This document shows positions 1 through 64,000 of a stretch of DNA of 64,000 nucleotides, one piece after another. Under the pieces are notes generated by a model. That model saw nothing but the letters and a program-made list of their open reading frames with translations, ran no database searches and was not told where the DNA came from. Source of the DNA: Tribonema minus (lineage: Eukaryota; Sar; Xanthophyceae; Tribonematales; Tribonemataceae); assembly GCA_017506865.1 (NCBI GenBank), contig JAFCMP010000131.1, positions 124,001-188,000 on the forward strand. Reading direction: 5' to 3'. The translations under genes and the position numbers were made by a program. Numbering within the stretch: the stretch's first letter is position 1; each line of letters opens with the position of its first letter.

Positions 1-1022
1 ACAGTCTGATGCGCCCTCAGACATCATGGACGTCGACCCCAATCCCGGCAGCCAGAACAGCAGCGCATTGGCCGTGATAGCGGGGCTTGCAGCAGGCTTT
101 CAAGCGTCAGACATGGCCGGCGACCCCGACGTCAACAGGGGCTGCAACTGTTAGAGCAGAAGCTCTGCCCACAGCTTCCGGGTCCTAGGCCACACCAGCC
201 ACCGCAACACGGCAGTGCGGCGGGTCTGCTCTGCTGATCATGATGCAGTGAGCAGTGCGTTTCCTGACAATCTCCTGGTACCTGCAGCCTGCGAGGTTTG
301 ATGAGGGTGACCTTGGCGGAGCAACGCTCAGCGGCACGCTATGTGACTGCCCAGGTCGGCGCCAACGACGACGCGCGCGGCATGATGCTGTCTCTGATGC
401 TCGACGAGGCGTCGAGGTGCGTGGCGCTGTACGCCGTGCCAGCGGGGGGGGCGCTGCCGGCGGGGTACGCACCTCCGCCCTCCGCGAGCGACTGGTACAC
501 GCCAGAGCAGGCGCAGGCCATGTACGAGCACAGCGGCATGCGCATGTGCACCATGCCCGAGGGGTCCGCCGTAGAGAGCCAGCAGCACGGCTGCATCTTT
601 GTAGACTTCCCCCGGCTGCTGCGAGCGTACGTCCAGCTCGGCAGCGGCGCTGACGGCATTTTCTTCGAGCCCATCATCAGCGAGCGTCACCGCGAGAACG
701 ATGCCGGTGTTGTAGTGATAGAGCGCGTCTACAGCGTGCGCGCCATCGAGGGCGTTGAGTTCTTCATTGAGCCCGACGCTCACGCAAACAGCACGCGCCC
801 CTGGTTGCAAGTCAGAATACCGGGAAACTGCGACAGTAGCCCACAGCGACGGCGGCCACTGATCCGGGAATGCGTGCCGGTCATCCTCAGCTCGTGGTTC
901 GGCGGCATCACCGCTCAGCGACCGCTCAGTGCGCAACACCCTGCTGCCTACTTAGTGACTGGCATGCTCACCATCCGCCCCGCATCGGCTGCGCACGCAC
1001 AGGCCGCAGCAGCCGCCGCCGC

Positions 1023-1053
<31 letters not shown>

Positions 1054-1068
1054 GCCCCCCATGCCTAG
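1..1068 (+). pseudogene. First tandem copy of poly-alanine-tailed unknown protein, broken in its N-terminal half; left-truncated by window
   Basis: This copy aligns along its length with the intact-looking copy at 4.3-5.4 kb. Its acidic start (SDAPSDIMDVD) reads open from base 2 but meets a TAG at about 152-154. The region equivalent to the second copy's RFDEGDLAEQRS reads RFDEGDLGGA here because one extra T near base 313 shifts the frame. The C-terminal half is open from an ATG at 301 to a TAG ending at 1068, and keeps WYTPEQAQAMYEHSGMRM, GCIFVDFPRLL and a run of about 18 alanines encoded by GCC repeats. I do not recognise the family. It could still make a shorter protein from 301, but the stop plus frameshift against a close paralogue favour decay. 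The true start lies left of the window. Confidence 0.6.
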
Positions 1069-4041
1069 TTCTTGACAGTCCGCCGGCCGCCAATTAGAGC
1101 GGCCGCGCGTTGAAGTCGTGTCTTGTTGGCGTCGGTGCACAAGAAGTTTTGTCCTCAGTCTGCACACACAGGTCGCAACATAGGTTCAGAAATCAGTGAT
1201 GGTGCTGCACAATTGTGATACTCACTCCGATTTGGTGGCATTTTGAGGGTACTACTGAGTACAGAGGTTCAACTTTAAGCTACTGTTACTTCAGCCCCCC
1301 CCCCCCCTCTCGCACATTTTGATGCTACACAGCCTCCATACCATGCAGTGATTGCCATTGCCGCTGATTACGCATTTGTGTCAGTGTGTGTTGCCGCTCT
1401 GCTGTTTGCTGGCACTCTGCGCACTTCAACTGCAACAAAGTGAATGAGTCGTGCGACATCATGCCATTTGACCATATTGAGGCTTGCATACATGCCGCGT
1501 ACCACATACGGGCTACGTAGCTTATGTGCACTCTGACGCCTGTCATGTGCTTTAGATGCTGAGTTTGGGGTGCCTGTGTGCATCTTGCCAATGGTTGCCA
1601 TGCGGCGCAATGAACACGTGCTGCTGCATGACTTGCCAATTCAGTGGCTATGACGCTTGATGGTCAACGCTCATCACACTCTGGTGTAGCATCTTGTGTC
1701 GTAGCGACGATGGAAACAAGGTACGTGTAACACTTCTGTCACACGGTGCCAGTGGTGCAAGAACCGTGGGACAAACAGTATGATAGAATATCAATGACTG
1801 AGCGCTGCGCGGGCAGCAGTTGCACCATTCTTCGTGTGTCTGGTGGTGCCCTCCTAAGCTTGCAAACACTACCAAGGTAGATGAAGCTTTGATGTTTTGT
1901 ATGAAGCTTGAGCACTGAGCACAGTCGGCAGTACTGCAGCGCTGCTCAGGTGTGGCTGCTGCACACGTCTCGCTGAAGGAGTGGGCCTGGTAGATACCTA
2001 CACCAGTGTGAAACATGTGTGTGGGAGGGCAGGCGCGGTCAATGACAACTTTTGATGTTGATTGAAGCCTTGGTGGAAGTGGCAATGCGCGCAATGTGCG
2101 CTGGCAGATAGCCCTGCCGGTCATGATGCGTCTGTACACGTAACTCATGCTTCACCAGCTACATATCTCACAATTTAATGTATCCTACGTACACGTGAAA
2201 CATGTGCGCACGAGCGTCACATACCTGATGGAGTTGGCGACCAGCGCGGCGCATGCGCGTGGCGCTTGTGTGCGAGTCTGCCACGGGGAGTCGACGTGGT
2301 ACAGCCGGTGGCATGCCAGTGGGATGGTGAGCGGCTGCTCAATAGGGCAATGGTGTGCCACGCGGTCATCACAATGTCCTGCGTGCACGCGTGCGAGGAG
2401 TCTTGCTGAGTTGACACCTCATCACGTGGCAGTGCTCTGCTGGACCTGATGATCAGCCCCTAGGATTTGCATGTGGTGACCAATTCAGTCGCATATGCAT
2501 GTGATCAGCGCAGTCGTTCACCCGCATGCCATCCCAAGTAATACTATGACTTCCGCCTGACCCGCGTAGCATAGTAGCAGTTGTCGCCAGTTCGTGTGTG
2601 CAGTGCCAGCATGCGACCGCTGACACAACTTATGGATGCACTCTGCCACGCAAAGATCATGCCGTGGTCCATAGTGTACAGCACTTTTTTTCTAAAGTGC
2701 AAAGGTGACTAACATCTCAGCACTCTGAATGCAGCCGCGGCTACTTGGTGTGGAGCAGAAAGCAGTTCAGTCAAGAAACAATTCTCAGGACGGTGGTGAT
2801 AGATGCACAAGCGCACCGCAATATGTCTTGCTGATGAAGACAGCTGCATCTACTCCCACGTTCTTGAAAGCATTTTGTATGGCGGACTTATCAAACATGC
2901 CAACCAGCATCGCAAATTCAGGCAACAGGCTGAGCTCGGCTGTTGATGATCACTCCGACGCAAGTAATGATGCGGCACGGTCCTCAGTGCGAAGAGCGCT
3001 TTCATCAGGTTGGTGCTGCTGAATTGACGACCGCGAAGGCGTCAACCTTTGTACTGCGAAGTTTTTTCATTTACACTCAGCCCACCTCGTGTAGTGCATT
3101 CGCGCATGCAACTACAGGCCCTGGTGAATAGTGAGCAGAGAGACGGCGCGGCAACTGCAACAATTTATCATTGCAAGCAACAAATCCCCTCCAGTAAACC
3201 TTATGCAAAAGTGATGACTGTCTTTCCGGCCAGATGAACCGTAGTCGTTATGTATTGCTTATGCATCAGGAAGCTACACTGCGATGTCTACAGGACGTAC
3301 CTGAGTGCGGTATCTGGTATCACCAGTTCAGCGCCCAACTCAAGGCCGCAACACCAACAGGCGTCTCCGGCCGCTTGTGGGAGAGACACTGTGTCGGCAG
3401 CGACATCGGTCACGCGGCTCCAGGTTCATCAGCTCCATCCACACTCGGACAACTTCCTCACAACTTCAAGCGTTTCACTAGCAGAAACGGCACTCGGGAG
3501 TGTCTCAGTTCAAGACTCAATGAAATCAATGGTGCGCTCAGGCAGAAACTTTTGCCTTTGAGGTACTCACTGAACACAAGGCACTTTTAGAACAGAGGCG
3601 CCCCCTGAGGAGGCGTTCATTTGCTGTGATACCCGTTTCAGGCCATTCAGGGGTGGTGGGAGCAGCATTTCAGTGTCATCATGCCTTCAACAGATGCACA
3701 CCCTGCACATGAAGGGGGGTGGGACAGCCTCAGCAAAAACATCCGACTGAACTTACGCCTGTGACAGTGGTAGGGGCAGTGCAGACACAATGATCAGGCT
3801 TCAAGGAGTTCAAGCTGCCCGACCGCCGGAATGTGATGCAGCTGCGGCAGCAACAGTGATATCATGACACCAGGCAGTGCCATGATGGTGATGTAGGGTT
3901 AGGGTTTGGGGTGAGGGTTAGGGTTGGGGTTGAAGCCAGCTGGGCACTGCAGCTGCTGCTAGTGCAGGCACATGGTCTCAATAGCATCACAAGGCTTCAC
4001 TGACCGCCAGACTACCTAGCAACTAGTCCGATGCAGCTGCG
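1069..4041. other. Intergenic, part of the duplicated unit; no gene seen
   Basis: Short open frames only, none with a recognisable domain or codon bias. Bases 1069-1640 are the duplicated 3' flank. A telomere-like tract (variants of TTAGGG/TTTGGGG) lies at about 3894-3930 just before the second gene copy, and a related tract sits at 6535-6560 before the fourth unit. Confidence 0.5.
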
Positions 4042-5388
4042 GTGCCATCGGTGACATCACATGCAGCTGAGCATCCAGAGTGCGTGCCTCTTCTGGGCAG
4101 CGCAGGGCAGGGCCAGGCAGTACCACCGTCACGGCGACGGCCCCAAGGCTTCAGGGGCGCTGGGGGCAGCCAAGTAGCATTCCAAAAAAGACTCGCTCTG
4201 ATAGCACAGTTGGCAGTTGCACGTAGCAGGCATGCCAGTCACAACTTCAGCAGTGCCTTTGACTCGGCGTCTGACTCAGAAGCGGACCCCGATTACGAGC
4301 CAGACTCAGAGTCGGACTCGGCCTCCGACGCAGAGTCTGATGTGGCGTCAGACATCATGGACGTCGACGCCAGCCCCGCCGGCGCCAGCCAGTTTAAGTT
4401 CGACAGCAACTCACGAGCAACAGACATGATGGACGTCGACCCCCCCATCAACAGCCACAACAGCAGGGCCCACAGCGTCGGGGTCCTCGGCCACGTCAGC
4501 CGCGGCAACGGCAGCTGGGCGACACGGCAGCGCGGCGGGTGTGCTCTGCTGATCAGCGAGCACATACGCTGCCTGCCCATGTTCCAGTACCTGCAGCCTG
4601 CGAGGTTCGACGAGGGTGACCTGGCGGAGCAGCGCTCAGCAGCACGCCACGTGACTGCACAGATCGGCGCCAACGACGACGCGCGAGGCATGATGCTGGA
4701 CCTGATGCTCGACGAGGCGTCAAGGTGCGTGGCGCTGTACACCGTGCCAGCGGGGGGGGCGCTGCCGGCGGGGTACGCACCTCCGCCCTCCGCGAGCGAC
4801 TGGTACACGCCAGAGCAGGCGCAGGCCATGTTCGAGCACAGCGGCATGCGCATGTGCACCATGCCCGGGGGGCCCGCCATAGAGAGCCAGCAGCACGGCT
4901 GCATCTTCGTGGACTTCCCCCGGCTGCTGCGAGCGTACGTCCAGCTCGGCAGCGGCGCTGACGACATTTTCTTCGAGCCCGTCATGAGCGAGCGTCACCG
5001 CGTGAATGACGCCGGTGCTGTAGTGATAGAGCGCGTCTACAGCGTGCGTCCAATCGAGGGCGTTGACTTCTTCATTGAGCCCGACGGTCACGCAAACAGC
5101 ACGCGCCCCTGGCAGAGGGTCAGTATTCCGGGGCACCGCGACAGTGACAACGCACAGCGGCAGCGGCCACCAATCCGACAATGCGTGCCGGTCATTCTCA
5201 GCGCGTGGTTCGGCGGCATCACCGCTCAGCGGCCGCTCAGCGCGCAGCACCCTGCTGCCAACTTAGTGACTGGCATGCTCACCATCCGCCCCGCATCGGC
5301 TGCGCACGCACAGGCCGCAGCAGCCGCCGCCGCTGCCGCCGCCGCCGCTGCTGCTGCCGCCGCTGCCGCCGCAGCCCCCCATGCCTAG
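4042..5388 (+). CDS. Unknown acidic protein with C-terminal poly-alanine tail (second tandem copy)
   Basis: One open frame of up to 448 codons; no family recognised. From N to C: a Pro/Arg/Gly-rich stretch (residues 1-70), an acidic Ser/Asp/Glu segment (75-105, SDSEADPDYEPDSESDS), two DIMDVD/DMMDVD repeats, a globular-looking region (180-425) containing PARFDEGDL, WYTPEQAQAMFEHSGMRM, GCIFVDFPRLLRAYVQLG, DIFFEP and ILSAWFGGIT, then about 21 alanines. The globular part is the conserved core shared with the broken copy at 0.3-1.07 kb. The frame opens with GTG at 4042 and the first in-frame ATG is near 4357, inside the acidic segment, so either the product starts there or an upstream exon supplies the start. 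The stretch 4195-4223 is a 5' half-tRNA sequence read as protein (RLALIAQLAVAR). Confidence 0.55.
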   Translation: MPSVTSHAAEHPECVPLLGSAGQGQAVPPSRRRPQGFRGAGGSQVAFQKRLALIAQLAVARSRHASHNFSSAFDSASDSEADPDYEPDSESDSASDAESDVASDIMDVDASPAGASQFKFDSNSRATDMMDVDPPINSHNSRAHSVGVLGHVSRGNGSWATRQRGGCALLISEHIRCLPMFQYLQPARFDEGDLAEQRSAARHVTAQIGANDDARGMMLDLMLDEASRCVALYTVPAGGALPAGYAPPPSASDWYTPEQAQAMFEHSGMRMCTMPGGPAIESQQHGCIFVDFPRLLRAYVQLGSGADDIFFEPVMSERHRVNDAGAVVIERVYSVRPIEGVDFFIEPDGHANSTRPWQRVSIPGHRDSDNAQRQRPPIRQCVPVILSAWFGGITAQRPLSAQHPAANLVTGMLTIRPASAAHAQAAAAAAAAAAAAAAAAAAAAAPHA

Positions 5389-6416
5389 TTCTTGACAGTC
5401 CGCCGGCTGCCAATTAGAGCGGCCATGTGTTGAGGTCTTGTCCTGCTTCCGTGGGTGCACATTGCCAAGAAGTTTTGCCTTGAGTCTGCACACACAGATC
5501 GCACAATTGGTTCAGATACACAGTGCCCCTGCACTTCAAGTTGTGGCGGTACAAACAACCTTCAGTCACTTGGTGGTACTTAGTACTACTTTGTACACAC
5601 TGTCAGGCTCAAAGTCTCAGACTGCTGGTTTTGTCAGCCCCCTCTGACAGATTATGGTGCTACGACAGGCTGCGTGTCATACAGTGATTGCCGCTGCCGC
5701 TGATTATGCGTTTGTGTCAGTGTGTGTCGCTACTCTGCTGTTGGCTGGCACTGTGCGTACTTCAACTGCAACAAAGTGAATGAGTCGTGCGACATCATGC
5801 CAATTAAGCCATGTAACCATCATGGTGTTGCACTACATAGCATGCAGTACGCGCCGCCATGTGCACTCTGATGATTCCGGCTGCCATTTGCATTGTAATG
5901 CTGGTGTGGTGTGCTCGTATGCAAAGCGGTGAACGTGATGCTGTAATGTACACTGTCAGCCTCTAGGAGCCCCCTCCCCACTGTGGCACCCCCCCCTCCC
6001 CCCCCCCCTAAGGGGGCATTTGTTTACACACATGGCAGAGTGTGAGTCACGGTGATGGCACCAGATCAGGCTGCACTCACTGTCCGGGCCAGAGGTAGTA
6101 CTGTACACGACTATCTGTGGCCAGCCTAGGACTGAGTGCATCCAGTCCCCAGCATCCAGACATGATGCGAGGAGCTCAATACCATGGGTAGGGGCAGGGC
6201 TCAGCTCGACACCATCAGGCTTGCCTGACTGACCGCCGGAATGTGATGCAGCAGCTGCTGCAGTGCGGCAGCGTCAGTGAGATGCATCCACTGGCAGGGT
6301 GCCTGCTCTGTGGCAGCCGCTGCAGCGTAGCGCAGGGCCAGGCAATGCTACCACCTAGTAGCTCCACAGCCCTTCAGGGGCGGCGGGAGCAGCGAGACAG
6401 CATCCAAAAAATTCAA

Positions 6417-6443
6417 GCTCTGATAGCACAGTTGGCAGTTGCA
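6417..6443 (+). repeat. 5' half-tRNA-Thr fragment (A box only)
   Basis: Identical to the first 27 nt of the tRNA at 6704, with the same kind of upstream flank (GAGCAGCGAGA then CATCCAAAAAA). It diverges before the anticodon loop. A similar 29-nt fragment is at 4195-4223, inside the open frame of the second gene copy. Confidence 0.8.
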
Positions 6444-6703
6444 TGTATTAGCAGGCCGCCTGCCAGTCGCCTACTGGTACTAGTAGGTGTGACTCTCTGA
6501 GTATGGTACTCAGCGACTCAAGGCACTAACGGTCATGTAGGGTTAGGGTTAGGGTTTGACCCTGACCTAGTGCTGCAGATCCAGAGGTAATACTACATGT
6601 AGGTGTTCTGGGCGGCGCAGGGCAGGGCCAGGCACCACACCGCCCCACGTACTACGGCCTCCAGGTGCGGTTGGAGCAGCGAGATAGTATCCAAAAAAGA
6701 AAA

Positions 6704-6777
6704 GCTCTGATAGCACAGTTGGCAGTTGCACGCGCTTAGTAAGCGCGAGGTCGCCGGTTCGAATCCGGCTTAGAGCT
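6704..6777 (+). tRNA. tRNA-Thr, anticodon AGT
   Basis: A full cloverleaf folds here. The acceptor stem GCTCTGA pairs with TTAGAGC (one G-T pair). The D arm holds the A box TAGCACAGTTGG. The anticodon stem CGCGC/GCGCG is five G-C pairs around loop TTAGTAA, giving anticodon AGT at 6738-6740 for threonine codon ACT. The variable loop is AGGTC, and the T arm GCCGG-TTCGAAT-CCGGC is the B box. There is no intron. A T5 run at 6782-6786 is the expected Pol III terminator. The D stem has only three strong pairs. Its 5' half, with about 50 bp of upstream flank, is repeated at 4195 and 6417. Confidence 0.93.
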
Positions 6778-8674
6778 TAAATTTTTCGATTTTTAACACA
6801 GGGGCACTTGTAGCATCGTGTGATCTTTTTTTCAAACCTTTTCTCAAGTCTAGGAAGCCCTTTTGGTTCGAACGCAGAACTGTGCGCCATAAACTCACCT
6901 CAGAGAGCTTTTTTCCCCTCTCTACAGAGGCCATCCCACTTTTCTTGAACAGCACAGCCTCCGGGGTTATCGATTGCAGTCTAGACTGCTGTCTCGGACT
7001 GCTTACTAATAGGCTACATGCATGCAGTCTGCACTGCAGTCTCAGTAGACTGCAGGCTAGACTGCTCTGACGTGTGGACTGCACTGGCTGAAGTATGCAG
7101 ATGTAGATGTTTGTGCATGCATTCCAATATGCTTGCAAGTATATTCGCCCCTTCCCTTGCAGCCAGGCAGATAGGTGAACAACAGCCCTACTAGTAGATT
7201 CAGCCCCAGCCCTACTAGTAGGAGTCAACTATAGTTGTTGTATCGTTATGAGTATAGGTGTTGGCATGCGTGAGGTACTGCGCGGTGCTGTGGGCCGTGC
7301 CCCTTTGGACCTAGCTCGCTTGCGCACTTGACGAAGTTACTGCAAGCCCAATGTGCTCAGAATTTGCAGTTTCAGCACAAATAGTAGTCTGCTATAGGTA
7401 TACCAACTTGTGTTTGAAACACCCGCCACTCCAAGTAGTATGAATCACACATGCATACATGTCACAAAGATGTCTGCAGTTTTGGTGCCCTGGTCTGATA
7501 GTATGCGCGCGTAGACGTTGTTCATGTTAGCATTCTATCATATATGCAATGCATATGTCTGTTTCGTCACTACACGTGTCAAAGAGACACTCGTGTGCCC
7601 CCACTTGATTACGGGTGACATAGTGATCTGCAGGCTGATATTAGTACACTTTGGCGGCGGCGGCGTTTGAGTGGTTGTCGTTGAGACACTTTCAGACTGT
7701 CACACGACATGTAGATTCCGTACAGCAAGCTTCATGTTAGATGCCATTCATCTGGGCTTTTTCGCGCCCTGAGCGAGAATCAATAAAAAGTACACTGCTG
7801 GGCATCGCTGACCCGGTCGACACCTCAAGTGTGCGGCTGCACCGTCACTGCAACTGTTAACTTGACCTGAAGTGTGAGAGTGGTCGACGCAACGCATCTG
7901 GGTATCTGTGTGACTCTATGTGGAGACCACCATGGGCTGCGCAACCTCTAGAACTCTGAGGCATATATAAGCTAGCTACAAGCCTTGAAGCTGCCATTGA
8001 CACCCCTCACTCAGCTCCTCAGGCCTCGACCCAGCGAGTGCTCAGCTTTTGAAGTGCCCGTACGTGAGAAGCCCTGAGTACTCCAAGTACGCACTCGTGC
8101 ATGGTCGCCAGGTATATATGCAAAGCCAAGGCGCTGAAGGCTCTTTGCCGATGTGCAGCCGCTGAGCGATTAAGCATGGACCTCATCCGTGGCACCTTCA
8201 TTGAACAAGGCAACTTCAAGTTTGTATCAAGGAGGCAAGAGAGGGAGCTAGCCATGCTGAGAGTTTTTGGAGAGATGCAGTGGTGTAGAATACGTATATG
8301 GTTGGTGCAACTTCACTGATCAACTTCAGTGATGCAACTTCACTGTTGTAGTTGCAATGTTCCCTTCCTCCGAAAAACACCGATGTGGCTGTTCGTGGAA
8401 TTCAATCAGTAACGGATCTTGAAAACGGATCTTTCGATAAAGAAATCCGACGCCTGCGCACGGGTCAACAACTGGCCGGCATCCATATGGTGCCGCCCAC
8501 TAGCAGTCGGTGAAGCGCGAGGCACACCCTGAAGGCGGACAAACTACAGGACAAACAAACCACGGGAAGCACCTCGCCAAGCCTTGCCGCATCAAAAGCT
8601 CAACGCGGCGGCGCTGAGTGTCTCACCCGCAGCTGCAGCTGCACTTTTTTAGGTCTACACACAGGCGCAGAGAC
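6778..8674. other. Intergenic; no gene recognised
   Basis: After the tRNA terminator there is imperfect CTGCAGTCTAGACTGC-type repetition at about 6970-7085. A TATA-like CATATATAAG lies near 7963. Small open frames near 8.0-8.3 kb have no recognisable content. The last few hundred bases presumably hold the promoter of the 8675 gene. Confidence 0.35.
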
Positions 8675-11133
8675 ATGGCAACTTTGGATGATGTGCTAGC
8701 GGCCATTGCCATGTTGAGGCTGGAGATGCACCAGCTGCAGTCGAGCCTGGACAACAAGGTGGCCAGACTGCACGAAGACACTGCGGACTTTGCGGAGGCT
8801 TTGGAGCGCAAGATAGACGCGCTCTCATTGCAGATCGACAGCAGCAGCTCCGCTGAGGGCGCACTTTGCAATACCGAAAGGGGTAACAGATCCCTGGTTC
8901 TCCCGTCCAGCCTGCACCGCTGCAGTAGCGACAGAGACAGGCAAAGCTCCGCAGAGAGCAGCCAGTCCTGCCCGCAACAGCTCTCGAGCTCGTCGAAGGT
9001 GAGGCGTCCTGCGGGAACACCACAGCTGTTGCAGTGAAGCGGAGGTACTTATTGTTGAGATGCACCACACGTTGTCGCTAGCGGGCTTGCTCCAACCCGC
9101 AATTCCTGAGCTCACAACTCTTGATGATGCCAGTCGAGAGCAACACTTTGGCTTTAGCGGCGCCCGCATTCATCGCAAACGGCATCATCCAAGCGTCTGC
9201 TCACCAACTTGATGTGCTCTGTGTGTATCCTCATCTTCGCGCTTTGTCAGGTGCTATACCAGCTTGTTTCGTCACGTGCGGAGTGCGACGACGTCGAGGA
9301 CCAATCGCTGGCGCTGGAACGCTTGCAGGTGCACATCCCACAGGGAGACAAAATGTACTGTAGTAATACAACCTGATTCAGCTGCTTTGTTCAAAGAACA
9401 AACAGCAATGCACCCCCATTTGAAGCCTCCCGCTCAAAGTTTGCGTGCATACCATATCCCAGGTACAGTGCTTGTGCTTGGAGTCAATAATGGTGCTAGC
9501 AGCAGCGGCGGTGCCTATTGACCTGCATGTGCAACTCTGTACAACAGGGCAGTAGGGTGACATCATCTACACTTCCACCATTGGCCATAGCTTGCCTGCA
9601 TATGCCGCATGTCAGCCCTGTATTGCATGATCACAGATGTGGGGCTGCGCGGCACGCTGCAGCATGATCGCGTTGGGTTGTATGCCCTGCATGCACAGCA
9701 GTGTCACAAAGTGTGACACTGTATATTCATTCGTGACACGGGGGCACTGAGGTGCTGCATGTTTAGTCTGACAGCCCCCACTGCGGTAGGCTCCTGCATG
9801 GAGCGTCCTTGGCATGATGGCAGACCACAGTGCGGCAGCGGTAGCAGCAGCGCAGCCGATGATTGTGTTCACCCCTCGTGGTCAATGCATCGCCATCAAT
9901 CGCTCTTGTGCACTGCCGTTGTCTGCCCCTGTGCAGAGGGGTGCTGCGGATGAGAGCGGCGGCAGTGCTGTACCCACTGGCATGTCCACAAGCTTCTCAG
10001 CGGAAAGGTGCGTGCCGGTCGCCTGCCTCTGCGTACGTAGCAGGGGTGCAAGTGACAGTATACAGCTGCTCTCGCAGATACCTTTCGTCAGCTCGCACTT
10101 GAGTGTAAGCTCAGTAGGTCTGATGGCGGCGATGTGCACAGCATCGCGCAAACCGGCCCAGCTCACATGCGCCTGATCACCCGGCACAGGAATACCTTGC
10201 GCACTGTGCACTGTGCTGGTGTGGCGCTACATGCGCGACAAGCCGCAGTGTGCTGCGGCAGCGGTGACCCGCCCGCATGTGTCACCTGCTATTACGCAAG
10301 TGTTGCTTTCGGTTCTGCGGCGGCGGCTGACGCCCGTGCTTGCTGCGCACGTGCCGCCGCGCTGCAGTTCTGGCGACGCGTCGCAGCGCTTTCAGCCGAC
10401 GCACCGGGAGCAGGCGCAGCGCTCGCAGCAAGTCCCCGCCGCCATGGTTGAAGCAAACGGCAGCAGCGCTCAGGCGGACAAGCAGACCGTGCTGAGCGGT
10501 GCAGCGCCAGCGAACGGCTATGGCCCCTGCAACGGCAGCACCGCCCCCTGGTCTCGCAGCGGCGCAAGCAGCGGAGCAGCTGATGACGCGGCAGCAGTCC
10601 AGCACTCATGCTGCCGCAGCAGCAGCAGCAGCAGTGGCAACGCTGCTCAAGCTCCGGCAGTGAGCGGTGTAGAACGGAGCAGCGGCGACTGCTGCGGTGG
10701 CCAGCGCAGCAGCGGCAGCGACCCTGTCAAGAGCGGAAATGGAGGAGGCGAGGCGACTGGTGACGGCAACCAGAGCCGGCGCGGCAGCGACTGCAGCTAC
10801 GGTAGCGCAGCGGCGCACGGCTTTGTGGTGCTGTCGCCGCCGCCACTCATCATGCGCTTGCCCGGCGTCGCGGCGGCAGCGGCGGCGGAGGCGGCAGCGG
10901 CAGCGGCAGCAGCAGCGGCGGCGTCTCGGAATACGGCGATCGCACCGGAGGGCGCAGCTCTGCTGCGACAGCAGCAGTCGGCGGGCTTTGCGGTGCCGGC
11001 ATGGGATCACAGGCTGGAGCGGGGCGCGGGCGATGGCAATGCCACACGCGCTGCTGCCGGCATCGCTGCAGCTGGCGGCTGCCGCGCTGTGCGAGCCGAG
11101 GCAAAGGGCTGCGGCGAGATGGCGGCGGTGTGA
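8675..11133 (+). CDS. Four-exon coiled-coil protein with Ser/Ala/Gly-rich low-complexity C-terminus
   Basis: Proposed exons: 8675-8998, 9251-9328, 9790-10007, 10368-11133 (462 codons with stop). All four join in phase (0, 0, 2), which supports the model. Residues 1-60 (MATLDDVLAAIAMLRLEMHQ...) have heptad spacing of a coiled coil, and exon 2 (LYQLVSSRAECDDVEDQSLA) continues in that style. Exon 3 carries PMIVFTPRGQCIAINRS. Exon 4 is low complexity, rich in Ser, Gly and Ala, with an 11-alanine run and VVLSPPPLIMRLPG. Donors are GTGAGG, GTGCAC and GTGCGT; the exon 3 acceptor (TAG) is the weakest call. I do not recognise a family; the coiled coil suggests oligomerisation or scaffolding, which is inference. 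The antisense frame over exon 4 is a composition shadow. Confidence 0.55.
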
Positions 11134-11961
11134 GCCACATGGGCAGCCGAGCGCTGCAGTATAGGTATGATCCATCAATTCGCATGGCTGTTTCGGCGGC
11201 GGCAGCATGCGCACACAGGCCCAAAAGCTGCTGTTCCAGCGCTTGCGCCTCCACGTGTACCGGCATGCCGGCAGAGCGCAGCGCGCTCTAGTGCGTCTTC
11301 GCGGTCCGTCTATCAGGTGTTGGGTGGCGCCCCCTGCCAGTGTGCACGGGTAGCTGCACATCCCGTCCCCCCGTGCGTGTACATGTGTACGCAAGTACTC
11401 AGTGGTGGTGTGAGAGAGTCCGCTCCAGATTAGGCCATTCAACTGCTCCGGATATGTGTGTGAAATGGCTTCAACGCACACAGTTACGGTGCCACTGTCA
11501 TTTCCTCTGGTGGCACGCAGTGTCAGCTTCTGCAATTTCCGGAGGCCAGGCGCTGTTGTCGAACTGCATCCGCTCTTCTTTTCTGTTTTGAACGTGTACA
11601 TAGCACAGCCCAGCTGTTGGGTACGCACTTTGTTTTTTTTTGTGTGGTGCTTTCTCTGCTTAGTGTATTGAGCCCATACCTACGCCTCGTATGCCATTGA
11701 ATGCTATGATTTCTTGCCTTCAACTTGAACTACTTAAGTTGTTTCTTGCTTGACACTTGCCGAAATTGCCACTATCCAGTCGTGTTATCATAAAATTATC
11801 TGCTAATACTGTGCAGCTGTTTATGATGAGGGCAAACACATACAAAAGAGTTGACGTTAGATTCGCAACACAGAGGGATTTTCAGTCACCAAGTGGCGCG
11901 GCACGACTTGCAGTTTCCACATGAAGAAAAAGGGAGGATATTTTGCACTCACGAGGGATGC
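11134..11961. other. Intergenic; 5' flank of the deubiquitinase gene
   Basis: No recognisable gene. The 11.6-11.85 kb part is AT-richer and probably holds the promoter and 5' UTR of the USP10-like gene. The reading frame is open leftwards to 11851, but without an ATG before 11962. Confidence 0.4.
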
Positions 11962-14900
11962 ATGGCGTCCTTCAGCTTCAGCTTCGGTGACTTCGACGAG
12001 GATGATCTCGCAGAGCTCGCTATCTCAGAGGCTCATGCACAAACATCGCAAGCAACAGCGGCAGAAGCAGAATCATCTGCAGCCGCACATCAGGAGCCGA
12101 GTGCAGCAAATACAGCTTCCACTGCCCCTGCTGTCAAGTCACCGGTGAGCAGGACAGCTGCTGTCATCAATGAGGAAAGTGCACAAGACGCTGCGTTGAG
12201 TAAATCGCCAAAAGCTGCGGCCTCAGAGCCAATACTTCTAACGCAATCAGCAGCACCTGGAATAGCGAGAGAAGCTGCCAGGACAACGGCACCTCAACCA
12301 GCTGCAGCGCCGCCAACACAGTCAGTGGCGTCGAATGCAGCACCGACTCAAACGGAAGCCCAAGAACCATCTACAGAAGCAGGATTCGAACCAGCGGTGC
12401 AGCCAGCAGCAGAGGTCCCGCTGTCGCAGGCAGCACAACCACAGCCACCGACAGCACCACCGGCAGTAAACGCGGCGCCAACGCAAGATCAGGCGCGCTC
12501 TCCACCACCGCCCGCAGCGCGGAAGGCCGCGCCAACCAACTGGGCAGCTCTGGTCAAAGCTCCCCCAGGGCAGCGACAGCCCTCGCAGGCAGCAGCAGCA
12601 GCAGCAGCGGCAGCGGCACCGCTGTCAAAGAGTGGCGCGAGTGCGCGCAGACCCGTATTGGAGAGTCCGCCTCCAGAGCCGCTCTGCGTCTCCGAAGACC
12701 AGTGGCTTGAGCAAGCTCTGGCGGCGCTGGGCCCGTCGTCCAAAGCTAGCGCGTCGCCGGCGCAGCTCGCGAGCGCGCAGCAGCAGCAGCAGCAGAAACA
12801 GGACACGGCTGAGGCGGAGGCGGCGGCGAATGCGCTGTGGCGCGGCCTCGCGTGCAGGGGCATGGTGAACACGGGCAACACGTGCTACAGGCTGGCGGTG
12901 CTGCAGAGCCTGCTGGCGTGCGCGCCGCTGGCGGAGGCGGTGCTCGCGCGCCCTGCGCGCCGCCTGCTCGCCGCGCCCGCCGCCGCGGAGCACGTGCCGA
13001 CGTGGACGGCGCTGGCGCAGTTCTGGCGAGAGTTCTGGGGCATAGGAGCAGCCAACGCCGGCAAGGTGCGCGCTCGCTCGACATGAGTCATGAGTCGTGA
13101 GTAACGTAGCGTCGTCGCTGTCACGAGGCGACACATGCGCGCTTGCTTTCGCGCGCGTGGCGTGTCCCCCAGGACTGTGCTTCTCGATGCGCGCCTGGTT
13201 TCGATGTCTGCTGTGGCTTTGCCGCGTGTTTGGTTGGCAGCGCCGGCACCGTTCAAACACCGCCAGGACAGAGTCTTGTCGCCTCACTTATTCTGTCGGT
13301 TGCCGTGCTGATCGCTGAAGCAGGCGGTGAACCCCCAGGACACACTGAGGCAGGTGCTGGGGAGTTTTAGGGGGGCGGTGGCAGGGGAGCAGGAGGACGC
13401 GGAGGAGTTCCTGGCGTATTTTCTGGGGAAGTTGCACGACGAGGTGGAGCGGCTGGTTAAGAAACAGGCCAAGGATGCCGAGCAACACGTGAGTAGTATA
13501 AGCGCGGCTCAGTGAACAGCATTGAAGTGCTGCCGTATTGTACTGTCGCTATTATGTGTACTGTTGTTTTCAAGAAGCAGGCCAAGGATGCTGAGCAACA
13601 CGTGAGTAGCGGGTCGCGCGCGCGGTCAGCATCATTAGCTGAGCAAACACCATTGAAGTAATGCCGTACTGTGCTGCACTGTACTGTTGCTGTTGCGTAA
13701 TTGTAGGTACAGTTGCGCGAGTGCTGTAACAGCGGCCAAGGACGCCGAGCACCACGTGAGTGGGCGTACACGCGCGCGGCTGAGTGAGCAGCATTGAAGC
13801 GATGCCCTACTGTATTTTCACTGTTACGTATACGTACAGTTGCGCAACGAGTACTTCAAAGTATACTGTACATGTACAGTTGCGTATACTGTAACGGTGA
13901 CCACCGCATGCCCTGTGAAGAAACAGGCGAAGGATGCAGAGCAACACCTGAGTAAAGTAAGCACGGCTTAGTGAACAGCAGTGAAGTGATGCCATACTGC
14001 GCATAAGGCCTACGCATGCGCAGCTGAGTGAACAGTATTGATGTGGTGCCTCAGTGTATTGTTACTGTTGCGTGTACTGTTGCATAACAATATAATGCAA
14101 CAGCGGCAAAGGATGCTGAGCAGCACGTGAGTAGGCGTGCGTGCGCGCGCGGCTGAGGGAGCAGCATCAAAGTGATCCCCTCCTGCATTGTCGAAGTTAC
14201 GTACTTGAAGTATATGTACAGGTGCGTCACAAGTACATACTTACGAAGTACACTGTAACAGCGACGACACAGTTGCTGTTGCGTATAGGTACAGTACAAA
14301 TGCGTACTATATATACTGCAACGGTGTCTACAGTATGTGCTGCCGTTTCCCACCAACTGACGCAACTGCACCGACAGCGCCGCCACTGCTCAGTAGTACT
14401 TGTTGCCACTGCTCAGTAACTGCAGCAGCAATCAGCGACTTGTGTACCCCCCAGCTGCATGCAGTGCATTCTGCATTGCTTGGCGGTTGTCACACTGTGC
14501 AAGTTAGCTGGGTCAAGCTGACAGCAGCAGTCAACTCGCGGCGGTCGTGACGTGGCTGTAGCACCACAGATGGTGGATTGTGGTGTGTCAAGGGGCCCTG
14601 CGAAGGGGCTTCAGAATGGGAAGACTCAGAACGTGTTCACATCACTTCAATGTGAAGTGTGTCATGTTCAAGTCTGCTCGACTGCTTCTGGCTTTATTTT
14701 GATCTCATCAGTGATTCTCAGTGCATCATGCTCAACTGTGCTTCAGGCGTTGGCGAACTTAATCTCACTTCACTCTCTGCTTTCATTGGCGCAATGCAAC
14801 AACATCAGCACGTTGCATGTAGCAGGCCCATGGCAATGTCAGCAATGGCTTGCGGACATTGAACGTTGAGAGTTTCATGCCTACATACATTTGCACATAT

Positions 14901-17900
14901 GCTCGCACACTTTGATGTCTATGAACGCATGTGCGCATGTATCTACACTTGCGTACGTTTGCCCAGCATGGTTGCGCAGACTTCAAATCACAATCACATA
15001 CGCATGTATATACACGCAGGTACGTGCATGCGTGCATACCCATTTACAAGTACTGACGTACATACATGTATGATGCACCTGTCACGCCACTGCGCCTTCG
15101 CAGGCGGTTTTGCAGCAGGCGGCGGTGGACGACGAGTGGCAAGAAGTGGGGAGAGGCGGGGTGGCGGCCGTTGTGAATAGGTGAGCCTTGTGTGCACGCT
15201 GACCCAAGTCAACCTTAACTTTAACAATGTACATACCCTATCCAACTCAATGTCTTTGATGTATGCAACCATGAGGTTGGTGCGCGTTCTGTGTGCATTC
15301 TGGCCCTGACCCTAACCACGTAAACACTGCACAAACGTAACATGAGGTCTAATGCCAGTGTTGTTGGTCAGTGACCAATGGTCACTGAGATCACTTGCAG
15401 CTGTGTAGAAAGCGCAGCACAGGTCATTCATTGCGGGACAGTGCCTATGATGTATGTAAACTAATGACTTTCGATGCCCTGTGCTCCATGTAGGGTTGCA
15501 AAAAAGCGTATTTTGAAGTTTATTGTGGAGTTCAAGTGCCCCGTTTGTGGCAGACTGTATGCTCGGAATTGAGCAGACTCACCGCATGCCCCACAAATAC
15601 GCCCTTCATGCAGCATACTATCATGTTGAAGTTTGCTCACGACGTATTCCTGGTTGCCAAATACGCCCCAAGTACGCCATATTGTGTGGCCAAATACGTT
15701 TTTTTGCAACCCTAGCTCTATGTCACTGAGGACACTCGCAGCTAGAAACGCATTACAGGTCTAATATCTGTGGCATTGGTATGTGCAGCCAAAAAAGTGG
15801 AGTCCAACATCTGTGATGTTGGTATGTGCAGCCAGAAAAACAGAGTGTCAAGTCATGCAATGGGTGGCGTGGCCAAAGCACAGCAGGCGATTGCCCACTG
15901 CTCACACTCTGTGCCCATAGCCGGTAAAAACCCATGGTGCACCATGAGGGCAGTTCTCAGTTGGACTCAAATGCGCCGCAAAAGACGTGCTTCTGTGTGA
16001 TACACTGGTGTACCATTGTTGGTGCTGCACTGCGCGCGCAGAGTTCAAGTGGTCACTGTAGCTCTGCAGCACTACCGCAATTGCACTGCGGCGTGCCGTT
16101 TGCCTTCCAGATGCGCGATTACGACCCAGCGAACTCAGCCATGGACTGTGATAGCATGCCATGTGTGACCATGCCGAAATGGCGCCGTTGATGATCTTGA
16201 AGTTAGTCATGTTCATGTTGGTCACCTTCAAGCCGCAGCCGACTGCGCGCGCACAGCAGCGCCTGATAACACACCTCACGACGGTAACTAACCTCGCAGT
16301 TGAACTTCATCGCTGCGCACTGTGCGGCCGCAGGCAAGCGGAGGCGCGCGCCGCCGCTGTGGAGTCCGTCATCACCCGCGTCTTCCACGGGACGCTGCGC
16401 TCAGAGGCAAGTCACACGTCGCAGTTGTATGTACCATCTTCAGCCTCCGCCCTGACGACGTTCATCTGAATCAAACTCATCAGTTTGCACGTAAAAGGCT
16501 ATGAGTGTTTCAGCCACCTCAGCGCTTGGCGTTGTCAGCGACGCCTCACTGCCGCACACACTTAGGGTTAGGGTTTTGGGCATTGCCGTGGTGCTTTGAC
16601 AGCACTGCTACGTAGATAGCCTGGCTGCGACGATTGCCGCCATGAACAGCGCGAATCGACCTCGTGGCACTCTTGCAATACAAGCGCGCTTGCCGCACTG
16701 CGTGCGTGAGAGCTACACATGGCGTCGATAAGGCATGATTGCGCTCACTCACCCGCGATGGTACTGCCGCCACTGGCGGTGGCAAGGCATAGTTGCGCTC
16801 GCTTTCCCGTAGGTGCATTGCCGCCACTGGCGATCGTTTGCGCTCGCTTACCTGTCATGGCAACATCGCCGCTGCCGCGTCACCCCTCAGGTGCGCTGAG
16901 ACCGCGCCCCGCTCTCCTACGTACGACTCTTGTTTGAAGCCTCGCGCCGAACCTCTGCGCCAATTGTCGCCATCAACAGCGCGAACCTACCCCGTGGCAC
17001 TCTCGCAACACAAGCGTGCACTCCGCGTTGCGTGCGTGAGAGCCCATAAAGCGTCGGTAACTTGTGGTTGCGCTCTCGCTTACCTGTCGCGGCGCCGCAG
17101 CCACTGGCGGTGGCAAGGCACGGTTGCGCTCGCTAACCCGTAGGTGCATTGCCGCCACTGGCAATGGCTGCGCTTGCTCACCTGTCATGGCGCCGCCGCT
17201 GCTGCCGCATGCACCCCTCAGGTGCGCAGAGGCCGTGCCCCCCTCTCCGTCATGGTGGAGCCCTTCCACTGCCTGCAGCTGCCGGTGCCCCCCCCGGACG
17301 CCCCCCCCGCCAGACCCCCCGCTGGCGGCAGTTACAGGGGCGCGCCGCATCGGCCGCCGCCGCTGCAACTGGAGGCGATGCTCGCGGCGTTCTTCGGGGG
17401 GGAGGTGCTGGAGGGGGTGAGGGGGGGGGGGCGGGGGGTCGTGCGCGCGCAGCGCCAGAGCGCGCTGGAGTCGCTGCCGCGCGTCCTCACGCTGCAGCTC
17501 AAGCAGTACGCGTTCCACAGGGCGCACGGCACGGCGCTGCGCACGGGCAGGTGTGTATGTATGTACGCAGCCGACTGGGGGGGAGATATGGAGTGATTGT
17601 TGCGCGGCGCAGGCCGCCGAGCGGCGCCGGCGGTCGCGTGAGGGGCCCCAGCACTACCTCAATTCCTGACTCCATTTGACATCCACATTTCTAGCCCGCC
17701 ATAGCAGACCATATGACATCAGCTTCCACTTCAGTACGCCAGCGCTGCGATCATATCCTTACTTCCTAACTTCAACTCCAACTTGAACTTCACCATGCCT
17801 TCCCCCCCCGTGCGTCGCGCAGGCCCATCGCGTACCCGCTCGAGCTGCGCATCCCCGACGCGCACCTGGGCGCGAAGGCGCGCTCTGACGCTGCCAAGCG

Positions 17901-18644
17901 CGGCCGCACTTACCGCCTCTTCGCTGTGGTGTTGCACTACGGTGCCGCGGGCGCCGCGGCGTCGTCAGGGCACTACACGGCGCTGGTCAGACGTGGCGGC
18001 GGCGGCGGTGGCGGTGATGTGTGGTACGATTGCGACGACAGGTGAGTGGCGCATGCGTCTCCGAGTTGAAGTGAAAGTTGTGCACACTTCGACTGCGGGC
18101 TAGATGAGTGGCAAGCGTGCGCGAGACGCTGATGATTCTGATGGCGCAATGGGGGTAGTTTGATAGGGGTAGTTGATCTTTGCTGAAAAGACGCGCAGCG
18201 AGCACTGGACGGAGCGCTGGTGGTGCGGTGGTGGTGCGGCGTGGCGCGGTGCCGGCGAGGCGCCGCAGAGATCGTGGTAGTTCTGCATGTTGAGCAGTAT
18301 TCGGGTTAGGGTTAGGTTAGGTTTAGCAAAGAGGGCTTCGCTACCGCACCGTACACGATTCGTTCTGAAACACCCGCCCAAAACAGCAGCACATCTACTT
18401 CACACGTACTGCACTTGAGTGCTTCTCAACGAACTGCTCAACAGCACCTGCGTTTTCGTGTGGAGCCAGCATCACATCTGAAGAGGACTCAACGCGAGAG
18501 TAATGGAACACGCCCTCTGCTTCACTCCTCATGCGTGCCTGCAGGGTGATCACGCCGATCGACGAAGCGGACGTCCTGTCGCCGCGGCATGCACACGGCG
18601 CCGCGCCCTACCTCCTCTTCTACCAGCGCCAGCTGCCGGCGTAG
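11962..18644 (+). CDS. USP10: Ubiquitin carboxyl-terminal hydrolase, USP10/Ubp3 type
   Basis: Seven exons: 11962-13065, 13324-13488, 15104-15180, 16334-16406, 17222-17550, 17823-18041, 18545-18644; phases agree and total 688 aa. It removes ubiquitin from proteins as a cysteine protease. Residues 1-290 are Ala/Pro/Gln-rich and disordered. The Cys box is GMVNTGNTCYRLAVLQSLLA (NTGNTC holds the nucleophile); QEDAEEFL follows in exon 2; DDEWQEVG (exon 3) and VESVITRVFHGTLRSE (exon 4) match USP10-specific positions; LPRVLTLQLKQYAF is in exon 5; the His box SSGHYTALV and WYDCDD are in exon 6; and PYLLFYQRQLP ends the fold. Start: first in-frame ATG (MASFSFSFGDFDEDD). Intron 4 starts GCAAGT, a GC-AG intron. 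Intron 2 repeats the exon 2 donor junction and intron 4 repeats the exon 5 acceptor. Confidence 0.88.
13571..14135 (+). repeat. Donor-junction array in USP10-like intron 2
   Basis: The end of exon 2 plus donor (GCCAAGGATGCCGAGCAACAC then GTGAGT) recurs at about 13573, 13734, 13920 and 14104, each followed by similar intron sequence (GCTGAGTGAGCAGCATTGAAG). The spacing is 160-200 nt. Copies keep GTGAGT, except one reading CTGAGT. Confidence 0.85.
16740..17221 (+). repeat. Minisatellite and acceptor-junction copy in USP10-like intron 4
   Basis: CCACTGGCGGTGGCAAGGCA and GTTGCGCTCGCTTACC units repeat through the intron. At about 16880-16920 the sequence CACCCCTCAG-GTGCGC with GCCCCGCTCTCC copies the real exon 5 acceptor at 17221 and the following exon start. 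Confidence 0.75.
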
Positions 18645-20028
18645 CGGCGCGACGAGGGCTTGGGTTGCTGAGCGTTGCTGCACGTCGCGAGGCAGAAAAA
18701 GTGTCCAGCGAGGTTTACATGAAAGACTGAATGGCCTGCGAACATGCCTGAGGTCTCGCCTGCACAGCGTCGACTCTCATCAAAGAGAAACGTTGTGATG
18801 AGCATCACGCGGAGCAGCGATTGGGCTTCCCCCAATTCGAGGCGCTCGTGACGAGGCGTTAATAATGCGAGACTCCGATGCTGGTGCTCGTTTTTGTGTG
18901 GCTTTTGATGCGTGCTGGTGGTGTTTGGCTGTGTGCCCTGCAGCGGCGACCATGTGTACATATGTGGGGAGTGCATGACTGCGTGCGCCGACGACCGCGT
19001 GACAACAGGCCGCCATGTACTATACTTCGATGTATCATGCGGGTGACACGGGATACATACTGAAGTATGTACTTCAAGTAGGTAGCATGTCACAAGGCCC
19101 CCAAAAGCATCATGCAGCTACCACTCGACGTATGCTTGGCAAGCGTTCAGTGCATCTTTTTAAGTGTAAATCCTCCTGTGTTGGGCTACCAGCTGGATCT
19201 GGCCTCCCCTACATGTGAGACCTTTCCATACTGAACACTCATGCGTCGGATGCTAAAAAGGCTACCTACAGAGGTCTTTTGACTACTGTGGATATGATGG
19301 CACTGTTTGACTTGTGGCCAATGACTGCAGCAGCGGCGACCACGGTTATTGGTGGAAGGCATTCAATTTGACGGCTTACCACACCTTGTCACCTATAGCT
19401 CTGCAATCTTTTGATTCGATTTCATGATACGTCGTGCGTACGCGGCCTTGTCGCGGTGCCGCACCTCCTTGCTGGGCGCCTTGCCGCGCAGGCGCACCAT
19501 GGCGCGATCAGGGGTGTTTACCAAGCAAGGACCGTTTTGCACGAGTCGTTTCGCTGATTCTGCCTAAAAGCTGAGTGCCTGACAGCCGCGGGACCTAAAT
19601 TTGGGGTAAATTGAACTGGTCCATGACCTGCTTGCGCTTGCCGTCGCACGGGACGAGGTCACAAAACAGCTCTCTCACAAGGTCCGCCATGGCCCATTGA
19701 CGATACCGCCGCACGACGTGAGCAACACTGCGGTCTCAGACTGCCCTATGCCATGCCAATGATCACTGCAGAGTCCGGCACTTTTGAATATTCTCTGCAG
19801 CTGCTCCCTCTTCGTGGAGCGGTATCAGAGTACCGTAATTCCGAAGCAAGCGATGCGTTTGCGGCCGGCTCTGAAACAACTGCGCGCTCGTCGCACTCAC
19901 GCCTTTTTCACATCAGCACATTCAGTACACTTCACAACAGCCAACAGGAATATGCCGTGTGTGTGGAACGACGGGTTGCCGAGCGCCGAGCACGTACTTG
20001 TGGACGTGTTTTGATTTATTAAGGCCCG
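18645..20028. other. Intergenic; contains one copy of a dispersed repeat
   Basis: No gene is recognised in this stretch. A TTAGGG-like tract lies just upstream, inside the last intron of the deubiquitinase gene (18302-18325). The dispersed ~250-bp repeat copy occupies about 19165-19435. Confidence 0.45.
19165..19435 (+). repeat. Dispersed ~250-bp repeat, copy A
   Basis: Shares ordered blocks with 26735-26965 and 35366-35630 and, inverted, with 30575-30672: GGGCTACCAGCTGGA, GAGACCTTTCCATACTGAAC, GCAGCAGCGGCGACCACGG, GGTGGAAGGCA and GATCGTTTCCATGA-like ends. It is non-coding in all frames. Size and scatter suit a short non-autonomous mobile element; no clear terminal repeats are visible. Confidence 0.75.
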
Positions 20029-20297
20029 AGATTGGCCGGGTTGCCTATGCAATCGAAAAGTTTGCTTCACCGCCGCAGCCTAGCCTGCACTGCGCCCTAG
20101 GAGCTTGGATACCGGCGCTGCAACACAGCGTCACAGTACTTTTGCACCGGTATCCGGCGCTGCAACACAGCGTCACAGTACTTTTGCACCGGTATCCAAG
20201 CTCCTGGGGCGCAGTGCCAACTAGGCTGCTGCGTTGAAGCAAACTTTCCAATCGTATAGGCAACCCGGCTCCCTTGATCCTTTATATATGCAAGTCC
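20029..20297. mobile_element. Palindromic foldback made of two inverted LINE 3' ends
   Basis: Left arm (20046-20113) and right arm (20191-20266) are inverted copies of each other with a few mismatches. Between them a 42-bp unit is repeated directly twice (20114-20155 and 20156-20197). The right arm matches 61747-61860, the end of the LINE open frame and its tail (GGTATCCAAGCTCCT, TAGGCTGCTGCGTTGA, CTTTATA..GCAAGTCC). No coding capacity. It sits about 140 bp past the stop codon of the TM2 gene. Confidence 0.8.
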
Positions 20298-20436
20298 ACA
20301 AGCACTTTTGCACATCGGCGGCAAAGCACATGTCCTCTGTGACGACGACGCCATCGCATTTCAGCACCGTCGCGTACTGCATCATTTCCAAGCATGCACA
20401 AATATATTTCCACACATGAAACGACATGGAATGTAT

Positions 20437-20865
20437 TTACATGTTCTCGTACAGCGGCACGTCGTTGCCGTCGGGGAAGGCGTTGACGAGGACGCGGATG
20501 AAATCCACAAGCCACCAAATCCCGAAGCCGCCGGCCGTGATGAGCTTTACTACGCCGGCGACGATATACCACGGGTTGCCGACGGCCAAGTAGAACCAGT
20601 CGACGCCTAAGCACCCCACGAAAAATGAGATGAGGAAAGTCGTCAGCTGTGATTTCTGGTGGTAGTTGCAGATGCTCGTCTGCGGGTCGGGCTCGTGCGT
20701 AATGTAGCTGCCGTCGCACTCGCACACGCCCTCCGTCTCCGAGAACCTGTAGCACGACGCGTACTGCGGACACTGGCTGTCGTACAGACAATCGACGCGG
20801 TGCGTCGCGCACGACGCTCGTGCGACGAGCGCCGCCAGAATGACGGCAAGAATTGACGATCTCAT
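20437..20865 (-). CDS. TM2-domain membrane protein
   Basis: An intronless 142-residue protein from ATG at 20865 to TAA at 20437. Residues 1-20 (MRSSILAVILAALVARASCA) are a signal peptide. Residues 21-72 are Cys-rich and extracytoplasmic (DCLYDSQCPQYASCYRF, CECDGSYIT). Two membrane helices follow (TTFLISFFVGCLGVDWFYLA and the segment ending GGFGIWWLVDFIRV). The short turn GVDWFYL and GGFGIWWLVD are TM2 signatures; human TM2D1-3 share this layout. The frame is open further upstream (to about 21114), but the signal peptide supports the 20865 start. Roles of the family are poorly defined (links to Notch/amyloid biology in animals); none can be assigned here. Confidence 0.85.
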   Translation of the reverse strand: MRSSILAVILAALVARASCATHRVDCLYDSQCPQYASCYRFSETEGVCECDGSYITHEPDPQTSICNYHQKSQLTTFLISFFVGCLGVDWFYLAVGNPWYIVAGVVKLITAGGFGIWWLVDFIRVLVNAFPDGNDVPLYENM

Positions 20866-22488
20866 CTCTGCTGGCGCGACTTCGCGGCTTCGATGCATGT
20901 GCAACGCCCGTCGGGACGTCGTCACACACGATGCCACACGATGCCCCCCCTTCGTCGAGTTGCCCCCCTTCGTCGAGTTTATCAACTGTGCAACTCCATT
21001 TATTCTGCCCCCCGGGGGAATAAAAACATACTTTGAGAGGTACGTGTGTGTGTGTGTCGACTCACAAAAAAGACTTGTGCGATAGCGTGCACACTTGGAT
21101 GGGATCTTATTCAACGCTCAAGCACGTTATTTAGCGCGTTAAAATGATGTGATTGCCAGCGTGCCGTCTCGATATCGCGCGCGATGCCCTTGGGGATATC
21201 TCGAGCTCCTAGGCCTCGCCGTCTTCATTCAGGATGCGGACGACGGCGCTCAACCAAAGCACAAGAATGTGAGAGTCTGAGCCGATACGACGCTTGCCCA
21301 CCATCAGTGCTCACCCACTGCCTTGGCATGACATCGCAGGAACCGCTTGGATGCATACGCCGCCAGATCATGGACCGACACTTGGAAGTAGATTCTGTGG
21401 TCGGATGCGTTGCGTAATGTGCAGCGACCGACAGCAAGCCAGCGTACACCGCACTGCACTATGTAAGCAACACAGTGGCAGCGGTTTGTCCAATATCACG
21501 CGATGATCATCGCGAAAGCCAGGCACTCTGAACATCTTTGCAGCTACAGTACCTATAACGAAGAATCGTGAAGCAGTCAAAAATTTAATGAAAATAATAG
21601 TAAAAATGTTATGTTTCACATTTCTGAAGCATGTGATGCATTCATGTGATGCATTCATGTGAAGCATGTGATTCACATTTCTGAAGCATGTGATGCATTT
21701 GCGGTTGAGCTTATCACAGCTGCGCTTGCCGCACTCAAAACACCACACCAGCACATTGATTTCACTCCACCGCAGACAACATACGAACATCAAGAAGAAC
21801 AACACAACAGGCATGCACCGTTTACTCAACGTATATTACGGCACGTCAGGAGTGCAAACAACTCAGCTGGCCGGAGCGAGGACATTGCGCTGCAGAGCGC
21901 CAATGATCTTGGCCACACGAACGTTCTGCACGCAGTCGTTGAAGTGAGCAGCAGCCACAGCGCTCATTGCCCATGCTGCGCTGCGGTGGCGCGCAGCACC
22001 CGCCGCTGCGCAATCGCTGCGCGCACCGCGCCACAGGGCCGGCCGCAGCAGATACTGCTTGCTGCTATAGCGCCACAGTACGTCGTAACGCCGTGCGTTG
22101 GGGCTGCGGCAGATTGCTGCAGCGCCACCCTTCCCCCCCACTGCAATGTCTTGCTGCCGATTGAGACCAATTATCAACCGGCAGCCCCGCTGCTCGGTGC
22201 GTTTCTGTTGTGGGTATTCAATTCAGCACGGCATGAACCAGCACGAGTCGGTCCCGTCGGCGATAGTGTCCGCTGCGACGCAGGTCCACTGCCGCTGAGA
22301 GCTGAGCGCTGCCTTGCAGGCAGGCCGCGCCGCTGCGAATGCCTCGCTGCTGCCGGCCATGCGTTTTATACAGACAACGCCAGCGGCGGTGGTGGCAGCG
22401 GCGGCGGCGCGCAAGCTCTGCGGCAGCGCAGACGTGCGCAGCGCCGGCACACAACGCGATGATGCGCGTGGCGGCGCTGGCGGGGGTG
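20866..22488. other. Intergenic between TM2 gene and PRP18 3' end; no confident gene
   Basis: A repeated GCATGTGATGCATTCATGTGA motif lies at 21625-21690. A plus frame at 21659-22462 and a minus frame ending HFNDCVQNVRVAKIIGALQR (about 21863-21970) are open, but neither has a domain I recognise, so I do not call them genes. The minus frame is the more protein-like of the two. Confidence 0.35.
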
Positions 22489-25400
22489 TCACATGACTTT
22501 TTTGGAGGGTGGTACGTCCGTTCGCTTCTCCTGCAGCCACGTCATGAGGCGCTTGATGGAGACCAGGTACTTGCGCTGCGCCTCGTTGTTCATGATGTGC
22601 GCGACGTTGCGGCTCTCAATCTGGTGAACAAGGGGAGAGCGGGGCGGAGAGCTGAGGAAGGCAATGGCGGCAGAGCTGCAAGAGGCAAGAGGGGCGCATG
22701 CCGCGCTATCACAAACGTGCTGGTGGCCGTTGACTGAATCATGACAGTAGCCAAGAGAGCCCTGCAGCGACAAGGTCGTTGAGCCGGGATGAGGCGAATG
22801 GTCAGCTAGAGCTGGCAACAGTGCAAACATGATGCTGGTGCCCCAGTAGTTGCTTGCCATCACGAAAGCAGCCACAGGAGCCCAGCAAATAACATAATCT
22901 CGGTCGCGCACGCTGCAGGCACAAAAATGACGGCACGCGTGGTCGTGCTCGACGTGGGTAGCGCGACCTGCATTAGGGCTAGGGTTACGGTCAGGTTAGA
23001 CGGTGCTACGCCGCCTTGCTGCGGGTTGCTGCTGCCAACAGTACCGCTACAACCCCCTAGTCGCAGCCCAGAAACGCGGGTTCAACGCGCAGCTCTTGTG
23101 GCATCGCCGCAGTCGCACTTTGCGGGGCTGATGTGCAGTAGGCGCATCGCCTAACTGCGCTATCCAGGCCGCTAACAACAATGTTCTGGCAGCCGCGCAG
23201 ACGCGCCCTCACCTTCTCTCGACCGCTGCGCTCGTGGATGCCGACCATGGTCAGCCCAATGGGCCACGGCGCGTTGCCGATGGCGGTGAGCATGTACACG
23301 TCGTGCGCCTTGACAAACTCCCCCTCCTTCATGAAGTTGACCATCTGCGCAGAGGCGGGGGGAAGGGGGGAGGGGGCTGAGCACTGCCGGCGATGCGCAA
23401 CATGGTTTGTAGCACGTTTTCTCGTAACTGCCGATGCACACGCCATTGTGCTGTGCAGGGGGGGGGGGGGGGGGGGGGGGGGGGAGATAACAGCGCTCAC
23501 TGCGGCAAACAGCTTGGGGCAACGCGTGACTATCGCTGCGAAGTGCTGCTCCTTTGCCGAGCTCGGACTGCGCTGGGTCAGGGCTTTGGTGAGGGTTGAT
23601 CGTGCGCGTGCCTCAGGTCAAGAGACACGTGGTCACCAGAACACAAAACACACGTCAGGACCGCCGCAAAAACAGTGACGCTCCGCATGGCGCACGTGCA
23701 AGCGTATATCCACGTCCGCTTGCGCGCAGGTGCTGCGGCAACGAGGGCGCAGCACGCCCTCCCCTCCGTACTTTACAAGTGAAGTTAATGCACGCACGCG
23801 CGTACCTACCTTGACGAGGTTCGCGAGGATGCCGGGGTTGAGTGCGTGCTGCTTGCAGAGCTTGAACATGGGCCGCAGGTAGTCCTTGGACTGCTTCTGC
23901 GTGCGCGTGTCGCGCCGCCCCTGGATGGACCCCTTGACCTGCTCGGGGCGCGCATTCAGGTCCTAAGGGGGGGGCGTGATGGGGGGGGGGAGTGAGCCTT
24001 CTGCGAGGCACGCAGGCCCCGTTCATTGTGACATGGGGACAGGCACTGTGTGTGATAATGCTTTTAAAAAAGCGCGGAGCGACTCGTTAAGAAAGAGAGA
24101 AACGATGGCATGCGCGTGTTGCCTCGCCCCTGCATGAACCCCCTGACCTGCTCGGGGCGCGCGTTCAGGTCCTGAGGCGTGCCACGGTAGGGGGGGGGGG
24201 GGGGGGGGGGGGCTTTTTGCGAAGCGCGCAGGCACTGTTTGTCCGTGACATGAGAACAGGCGCTGTGCGTGAGGATGTAAAGTGAGGGCGGAGAGACTCG
24301 TACAAAGAGAGAGACGATGGCATGCGCGTGTCGCGAGCCGCCTGGATGGATCCCTTGACTTGCTTTGCGCGCGCGTTCAGGCTCTGACGCGCTGCCAACA
24401 CGCACACAGCGGAGGCTAGGTTGGGGGTTAGGGTTAAAACTAGGGTTACACGGTGGGCGCGCGCAGCGCGGTGACAGTGGAGACTGCGGGCGCGATCGAC
24501 TGCAACCAACCTATTGGGATGCAAGTTGTGACAGACGATCATGCATCTTAAGCGTAGGTAGATTTCAGCGTAGGTAGATCTCAAGTGCAAGAACACGAAA
24601 CCTGCTCGCCACCATGCACAGTGCCAAACATTGCAGAATCATGGACCGCACTTAAAATCAGCTACGCTTTCGCTACCGAGCCGCCATAGCCGGCTTCTTC
24701 CCCTAAGTGGGAGCACTCCACCTTACTGTTTGTTGATGTAAAACATCGTGGTCTGGCTTCACTCCTACATGCAATGTTCATGCTCTCTGCAAACATCACA
24801 TCTCCTATGAAGCATCGTGGCAAACCCTCATCCCCAACCAACATTGATGCACAGTCACCGGAGACGCGAAATGCACGCACTTGACAGTGGCAGAATGTGC
24901 GCACTTGAGAGCGGCAGCAACTGATCACACTGGTTGTGCGAGGGCACAAGCTGGCGACGGCAGCGTGTTCATGCAGAACAGCAGCGACCAGCCTCTTCCC
25001 GCTGCTTCAGCAGGGTCTTGAAGAACCGACGCACATGCGCGTCACTGACCGCTTCCCACCGCTACACCAAACCAAAATGTATATATATACATACTTATAC
25101 TCATCTGACATCATGAGCATCACCATGCGAGCGTCCTGACCTCTTCCCACTGCTTGAGCAGGGTCTTTTGGATTATTGCCGCACAAACGTGAAGTTGCTG
25201 ACGGGACCATGACTCTTACCATGCCTGTCGAGACCGGCGATTACCATCGATGAATGTGCATGCAAGCGCGCCGCCCATGCGCGCACTGACCTCTTCCCAC
25301 TGCTTGAGCAAGGTCGCAAAGAACTGCCGCACGTACACGGCACTGAATGAACCTCTTTCAAACAATTTGAACCAACACCTCTGTGGATCAGTAATCTCTT

Positions 25401-28400
25401 CCCACTGCTTGCGCAGGGTGCGATGAAATGCTGCGCACACGCGTTACCAAATATACTTCTCTGATCGATTTTGAGATAGTAAGGCCGTCTTTTATGGCAA
25501 TCAAATCGGGCGATTTAAAAAGGGGCCCAAACGCCCCTTTTAACTCCACGCCAGCTTCGAAGAAAAGTGACCTGGACTTTTGCGTGAAAATGAGGCAAAC
25601 AGAACGGCCACGCAAATCGGGCACGGACTCTTCGAGACGAACAGGCGCAGAACTGCTGACGTTTGCATGGCGCAGGCGACGCCCAATCCGTTTTGAATGG
25701 GACTTTTGTGCCCCATGAAAGATGGCCTAAGACCTGCCACATTTCTGCATCACTGACCTCTTCCCACTGCTTGAGCAGGGTCTTGAAGAACCGCCGCACG
25801 TACGTGTAGTCGCTGACAGGCCCATCATCCTTCTCATCGTCTTTATCGTCGTCGTCGTCGTCCTTGTCGCCGTGGTTGTTGCTGTCGGTGGTGCGGATGC
25901 TGCCCTCTGAGCCCTGACGCAGGAATTGGTTTCTGCACCACGGCGGCGGTGAAGTGAACGGGCAGGGGCAGGCTCTCGTCATTTACGCCGTATTCAAACG
26001 CTGAGCGGGAGATATGATTTTATTGTTGATGCAGGGCTACGTGGCACGAGCACTCGCGACTGAGACTCAGATCGAGGTGCGGGTGCTGCCCTCCGACCCC
26101 TGCCGCAGGAACCGGTTTCTGCGCGGCGGCACGGCGGCGCAGCGCGCGGGCAAGCGCAGGCATCAGTTATGCGCACCAAGTTCACAAATGCTGAGCAGCA
26201 GATGCTGCTCTGGTGCAGGATTACATGGCACGAGCGCTTGCGGCCCGAGCTCAGAGCGAGATGCGGAGCATCCCCTGCCGCGGGGACTGGCTTTCCGCAA
26301 GACGACGCGGCAGCCGTGCACGATGACGCACAACCAGCGCGGTGCGGACCTTCAGGGTGAGGGATGCATAGAGTTAGGTTAGGGGTTAGGGTTAGAGGGG
26401 CAGCGCTCGACGCGCTCTTGATCTCGTGCCCGCCGCCGAAGTGGAAGGCGTCGTGCTCATGCGCCGCGACCGCGCCGACGAGCCGCGCCGCGCTTGATCC
26501 CTTGATGCTCATGAAACACCGTCCATGAAACACTGCGAGTGCTTTCACGCGCCTCGGGGCACAACCCCTCAAGGCACACTCTGAGGCGCTGCTGACGCAC
26601 CGGAGCGAGCGCACGCACGACGGCAACGCACAGGCGCCGCGCACCTGATCTCGTGCCTGCCGCCAATGTGGAAGTCGCCGTGCTCGTGAGCCGCAGCCGC
26701 GCTTCATCACTTCACGTTCATGAACCGATATCACTGGAGCTGGCCTGCCGAACACGTGAGACCTTTCCATACTGAACACCCATGCCCTCGAACGCTAAAA
26801 AGCTTGCACACAGAAGTCTTTGACCTGTGGATATGATGACACTGTTTGTCTCGTGGTCAATGACTGCAGCAGCGGCGACCACGGTTATCGGTGGAAGGCA
26901 CTTGCGGCTAACCATCCTTTGTCAACTAGAGCTCTACGATCTTATAATTCGTTTCCATCAGTACCTTTCACAGAATTGGGACTGGGTGAGGGGATAGGGT
27001 TAGAGTTAGGGTTGACGCTCAAAACGCACTTGATCTCGTGGCCGCCGCCGATTTGGAAGTCGTCGTACTCGTGCGCCGCGACCGCGGCAACGAGCCGCAC
27101 CGCGCTTGATCACTTCACATACATGAATTGATGACAGTTCCTTTCACATTCACATTCATGAATTGATGACATGCGTCCTCGACAACGTTTCAAAGAAGCT
27201 CTGAAGCGCTCCTCATGCACTAGAGCGCGCGCATGACCAGCGCGGTACGGACAGTTAGGGTTAATGTTAGGGTGAGGGGGTCAGGTTCGGCTTAGGTTTG
27301 GGGTTATGGTCAACACTCAGCACGCACTTGATCTCGTGCCCGCCGCCGATTCGGAAGTCGTCGTGCTCGTGCACCGCCACCGCGGCGACGAGAATGCGCC
27401 GCGCCTAATCACTTAAAATGTTCATGAGTCAATGACAGTACTTCCACAATATGTCTATCACAACGCGCTTCAAAGGAGCTCTGAAGCGCTCCCGATGCGC
27501 CAGTCGCGCGCATATGACCACCGCGGCACGGACAATCAGCATCAGGTTACGGTTAGGGCTTAGGGGTTAGGACTGAGGTTGACGCTCGACACGCACTTGA
27601 TCTCATGCCCGCCGCCGATTTGGAAGTCATCGTGCTCGTGTGCCGCCACCGCGGCAACGAGCCGCGCCGCGCGCCCCTCGCCCGTCTCGCCGAACACCGT
27701 CACCGGCTCCCCCATCTCCCGCAGCCGCGACTTAACCTCCTTCGCGCTGAGCTTCGGCGGCGCAGCGGCGGCGGCGGCGGCAGCGGCGGCGGCAGTGGCG
27801 GCGGCGGCGGCGGTGTCGCTGCCGCTGCCGCTGGTGCGCGCGGCCTTGGCGGCGCGCTCGCCGCTGCCGCCGCTGCCGCCGTCTGCGCTTTCGGCGTGCG
27901 CCGCCGCCGCCGCTGCTGCTGCTGCGTTGTCGCCCGTGTGTGCGAGGAGCAGCGTGGGCTTGCTGCGCAGCTGCAGCGGGCGGCGCGGCGGTGGGGCGGG
28001 GCGCATTGGGGCGGGTGAAAATGGAGACATGGGGGCGATGATAAGATGCTGAGTGAAGGGGTAATAAGGATGACGGTGTTCTGCGTAGGAAAACTGGGCG
28101 GCGGTGACTACTGCGAAGAATGATGGAGCGTGGTGGCATTAGGGTATGTATGCACATATGTCGATACCTACCCTGCCAGTTTCTGCAATGCGCAGCAGGT
28201 GTCCTGCGGAGAGCGGCGGCTGCACGGCAGGCGGAGGGATGCAGCGGCAGCGCTCAGCGAGACGGAAGCAGCGGAGACGTTGCGCACGGCGGCGGGCGCG
28301 CTGCGCGAGCTCCATGCTTGGCGCGCCCAGATTTTGAGGCAACGCAAAGTTGAGACGGCGCCAGGGCCAAATCTTTGAGTTCACCGTGGTGTGAATGATG

Positions 28401-29334
28401 ATTCACAGGCATATGCACTGTGACGTTAAATGTGCAGAACACTTACACCTGTCATAACTGAGTCGAACTACAGCAGCCAGCACCAGCAATTTTGGGGGTC
28501 ACATGTGGGTTGGATGGCGGCAGTGATACTAGCAGCGCGGTGAAGCCGCAAAAGCCCCACCAGCCTGTCCAACGCAGCCACGAGCACCTTTGACCATCAC
28601 ACATACATTGATGGCAGCGTTGTATTCCTCCAGGTCAGTAGCATCCCGCAACAAGAAAGGTGATACGAGCAGTGGCAAACAGCTGCTGTTGCACCACCTG
28701 CAAATGCACGCGTTCAATCAGCGTTGAACATGTGCACCATGCCAACATGCTGATGATACAACCACCTGCTACTTCAAAACATTCATCAGAGACTTGAGCT
28801 GAGCGGCGTGGCCTGCCCCATCATGAGAGGACTGCCACTGCCTCTGTTCGTGACCCAGCAGCACTGACCAGCCATGCAACCTGGTAGCAGTGCCAATAGC
28901 CAGCCTGCGTGTCTCACCGCTCGCATCTATGAAAATGAGTTTTGACCTGATTGACTGTCAAGTGCAAATCACCAGTCAGCCGGTTAGACTTGAGGTACGG
29001 CAGTCCCAGCTGAGCACAAGGGTTACTGACAGCTCAACAGCCTTTCATCCACCACACAAGGCACACCGCATAGCCACCGCCAGCGCACAGCAACCAGGAG
29101 CCACTTATCTGCTGCTTATCGCACCTTATTTGCTGCTTCCTCTTCTCTCCTTCGCTTCTTGGTCTCCTCCTCCTGCCTCATCCTCGCTATCTCAGCCGTC
29201 CTGGCCTGCTCCTGAGCTTTGAGCATGTCCCCTCGCCTCACAAACCTCGATGCCCCCGCCACACCCGCAGCCTTGCCCTTGAGAGCCTCATTGGCAGCCT
29301 TCTTCTTGGCTAGCTCCGCCTTCAGCAAGTCCAT
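22489..29334 (-). CDS. PRP18: Pre-mRNA splicing factor PRP18 (second-step factor)
   Basis: Six exons on the minus strand, in transcript order: 29334-29125, 27970-27597, 25932-25758, 23962-23810, 23344-23213, 22620-22489; 391 aa, all phases agree. PRP18 helps position the 3' splice site in the second step of splicing, with Slu7 and U5. Evidence: N-terminal MDLLKAELAKKKAANEAL; the SFM-like core KSRLREMGEPVTVFGETGEG; WEE-DLNARPEQVKGSIQGRR; QSKDYLRPMFKLC; the conserved loop AIGNAPWPIGLTMVGIHERS; and NVAHIMNNEAQRKYLVSIKR. Exon 2 adds a lineage-specific Ala/Gly/Ser-rich insert, and exon 3 a DDDDDDKDDEK stretch. The exon 2 start is uncertain: acceptor CTGCAG at 27970 preferred, with other AGs up to 28050. 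Introns 2 and 3 carry four splice-junction arrays. Confidence 0.92.
23979..24400 (-). repeat. Acceptor-junction array upstream of PRP18 exon 4
   Basis: Two degenerate copies of the exon 4 start (CTGAACGCGCGCCCCGAGCA in transcript sense) lie at about 24115-24178 and 24330-24390. Each has intron flank GCATGCCATCGT..CTCTTT and G homopolymers (about 22 G at 24190). They are about 215 nt apart. Confidence 0.8.
24990..25440 (-). repeat. Donor-junction array downstream of PRP18 exon 3
   Basis: The end of exon 3 (CTGCTCAAGCAGTGGGAAGA followed by GGTCAGTG in transcript sense) recurs at about 25394-25432, 25288-25345, 25137-25205 and 24991-25055. Most copies keep the GTCAG donor context; the protein frame is lost by substitutions outside the core. 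Confidence 0.85.
26020..26310 (-). repeat. Acceptor-junction copies upstream of PRP18 exon 3
   Basis: Two copies of the exon 3 start (CGCAG then AAACCGGTTCCTGCGGCAGG in transcript sense) lie at about 26050-26135 and 26260-26305, next to TACGTGGCACGAGC-type flank that is itself repeated (26040 and 26222). Confidence 0.75.
26370..27430 (-). repeat. Donor-junction array with TTAGGG tracts downstream of PRP18 exon 2
   Basis: The end of exon 2 (codons for AAVAAHEHDDFQIGGGHEIK) and donor GTGCGT recur at about 27328-27410, 27030-27113, 26641-26710 and 26418-26500. Degenerate TTAGGG tracts lie next to several of these copies and next to the true donor (about 26370, 26993, 27255, 27545). Spacing is 230-385 nt. 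Confidence 0.87.
26735..26965 (+). repeat. Dispersed ~250-bp repeat, copy B
   Basis: Same ordered blocks as the copy at 19165-19435. It lies between two donor-junction copies in PRP18 intron 2, so it inserted into or travelled with that array. Confidence 0.75.
28187..28378 (+). other. Possible coiled-coil exon antisense to PRP18 intron 1
   Basis: A plus-strand frame reads ALSETEAAETLRTAAGALRE then LHAWRAQILRQRK before a stop, preceded by an AG. It resembles a terminal coiled-coil exon, but no partner exon with matching phase was found. It may be chance coding bias in GC-rich DNA. Confidence 0.2.
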
Positions 29335-29576
29335 GCCCCCTTTTTTTTGCAGGTGAGTGAGTCCTGAAGTATGCCGGTTGCTGCAGATGCGGCAGCAGGC
29401 CGAGCGATATGACTTTGGTGGCGGAAAGATACTCAGTCACTCCAGCGCTATGTAAAACAAGCTTTGCTATGTACTGTTTAAAACAGTTCTCGCTCTTCAC
29501 GAAAAGTTGAAGTTGCTTCGTCAACTTGAAGTTTGTGATGATTTTTGGAAAAAAGCCGAAAACCCAGTGGAAGTCC
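29335..29576. promoter_or_regulatory. Bidirectional promoter region between PRP18 and TMEM184 genes
   Basis: The two ATGs face away from each other with 242 bp between them (203 bp if TMEM184 starts at 29538). It is AT-richer than the flanking exons and has a T10 run next to the PRP18 ATG. No TATA box is clear. Co-regulation of the pair is inference from layout. Confidence 0.55.
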
Positions 29577-32500
29577 ATGAAAGCCGAGGAAATAGCGTGG
29601 GTGGTTGCAGGGCTGTTCAGCCTGGCCGCGCTTCTCATCAGCGTGCACCTCATACGGCAGCACCATGTCCATTTCACCCGCCCCGTTGCGCAGTCAAAAA
29701 TCGTGGGCATACTCTGGATGGTGCCCATCTACGCTGTCAGCAGCTGGCTTGGACTGCGCTTCAAGGTAAAGAAAGCAATTCCTGTATTTGAATTTGACCA
29801 GCTTGTCTGATGTCGAGTAGTCTTGTGTCTTTCGACAGCCGTGTTGCAGTGCTGACCTAAATAGCGATGCGAAATCAGCCCGTTGTGGCTGAAGGGAAGC
29901 ACAGCTTGTCCCCAGCGTGCATATCTTGTACCTGAAAATTAACCTTGGATGGCATCGAAGTGTGGTGCCTATTTCTGGCTATTCGTCTCTAACAATTGCC
30001 GATGACATGACACGTGTGTGCGCTGCGTTCTCATGTTCAGCATGCCCAGTGAAACGCTGCACCACGCCTTGATGCAGCGCCCACATCACTTGCCATGTTT
30101 AACTTCCAAACCTCATATCTGCAACTCTCCGTTCCAGGACGCGGCGCCCACCCTCAATATGATGCGCGACTGCTACGAGGGCTACGCCCTGTACCTCTTC
30201 CTAGCGCTCATGGTGGCGTACTTGGGCGGGGGCGACGAGCGGCGCGTGGTGGCGCTGCTGGAGACGCGCAAGCCCATGAAGACGACGTTCCCCATGTCGC
30301 TGCTCTTTGGCAAGGAGCTGCCGCAGGGGGAGCAGTTCCTGCGCTGGGCCAAGCTCGGCACGCTGCAGTACAGGTATGTACAGGTATAGGTATGAGTGGG
30401 TATGGCTGGCTCTCAGCGTCGTTGAGCAATGGTGCAGTAGCCAGTGACGCAAGCCGCATCTGTGCAGCGGTTGGAGTGCGTATTTGCTCATTGGTGACTC
30501 TGGCTGTTGGGTCAAGCTCGGTACGCTGCAGTACAGGTATGTCCTGGTACTTCTCTATGAAAACAAGGCACAAGATTGTAGAGCTCTAGGCGACAAGGTG
30601 TGGTTGGCCGTCAAATTAAATGCCTTTCGCCGATAACCGTGGCCGCCGCTGCTGCAGCAATTGGCCCATGGTGATGGCTGGCTCTCAGAGGTTGTTGAGC
30701 AGCGCTGCAGTAGTCAGTGACACAAGCCGCGTCTATGCTGTGAATGGGATGCATATTTGCTCAGTGCGGCTCTGGCTGTTGATGCCAACCTCCATATTCA
30801 AAGTGTGGCACGCGCGCACTACATGCCAGCTTTGTCTATGAAGCAGCTTGTTTGTCAACTCTCGACCAGCCGCTTGCTGCTGGCAAGGAGTGGCGCATGC
30901 GTGACGCCAGCACGATGCGCTTGGTCAAGGCCGAAACGTAATCCTTGGTGGTAGACTGCAGTGCCATTGAGATGTGCGCCCAGCAGATCAGCTACGATGC
31001 CGACTCATTTACTTGCTGCGCAAGCACGCCCGCACCACAGACGGATTGACTACGTATTGAGTGTAGCTGATGCACGACAGTTGATAAGGTATAGTTTCCA
31101 TCACAGACATACTGACCGCGCAAAACGGTACAGTACAGATCATGTACCTAGCCGACCGATTGTGCCTTCTTATACCAACAGTTGCTTGAGCAGCAGCCCA
31201 TTCATCGCTGCAATGGGCGTAGGACGACCATTTGAGTATAACTGGACCTAACAGGCACTTCGCGCTCAATGCAGCAATGCAATGCCTACGCTCAAATCCT
31301 GACTCGTGCATGACATATAACAGCAACACCAGTCAATCCGTTGTGCCCTAATGCACGTAAACACTATGCTTCCGCGCTTTGCGCGATATGCCAGTCGTGC
31401 CCTTATGCACGCAACCCGCGTGCTGTCGTGCCGTGCGCGCTACGCCGATTGTGCCCTAATGCACATCAACCCCTGTGCTCTGCAGCGCCGTGCGCCCGCG
31501 CGCAGCGTGATCAAGCCCTCGTGCGCCACGATGGCGCTGGCGCTGTGCGATGCCTACGCTCCAGCCCGACTCGTGCATGGCACTATACGGCAACACCAGT
31601 CACTCCGATATGCCGGTGGTGCCATAATGCATCTAACCCCTGTGCTCTGCCACGTTGCTCGCCTGCGCGCAGCGTGATCAAGCCGTCGTGCGCCATGATG
31701 GCGCTGGTGCTGTCGCTCATGGGGCGCTTCAAGGAGGGGGACTTTGACCCGCGCAAGGGCTGGGTGTGGCTCACCATCATCATCAACGCGTCCGTCGCCG
31801 TGGCCTTCTACAGCCTGGTGCGTTCGCACGGTCGACAGATAAACACAGCTTATCATCCACATAATCTGAGGAATTCTTCGAGTACTTTGAAGCATGTGTG
31901 ATGGGTGTACTTCAACTATGCTGGAAATGCTTGTTGCAGTTCATTCACCGCAGTGGCCTTCTACAGCCTGGTGCGTGCGCGCAGTCCACAGACACATGCT
32001 GACAATGACCAACATAGTTCAGGGTATACTTGTAGTGTTTCGAACATGCTTTTAAGAAAAAAATTCATAACCGCAGTGGCCTTCTACAGCCTGGTGCGTT
32101 CGCACGGTCCAAAGATACGCGCAATGTGTAAACAACATCATTCAGGGAATACTTCAAGTATGTGTGACGAGGGTATACTTGAAGTATGGTGGCCATGCTC
32201 GTAATTTCGCCGCAGTGGCCCCAGCCTGGTGCGTTCGCGCTGTCCACATATGCATGTGGTCTACTTCAAACCATATAGTATATAGTTCGAAGTATACATA
32301 GACCAACATACTATTCAGGGTATAGTTGAAGTGTGTTGGACATGCCAAACTAGAAGACCGCATGGTCCACTTTGTGTATGTAGTGTATACCAGCCCCCCG
32401 ACATCGACGCTCTGCACAGGTACATATCCCCTGCCCCCCCGTCATCAACGCTCCGCGCGCAGGTCGCTATCTACGTCACATACATACCAACCCCCTATCG

Positions 32501-35500
32501 CGCCCCCGGTCACCAACGCTCAACTCCGCGCGGGTCGCCTTCTTACAGACCCCCCCTCTCCCCCCCCCCTGCCCCTGTTGTGGCAACTGTCATCAAATGC
32601 TCAGGTGGCCTTCTACGCGATGCTCAAGGAGCCGCTGGCGCCCTTCTACATTGCATACATACCAACCCACTGTTGCACCCCACGTCATCAACGCGCTCCG
32701 GTCCGCTCGAGTCGCCTTCTGAATACGTACCCCCCCCCCCCCCGCTTCCCCCTGCCCCCCCTGTTGTGGCCACTGTCATCAAACACTCCGCGCAGGTCTC
32801 CTTCTACGTCACATACATTTCAACCCTCTCTTGCGCCACATTACATATCAACCCCTCTCCCCCCCCCCCCTGCCCCCCTTGTTGTGGCAATTGTCATCAA
32901 CGCTCAGGTGGCCTTCTACGTGATGCGCAAGGAGCCGCTGGTGCCCTTCTACATTGCATACATACCAACCCACTGTTGCGCCCCACGTCATCAACGCGCT
33001 CCGCTCCTCTCGTTCGCCTTCTTTATCATCAAATACTTACCAACCCCCGCTCCCGTCATCAACGCTCCGCGCGCAGGTGGCCTTCTATGTGATGCTGAAG
33101 GAGCCGCTGGCGCCCTTCAAGCCCGTGCCCAAGTTCCTGTGCATCAAGGCAGTGCTGTTCCTGTCCTTCTGGCAGGGCGTCGTGGTGGCGGGGCTCGCAC
33201 GGCTCCACCTCATACACGCCATCGGCGGCTGGAGCAAGGAGAATGTGGAGACGGGGATTCAGGTGGGGCGTTTGTAGAATTTTGAGACCGTGTGCGTAAA
33301 CTTGCGGCGCGGAATGTCGAGACCGTGTGCATGCCTCATACGCGCCATCGGCGGTCGGAGCAACGAGAAAGTGGAGACGGGGATTCAGGTACTTTGATTG
33401 GCAAGTATTTACAGAATGTCGAGAGCGTGCGCGCGAACGTGCGCTGCGGACTGTCGAGATCGTTCACGTGAACATGGCGCTGATATTGATATGGGGTCGT
33501 GGTGGCGGGCCTAGCACCTGATACACGCCATCGGCGGCTGGAGCAAGGAGAACGTGGAGACGGGGATTCAGGTGGGGGTAGCAAAGTGTGGAATGTCGAG
33601 AGCGTGCCGTACGTGTAAACTTGCGCTGCGGAATGTCGAGACCGTGTGCGTACCTCATACGCGCCATCGGCGGCTGGAGCAAGGAGAACGTAGAAACTGG
33701 GAGTCAGGTAGGGGTAGGTAGGTATTGGTGGAATGTCGAGAGCGTGTCGTGCGTTTAAACTTGCGCTGCGGAATGTCGAGATCGTGCACGTAAACTTGGC
33801 GCCGATATTCATATGGGGTCGTGGTGGCGGGGCTCGTGCGGCTCCACCTCATACACGCCATCGGCGGCTGGAGCAAGGAGAAGGTGGAGACGGGCGTTCA
33901 GGTAGGTGGGGGGCTTTTGTGCTTCAGAGTAGCGGTACAGTGGAGTCGTTCACGTGTAGGCATGTTGGTAGAAGTAGGTAGAAGTATACTTCAGAAGTAT
34001 TCCTTTTTTTTAAGTATGCACATACAGAACACAATTTGTCGAGAACATTCGCGTAGGCGTGCGCCGCGGAATGTCGAGACCGCGTGCGTAAACGCGGCGC
34101 CGGTATTGCAGTGAGCTGAATCAGACTCGGAATGTTGAGAGCGTGCGCGTGGTGAGCTTGGCGCCGACGCAGTTCACTTGAACCCGTCGAGAGTTCAATC
34201 GAACGTGCCGCGGAATGTCGAGATCGTGCGCGTAAACTTGGCGCCGATATCGCAGTGAATTCGCTCGGAAGGAGACGGACATTCAGGTTGGTGAGGGCGG
34301 CTCTGTAAAATGTGTTGAGAGAGTGCGCACGTGGTCAGCTTGGCGTCGATGGAGTTCACTTGAACCTGCAGGGAGTTTACTTGAACTTGCTGGGAGTTCA
34401 CCTGGACTTGGCGGAAGCTCATCCCCCATGTGCTTGGAGTTTGAATCTGCGGGAAGTGCACTTGTGTTGCTGGGAGTTCATGCGAGCTTCTGCCGAGACT
34501 TCACCGTTGCGCGCCGCCTGTTTCAGCGTGAAAGAGGCTCACGCTTCGTATCATGATTGACAGCTGTATGTAAAATGCCGACCTCTGCATGGTGGGCTGA
34601 CCACTGGAGCATTGCGGACGCCATCTGCCACGTGTCCGTCGCGCTGCTAATCTCCCTAAACAGTTGTTTTCAATAGCACTGCACATCTCAGTTCTGCCTT
34701 GGTTTATCTGCACTCACACACACACGCCTCCGTGTCAAAGTTCGCAACATGCCACCCTCCGCTCACGGCTATTACCCCCCCCCCCCCCTTCCCCCCTCGT
34801 CCCGCCCCCCCCCCTCCCCCCCCCCCCCCCCTCCAGGATCTTCTCATCTGCACGGAGATGGCCATTGTGGCCACGGCGCACACCATCGCGTTCCCCGTGG
34901 GGCCGTACGTGGGCGGCGCCGCGCGACACTCCGGGCACATCCTGGAGGACCACTTTGCACACCACTGCGCCGTGCGCGACTTCAACGAGGTCATGCCGGT
35001 GCTGCTGCCGTCGAGGTGAGCGCGCAGTGGACGTGTACAGTACAGACCGTATAAGTCTTGATACATTATGTACTAAACACGCTTAATATGCTCTAAGTAT
35101 CGTGTTACATACCGTTGCACCACTGCGCCGGCGCGCCTTCAACGAGGTCATGCCGGTGCTGCTGCCGTCGAGGTGAGAGTGCGTACAGTACATACCGTAT
35201 AAGAGTTGTGGTACATACCATTGCACCACTACGCCGTGCACGACTTCAATGAGGTCATGCCGGTACTGCTGCCGTCGAGGTGAGCGCGCGTTGGATGTGT
35301 ACAGTACATATAATGGCCTTCTGCACTTACGCGCGTTCAAGAGCACTGTCACTGGTTGCTGAATCTCCTGTGTTGGGCTACCAGCTGGAGCTGGCCTACG
35401 GAACACGTGAGAGCTTTCCATGCTGAACTCCCATGCCTCGCTGATAAGCTTGCACACACACACAGAAGTCTTTTGGTTCCTGTGGGTATGGTGGCACTAT

Positions 35501-36232
35501 TTGACTCGTGGCCAGTTGCTGCAGCAGCGACGACCACGGTTATTGCTGGAAGGCACTGGCGGCTGACCACACCTTTTCACCTGCAGCTCTACGATCTTTT
35601 GAATCGTTTCCATGAATCATTTTTACGCTACAAACTGGCCATGGGCAGTGTGCGCGCGGCACTGACCCCCCCCCCCCCCCCCCCCCCCCATGCGTCCATG
35701 GCGCTGCAGCTTCTGCGGTTGGGCCTCGCGACCATCTCTGTGCGCCCGCCGCGCAGAGTAGAGGAGACCTATGGCAGTTGTGATCATGAATATCAACATA
35801 CACACACTATACTTTTTCTATTGGCTCTTTGCACCATGGCTGCAGGTGATGTGTGTGCTCTGCTGACCCCTGCCCCCCCTTTACCCCCCCCCCCCCCAAT
35901 GCTCTGCTGATACGCCCCCTCCCCCCCCCCCCCCCCCCCCCTGCACACGCAACAGCTTCCGGCCGGGCCCCGCGACCATCTCCGTGCGCCTGCCGCGTGG
36001 CGAGGAGGAGGGCTACCGCGTCGAAGAGAGCCCTGCGCGCAACGGCAGAGAACCCTTTCTCAAGAGCGAGTTTAGCTGGCGCGTGCTGCACGGCGACCGC
36101 GGCGACGCGTGGGGCGGCGTCGGCACGGAGGAGGCGGGGCTCGGCGCGCTGCGCGCGAGCCTGCTGGGCATGCGCGGCGACGGCGGCGAGGACGGCGACG
36201 GCGGCGAGGAGCGCGATGATGCAGAGGGATGA
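29577..36232 (+). CDS. TMEM184/DUF300 (LAZ1-like) multi-pass membrane protein
   Basis: Six exons: 29577-29765, 30138-30373, 31673-31817, 33077-33262, 34837-35015, 35956-36232; 403 aa, phases agree. The family (human TMEM184A-C, plant LAZ1) is a seven-helix membrane protein of endomembranes, related to the Ost-alpha transporter subunit. Seen here: helix 1 IAWVVAGLFSLAALLISVHL; ILWMVPIYAVSSWLGLRF; RDCYEGYALYLFLALMVAYL; GRFKEGDFDPRKGW; KFLCIKAVLFLSFWQGVVVA; DLLICTEMAIVATAHTIAFP; PY and DFNEV before an acidic Gly-rich tail (GGEDGDGGEERDD). An in-frame ATG at 29538 would add 13 residues. Each of introns 2-5 holds copies of a bordering splice junction; intron 1 does not. Confidence 0.9.
30511..30805 (+). 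repeat. Donor-junction copy in TMEM184 intron 2
   Basis: AAGCTCGGTACGCTGCAGTA then CAGGTATGT at 30514-30546 copies the exon 2 end. The intervening GATGGCTGGCTCTCAG...GACACAAGCCGC block (30405 and 30670) is also repeated. Confidence 0.8.
30575..30672 (-). repeat. Dispersed ~250-bp repeat, partial inverted copy D
   Basis: Reverse complement matches the second half of the 19165 copy, including GCAGCAGCGGCGGCCACGG, TTTGACGGCCAACCACACC and TAGAGCTCTAC. Confidence 0.7.
31480..31600 (+). repeat. Acceptor-junction copy before TMEM184 exon 3
   Basis: CGCGCAGCGTGATCAAGCCC with TCGTGCGCCACGATGGCGCT copies the acceptor and start of exon 3 at 31673, with about 100 nt of shared upstream intron (ACTCGTGCATG, CCCTAATGCA). 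Confidence 0.85.
31949..32245 (+). repeat. Donor-junction array after TMEM184 exon 3
   Basis: GTGGCCTTCTACAGCCTG then GTGCGT recurs at about 31953-31976, 32077-32100 and (shortened) 32214-32236, each preceded by CGCAG. Spacing is about 120-135 nt. The exon-derived core is nearly invariant while the spacers differ. Confidence 0.88.
32455..32960 (+). repeat. Acceptor-junction array before TMEM184 exon 4
   Basis: CAGGTGGCCTTCTACG and AAGGAGCCGCTGG copy the exon 4 start at about 32604 and 32908; two more decayed copies (CGCGCAGGTCGCTATCTACG, CGCAGGTCTCCTTCTACG) lie at about 32458 and 32790. Shared pyrimidine-rich intron flank is duplicated with them. Confidence 0.87.
33331..34300 (+). repeat. 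Donor-junction array after TMEM184 exon 4
   Basis: The exon 4 end (CGCCATCGGCGGCTGGAGCA, GTGGAGACGGGGATTCAG) plus GGTGG recurs at about 33341, 33526, 33658 and 33856, and as a decayed copy near 34268. The flank GGAATGTCGAGA...GTGCGTAAAC repeats with it. Confidence 0.88.
35105..35290 (+). repeat. Donor-junction array after TMEM184 exon 5
   Basis: TTCAACGAGGTCATGCCGGT plus GCTGCTGCCGTCGAG and GTGAG appear at 35139-35177 and 35241-35285 in addition to the real donor at 35016. Confidence 0.88.
35366..35630 (+). repeat. Dispersed ~250-bp repeat, copy C
   Basis: Ordered match to the 19165 copy from CTCCTGTGTTGGGCTACCAG through ATCGTTTCCATGAATC. It lies in TMEM184 intron 5. Confidence 0.78.
35690..35765 (+). 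repeat. Acceptor-junction copy before TMEM184 exon 6
   Basis: GCAGCTTCTGCGGTTGGGCC then TCGCGACCATCTCTGTGCGC copies the exon 6 start at 35956. Both are preceded by a long C tract (about 20 C at 35668 and again before 35941). Confidence 0.8.
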
Positions 36233-38352
36233 TGCGGAGGGGCGATGAGGAAGTGCGCGGCGGCAGCAGCGGCGGCAGCCGCTGTTGTTGCAACGGCGAT
36301 GGCGGCGAGATCGGCGGCGGCGGTGGTGTCAGCAGCAGCAGCAGCAGCAGCGTCAGAACACCGACTCTCAGCAGGGCACGCAGCTGCCGCATGTGCGTGT
36401 CGGAAGCTGCCTGTGGCGTGGCGGCAGCGTGTGGGCTTGAGTGCGGCGAACGCCCGGGCACAGATGGCGTTTTGCAGATTGCGACTCGAACGAATGGACG
36501 GCGACGATGCGCGCCGCCACCAGAGTTCCTCGCGCGACGTTACTACACCGCTGTGTGAACGGCCGCCACGCGGCACCACAACGAGCATCGATCGTGCTTC
36601 AGGCTCTGGCTTTAGAGACGTCGGCGCAGCTGGTGCGGCACTCAATCTTCCGCGCCAGAGCGCCGCCGCCACTGTGACAGCGAGCCCGGCACACCCTTGT
36701 TTCACCGCGCAACATCCTGGGCCACTGCGCATCGTTGCGGCGGCGGCACGCGCTGGTCATGTGGGTACTACATGGCAAAGGGCGGCGAGCGCTGCTGCCC
36801 TTGCGAGTCCAGCGACACTGCGCCAGACATCACCCACATATATGCTGCGCCGTGCACAAACTTGCGCACTGGGAGCTGGCAGCGCCCATTCTTCAGCTCG
36901 TGTGATGCCGGGCAGCAGTCGCCGCGTGATCTCCGCGCATCGAGGCTCTGTAAAAACCCAGCCATTTCCAGCTCATATACATAGTTGTGCAGGTGCCAGC
37001 CTACATTCGCACTCACTCCGCATGAAGGTCATGTCGTTGCTCAGAGCCGCTGTAAGGGGGGGGGAGGGGGGTGCCCCACTGCCACACGTGTAGATGGTAG
37101 TGGCTGAGGCGCAGTGCGCCGGACGCGTCTGTATCACGCAAGGCACTGTGACGGGTATGCTTGATGCCCGATTCCTGTGTGTAAGGCTTGTAAATAGCTT
37201 GCCACATAGACTTCCACTGCCCCAGTCCTCACTATGACACCTTGGTTGCCTACACTGCTGGCGGTTTTGTTGATTTGGTGCTGCTTGCTGCTTTTGCAAA
37301 CTTGTGCAACATGTGCTTGAAATGTGTGCAGGCAACTCAAACAGTTACTGCAAGTATGATGGTACAGTCCATATGACTGGGATGCATTGCATGCGGTATG
37401 CAAACCATACACCGCAGGAACGAAAGTTTGGTCTACACTGTCCGCAAAGCATTGCGTATGCGCTCAAGTCAGGGCGAATATCATGCTGCTGGCAGTCCAA
37501 AGGCGCATGTTGGCGATGATGACGTGGTAGTATGAGGCTGATTACGGTCGAGTGGCATGCCACTGTAGCGATGTGCCGCCTATGTGTCCGACATGCAATT
37601 GCCAAATGTTTTAGGGCCAGTTGCCTTGCATCTGCTGCCTGCCTGCGCTGGGCAGCTGTGGTTTTGAAGCATATGGCGAGGGACGGCAAGGATACACTGC
37701 GCACTGCGCACTTCTCTCGATCCGCAGTGATGTGTGCAGATGTTTTACGCACTGTGGATGTACTGGGACACAGACACTGCCTAAGCGCGCCAGGCCGACG
37801 CTGCGTCCTTTGGCAGACCACTTCAGTAACGAGGTGTGATTATTGCGAGCGCACTTCACAATTGCACAAGACACCCGGCCTCCCTTGGGGCCTTTGCACA
37901 TGCTAGTCTACTCTGTACGCCAGATTTACTGTCCCGTTACGTCTCCATCCACGCCACCCATAAACTGCACAGTGTTGCACGCTGACGTTTGGAACCAGCC
38001 GTCAAAAAGTGCTGCAGAGTATGCCAGCACTCGCCATGCGCTCAGGTCTTGGTATGCAATGGCAACGTCTACCGCACCACGTCACAGCGCGATTCTCTCC
38101 CAATTCTGAACTACTGGAAACGTATGCTCCACATCGAACAATCTTGAAAATCAGGCCGGGCATCAACATCACACTCTGACAGTCGTACGCTTCATCAAGG
38201 GGCAGCAACCGCGGTGCGTCAACTCACGACTCAGGCGCCCTCCAGCACGCCGTTCAGCGCATTCAGGAGGTGCGGGTGGTGGCGCACGACGACGCCCGCC
38301 GCGGCCGCAGCGTAGCGCGCATCACTCTCCGCTATGTCCTCCATCGCGCTAA
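36233..38352. other. Intergenic; no gene recognised
   Basis: An Ala-rich frame of 282 codons starts 12 nt after the TMEM184 stop (36245-37093), but it reads like GC-rich 3' UTR translated by chance (GCGGC runs). The rest (37.1-38.3 kb) has short frames only and no repeats that I can pair elsewhere. Confidence 0.4.
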
Positions 38353-39644
38353 TCAGAACATAAAATCATTCGACCCCGCATCCCAATCCGCCACGGGCAC
38401 CGGCTGCCCCAGAAACCAGTCGAGGTGCACGAGGTCCTTCGCGGCGAGCCAAATGGCGGAGTTGAAGTCGAACTGCAAGTGACGCACCACGGCTCCGCAG
38501 AACCTGGGGTCGCGCGCGATCGCGACGGACGTGTTTCTCGCGGCGATCGCCGCGACGGCGTCCGCGGTGAACACCTCCGGCCACGTCGCGTGCGCAAACA
38601 GGCACGTTTCCGGATCATCGAGGCAAAACGCCACATTTGCAACGGCGCCGGCGTGCGCGGCGGCGGCAGCGCTCAGGCTCGGCACCGTGGCGGCGACCGC
38701 GCGCCGCACGGCGACGTCGCCCGCGAGCACCGCGGCGGCGACGGCGCTGTCGAAGTCGAAGTCGGCGGCGTCTGTCCTAGCGAAGTGTCATGCCCACAGG
38801 CGCAGGTGTGATCTGTCAATAGCGTCCAGCGCGCTCTGCGCGTGGTTCCACGCGTGGTCGCGCGGCGCCCACGGCTCGGCCCACGCGGCGACGGTGTCGG
38901 AGCCCTGCTCCGCGGCGCGCAGCGCGATCGCCCGCATAGCACGACTCCGGCAGCGGGACTGCGGCTTCCTCGAGGGTCTGGAGCACGCCGACTCTGTCGC
39001 CGGCGACGGCGCCGGCGATGAGGGCGTCGACGCCGCCGCGCACGCGCCTGACGTCGCGGATGAGCAGCCGCACGGCGTCTTCGTGAGCCCATCTACCCAT
39101 CGCTCTGCACAGCGGTAGAGTTCGGTGGGAGGCCCACGCCCACTGCAGCCGGTTCAAGTGCTTGGCCGCCTCCGCATGGGCTGTAATGCGGTCATGCGCG
39201 GCTGAGGCCCTGCGCCACAGCTTCGAGACGCCTCCGTGGAACAGAAACTGCTGCGGGCCGGCGTAGTCCAGCACCTGGGAGACGCGCGATGATATTGAGT
39301 TGCCGGATACGTCGTGGCACAGCAGAGTAGCACTGCACGTGTTGCAAAGCCATGTGTCAGCCCATGTATGGAGACGTTTGCTGTTGTCGCAGTTGAAGTG
39401 CGAGCAGGTTCTGCTGCGCGCATTACGTTTAAGGTACGTTCAAGATTTGCATGACAAAGTAGTACAGCACCTGGGACACGATGCTGGGGTTCTGCAGGGG
39501 AGGGGTGTCGTATGTGGGCGGAGATGTGTCAAGCATTCCCATCTCCAGCTGCGATTGGCCGTGTCCTGCGGAGGAGGCACACCGTGGACCAGTGCCCGAT
39601 GAAGCGAAGTGCCTCGTGACAGGCACAACGGCGCTCTTGCTCAC
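38353..39644 (-). pseudogene. F-box/ankyrin-type stramenopile family gene, interrupted by one frameshift and one stop
   Basis: Exon 1 39644-39471 ends NPSIVSQ; exon 2 from 39274 begins VLDYAGPQQFLFHGGVSKLW, the box I associate with large ankyrin-like families of brown algae and relatives. The frame then shifts near 38930-38950 (between LPESCYA and MRAIALRAAEQ) and meets a single TGA at 38788-38790 (LRLWA, stop, HFARTDAADFDFD), but is otherwise open to the end near 38353 (LVHLDWFLGQPVPVADWDAG). With both lesions ignored it would be about 360 residues. Two isolated lesions in an otherwise well-kept frame mean a young pseudogene or sequence errors. Exon 1 has no upstream ATG context that confirms the start. 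The intron's first bases copy the start of exon 2 (GTGCTGTACTAC against GTGCTGGACTAC). Confidence 0.6.
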
Positions 39645-40085
39645 TACGCAGTCGAAGATGCGGCCAGTTTTTTGCAGCAGCTAATCATGCACGCCAGACT
39701 TGTTGAATCTAAGGCATTGGTACAATCCTGATGCTGAAGCATAGCTGGTGATGTGTCGATATTGAGCAGCCGACATGAGTACATCATGCGCGTGAACGAC
39801 AAACGCCGTACATCGCAGGCGAGACTTGCTATGAGCCTGCATTGTTGATTGATTACCAGCAGCTCCATCGCGTCAGCCATCAATCGCTTGGCAGTGCCAC
39901 TGCGCTCACCTTGTCGCCAAGCCTGGCAGCTGGTTCGTTGATAGGATGCAGTCCTTCGGTCACGTGACCAAAAGCATTGAGGAGGCAATACCTACGGTAC
40001 TTTCAAAACCTGAATAAAAAGGTGTGTGAGAAGAGTGAGCAGTAAGAGAAGCAGGCGGTGTGTGTGTGCTAGTCAAGTCTCTGCC
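39645..40085. other. Intergenic between divergent genes
   Basis: 440 bp between the minus-strand F-box-type pseudogene and the plus-strand SUMO-BTB gene. AT-richer, no open frame of note; presumably promoter sequence. Confidence 0.4.
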
Positions 40086-43000
40086 ATGGCGCAAAACCAG
40101 GGTAACAATGGAGGCAACAACGGCAATGCTGCTCGCCCCAGGCACCAAGTGAACCAGCACATCGAGTTCATCGTGAAGGTGATCCTCTCGACATCGCCAT
40201 TGCAGCCGGCGTGGAGCATGACTGTATTTTGGAAGTGCTCATAGATGACGTTACTGCTGGTCGCACAGTCTGAGGGCTGTAAAAGGTTAACCTGTTTTGC
40301 ACCTCCCAGATTAACGTATTTGAAGTTGGCCATCGCCATTTTTATGCGCTGCAAGCGCATCTGCGCTGAGTGTGTTCATCGATACGTGGTGAATATCGTG
40401 TCGTAAGCGCTCATAAGACTTCCCAGCGAGCCTGAACCTGTTGCGACGAGAGCATTCGGCCGCCAGTGACCTGGCAGCTTCAGGTTGAAGTGCGCGATAG
40501 CCGGGCCGGGCCGGGCCGGCAAGCAGGCTTTTTTCAGGTTTCGCCGCATATCCCTCATGGCTGACGTACCAAACAGGAGCGGCATTTCCCCCGGAAAAAG
40601 ATGAGCAGCTTGACCTCAATTATGGTTGTCCTCAACTTTGCCTCTGATTCCATGTCTTCACTGCGCTGCTGGCAGTCAGGCCTCCGCTTCTGTACAGCAT
40701 CCACATTCAGTGGCTGCTGTCGCTGCATCGCCCCCGCCCCCCACCCCTCCTACTGAATCTCTCACCACCTTCCTCTGCGCACTCAAGATGTCTGTCGTAA
40801 GGCAGCGGAGGACCTGAAATTCCAAGAGCAAAGGCGAGCTCAGCAGCTGCCGTCACTCCCGCGGTGCTCGTGCTACGCGTTGCTCCTGCCCCCTCCCACT
40901 GACCTCCCCCCATGCCGCACACGCGCATCCCGACGCGCAGGCAGCGGAGGACCTGATCCTGGAGGGCAAGGAGAGGACGGTGACGCGCGTGCAGGCGGGC
41001 ACGCCCTATACGTGCCTCATGCTCAAGAACCAGCGCTTCTCCAGCCTGTTCCGCCACTACGCCAAGATCCACGGGCTCAAGAAGGAGGACCTGACGTACT
41101 TCTTCACGGAGGGCCTGCGCAACGAGGTGAGCGCTGCCGCTTTCAGCGCCGTGCGCCGCGCGCTCGTGACAAGCGCGTCGACGAGCAGCATCGTACGTGA
41201 ACGCGCGGTGCGGCGCGCGCGCGCGTGTGCGAGTCAACCGCGTGAGGAGACCGCGGCGGCGGGGCGCTGATCTGATTCACACGCGTTGGTCAACACGGTT
41301 TTCATTTAAAGTCCTGCGTACGCGTTGGGGCGTCCTCAGGTGGACGAGCGGTCCACTTTGGGCTTGTGCTGTCAGCCGCGCTCACATCGAGTGCGCTGCG
41401 CGCGAGCCACTTGTCATGACCGCTCCTCAGATCTGCGCACGCTGCGACAGACAGCGGTCATCTGAGGCCGTGCACAGCGTCACGCGCACTGTGCCCTCGT
41501 CGCAAGCACACCCCCGTGGTATTGTCGTCCGGTCTGCGTAGGCGCACAGCTCTCCACGACGCCGTCGGCGCTGGCGGGCACCCCATGGCCTTGCACTACA
41601 TGCTCAATCACAGCCCGTAAAGATGCTATGTGCGTCAATGATGCCATTTAATCGACAGCAAGCACTCAGAGAGAGGCCTTGCATACGTCCTCATCTACAT
41701 ACTGCGTCCATGGCCTCGCATAGGTGCTCAATTACCACCTGCAAGTACATGCTAAAGGAGTCGATGATGCCATCATACCATCACTGGTAGCAGCAACTCA
41801 ATCAAGTCCGGTCACGCGCCGCCGCCGCATGACACCCACTCCATGGCCTTGCTTATGTAGCCGCTCAACTACAAGCTGTAAAGGTGCCAGAGGAGTCGAT
41901 GATGTCATCAAGACCATTCGCTGGCAGCAGCAACTTGCGAGCGCCGGTCACGCGCCGCCGACGTCGCAGGACACCCGAAACCGCTCAGAAAACAAGAGCA
42001 GATCTGAGCTGAACCGTTACGCTTGACAAAATACATGTTTGATTCCGGCGCCTGTGCAAAAATCATCAAGTATATGACTCAATGATTCCATCATACCATC
42101 ACCGGTGGCGGTAACTTATGAGCGCCGGCCACGCTGCGCCGCCGTTGCAGGACACCCCGGAGTCCGTGTACCTGCAGGCGCGCGACGAGATCATTGTGAA
42201 GCGGCGCCGCCTCAAGTCCGCCACGGAGGACGCGGACGCGGGCGAGGACGAGGGCATCGCCAAGGACCGATACATCGCCAACGTGAGTTGTGTTCATGTG
42301 CGCTTTCGCCTTCCTTGAGCACTGCAAAGGACAGATACATGGCTGACGTGAGTGCGAGCGAGGGATGTGAGCGTCGCCAAGGACCGATGCGTCGCCAACG
42401 TGAGTGCGTGTTCGCGCGCGCTTCGCTGGTCTTTCGAGGATGGGTTGCAGGCCCCGCTTTCACACTTTCGTTCAGACTGCAGCCAGGGCTGCGTCCGAAC
42501 GCTCATTCATCTTGCGTGAGCGGAGGACGCCGGTGAGGAGCGAGGGCGTCGCCAAGGACAGATGCATCGCCAACGTGAGTGTGTCTGTGCGCGCTTCGCT
42601 GATCTTTCTGGGTTGTGGGCCCCGCTTTCACGCTTTCGTTCAGACTGCGACCAGGGCTGCGTCCGAACGCTGATTCACATTGCGTGAGCGGAGGACGCGG
42701 GCGAGGGAGTGAGGGATAGATGGCCAACGTGGGTGTGTTTGTGCGCACTTCCGCCGGTCTTTGACGGACAGTTCAAGATGCGCGTGGGCCGTTGGAGTGA
42801 ACCTTAGTCACTCCGATCGGTGACTCGCATTGCGCGAGCGGAGATGTACGAGCGGAGTCCGCGGGCGAGGACGTGGGCGTCGCTGAGGACAGGTGCATCG
42901 CCAAAGCGAGTATGCTCGTGCGCAACGCGCTGGTCCTTGAAGTGTTTTTCTGGGCGCCGCTTCCGTGCTCGAGACCCCGCTTTCACGCTTTCGTTCGCAC

Positions 43001-46000
43001 TGCGACCAGGGCCGTATGTAGGGGGGAACGCCCATTTGCATGGCGAGACGGGTACATTGCCAGCGTGAGTGCTCGTGCGCGCTTCTCTGGCCCTGGAAGG
43101 GTGGTCCTAGGCCCTGCTTTTACGGTTTCACTCACGTTGCGACCGGGGCTGTTCCTAACGCTGATTCATGGATTCATGGCATGAGCGATTCGTCGCCAAC
43201 GTGAAGCGCTCGTGATTCATTTACTGATTTCATTTACACATTGGTGCTCTCAAAAAGTAATGCAGTGCCCATTTACTGAACCGTTCTGTTGCTTGCACAG
43301 GAGGCATGTCACTGCTGTCCTCTGAAGGGCGCTGTCAAGGGTACGCTTTGCCGGTCATGCTGCGCGCGCTGATAAACTGCACGGAGCGCGCAAGCCCCGG
43401 AATGCATACTTCGAGCATCTCGCCGACATTCACTGCGCACAGGCCTTGCCGCGCCCTGTCACACATGGTTAACCCGCAAGGCCTACTCTCGCACTCCATG
43501 AAGCTTGTTTCAGGGTTAGGGTTAGGGTTAGGGTCAGGGTTAGCTGACACGCGGTGGAGACCGCCCTTGCCGTGCTAAAACTCGCGCTGCTTGCTTGCAG
43601 ACCGGCTTCCGCCACGGCTCATGTAGCGTGGCAGGCGAGCCTTGCGCCAAACAGCCGCTGCCGCCGCTGCCTCACGCTGCTTGATGGGGATCATGACGTG
43701 CTCCTAGCGTCCTCCTAACGTTCACAACGCCGCCGCCGCGATATTGCCGCTGCTGCGTGCAGATTTCGGCCATGCGCCACCAGGAGGACCACATGGACGT
43801 CACCTTCTTCGTGGGCGAGGTGAGTCGCCAGCGCTCAGCGCGATGTTTGTTGAGTCATCAGTGCTCAGATAGTACTTGCGAAGTATGTGAGTCATCAGTG
43901 CTTAAAAAATGTGAACTCGTCAGAGCTCAGCGATGTTGAGTCATCAGCGCTCAGTATCAAGTCATCAGCGCTCAGCAAGTCAAGTCACCAGCGCTCAGCA
44001 ATTTTTGTCATCAGTGCTCAGCGATTTGGAGTCATCAGTGCTCAGCAATTTTCATCATCAGCGCTCAGTGCTCAGCAATGTAAGTAGTCAAGAGTCTCAG
44101 CGATCAAGTCATCAACGCTCAGCGATGTCATCATCAGTGCTCAGTGATATAAGTCATCAGTGCTCAGCGGTGTGAGTCATCAGCGCATCAGCAATGTCAA
44201 CTCATCAGCGCTCAGCGATGTCAAGTCATCAGCGCTCAGCGACGTGCAGGTCATCTCAGCGCGCTCAGCAAAATCAGTCCCCAACTATCAGCACTCTTAG
44301 CTGCGCGTCATCGGTACGGGCGACGCTCCGCTTGCGGTTGACGCTCCACGCGCTCATCACTGTCGCACCGCTGCCCCCGCGGCTCAGGGTTTCGGTCAGC
44401 GCTGCGCTTAGGGTCGTCGGGCGCGTGATTGAGGTCCATGCGCGTGTGTGCGCCCGCGTCGTCTTCGCAGGTTTCGCGTGTTGAGTACTTCAAAAACACA
44501 TATCAAAACAAGCCGCCCAGCCGTAGCACCTCAACAAGCCGCCCAGCCGTAGCACCTCTGATGATAGTCCCCACCCCCCCCCCTCCCAGCCCTGTCTCAC
44601 TGAATAGATCGTACAAACGCAGGCTCTACTAAGCTAAGACTTTTGTTCAGGTTCACCAAAAGCAAATTTGCAATCGAGCTTCTTTTCCTGCTCTAGCAAG
44701 TTCACTTTCATATTGCGCAATCAGTTCATTTGATTGAGATACAAAACTGGAAGCATTTGCTTCAGTTAATTCAATTGAGAAAAAAATGCTTTAAAAAGCA
44801 TTTGCTAAATTTCTGCGTCATTCCCGCAGGCGCGGACGGAGGTGAAGGCCCACAAGTTCATCCTGGTGTCGCGCGTGGACTACTTCACGAACATGTTTGG
44901 CGGGTCGATGCGCGAGGCGATCACGGGCGAGGTCAACATGGAGCACCACGAGCCCCCTACCGTGCGCCTCATGCTCGAGTACCTGTACACCAACAGCATC
45001 AAGGACCTGTACAAGTGAGCCCTCCCGCAGTTGGCTCGGCGGTCAGTGACCGTTTGACAGTGTAGATGGCGCATAGGTCACACGTTTGACACAGCACATG
45101 TGCACACGAGCTGCATGTTTTGTTTTTCATAGGGTTTCCGCCCCTCCAGCGGAAGTGAATAAAGAACAAGTGAGCTCCCCCCCCCCCTCCCCCGACCCAC
45201 TTCATGACCTGTTTCCAACGCCTCGTGAGCTGCCCCCCCCCCCCCGACCCACCCTTATGTGACCTGTTGCCAGCATCTTGTGTGTGGCCGAGGGGCACGC
45301 CATGGCTTCTTGCCCAGCGGCTTGTGTGCTGTTGAGGGGTTAAAACCAGGAGCATCAAGGGCCGTAAGAGTACCTGTACGCCGACAGCATTAAGGCCCTG
45401 TACAAGCGAGCTGCCTTGCTGCGCCCCGCCCGACCCACCTCATGACACTTAGTGGCGCTTTTGCCAGCGACTCGTGTGTCGTTGAGGGGTTGGCATGCGA
45501 GTGCGTACGCCAACCAACAGCATGAACGAGCGATGGCGCTGGCCCCGCCCGCCATACCATGTTGGCGATCCATACATTGAAGTACTGAAGTGCGACGTCG
45601 ACAAGGCGTGCTGTGCGGGCACACCAGCAGCATCATGGAGATGTACACATTGCTCGTATAAAGTGCTCTGATGCCCCCCGCCGCACGCAAGCCGCAGTGT
45701 TTGTAGGTTGTGTACAGCGGAGGGATGACAGGTTCAAGAGCCTGGGTAACGTGCGCACCAAAAGCGTTGACAACCTGCTGAAGTGAGTGAGTGCCGCAGT
45801 TAACGATCATAGTGCCTCCTCCCCCCCATCCCTCCCCCCTACCTCCCGCCCCCCCCCCTCGGCGCAGGTGCACGGCGGACCACGTGGCAGCGCTCCTGTC
45901 CCTGGCGGACGAGTACCAGATGGCCGACATGAAGAGGGTCGTGGAGACGGTCGCCAAGGGCATGGTGACCGCGGCCAACGTGGCGCGCCTCATCTCGGCG

Positions 46001-47228
46001 TCCACGGAGTTCCACGCCGACGACCTGCACCGCACGTGCATGACGTTCGTGCAGAAGAACCTCAGCACGTGCTCGCGCACGCTGGTGCGTTCTCTCGTAC
46101 ACATGAGCATCGCGCATACTCGTAAGAAATGTGTCTTTGGATATGGTATGTAGGTTAGAAAGGGCCATGTGGCGTAGCTCATTGCGGGTTCCACAGAGTT
46201 CCATGCGGACGACCTGCATCGCACTTGCATTACGTTCGTGCAGAAGAACCTCAGCACGTGCTCGCGCACGCTGGTGCGTTCTCTCGTACACATGAGCATC
46301 GCGCATGCTTGCACGTATACGTGACGGTTTTCGAATCTGACATACATGAGTGTATTCAGGTTAGAAAAGGGCAATGTGGCATGCCTCATCTAGGCGCGTG
46401 CATGGAATTTGTGCAGAAGAACCTCAGCACGTGCTCGCGCACGCAGGTGCGCGCGCGGCTCTTATTCTCGACAGCACTGTGTATACTTGTATGTATTGTC
46501 TTCTGTTACAACAAACGGCAGTTGCATGCTGATTTCCGTTTGCACGCTTGAGAGTTACGGCAGTTACACTTGTCGGCAGACAACCACTTCTAGCAGCACA
46601 TGACTGGAGTCGGTCTCTTGTTGCATTGATCATCTTGACGTCTACCTCTGTCGGTGTGGAGGAACAGGCTAGTGAGCAGCAGCTGTACGTAGCAACATCT
46701 TCAATTCAACATGCATGGTGCATGTAGTTAGAAAAGGGCGATGTGGACCTCAGCACGTGCTCGCGCACGCAGGTGCGTGCATCTGCCCTTGTTAGCGTTC
46801 ACCGTTTTGAGGTGGTGGCTGTAGTAATTTTTTACCTTGAAGCTCGTAGCTTTTGTCGCTTTTGCCATGTATATACGTTAACCATGTTGCCCTCATCCGC
46901 CGCACAGCGTATCTCAGACTGGCAGCTTTCCTCCTCCAGCTGCAGCATCAAGCCTCTGAAGCCACATCTGCAAATTGCCGCACCAGCATTCTCCCCCCCC
47001 TTCCCCAACTGCAGTCTTCAGTGCCACCTCTCTTGCTCACGGCCTACTCCCCCCCCCCTCGCCCCCCCCCCCCATCTCCCCTCCTCTCAGGAGTTCGGCA
47101 GCGAAGTCAAGGCCGCCCCGGAGCTCGCCCTGAACATCATGCAGCACATAAGCGGAATGATCCCGGAGTCCGGCCCCACGAACCCCAAGAAGCGCCGCCG
47201 CGCCGACAACGAGGTGGTCGACCCCTGA
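40086..47228 (+). CDS. SUMO-like domain fused to BTB/POZ domain, nuclear
   Basis: Seven exons: 40086-40178, 40941-41126, 42151-42282, 43763-43819, 44830-45014, 45868-46084, 47091-47228; 335 aa, all phases agree. Residues 1-18 are Asn/Gly-rich. Residues 20-112 follow a SUMO/Rad60-like beta-grasp: IEFIVK, then SLFRHYAKIHGLKKEDLTYF (helix and following strand) and DTPESVYLQARDEIIVKRRR, the counterpart of the SUMO pattern ending in DxIEV. There is no C-terminal Gly-Gly, so it is not a conjugated modifier. Residues 138-220 are a BTB domain (MDVTFFVGE, VKAHKFILVSRVDYFTNMFG, EPPTVRLMLEYLYTNSI), followed by a BACK-like helical region (LLSLADEYQMADMKRVVE) and a nuclear signal PKKRRRAD. BTB proteins often act as Cullin-3 adaptors; a link to SUMO-type recognition is inference. 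Confidence 0.85.
40797..40850 (+). repeat. Acceptor-junction copy before SUMO-BTB exon 2
   Basis: AAGGCAGCGGAGGACCTGA at 40799-40817 copies the exon 2 start at 40941, with shared following GGGCAAGG/AGCAAAGG and flank. Confidence 0.7.
41540..41985 (+). repeat. Acceptor-junction array before SUMO-BTB exon 3
   Basis: GAGCGCCGGTCACGCGCCGC and GTCGCAGGACACCC (about 41938-41976) copy the exon 3 acceptor at 42150. Weaker copies occur near 41800-41835 and 41550-41585, each next to CCATGGCCTTGC and CTCAA..CTGTAAAG flank. Confidence 0.78.
42320..43210 (+). repeat. Donor-junction array after SUMO-BTB exon 3
   Basis: The exon 3 end and donor (CAAGGACCGATACATCGCCA then ACGTGAGT) recur about seven times, near 42326, 42380, 42556, 42716, 42885, 43050 and 43190. 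Several copies carry GAGGACG/GGCGAGG exon sequence before and CGCGCTTCGCTGGTCTTTC, CCCGCTTTCACGCTTTCGTT flank after. Spacing is 50-180 nt. Confidence 0.88.
43510..43545 (+). repeat. Interstitial telomere-like tract
   Basis: Four to five units of GGGTTA (one GGGTCA). Shorter or more degenerate tracts are at about 3894, 6535, 16562, 18302, 22973, 24417, 26370, 26993, 27255 and 27545; nearly all lie in introns or repeat units. Confidence 0.85.
43822..44290 (+). repeat. Minisatellite of the donor-proximal sequence after SUMO-BTB exon 4
   Basis: About 18 units of GTCATCAGCGCTCAGCGATG with variations, roughly 20-30 nt each. The first unit is the intron's own start (GAGTCGCCAGCGCTCAGCG), so the array has grown from immediately behind the donor. 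Confidence 0.88.
45350..45420 (+). repeat. Donor-junction copy after SUMO-BTB exon 5
   Basis: GAGTACCTGTACGCCGACAG then CATTAAGGCCCTGTACAAGC copies the exon 5 end (EYLYTNSIKDLYK). The splice GT has become GC (AAGCGAGC). Further weak copies may exist near 45500 and 45630. Confidence 0.75.
46160..46785 (+). repeat. Donor-junction array after SUMO-BTB exon 6
   Basis: The exon 6 end recurs at about 46160-46312 (some 150 nt, including GAACCTCAGCACGTGCTCGC, the donor and 35 nt of intron), 46395-46455 and 46745-46780. Each unit is introduced by GTTAGAAAAGGGC.ATGTGG. Confidence 0.9.
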
Positions 47229-49067
47229 TCAGCGCTGCATTACTGCAATTGCGCGGCGCCGGTGGACCAGCGGGGGCAGACCCCCCCCACACCGCGCGCC
47301 ACGCGCTATCAGCCCCCCCGTCCGACACCATCTCCGAGTCATCACGCCCCCTCTGTCCCCTCCCGAGAAGCGGCCGAGGCCCGCCCCCCGTGTGCGCGGG
47401 CCGTCGCCGCCGCAGGCACTGTATACAGGGACCGAGAAAAGAGCGCGGCCGTTGTGTCAGTGCTCGTCCCCTTGCGGGGCCCGCGCGCCACGGCTCGTCC
47501 AAAGAATGCGAGGAAGCTTCCTATCGCGCCGCGCAGCCGTCCGAGTGCGAGCTTCCCGTCGCGCCGCGCCGCCGTGCGCGTTTGTTGTCATATGCATGTG
47601 GAATGTTGGAACCAGTAGCTTTTGAGAGCGGATGAGTGAGCTTGGAGAGGGGGGGGCTTTACGGGGCTTTAATCGGCGAGCCGGGGGTTCAAGTATTGTT
47701 GCGTGGGCAGCAGGCAAGGCCCGGGGGCCGGTCATGCAAGCCTGCGTGCATGCAGCCCGCAGGCGCAACCCTATCGACGCTGCTGCCAGCAACCTGTTAT
47801 ACAAGGGCGGTGGTGTGATACGGGCGCTTGGGGGCTGGGGGGGGGCGAGGTGTGTGTGCATTGTGTGCAGAGTTGACGTAACAGCAAGGCTGGCGGTGCG
47901 GCGTGCGAACGACACGAGCAGCGGAAGAAGGCAGAGAGATGCTGGCTCCAGTCTAAGACTTTGGTGTACTGCACAATGGACCAATAGCAGTCTAGAGCTC
48001 AGGCAGCGTCTTGGTGTGGGTCGTTGTTGCTTGTGTTTGTGCAAACTTAAGCTGCTTGCTCGCAACTGCAGCTGCCTGCAAGGAATGCTGCCAACATGTA
48101 CACTCATTGTTGGCCAATATGATGTAGTACACTTAGTGTCGCTGCCGGTCGCTGGTGGTTGTTGGTTCTCCGTCACGGTGGCTTACGGCCTGATTGGGAG
48201 TTGTCTTGTGCCTCTCAGCCTGAGTGTGCTGATGCTTGCGTGACATCTGATCCAGCAGTCATGTGGTCTGCATTGGGTGACAGTGAGCTTTCTTGTCAAA
48301 TCACTCATCACAGCGCTTTACTTCCTCCGCCATTAGACTTTGTGAACCAATCTGCAAGTTTTGAATCCTGCTCAGCTGAGGCTCCTGCGCACTGCAGTCG
48401 CTGCCACAGTGAGCAGTTACAGCTTAATAAGCACAGACGGCCTCGTACATATCACTGATATCAGGTGATGTTGTGTGCAAAAAATTCAAAACAACAAAAA
48501 CCCAAGGGCACCTGCAGTGCGCAGACTCAGTCTGCCAGACTGGCATCTATGCAGTGCCGGCGCATCTAATGCAGGCCCTACATATATATATGCCGGTGTA
48601 GCTGAGCAGCATTTATCGCGCCCACAATGTTATGATTCATTCTTGCATTGCAGCAGGGCAGTGAATTGTATTTGCTGCTGGTGCAGCTTGGTGTTCCCTA
48701 TAGTTGTCATGTTTCCAGGGCCTTAATGCAAGTCATTGCGCACGTTGCATGCGAGTACTATAAATACAAGTCCATACGTACTATGTGCACATCTGCAGAG
48801 CATGAAAGGGTTCCAGTGGCTTACAGAACGCATGTGCAGATGGCATGCAAATGCCACTAGGCCATGGAATGTCACTAAGCTAGTAGTATACAACGTAACA
48901 GCATCTCATAAATTTTTATCTCGTGAACATATCGCAAAGTTGATTCATGAAGTTCATATGATCATCGCTTCGCTTCAATCAGTGAAGGTTGAAGTTTGTG
49001 ATTTGTGAAAGGTTGTGAAATCAGTCCCCATGCAATTCAGGAGAGCTCTAGAGCAGCTGCATGGCCG
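47229..49067. other. Intergenic; no gene recognised
   Basis: A 203-codon frame at 47632-48243 ends in a hydrophobic stretch, but no family or splice support was found. At about 48757-48780 a 22-nt block, TATAAATACAAGTCCATACG followed by TA, equals the LINE tail at 61844, without any neighbouring LINE sequence. Confidence 0.4.
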
Positions 49068-52000
49068 ATGAAGGTGCCGAACCTATCCCCCTCAGGCTGG
49101 CTCGCGCAGCTGCGAATGGACCTTGGGCAACGCATTTGGTCGCTGCTTCTACTTGTGGCCATCATCTCCGGAAGCTTCGTCATTTTCTTCCCACGGCAAC
49201 AGTCCCACAGCGATCTGCCGTCGGCTAGTTCGAGCAAACACGAGCTGTATGTAGAGCCTGGTTTTGCAAAAGAATCTCTCCAGCTTCAGCTCCATCAATC
49301 ACAGCAGGCTGCTGCACCTGAGCCCTCAGGCTTCCTTGAGGAGCTCAGCTGCGGTCCGGGGCATTGGCAGCAGGACTATGCTGATTTTCATCGCAGGACC
49401 GTCTCAGGCCAGCTGCCGCCTCGTTTCCTTGTCTCCGTTCCCCTTCGCCAGGGTCTGGCTGATCACTTGATCGGCGCCGTCAGTCAATTTTACCTCGCGG
49501 TCCTGTCTCGGCGTGCGTTCCAATTCTCCAACGTCGCCAGCACCGGGCACCACATCAAGCTGCAGCAAGCCTTCGATGCCCCCTCAATCAACTGGACCCG
49601 ACACATTGACGATGATCCGTCTCTCACACAGCACCTGGAAGAAGATTACAAGGTGAGACACCTTCACAGTGTCAGATACTATCGAGTTCAACTTGTCTTG
49701 TTACAGTCTGAGAGCTGCCCAGAGAGCCTCTGAGACCCGTTCTGCACTCACTGACAGTCAGGCTGTGTGACAGCTATTTTGCGCCGTGAAATCCTGAGTC
49801 CAAGCGCAAATTTTAAATTGCGTCCTGTACAGCGCCCTAGTCTCACGTAGTACATGGCCAACGCGACGTCACTCGCAGCGCTCAGGTACAGCCCTTCAGC
49901 AAATTGCTGGGGCGCAGGCACTGCCAGCAGCTGCTGCTGCAGCTCAGTATCTAGTACTGTAGTAGTCATGGCGCAGCGCAGCCACTCAGAGTTGCCATGC
50001 CTCGGCGTGGTGGGTGACCTATGGCCAGTGACCCTCGTCCAGCTGCGCGCGACCTGCCAGTGATTGGCTGATTTCCGATTCATTCACTTCAAGTTGATTC
50101 TTCTTCACGGCCCGTCAAAGGGCGCTGTGAGTCCATCTACGATATGCCACAATATTCACGCGTTTCTCATCCATATTCATGCAATGAACACCAGCGCGGA
50201 ATGGCTCTGAGTAAAAAAAAAAATCAAATGCCCATTATGATCATCATTATGATAGTGTTTTTTGGGTCAATAATGCTATGTCATACTGAGTCTTCCAGTG
50301 ATTATGTTTGAAGTTGATAAAACCATGATGGTGACTGAGCTCATATTATTAAGCTCAAATAGTCACTATCCGTGACCGTAGTGCAAATTATTTCACTTTT
50401 AACAGTCATGCTGATTTTATTGTGAATCATTGCATTAAATTAGCACATTCATTATGCCGGGAAACATCCTGATGACGTCAACACGTTGTATGATTCGTAG
50501 TGCAACACGAATCCACTCTGGTAAATGTCATCAATGACACTTCTCGAAACTGTGAACGAGCAAGCTGCTTTGAAAGCTATCGCACTTCTGAATCAGAAAT
50601 ATAAGAATAAGGAGGCAAGACTTAGTGACCCGGAAAGGGACAGCGCCCTTTAATTGAGTGTTCAAAAAAAAAGACTAAATTTGTAACTTACAGTTACGCC
50701 AAGCCCCTTTCATTATAAAGCGCGCTCAGAGACATCGCCAACTGAGTCACCGCAGCGCAATTTAGTTTACTTGCTGAATAAGTGCATTAGCTTGATTAAT
50801 TTCTAACATTATAATAATACTATGTTTAGTCAATGTAGCTGTAAGTGATTGCTGCCTTCAAATTGTGCGTTTACTAACCATTCGGTACCAGATAGTGTGA
50901 TAGTAGTCACTGATGGCATGGTGCTGGTCCTGGACATCATTAACATATTATGAGTTGATTACAAAGTTGTGTGCGCCAGGGCCTGCTTGTTTCTGTATGG
51001 CTATGACAGCTGGTCAGACTCTCGGAAGTTTGGGCAACGTACTTGGGACGGAGGAAGTATCGGAAGGTGTCACACCCAACATGCTGCAGCCCTAAGGTTA
51101 AAGTTTATTAACATTTATTAATTTTTTTCTTTTGTTTAAATCATTCACTACCGCAGCGGGTGCCTGGCTTAGAACTTGCGCTACTGATATTTCTTCCTGG
51201 CCGCCAGAGGCCCGGCCTTCTAAAACTCCTGTCAGCAGTCATTTTGTGTCGGGGCCCCTTTGGAAGACGCTTCTTCTTCTCACTTATTCAATGACTCTGA
51301 CCTGCACCACAATCATTCAATATTTTAGAGACTTGGGATACCTACCACCATAGTAGCAGACTTGTGGTGACTGTCACACGGTGACACTCAATCTGTCAGC
51401 TGGACTTCTGAGTCAGCGTAACACTTAGTCTAGTACTACCGGTACTATGTAGAGTATTGCTACATAGTAGTATCACAAACATTATGCTGTCAGCTGCAGT
51501 GCGCCAATCGTTGACTTCAGAATTGCAAATATCGAACTGAATGAACTCAAAGAATTTCGAAGTACAAATGCAGTTCAGCATTGAATTTGTCAATAATCTT
51601 TGGCGCATACCGGGGTGACTCAGCTCAGAGGCATGTTTTGCGACACATCAAGGTGCCGACATTGCATCATCTACAAGGTTGCCGCCCAGCATATATAAAA
51701 ATCCATATACTGCGTACTACAGTATAGTATCACGTATGTAAATTACGTCTGTATAATCTATACTGCGTATGCCAGCGTATATTGATTGGCCAAATTCTGA
51801 AGACAAGCTCCGATTGAATTTCGCTCAACAGTGTCAATCTTCAAGAGTCCAACACTCCCGTCACATTCTACTAGTGCAAGCATGCCTGGCAATTTGCAGC
51901 ATTGCCCCAACTTTGATGCCATACAAAACAACCGTTGACCAGCATCCACTGGCATTATGCACTCGCGCATCCAGTGTATGCGCCATGAGCTCCAGATTTC

Positions 52001-55000
52001 AACACGATCATCATGCTAGACTTGTTTTTATGAATATATACTGCACAAACAGTGGTGCTGCACATGATGTCATGGCATAGCAGTTGCCAATCCAAACGGT
52101 AAGACTCACTGACAGGTGCATCACACCCAGTCACCAAACCAAGAGAGTGTGTGTCAGTCCATGCAATGCAGTGCATGCTCAACATACTTGGTCCATCTGT
52201 ACAGGAATGTTTACCAAGCACCATGTGCGACCTCAGAAGCTAATCCCTGCAAAATGACTGTGATGTTTACAAAGTCAGCCATACAGTACTGTGCGAATAA
52301 ACAAAGTTCAAGTTTGATTTTTCTGCCAATATTCAACATCGGAAGTTGGAAGTTCTGATTTTCAATACACGCTTTGGATTATAATGCCTGTTTCGCCGCC
52401 TAGGCGTGTTTCCGTGAAGCGGAAGCAGCGCAGAGTTGCTGCCGCACGCTCCTGCGCTACACGAAGCATTTGAAGGGCAGGTACATCTTGATGACTCAAC
52501 AGGTGCACGTTCTAGTCAGTGAGAAATACTCACTTGCCCATTCAATCAGCTGCAGTCGTGACCTCCCAGCACAAGCCTGGCTTGCTGTTCAACAGCTGCC
52601 TCCTTGACTCATGGTATGCGTAGTGAGTGTAAGGCTACGGTCATCATCAGCTATGCGAAGCCTCTGCAGCTATGGTGGTGTGTGGGTGTGTGTGCTGTGG
52701 TCGTGCACAGCGAAATCCATATAACGGTATATATAACGTATATATTCATATCACTTATATACTTTTATACGTTGTACGCTGCCGTCAACCCTATCATTTA
52801 ATGTGTTGCAGTTTTTTGCAAACGCAAAATAAATGCAAATGCAAAAATAAATGAATCTAAATATTTTAAGTATTATGTATGATAATGATTCATAGCCATG
52901 TCGGATACATACAGTCACTCAGTCACTGTGACTCATGGTCAAGTGCTTGGCGAAATGATTGCAAAATTTCGTGTACATGTACGAGATACCAAACAGCAAA
53001 GGGAGTACTAGCAATATCATAGGGTCATCATTATTCTTACTCAGTCTGTTGTTGTACAAATTTCATATAGAGCACACCATATACATATATATTATAGTAG
53101 CACTGTAACAATGTAGTACTGTCACAGCTACAGTAACTATGATGTTGTTGCTTATCAACTGTAACAGCCTGAGCTGACGACCTTGTTTTGCTGAATTCGA
53201 CATTGCAGCTGCCAAGGGTTTTTCCAGATGGTGTCAACACCACCAAGTATCACAGCTTGTTCTGGACCAGTGGCGGTGTCTCTTCTGCAACCAGATTCAG
53301 GGAGGAAGAGGCACACGACTCGGAGAATTTGAAGCAGGGTCTCTATTTTACTGGCTATGACCTGAACGACATTCCTGAGGGGCACACTGATGCGGAGACC
53401 GTATTTGTTGCGTCAAACCGCGGTCATACATTGCAGCTGTTTCGCAATCGCCATCACAGACAGGCAAGTGCTGTACCCTTACAGCTGTTGCAGTAGGCTA
53501 TGATAGCTACATGCATAGTATCAGATTGCTACTAGTACTTGTTGTAAAGCCTGAAAACAAGTTGGTCAGCGAGTGCATTTTAAGTAGTCGGCAAAGTCGG
53601 GATTGAATGCACGATGACACAATGTCATGTACTCCAGAAACACCACTTAGAATGTATACATTTGTTATTTGCGCATAGGGAGTATCATGGAGTTCATCTT
53701 GGTAATGCCGGTCGGCAGCCACCATATTCAAGATACGTGTAGTCACTCACGACAGTCACTGTGGATTGGATCAATGTCATTAATCCTTGATTTTATTAAA
53801 GATAAAAGCGCAGCACTCCACTGACATGATGATTGCATGGCATTTACAGTAAGAGCTGAGCAACTTCATCAATTGCGAGTTGAAGTACCTTCAGGTAGGA
53901 GGCAGGAAAGAGTCATTCGGTGTTGAGGTAACGTTCCTGATAGAATTTGAAGTTACTGTATAAAATAATGAGCGAATTTGAGTGCACTCAATGACATGAT
54001 GCCCCTAGCCAGCTACGCGGATGTCTGTTGCACGGTCGTGCCTCTTGCAGAATTTATTCACGTAGTACGAGCCTAAGGTCGGGCCACGCAGCAGCAGTGC
54101 AACACATGTTACTCTAACAAGTCTCCAGAAACTATAGGACCTGGTCTTGATGTTCTGTTCCAATTGCAAGATTTGTTGCCACCACACAGCATGCGCACTT
54201 TTAAAGGGCCCAACCCAGCTACTTGAACTTGAATGTGTGGTACGGCAATCTCGGGAATTGAACCCGTCCGATTGCTGCTGGTATTCACTAGTGGCAAGGC
54301 GCAATTGCTTAAGACAGGCTGCAACTGCTGCAACATGGTTCACTCCGAGAACCTTTATGGGACCGTTCAGCTGAGTGAGAACCTCAAATGGAAGTTGTAT
54401 ATTATGTCCTGGACCGCATGGGCTGGGCGCACGATAAATCGGGCAATAACTAAATCTACGGAGGGGCCGGCGGTTCGGCGCTGGCCGGCGAGGGCCGCGG
54501 CACTTGCAACAGTGCGATGCGGCGGTAAGCGCTGACGTCGCCATCAGGGGCAATGACTGCGTTCCAGTTGACGATCACGACACGTGTGAGCGCACGCTGT
54601 AGCGCGAGGGAGGTGCGGCGGCGCCAGAAGGCAACGCGCTGCGCGAGATTGTAGCTGCCCTGCGAGCTCTGCTCGGCGAGTGCGTGTAGCAGCGCTTGGG
54701 TGTCGCGTGACATAGCACCGAAGTGGTCAAAGGCTGCGGAAAATAGGGTGTGTGTAGTGGGGTCCAGGGCCCCTGAGACTAGTAGCAGGATCCGCTCCGC
54801 CCATCCGCGACCCTGAAACCCAAAAAGCAACCGAGCACTTATGCTATAGTGAGGTCAGTCAAGACCCTCAAACTGTTGAAGTTAGATAATAGTAGGTTGT
54901 TGGCCTCACTCAGACGCACCAGAAGAGCTCTTGGTTGTTGAAGTTGAGATGGGTGGAGCCGTGCTATTGCACGTTGAGCAGTGACATGACAGTTGAAGTT

Positions 55001-58000
55001 GGCATGAAGTTGAAGTTTGAATATCACCGTTGAAGTTCAATATCACATCAGGATCAATATCAACTTCAACAAGTGAGTAGTCAGCAGATGCCCCTGACAT
55101 AGGGCTACAGCATGCCATAACCCAACTTCAATATCAGTTCTGCCCTGGAGACTTTACTACTGGACAAGGGCCTCGGTTGCTTCTTGGCTTTCAGGATCGC
55201 GGATGAGCGGAGCGGATCCTCTACGTATGTGTCTATCTTTTCCTGCGAAGCCGATTCAAGCACGCGCTGCACATCGCGCGCGCCCCCCTGAGCCTGACGG
55301 AGGCGGGAGGGACATGAGCTGTCACGTATGGTGACGTCTATGCAACAAGCTACTTCAAAGCCGCCGCGCAGTTTAGTGCACCGGCCTGCCGCTACCGCGT
55401 CGGCGCTCGGCTGCACTTTAGGAACTGGAAGGCAAACCTGGTTGCTGCCGAAGACGGTGTCCATGAACTTGTTGAACCCGTGGCGCACCGCGTAGAGGCG
55501 GAAGGGGGCAAGGGTGTCCCGGTCGAAACCGCGGAGGTGGGCCACCTGCTTGAGCAGCTGAAAAGAGCGCGTCTGCGAGCAAGTTGTGTCGCGTGACGTC
55601 AAGCCCTTGTGTGCAGCGGCGCAGGTGGGCACCTGAGTCCACTGGTTTATGGCACTTGGGGCACCGTGCCTCAGCGGGGGCGGGGTGCTCCACGCCCAGG
55701 TGGCGCCGCAGCATCTCGCGGAATTCTGGCGGCGACATGGTCTCCGCTGGGTCAGTGCTCCGCAGTTGCGCCAAGAAACCATGGCCCCCTTAGAGGCGCC
55801 GCTGCGCCACGCCGCGACTGCTTCCAACGCATTTGTTGCTTCAAGCCGGTGCAGCTGCGTGGCGGCGAGCGCTGCGTCTAGCACCCGTGATAGCGCGGCT
55901 TGACGCCACGGCAGCACGGCGGCCGGCGGGGCCTGGGCAGAGCCTGGTTCGCGCGCCGCAAATGGAAGTTGCAGTACTAGTAGTAACTAATACTATTTTG
56001 GTGATCATCCTAGATTGGTGGATCTCAGAGGCTCCTAAATATTTCAGGTTATACCAGATACTTCAAAGCCGCTCTGGCACAGTTACTGTATCTGATGATA
56101 TGAGACTATGTGTACCATATGATGTTGGAGCAACTGACAGCTGCCGCAGCAGAAAATCACAACAGGACCAGGTCCACCTGCCCAACGCCCAGTCCAAGTA
56201 AGTTTTTTAATGAGTCACTGGCAGTGCATGTTACTTCTAGTGATTTCGGTTTGCATTACGATACCAATAGCAACTTCATCCATAATGATTGACAATATGT
56301 CTGCTTCTGACTTTGCGACCTGGTTTATGGTACGATGTCATCTGTCACAGTGGTGCTGAAGATGCATCATGACAAAGTACCAGCTGCTGCCGCCGGCGAT
56401 GCATCAGTTCTCGTTGTGTGATTTAAAACAGTCACTGTCACATGTTGTGTGAAGCTGGTCAGCAGCTGCTACGGTGGTTGCATGAAGTTACACATTAAAT
56501 TTTGCATCACATTCATCACCCTACGCTTTGAAACAGAACTGTTGAGTCATACTTGAAGTTTTCAGCGTGCAACTATTAGACTAGCAAGAACTATTTGAGA
56601 AGTTTTACGTAATTTGATAGGCCAAGTGCTCATGTCAGATAGAAGAGCAGCTGCTGCCACAGCTTGCACATTTGCATAAGTTTTGTTGTACTGTAACTGT
56701 TACACTGATCTTGAGCCTCTGAGATATATGCCTCTGCTGAGTTGCGAAGTAGTGCCTGCAGTGCAAGTAGGCAGCATCAAGCACCTGCAAATAGGCAGCA
56801 TCAAAATTTTGACCTCATCGATGGCAACTTTGCCGACTGCCGTTGCAGCAACTCCTGGACATGGGCCTGCTGCCGGAGACAGCTTTTGCCTGCGCATTTC
56901 GCTTCCTTTTCAAGCCAAACGCTGCAGTAGAAAAAGCCATGGAATCGCAGTTCCGGAGGCTGCTGAAAGCGCCACCAGAGGTCCTGACGATTGCGCTGCA
57001 AGTCCGGGTTGGCGACAATGTGCTTGAGTCGGGGGATCTTCAAGCTCGTGATGATGTCAGCCTCCAGGCTGACTACCTGCGAGGGTTTACAGACTGCGCA
57101 TCGGAGATTGCAGCAGCCAGAGGATTCCCCAATGACAAGGTGATTCTAGTAAATGACATGGCAACTGTTTATAGCGGTTGCCCATTGGTGTATGCCATAA
57201 TGCCTGCAACTTTTCACACACCATTGGCATCAGGAACTTGAAGCATTTGGCGCCCTTCTGGGTCACTGCTAGGCTTTGCAGTGCGCTGAGTGCCCGCCAA
57301 AGATTTGCCGCAGAGCACACCGGAACAATGTTTTGCATGCAGGCACCTGCAAGCAACTATTGATATCAATATTGCAATGCTCGCAACAGCAAGACGCATC
57401 GCAGACGAGGCGCGCCTTGTTGCCTGAACCAGTTGCGGCACGTTCCAGCCTGTTTTGGCATGTTTCAGCGCTTAATTAGGCGCGGGCGAACACCTGCCAG
57501 TGGATTTCATTTATGAGATCGGACAGTTTATGACCATGATTTGTGCACAAAGACATTGCTGCTGTGTATTTGGCATGCATTCACCCACCCACTATCTAGT
57601 ATCATTTCAAATAGTATCACTTCAGTCGTTGGCTGAGGCGATGTCTTGCAGATGTATGATCCACGCAGCACTAGACCAGAACTGGCCTAGTAAGTTGCTG
57701 CGTGACGAGAGGCGTGTGACCACTTGCCAGCCTGGGTACTGCGCACAATTTCCCATCAACTTCCGCACTGGTGCCATTGCGCATGTGCAGGTTCTATGGC
57801 TTCTGGCAACTGACTCCCAAGAGTTGCGGGAAGCGGCACAACAGCAGTACGGGGAGACCATCGTTACCTCATCAGTTGCGCCACTGCATGTGATCCGCTG
57901 CCAAAAGAGCATCCCAACGGGCGACGCGAGCAGCGCGTCAGACACTGAGACGAACATCACGACTGCACTGTGCGACAACGCAATTGTCACGGCTGCCGCT

Positions 58001-59224
58001 GATATGCTGGCGATATCTCAAACGGACTTCCAGGTGCCACAATGACTGAAGTGCCTACAAGTAGTAGTTGACATGTTGGTAGGCTAAGCGTTTATTATCA
58101 TTATTGATTGAAGGTATCACTGCTGCTACTGGCATCATTCTGACCACAAATCTGTTCACTCAAGAAACAACGGTACAGTAACTCTTGTAATTTTTAAATA
58201 AATGCAAATATGGATAGCACTGGGTGTGCAGTCTACGTTAGTTGATGGCTCCAGTCAGCATGTGTCGGCAACAATGCGGCAAACCGTACACTTCATACAT
58301 ATAAACTTTGAAGTATATAGTTTGAAGCATATGTGTGGCTGGTCATCTTCACATAGAGCAAGTGTACATTGGGCAGGGTTTTCCTGCCACAGCAAGTTTG
58401 TTTGAAGAATGGTATTACGTGCACTTACAGCAACTTGAAGTTTGTCTCAAGCACAGCTGCTCCACGTTGTGCACTCGGAATTACCCTTGTGCGCCCAGGT
58501 GTTGTCTTTGCAACTTGAAATCATTGTACAGGTAGCAAGTAGCCGGACTTTGTGCAGTACTCTGAAAAGATAGTGGTCCTTCAAAAGTCACTTGTGAATC
58601 GTCCACTCTTGCAAGGCATGTCAATGGCCCAGGGGACCTTTCTAGACTAGGTGCTTGGCCTTGTGCTTGGCTGCGCTAACTGCCATCCGGCGCAGTGGCA
58701 TGTGTGTGCCAAAATCAATGCGTACTAGCAGCTGTGCACCTTGCACTAATTTTTTCACAATTCATAAATATCCCGGGTGTTCTATATGTGCAATCAGCTT
58801 GCACACCAAAAACATGGCCAACTGGTTGCTGTCATTGAGCCTGTATTAGCAGTCGAACAAGCTCTGATAATTATGAGCGCTGTCACCAATGATGTGCTAT
58901 CTGTTCTAGTGCAGACTTGACTCATTACTCGCAATAATGTCTTGCGGGCTACTGGTGCCCAGAATTGCAATCACGCCACTTATCATTTTTGGAACTTGCT
59001 GAACTCACACACTACATTCATTGCGCAACGCCTTGCGTTTAAACCAGGTGATCACGCGGAGGAGCGGTTTTGGCCGCGTGGGCGCGTGGCTCTCCTCACG
59101 CCGCGCTGCCACAGGTTTTGACAATATTCATGAGGTGGACTGCCATGGAGCGCAGTGCCGCAACTGCTCGCTGGGCTTGCACACGACACGGGGGGAAAGT
59201 GCCGGGCACTGGTCTGGGATATGA
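49068..59224 (+). CDS. Type II membrane glycosyltransferase, fucosyltransferase-like
   Basis: Five exons: 49068-49652, 53209-53463, 56849-57139, 57791-58033, 59048-59224; 516 aa, all junctions phase 0. Residues 1-20 are cytosolic, then one membrane anchor (IWSLLLLVAIISGSFVIFF) places the enzyme in the Golgi. The lumenal part begins with a disordered stem (Ser/Gln-rich) and CGPGHWQQDY, VSVPLRQGLADHLIGAVSQF, then SNRGHTLQLF, MGLLPETAFACAFRFLFKP, LQVRVGDN (like the HxRxGD nucleotide-sugar motif of GT-B fucosyltransferases), VLWLLATDSQELR and TRRSGFGRVGAWLSS. I infer a GDP-fucose-type transferase; acceptor unknown. Start: first in-frame ATG. Exon 2 ends in a GC donor (CAG then GCAAGT). Introns are long, AT-richer than elsewhere and lack junction arrays. 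Confidence 0.7.
54456..55920 (-). mobile_element. Decayed non-LTR retrotransposon (LINE) fragment in fucosyltransferase intron 2
   Basis: On the minus strand the C-terminal part of a LINE protein is readable in at least two frames. It has a zinc knuckle ARCPKCHKPVDSGAHLRRC (frame at 55418-55774), then after a frame change DTVFGSNQVCLPVPK and FEVACCIDVTIRDSS, the restriction-like endonuclease core, with EKIDTY. It ends with GFQGRGWAERILLLVSGALD (54456-54830). Between the last two parts lies about 270 bp of unrelated GTTGAAGTT-rich sequence, an insertion. 5'-truncated, frameshifted and not functional. It is oriented against the host gene. Confidence 0.8.
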
Positions 59225-59780
59225 ATTTGTGCTTGACGCGTTCAGAAGCGGTCAGGTGCACAGCCTGCCATTGGCTCGAAACCTTCACATTGTTACTGTA
59301 GCAGAGCACGACCAAGCACTCTTTTTGATGTACGCCCCTATTATTGGCAGTTGCTAACATCTGATGGTCTTTGCAAAGTAGGCATACGCACCAGTCATTA
59401 GGTCTGAAGCAGCCAGGTTTTGGCATTAACGTTGGTGATGCACATAATTGGTGCTTGTGCATGAGGGGTGCAGTGATTTGATGCCCTGGTGAGCCTGAGC
59501 TAGTCAGATGAACCACCAGCTACTCATGATGGCTCCCCTATCCAGGGCCGCCTCCATCAAGTACACCTGCTGGCAGGCTGCAGCAGTTGTCGAGGCTGGA
59601 TCCGTTGCCCTTCTTGTCCGATGTCGCCTCTATAATGGCTTTCAGCACCTGCACTTGCGCAGTCACAGGACTTTGAGCCTACTAGGTGTTGAGCAGGGAG
59701 TCTGTGTCTGCGCCATGACGCAATTAGTAACTACTGTACAGGTGCACGAAAGTGTGCATGTTGGGTACACAGCACATGGC
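59225..59780. other. Intergenic; fucosyltransferase 3' flank
   Basis: Nothing recognisable besides short frames; the LINE body begins around 59.78 kb. Confidence 0.4.
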
Positions 59781-59782
59781 GA

Positions 59783-61860
59783 TTGTCGTGGCAGCTAGCT
59801 GGAATGGCGCGGCATCACCTACAGGCAGCACAGTTCATTCTACGCAGGTCACTGACGAAGCGCATGGGCTTCTTAGCTCGGGTCGTTGACACGGCTTTGA
59901 GTGAGACATGGTTGCACGCGTTTGACGGGTTCTGTGCATGGACGCTCGAACGCATGCTGCATCTGCACGGCTGCTCTACCGCGGCAGTCATGAAGTCACA
60001 CCTGCTGGCCGCCTGCACTGCTGGTGACAATGAGGAAGCCAGCAGTGGCAGCGTGCTGGTATTGCCGCGCTTGGGCCCGTAAGAACTCACGGACATCGCA
60101 GTGCCACTGCGGGCGTCACGGTTGCCGGAGCGACGAGGCGGTCTGGGCATGCCGCTTTTGGGGCTACTGGCACCAGCCGCATACACGGCCCAGGCATGCA
60201 CAACACTGAGGCCGGCAATAATTCATGCCACTGTGGCAGCAGGGGCCCTGAGGCTCGGCACTGACGAACACGGCGCAGTCACCTGGTTCGCGCAGCACTC
60301 ATGCGCAATACGCGAGGACCAGGGACTGCCGCCAATCATCGAGGCCGTGCGACGCCCTACGCGAGCGCTGACAGCTGATGGCGGCGAAAAATCACGCACA
60401 GCTGTGGCCGAGCAGCTCCCAGCATCGTTGCTACGGTGGGCAGCAGATACGACGGCCGCAGCGTCGACGCTCCCCACTGCGGTGCAAGCGCTCTACGCCG
60501 CAACTGCCGTCACGGAGACAGTGACCACTGAGCCAGCCCCACACACCCACGGCATTGTGCCTGGCGCCGAGGCGGCCGCTGCGGCGGCGACCGTACCTGG
60601 CCCTCAAGCCGCTGCCGCGGCTGCCCCTTCCACGCCCGCCAAAACACAAACTAGCGCGGAAGAAAGCAGCTGCAGCGGCGGGCAGGAGGACGACGACGAC
60701 GACTGGGAGGCCTATGCTGACGAGATCTGCAGAAAGGTAGTGCCCCGCCGCCGGCGCGGTCACTTCACGCACGGACTACAAGCCGGCCTTTCAAATGTTC
60801 TTCGACGTCAATACGAGGATTGCCTGGTGGAGGACCTAGAGGCTGCCTCGGCTGGTGCCGTGGGCAAGCCGACGCAGGCTGCACCTATTGGTGACTCGCG
60901 CGACACCAGCCGCCGCCGCCAACAGGCTAGCGCACGGGTCCTGGCGCAGCTGCGCAGCCAGCGTGCGTCCGGGGCAATGGCGTGGATGAGCGTGCCACCC
61001 ACTGCCAATGACCGCCCGGGTGCGGCGCCCATGTCCAGTATGGCAGCAGCCACGATGATTTTGATTGCGATCTTCATAGACGGGTGCGGCATACAGGGCG
61101 AGGTGTGCCCATGGCGGTGCAGTGATGTGAGCCCCACCTCCACGCATGCGATCAGCTGCCCCAGCCAGCACATACGGGGGCACAACACGACACACACTGC
61201 CCAAAAGCGGTGCCTGCAGCGCATCTTGAGACAGCACCATGTCTCTATTGTCCGCAATGAGGACGCTAGCGTCTTCAAGGTACCGGGGTATCGGGCGGAC
61301 ACAGTCATTGACCCAGGGTGTCTGCACTTTAGCAGTGCATACCGTAACAAGGGAATAGTGCTAGACACAAGTGTGCGCGCACCCACAGCGAGCTCGTACC
61401 TGACAGGCAAAACAAATGCCTCGAACACGGACGGCTATGCTGCTGGGGTGGGGGAGGACGCGAAGGTCAAGCACCACACCGGCACCTTGACGTCATCTTG
61501 GGCTTTTGTGCCATTCGTGCAGGAGTCGTACGGACGGCTGGGCAAGCAGACAAGCCTTTTTGTTAAGGAGTTGGCAATGCACTCAGCACTGTGCTCAGGG
61601 GGGGGGAAGGCAGATGTGTTACGCAAGGCCGGGTTAGCTAAGCGTCAGATCCTCATTGAGCTGAGCATATCGCTGGCGCGGGAGTTGGCGGAGCGCGTCA
61701 TGGCGTACACACGTGGAGCGCGAATGCTGGGCTGTGTTGCGGCGCCGGTATCCAAGCTCCTAGGGCACAGCGCAGACTAGGCTGCTGCGTTGACGCAAGC
61801 TTTTCGATTGCATAGGCAATCCGGCCTCCCTTGGGCCTTTATAAATACAAGTCCATACGT
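59783..61860 (+). mobile_element. 5'-truncated LINE with restriction-like endonuclease domain
   Basis: A single frame runs from 59783 to TAG at 61778-61780 with one internal TAA (60080-60082). It starts in the reverse-transcriptase thumb (HHLQAAQFILRRSLTKRMGF), followed by ASRLPERRGGLGMPLLGLLA, typical of LINE RT C-termini. A low-complexity acidic linker (GGQEDDDDDWEAY) leads to RADTVIDPG, KGIVLDTSVRAPTASSYL and GEDAKVKHH, which fit the PD-(D/E)xK residues of a restriction-like endonuclease, then FVPFVQESYGRLGKQ. RT catalytic motifs are absent, so the copy is dead. The last codons and 3' tail (61747-61860, ending TTTATAAATACAAGTCC) recur inverted twice at 20.03-20.30 kb. Whether the element ends near 61860 or at the poly(A) at 62145 is open. 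Confidence 0.82.
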
Positions 61861-62142
61861 ACAGCAATAGTACTCAGGGACGGAGGAGCCGCTGGCGGAG
61901 CGGCGGCGCGGAAGGCGAGGATGCACAGGGGACACTGAGGGCACAGCAGCACCGCACGCTCAACCTGTCGGCCTGGCTACAGCCGAGGACTAGAGAGCGG
62001 ATTTTCGCTCCACCGCGGGCCTGAGGCGAACAAGGCCAGACACGCAGCGTGGGTCGCCGGTGTAAGCAAGTAAGCCTCGCATTGATATTGCTAAAGCTAC
62101 CTACGCACACAGCGACATCGGCCGAAGCACAAGAAGGGCAAA

Positions 62143-62173
<31 letters not shown>

Positions 62174-62660
62174 CATCAGACGATATCGCCGTCGACGGAT
62201 CGGGAGGGGGGAACCTAGGGCACACTGGATCGCAGGGCAGTAGATAGCAGTTCACCAGATTAAGGTTTGAACGCTTGCTGACCAGCTTGATTTGCAGCCG
62301 CACAAGGGACCTCGCCTGGCAGAGACTGACTGCATTCAGCACACGCACAGACACGACAGGACCACGACACTGCAGCGGCAAGGACACGAATTGCACAGCA
62401 TTGCATTCAGCCCAGCTGCCTTGTGTTGGTCAGAGGCAGAGAGCTTGAGCACACCGACTCGTTCCACCACCGCTCGTTTCACGACGGCGGGAGAAGCACC
62501 TCAACAGATACACCAGAGCAGGGCGGGATCTTGAACTGAAAGTGGTATAGTTGTGCAGGGGAGTGTTCGCGGTTGGCAGCCGCGCATTCGAGACCGAGCC
62601 TGGGCTTTTTTTTTTTTTTTTTTTTTTTTTTCTCGCGCCCCCAAGTCGCCTTTCAAAGCT
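61861..62660. other. Poly(A)- and poly(T)-bounded non-coding stretch
   Basis: A run of about 28 A (about 62145-62173) and, 430 bp on, a run of about 26 T (about 62607-62632) face each other. The A run may be the tail of the LINE or of a second retrocopy; the T run would be the tail of a minus-strand retrocopy or a low-complexity tract. No gene seen between them. Confidence 0.5.
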
Positions 62661-64000
62661 ATGGCTCTCCACTGGCTTACCAGCCCTGCCTCACGTGGGG
62701 AGGGGTCACCTCTGAAACGCAAACGGGAACAGCGCAACCACGGGCTGAATACTGGCTTGTGGTGGTGGCAGGTCAAAGCTGCACGCCAATCTGACACACG
62801 CCGCAGACGCCGCCATGGTGTTGGCCGTTGGGTACGCCTAGTGATACCGCCGCCGCCACCGATCCCGGGCCCGCCGCCAATCCCGGGCCCGCCGCCGATC
62901 CCGGGCCCGCCGCCGATCCCGGGCCCGCCGCCGATACCGGGCCCCCCGCCGATACCGGGCCCGCCGCCGATACCGGGCCCACCGCCGATACCGGGCCCGC
63001 CGCCGATACCGGACCCGCCACCGATACCCGGCCCGCCACCACCTCAGCTGATGGCCCAGAGCTCTAGACCGCGGCCGATGCCAGAGGTGCCAGTGTGCAG
63101 TCAGGTTGCAGAGCTGTGCAGAAGCATGCGCAGACTACACTTGTCGTCAGCCGACTCGGACGAGCCTCAGGGCAGTGGCAGCCACGCGCACGTCAAGAAG
63201 CGCCGCCGCCATCTGTCTAGCCCAGGTGCCGCTAATCACTGTGACAGGGGATGCTCACAGACGAAGCGCCCGCGGCATCAGCCTGCCAGTGACTCGGAGT
63301 CTCAAGCGGCGAGTTTACGGGAGGCACTGCCGCCAGCAGCGATGATTGTACTGAGCTTGGTGGTACTACCGCCACCAGCGGCAAATAAACGCCGTCGGGC
63401 GACACTGCCGCCGGATTCACCAGTAGCGACAACGCCAATGCCAAAACGACGTTCGCGGCGGAAAATGCCTTTAGTGACGGCTGCCACTGCCGCACCAGCG
63501 GCGGGGCCCGCACCGGCCAACCCGGTGGTTGCACAGCCACGGACGACTGTTACAGCCGCCGCTGCATGCGGTCGCAAGGTTACCTCCGACTTAACGGCGG
63601 CGGCAACGCCACGTGCGGCAGACATGGTGCCAAAACCGCCGGCAGGCGCTGCCGCATCAGATGGCCAACGCGGGGCAGCTGCATCCCGGCGGGGTCGGCG
63701 TCGCGGCGCCAGCGCCGGGCCGCCCCTGGGACGCCTCGGAAGCATTGGCAGCATCAACCGCCCAGAGTCGCCGTCTGGCAAACTGAGTGCGCTGGCAAAG
63801 GCGGTCACCACGACCGTGCCCGTACCGATGGAAGTTGGCGAACCTACCAGTGGGCCAGCGGGTCACCAGAGACGGATCACGTCGCGGCCTTCGCAGCCAG
63901 CTAGCAGCGGCGCCTCTCCCCAGTGGCATCCCGGTCCTCAGCCGATGGAGGTCACCGCAGCGGAAACCCCATGTACTGCAGACATGGTGACAACAGCACC
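62661..64000 (+). CDS. Proline-rich basic protein of unknown family, open to window end
   Basis: From ATG at 62661 (MALHWLTSPASRGEGSPLKR) the frame is open for at least 446 codons to the window edge. Order: basic Arg-rich start (SDTRRRRRHGVGRW, residues 44-57); about ten repeats of IPGPPP (62.84-63.04 kb) from an 18-bp minisatellite; then a Pro/Ala/Arg-rich region with several basic clusters (HVKKRRRHL, ANKRRRATLP, PKRRSRRKMP, SRRGRRRGAS) and two PMEV motifs. No catalytic domain is visible. A basic disordered N-terminus followed by more beyond the edge would fit a retrotransposon ORF1/Gag-like protein, given the flanking retroelement debris, or a nuclear protein; undecided. Confidence 0.55.
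   Translation, partial: MALHWLTSPASRGEGSPLKRKREQRNHGLNTGLWWWQVKAARQSDTRRRRRHGVGRWVRLVIPPPPPIPGPPPIPGPPPIPGPPPIPGPPPIPGPPPIPGPPPIPGPPPIPGPPPIPDPPPIPGPPPPQLMAQSSRPRPMPEVPVCSQVAELCRSMRRLHLSSADSDEPQGSGSHAHVKKRRRHLSSPGAANHCDRGCSQTKRPRHQPASDSESQAASLREALPPAAMIVLSLVVLPPPAANKRRRATLPPDSPVATTPMPKRRSRRKMPLVTAATAAPAAGPAPANPVVAQPRTTVTAAAACGRKVTSDLTAAATPRAADMVPKPPAGAAASDGQRGAAASRRGRRRGASAGPPLGRLGSIGSINRPESPSGKLSALAKAVTTTVPVPMEVGEPTSGPAGHQRRITSRPSQPASSGASPQWHPGPQPMEVTAAETPCTADMVTTA
62840..63045 (+). repeat. 18-bp minisatellite encoding IPGPPP
   Basis: About eleven units of GCCGCCGATACCGGGCCC with few substitutions, kept in frame within the open frame starting at 62661. All forward frames are open through it, so the repeat alone does not prove coding. 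Confidence 0.9.

Follow-up and report, generated by a model that had tools for sequence, protein, structure and literature searches.

How does an intron come to hold several diverged copies of its own splice junction? The question is raised by a 64,000-nucleotide stretch of DNA from the yellow-green alga Tribonema minus (contig JAFCMP010000131.1, positions 124,001 to 188,000; hereafter the window, whose own numbering is used below), in which the introns of four genes, USP10-like, PRP18, TMEM184 and SUMO-BTB, carry such copies. Long introns are usually attributed to transposons, and introners, in which intron change is likewise driven by repeats, form dispersed families of related elements. T. 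minus is culturable, and its transformation has reportedly been achieved in one study. A preliminary description of the window counted extra copies at about nineteen junctions and proposed either a process of intron growth or a set of decoy or recursive splice sites. We report that many T. minus introns appear to have been lengthened by repeated copying of a short, border-spanning piece into the intron, a border-anchored mode of growth for which we found no earlier description in the literature.

Results

The gene models were rebuilt, using a home-made gene finder. The USP10-like gene (11962..18644, plus strand) has a Pfam UCH domain and an open frame across all seven exons (11962-13065, 13324-13488, 15104-15180, 16334-16406 with a GC donor, 17222-17550, 17823-18041 and 18545-18644). 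PRP18 (22489..28030, minus strand) has five exons (27597-28030, 25758-25932, 23810-23962, 23213-23344 and 22489-22620), an open frame and a Pfam Prp18 match over exons 2-5; the preliminary exon numbers were one too high, the arrays themselves being present. TMEM184 (PF03619; 29577..36232, plus strand) has six exons (29577-29765, 30138-30373, 31673-31817, 33077-33262, 34837-35015 and 35956-36232), of which exons 1-5 are residue-identical to the T. minus NCBI protein P0001, except for a terminal R where the NCBI model runs into the donor; exon 6 is supported by P0002 and is consistent with a brown-alga homologue. A PDB search with TMEM184 gave no match, and no relatives of it were present in the viral contigs searched. 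SUMO-BTB (40086..47228, plus strand) has seven exons (40086-40178, 40941-41126, 42151-42282, 43763-43819, 44830-45014, 45868-46084 and 47091-47228), an open frame and Pfam BTB over exons 2-6; the Pfam support is for BTB, "SUMO" being the preliminary name for a putative SUMO-like part. Among the CCT genes also used below, the borders of CCT_L034 are approximate, as is the last donor of CCT_L032, which lacks GT/AG.

Each junction was represented by a probe of 30 exon and 12 intron nucleotides, which was searched in the adjoining intron; a copy had to reach the higher of 17 and the best score of 100 dinucleotide shuffles plus 1. Significant copies were found at 17 of the 42 splice junctions of the four genes. 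In the USP10-like gene the exon-2 donor array (13456..14203) comprises the real junction and four copies, and the exon-5 acceptor has one upstream copy (16625..17248), both as first described. The same agreement was obtained, after renumbering, at the PRP18 exon-1 donor (four copies, 26327..27672), exon-2 donor (four with the corrected exon end, 24983..25837) and exon-3 acceptor (two, 23899..24397); the exon-2 acceptor (25890..26266) has one copy where two had been counted. In TMEM184 the counts held at the donors of exon 2 (one copy, 30345..30549, with an intron-only repeat of the same region running on to 30781), exon 3 (three, 31796..32345), exon 4 (four, 33176..34390) and exon 5 (two, 34960..35308) and at the acceptors of exon 3 (one, 31278..31713) and exon 6 (one, 35666..36015), and at the exon-4 acceptor (32436..33118) three copies rather than four reach the threshold. 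SUMO-BTB has up to seven copies at the exon-3 donor (42222..43169), three at the exon-6 donor (45973..46780) and a single weak one (score 18) at the exon-2 acceptor, as described, and one to two at the exon-5 donor (44977..45411; two by our count, one previously). Two of the junctions originally listed dropped out: the repeat at the SUMO-BTB exon-3 acceptor (41753..42157) touches the junction without an exon-edge match, and the minisatellite assigned to the exon-4 donor (43848..44298) begins about 29 nt past it and contains no exon sequence. Only a few of the junction arrays are picked up by TRF, probably because the units have diverged.

Copies of a donor had been said to lie strictly downstream and copies of an acceptor strictly upstream, and introns on the wrong side indeed contain a copy for 0 of 34 testable junctions in the four genes, first-exon donors and last-exon acceptors having no such intron. 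This polarity is forced by tandem duplication and is evidence for neither of the two proposed readings; placement at junctions is not so forced. The core observation extends beyond the window: in about 226 kb of loci picked without regard to repeats (hereafter blind loci), copies occur at 40 of 170 predicted junctions (donors 23/83, acceptors 17/87), compared with 1/171 for wrong-side introns and 1/115 for exon-middle probes (p = 1.4e-12 and 2.5e-9 for the excess). Across nine genes, direct copies were found at 38 of 109 junctions and inverted copies at none of the 109. The units are direct and head to tail, as in a tandem repeat array, with a median spacing of 155 nt (quartiles 121.5-190). 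Rates differ widely between genes, from 1/14 in CCT_L034 and 1/9 in CCT_L032 to 7/10 in TMEM184 and 8/12 in CCT_L033. Among 324 rows from four Pfam searches, checked by eye, eight matches are nested to within a residue in the profile range of a neighbour, and seven of these have the predicted polarity: downstream copies share its end (C5, C511, C246) and upstream copies its start (C135, C51 twice, C479), the exception (C434) sharing neither edge.

The arrays are also placed at junctions when the exons are hidden. Because 39 repeat clusters were detected from intron sequence alone, detection was not helped by conserved exons; 34 of them hold exon-edge sequence (31) or touch a junction (3 more), where 7.9 were expected, with 16/18 in the window genes (expected 3.2) and 18/21 in the CCT genes (expected 4.7). 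All 18 clusters containing a pair with at least 85% identity lie at junctions (3.8 expected), and with the null odds multiplied by five none of 200,000 simulations reached 34.

Intron length follows copy number (length = 582 + 175 x copies; r = 0.74, n = 55 introns of the nine genes), the median being 936 in the 29 introns with copies and 519 in the 26 without. With a rise of about 175 nt per copy, the arrays would account for much of the lengthening. An alignment of unit extents in the same analysis partly overran the original junction, and of that analysis only the regression and the clean row of the PRP18 exon-1 family are used; in that family the exon extents are 76, 76, 57 and 76 nt. Several families have such common breakpoints, which indicates that copying takes place between copies as well.

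Per cluster, the overlap with the exon edge is 21-140 nt. Conservation within units is 0.90 in the exon part and 0.83-0.86 in the intron part, in keeping with the earlier impression of better-kept cores, but such a difference is to be expected when one of the two sequences compared is a conserved exon. Of the 24 families with three or more copies, 18 lose identity to the exon with increasing distance and 3 gain it (p = 0.0015). When just the two extreme copies are compared, the nearest is the more exon-like in no more than 28 families of 46, with 14 reversed and 4 ties (p = 0.044). Since the copies are direct, tend to look less like the exon the farther away they lie and for the most part have indels that break the frame, their sequence would mark them as intron DNA in decay and not as decoy sites or alternative exons.

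Discussion

The best reading of these results, and one that we regard as reasonably probable, is intron lengthening via tandem duplication seeded at exon-intron borders. Of the two readings first proposed, it is this one that stands, given that blind loci and CCT genes behave alike, that placement far exceeds random and that intron length tracks copy number. We infer that a segment of about 100-200 nt across a donor or acceptor, with some 20-140 nt of exon and the adjoining intron, would be duplicated head to tail; as the outer copy would stay the working splice junction, the new copy would fall silently inside the intron. Further rounds would extend the array, tending to keep the most exon-like copy beside the re-copied exon edge, while older copies, farther inside the intron, would decay under no visible constraint. 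The driver that we favour would be a replication slip or DNA lesion connected with transcription and splicing at exon edges, at a paused polymerase or R-loop. We propose only tentatively that exon edges are singled out for tandem duplication by splicing, or by a polymerase that has paused at the splice site, with introns growing outward from junctions; the data leave splicing and transcription as a putative cause only. Weighing against border-seeded growth are the wide differences between genes, the common breakpoints within families, the modest contrast between nearest and farthest copies, the stop codon that has a copy, and a per-base repeat coverage that has no peak at junctions.

Splicing would have no role if duplication occurred anywhere and arrays needed homology to expand. 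An undecaying exon edge, being re-copied, would then keep its arrays alive, and intron-only arrays would die. Such a model needs neither a new enzyme nor coupling, and it fits both the distance gradient and the codon-position signal: copy-copy differences reach 24.0% at third positions against 13.7 and 14.0% at first and second positions, as if the exon had been sampled at different times. Under this model, however, start and stop codons should have arrays as well, and these have a copy in 1 of 19 cases compared with 61 of 246 junctions (p = 0.038), and in the four window genes in 0 of 8 compared with 17 of 42 (p = 0.026), samples that are small and partly chosen by coding score. Gene-finder ends alone (1/4 and 1/8 with a copy) were too few, and ends were therefore picked by coding score (20 rows) plus known genes (11), with 36232 and 28030, present in both sets, counted once. 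Four scoreless rows were dropped, as were the stops 18045, 35019, 45018 and C223b 9437, which sit just past a known or predicted donor, and two starts that fall within known exons (33092 and 45920); of these six, 35019, 45018, C223b 9437 and 33092 score at least 20 and the other two less. The final ends are ten stops, one with a copy (20 nt exact), and nine starts without any; at least one of the 19 is false, since the C5 start 6434(+) overlaps the C5 6394-6708(-) frame. On this evidence we consider that a conserved seed without splicing is possible but rather unlikely.

Alternatively, duplication might be even over introns and its link to junctions only apparent, exon-internal duplications being purged and introns being short. 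The per-base repeat coverage made this look likely, as it has no junction peak in the blind loci or the window: in the blind loci it is 26% (donors) and 17% (acceptors) over the first 30 intron nt and mostly 14-25% and 11-21% farther in, falling to 7% at 400-600 nt from donors, and in the window it is 19-39%. The junction excess is visible only when whole arrays are counted, but at that level even placement failed (34 of 39 clusters against 7.9), and the 18 of 18 clusters with young pairs are not easily explained by short ancestral introns. We therefore judge even placement improbable.

It is very improbable that selection maintains the copies as functional decoy, backup or recursive splice sites. 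Of 89 donor copies 78 retain GT, and of 53 acceptor copies 44 retain AG; per base, GT (0.94) exceeds most of the following intron positions (0.74-0.90 at +3 to +12), yet neither GT nor AG (0.93/0.87) is clearly better kept than the exon-derived neighbours (mean 0.90). Indels in the exon-derived parts have a length divisible by three in only 7 of 57 cases, the copies become poorer with distance as though they aged, and of the 10 window exons that bear donor arrays 6 lack a final AG, so that AG|GT recursive sites are impossible among their copies.

Alternative or mutually exclusive duplicated exons, to which the third-position peak in exon-copy differences (9.0, 9.2 and 18.4%) and a CCT copy with a near-perfect 37-residue frame (L033 5618-5728) might point, are scarcely credible, since the copies contain an exon edge and not an entire exon complete with open frame and both splice sites, the other 50 of the 57 indels break the frame, the annotated TMEM184 protein contains no copy, and silent change in the exon itself can explain the third-position signal. 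An assembly artefact would be expected to give near-identical copies and is unlikely here: most listed repeat pairs are about 65-95% identical, across different genes and contigs.

The proposed border-seeded duplication resembles several known systems. In intron gain by tandem genomic duplication of AGGT, two AGGT copies in exonic sequence come to flank a newly formed intron, and the tandem duplicate likewise includes splice-site motifs and is absorbed without mRNA change (reviewed in PMC3443670). That process is intron birth, after which the donor region of an intron should resemble its acceptor region, whereas in T. minus existing introns lengthen: such a match was found in 0 of 55 introns at a score of at least 18, with TMEM184 intron 3 (17) the sole near case, and in 8 of 2674 other pairs. 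Internal tandem repeats across an exon-intron border also occur in recently duplicated human genes, with 27 intron modifications in segmentally duplicated genes, 66% of them with alternative-transcript support (PMC2812944); T. minus differs in that the genes are unrelated and conserved, the units are diverged and the DNA gives no sign of transcript change. Introners are dispersed between genes, whereas exon edges of other genes matched the T. minus arrays in 0 of 196 sampled trials, and on this exon-edge comparison an introner or other mobile intron is unlikely. Minisatellites likewise consist of direct head-to-tail units, but here the splice junction itself serves as the first unit, and the arrays are bound in their position to exon edges.

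Much of the difference in length between introns of these nine genes goes with local tandem duplication anchored at exon edges. If the process is coupled to splicing, gene expression would be linked to a directional mutation process, a new force on genome architecture, and introns might, tentatively, hold a dated series of past exon-edge states; if the conserved exon is the seed, arrays are predicted at every border between conserved and free sequence. Under either driver, the copies may form a fossil record of exon sequences.

Junction copies in the window

Tribonema minus is a xanthophyte, a relative of the brown algae, with a genome of 158.2 Mb, and the window lies within contig C131 (JAFCMP010000131.1; 194,553 bases). 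Pfam bears out the earlier identification of the USP10-like (UCH), PRP18 and BTB genes. Exons 1-5 of TMEM184 match the NCBI protein residue for residue except for its terminal R, where that model runs into the exon-5 donor, and exon 6 is backed by a brown-alga homologue. A GC-AG intron follows USP10-like exon 4 (window 16407). Window 113-1469 and 4429-5805, 4.3 kb apart and 82% identical over ~1.4 kb, are both overlapped by long open frames and are probably a tandem gene duplicate.

When the window was compared with itself, all 100 local repeat pairs were direct and none was inverted. A significant copy of the exon-intron border was present in the adjoining intron at 17 of 42 junctions in the four window genes, versus 0/34 in the intron at the other end of the same exon (wrong-side). 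Most junction-by-junction counts of the preliminary description were reproduced, with some exceptions. Its strict polarity is a consequence of tandem duplication: duplication across a donor keeps the first donor in use and puts the second inside the intron, and duplication across an acceptor is the mirror image.

Copies beyond the window

Nineteen loci were picked by position, blind to repeats, and four were added later. Probes were exons of at least 60 nt and score at least 25, low-complexity sequences removed, predicted by a small home-built gene finder trained on the four window genes; exons outside the window are predictions, except those of the CCT genes, which were placed with a Pfam profile. 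Together the blind loci (~226 kb) and CCT genes (~34 kb) represent 0.16% of the genome.

The first 19 loci contained 258 direct versus 22 inverted repeat pairs, the latter confined to five loci. At predicted exons of the blind loci, copies accompanied 23/83 donors and 17/87 acceptors, versus 0/85 and 1/86 on the wrong side and 1/58 and 0/57 for probes from exon middles. Four blind loci share the window's contig, and in an earlier run three of these, upstream of the window, supplied 12 of 37 positive junctions, which makes the blind sample partly dependent on the window. Copy frequency differs greatly between genes; in five CCT genes, 22/67 junctions had a copy (1/9, 8/12, 1/14, 6/16 and 6/16). 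One upstream CCT exon-edge copy (L033, reverse complement, 5618-5728) has a near-perfect 37-residue open frame and may be either of recent origin or in use as an exon. Rad60-SLD/ubiquitin-like coding matches occur in tandem arrays at G000:C5 254-260 kb and C115 74-79 kb (L001-L008).

Placement of arrays

Repeat coverage per base shows no sharp junction peak. In the blind loci the 30 intron nt nearest the junction are covered to 26% at donors and 17% at acceptors. Deeper positions mostly reach 14-25% and 11-21%, respectively, with a low of 7% at a donor distance of 400-600 nt; the window shows 19-39%. Coverage extends into exon edges and dies away by 200-300 nt inside exons. Beyond 2 kb from any predicted exon it amounts to 9.2% in the blind loci versus 0/10,406 bases in the window. 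Taken alone, this profile would suit even placement with purging of exonic duplications.

The preliminary description had proposed comparing repeat placement with random expectation, and at the level of whole arrays the junction excess is clear. Counting whole arrays, 36/49 clusters overlapped an exon edge, versus 13.2 expected. Because a conserved exon makes its own copies easier to recognise, the search was repeated with exons removed. Exon-edge sequence was then found in 15/18 clusters in window genes and 16/21 in CCT genes, and one and two further clusters, respectively, reached the junction, giving 34 touching clusters versus 3.2 and 4.7 expected under a rough null that takes present intron length minus the array's own growth. 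With the null odds raised fivefold, 0/200,000 simulations reached 34, and none of 196 cross-gene trials of the exon-edge match produced a false positive. Every one of the 18 clusters that contained a pair at least 85% identical touched a junction (3.8 expected). Five clusters did not touch one; among them, the cluster of SUMO-BTB intron 4 began 66 nt from its donor in this run.

Spacing and divergence of copies

Across 77 families the nearest copy lay a median 104 nt from its probe, and successive copies were spaced by a median 155 nt (quartiles 121.5-190). Intron length followed 582 + 175 x copies (r 0.74, 55 introns), with medians of 936 with copies versus 519 without. In families with at least three copies, exon identity dropped with distance in 18/24 and climbed in three (mean rho -0.50); among 46 comparable families the nearest copy was more exon-like than the farthest in 28, less so in 14 and tied in four. 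Shared breakpoints at PRP18 exon 1 show that copies are also made from other copies.

Differences at codon positions 1, 2 and 3 were 9.0, 9.2 and 18.4% between exon and copy, 13.7, 14.0 and 24.0% between copies, 5.8, 6.3 and 8.2% for changes private to one copy, and 1.2, 0.4 and 3.5% for the exon only. Even private changes favour third positions (odds 1.39, p 0.0017). Base composition may be the reason, and it must contribute to the other figures as well. The larger third-position excess between copies fits an exon sampled at different times, its silent sites changing meanwhile.

Indels in exon-derived parts of copies break the frame in 50/57 cases. GT is retained in 78/89 copies and AG in 44/53; per base, GT (0.94) stands above most following intron positions, not clearly above the exon-derived mean (0.90). 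We therefore interpret the copies as intron DNA in decay.

Telomere-like TTAGGG-type runs lie in introns and between genes (window 3895, 24430, 26375, 26990, 27260, 27555 and 43512), and several array units of PRP18 intron 1 carry one. Window 20112-20197 is a perfect 42-nt tandem duplication within an apparent long inverted repeat, judged by eye.

What seeds the arrays

Two explanations survive. Arrays may be seeded by a lesion or slip at exon edges tied to transcription and splicing; alternatively, the exon edge may be merely sequence that does not decay and so keeps its own array alive. Their expectations diverge at start and stop codons, where conserved sequence borders on free sequence without splicing. 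Copies accompanied 1/19 gene ends versus 61/246 junctions (p 0.038), in a small gene-end sample chosen partly by coding score and leaving out six scored rows (stops just after a known or predicted donor, or starts inside known exons); in the four window genes the counts were 0/8 versus 17/42 (p 0.026). The sole gene-end copy among the 19 belongs to a stop codon at C511:400001-420000 (L030+L031, joined position 12091), whose surroundings recur as an exact 20-nt match ~156 nt downstream. From this small sample, the test leans towards seeding linked to transcription and splicing.

Comparison with known systems

Intron birth by tandem duplication has its own, different signature (PMC3443670), and the introns examined here lack it. 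At TMEM184 intron 3 (window 31785-33100) the donor and acceptor regions are alike over ~33 nt (score 17); GTGGCCTTCTA is present in both flanking exons, and recombination through it is possible.

The literature searched, with most subscription-journal papers outside its reach, yielded no description of an intron composed of repeated copies of its own junctions. The nearest anatomical precedent is in human genes, where tandem repeats occur at exon-intron borders on a small scale, often with alternative transcripts (PMC2812944). A 2025 transposon study of Ectocarpus describes tandem repeats as relatively even over genome site classes (PMC12477816), so that the junction pattern of Tribonema minus is perhaps not a general feature of the brown-algal line.
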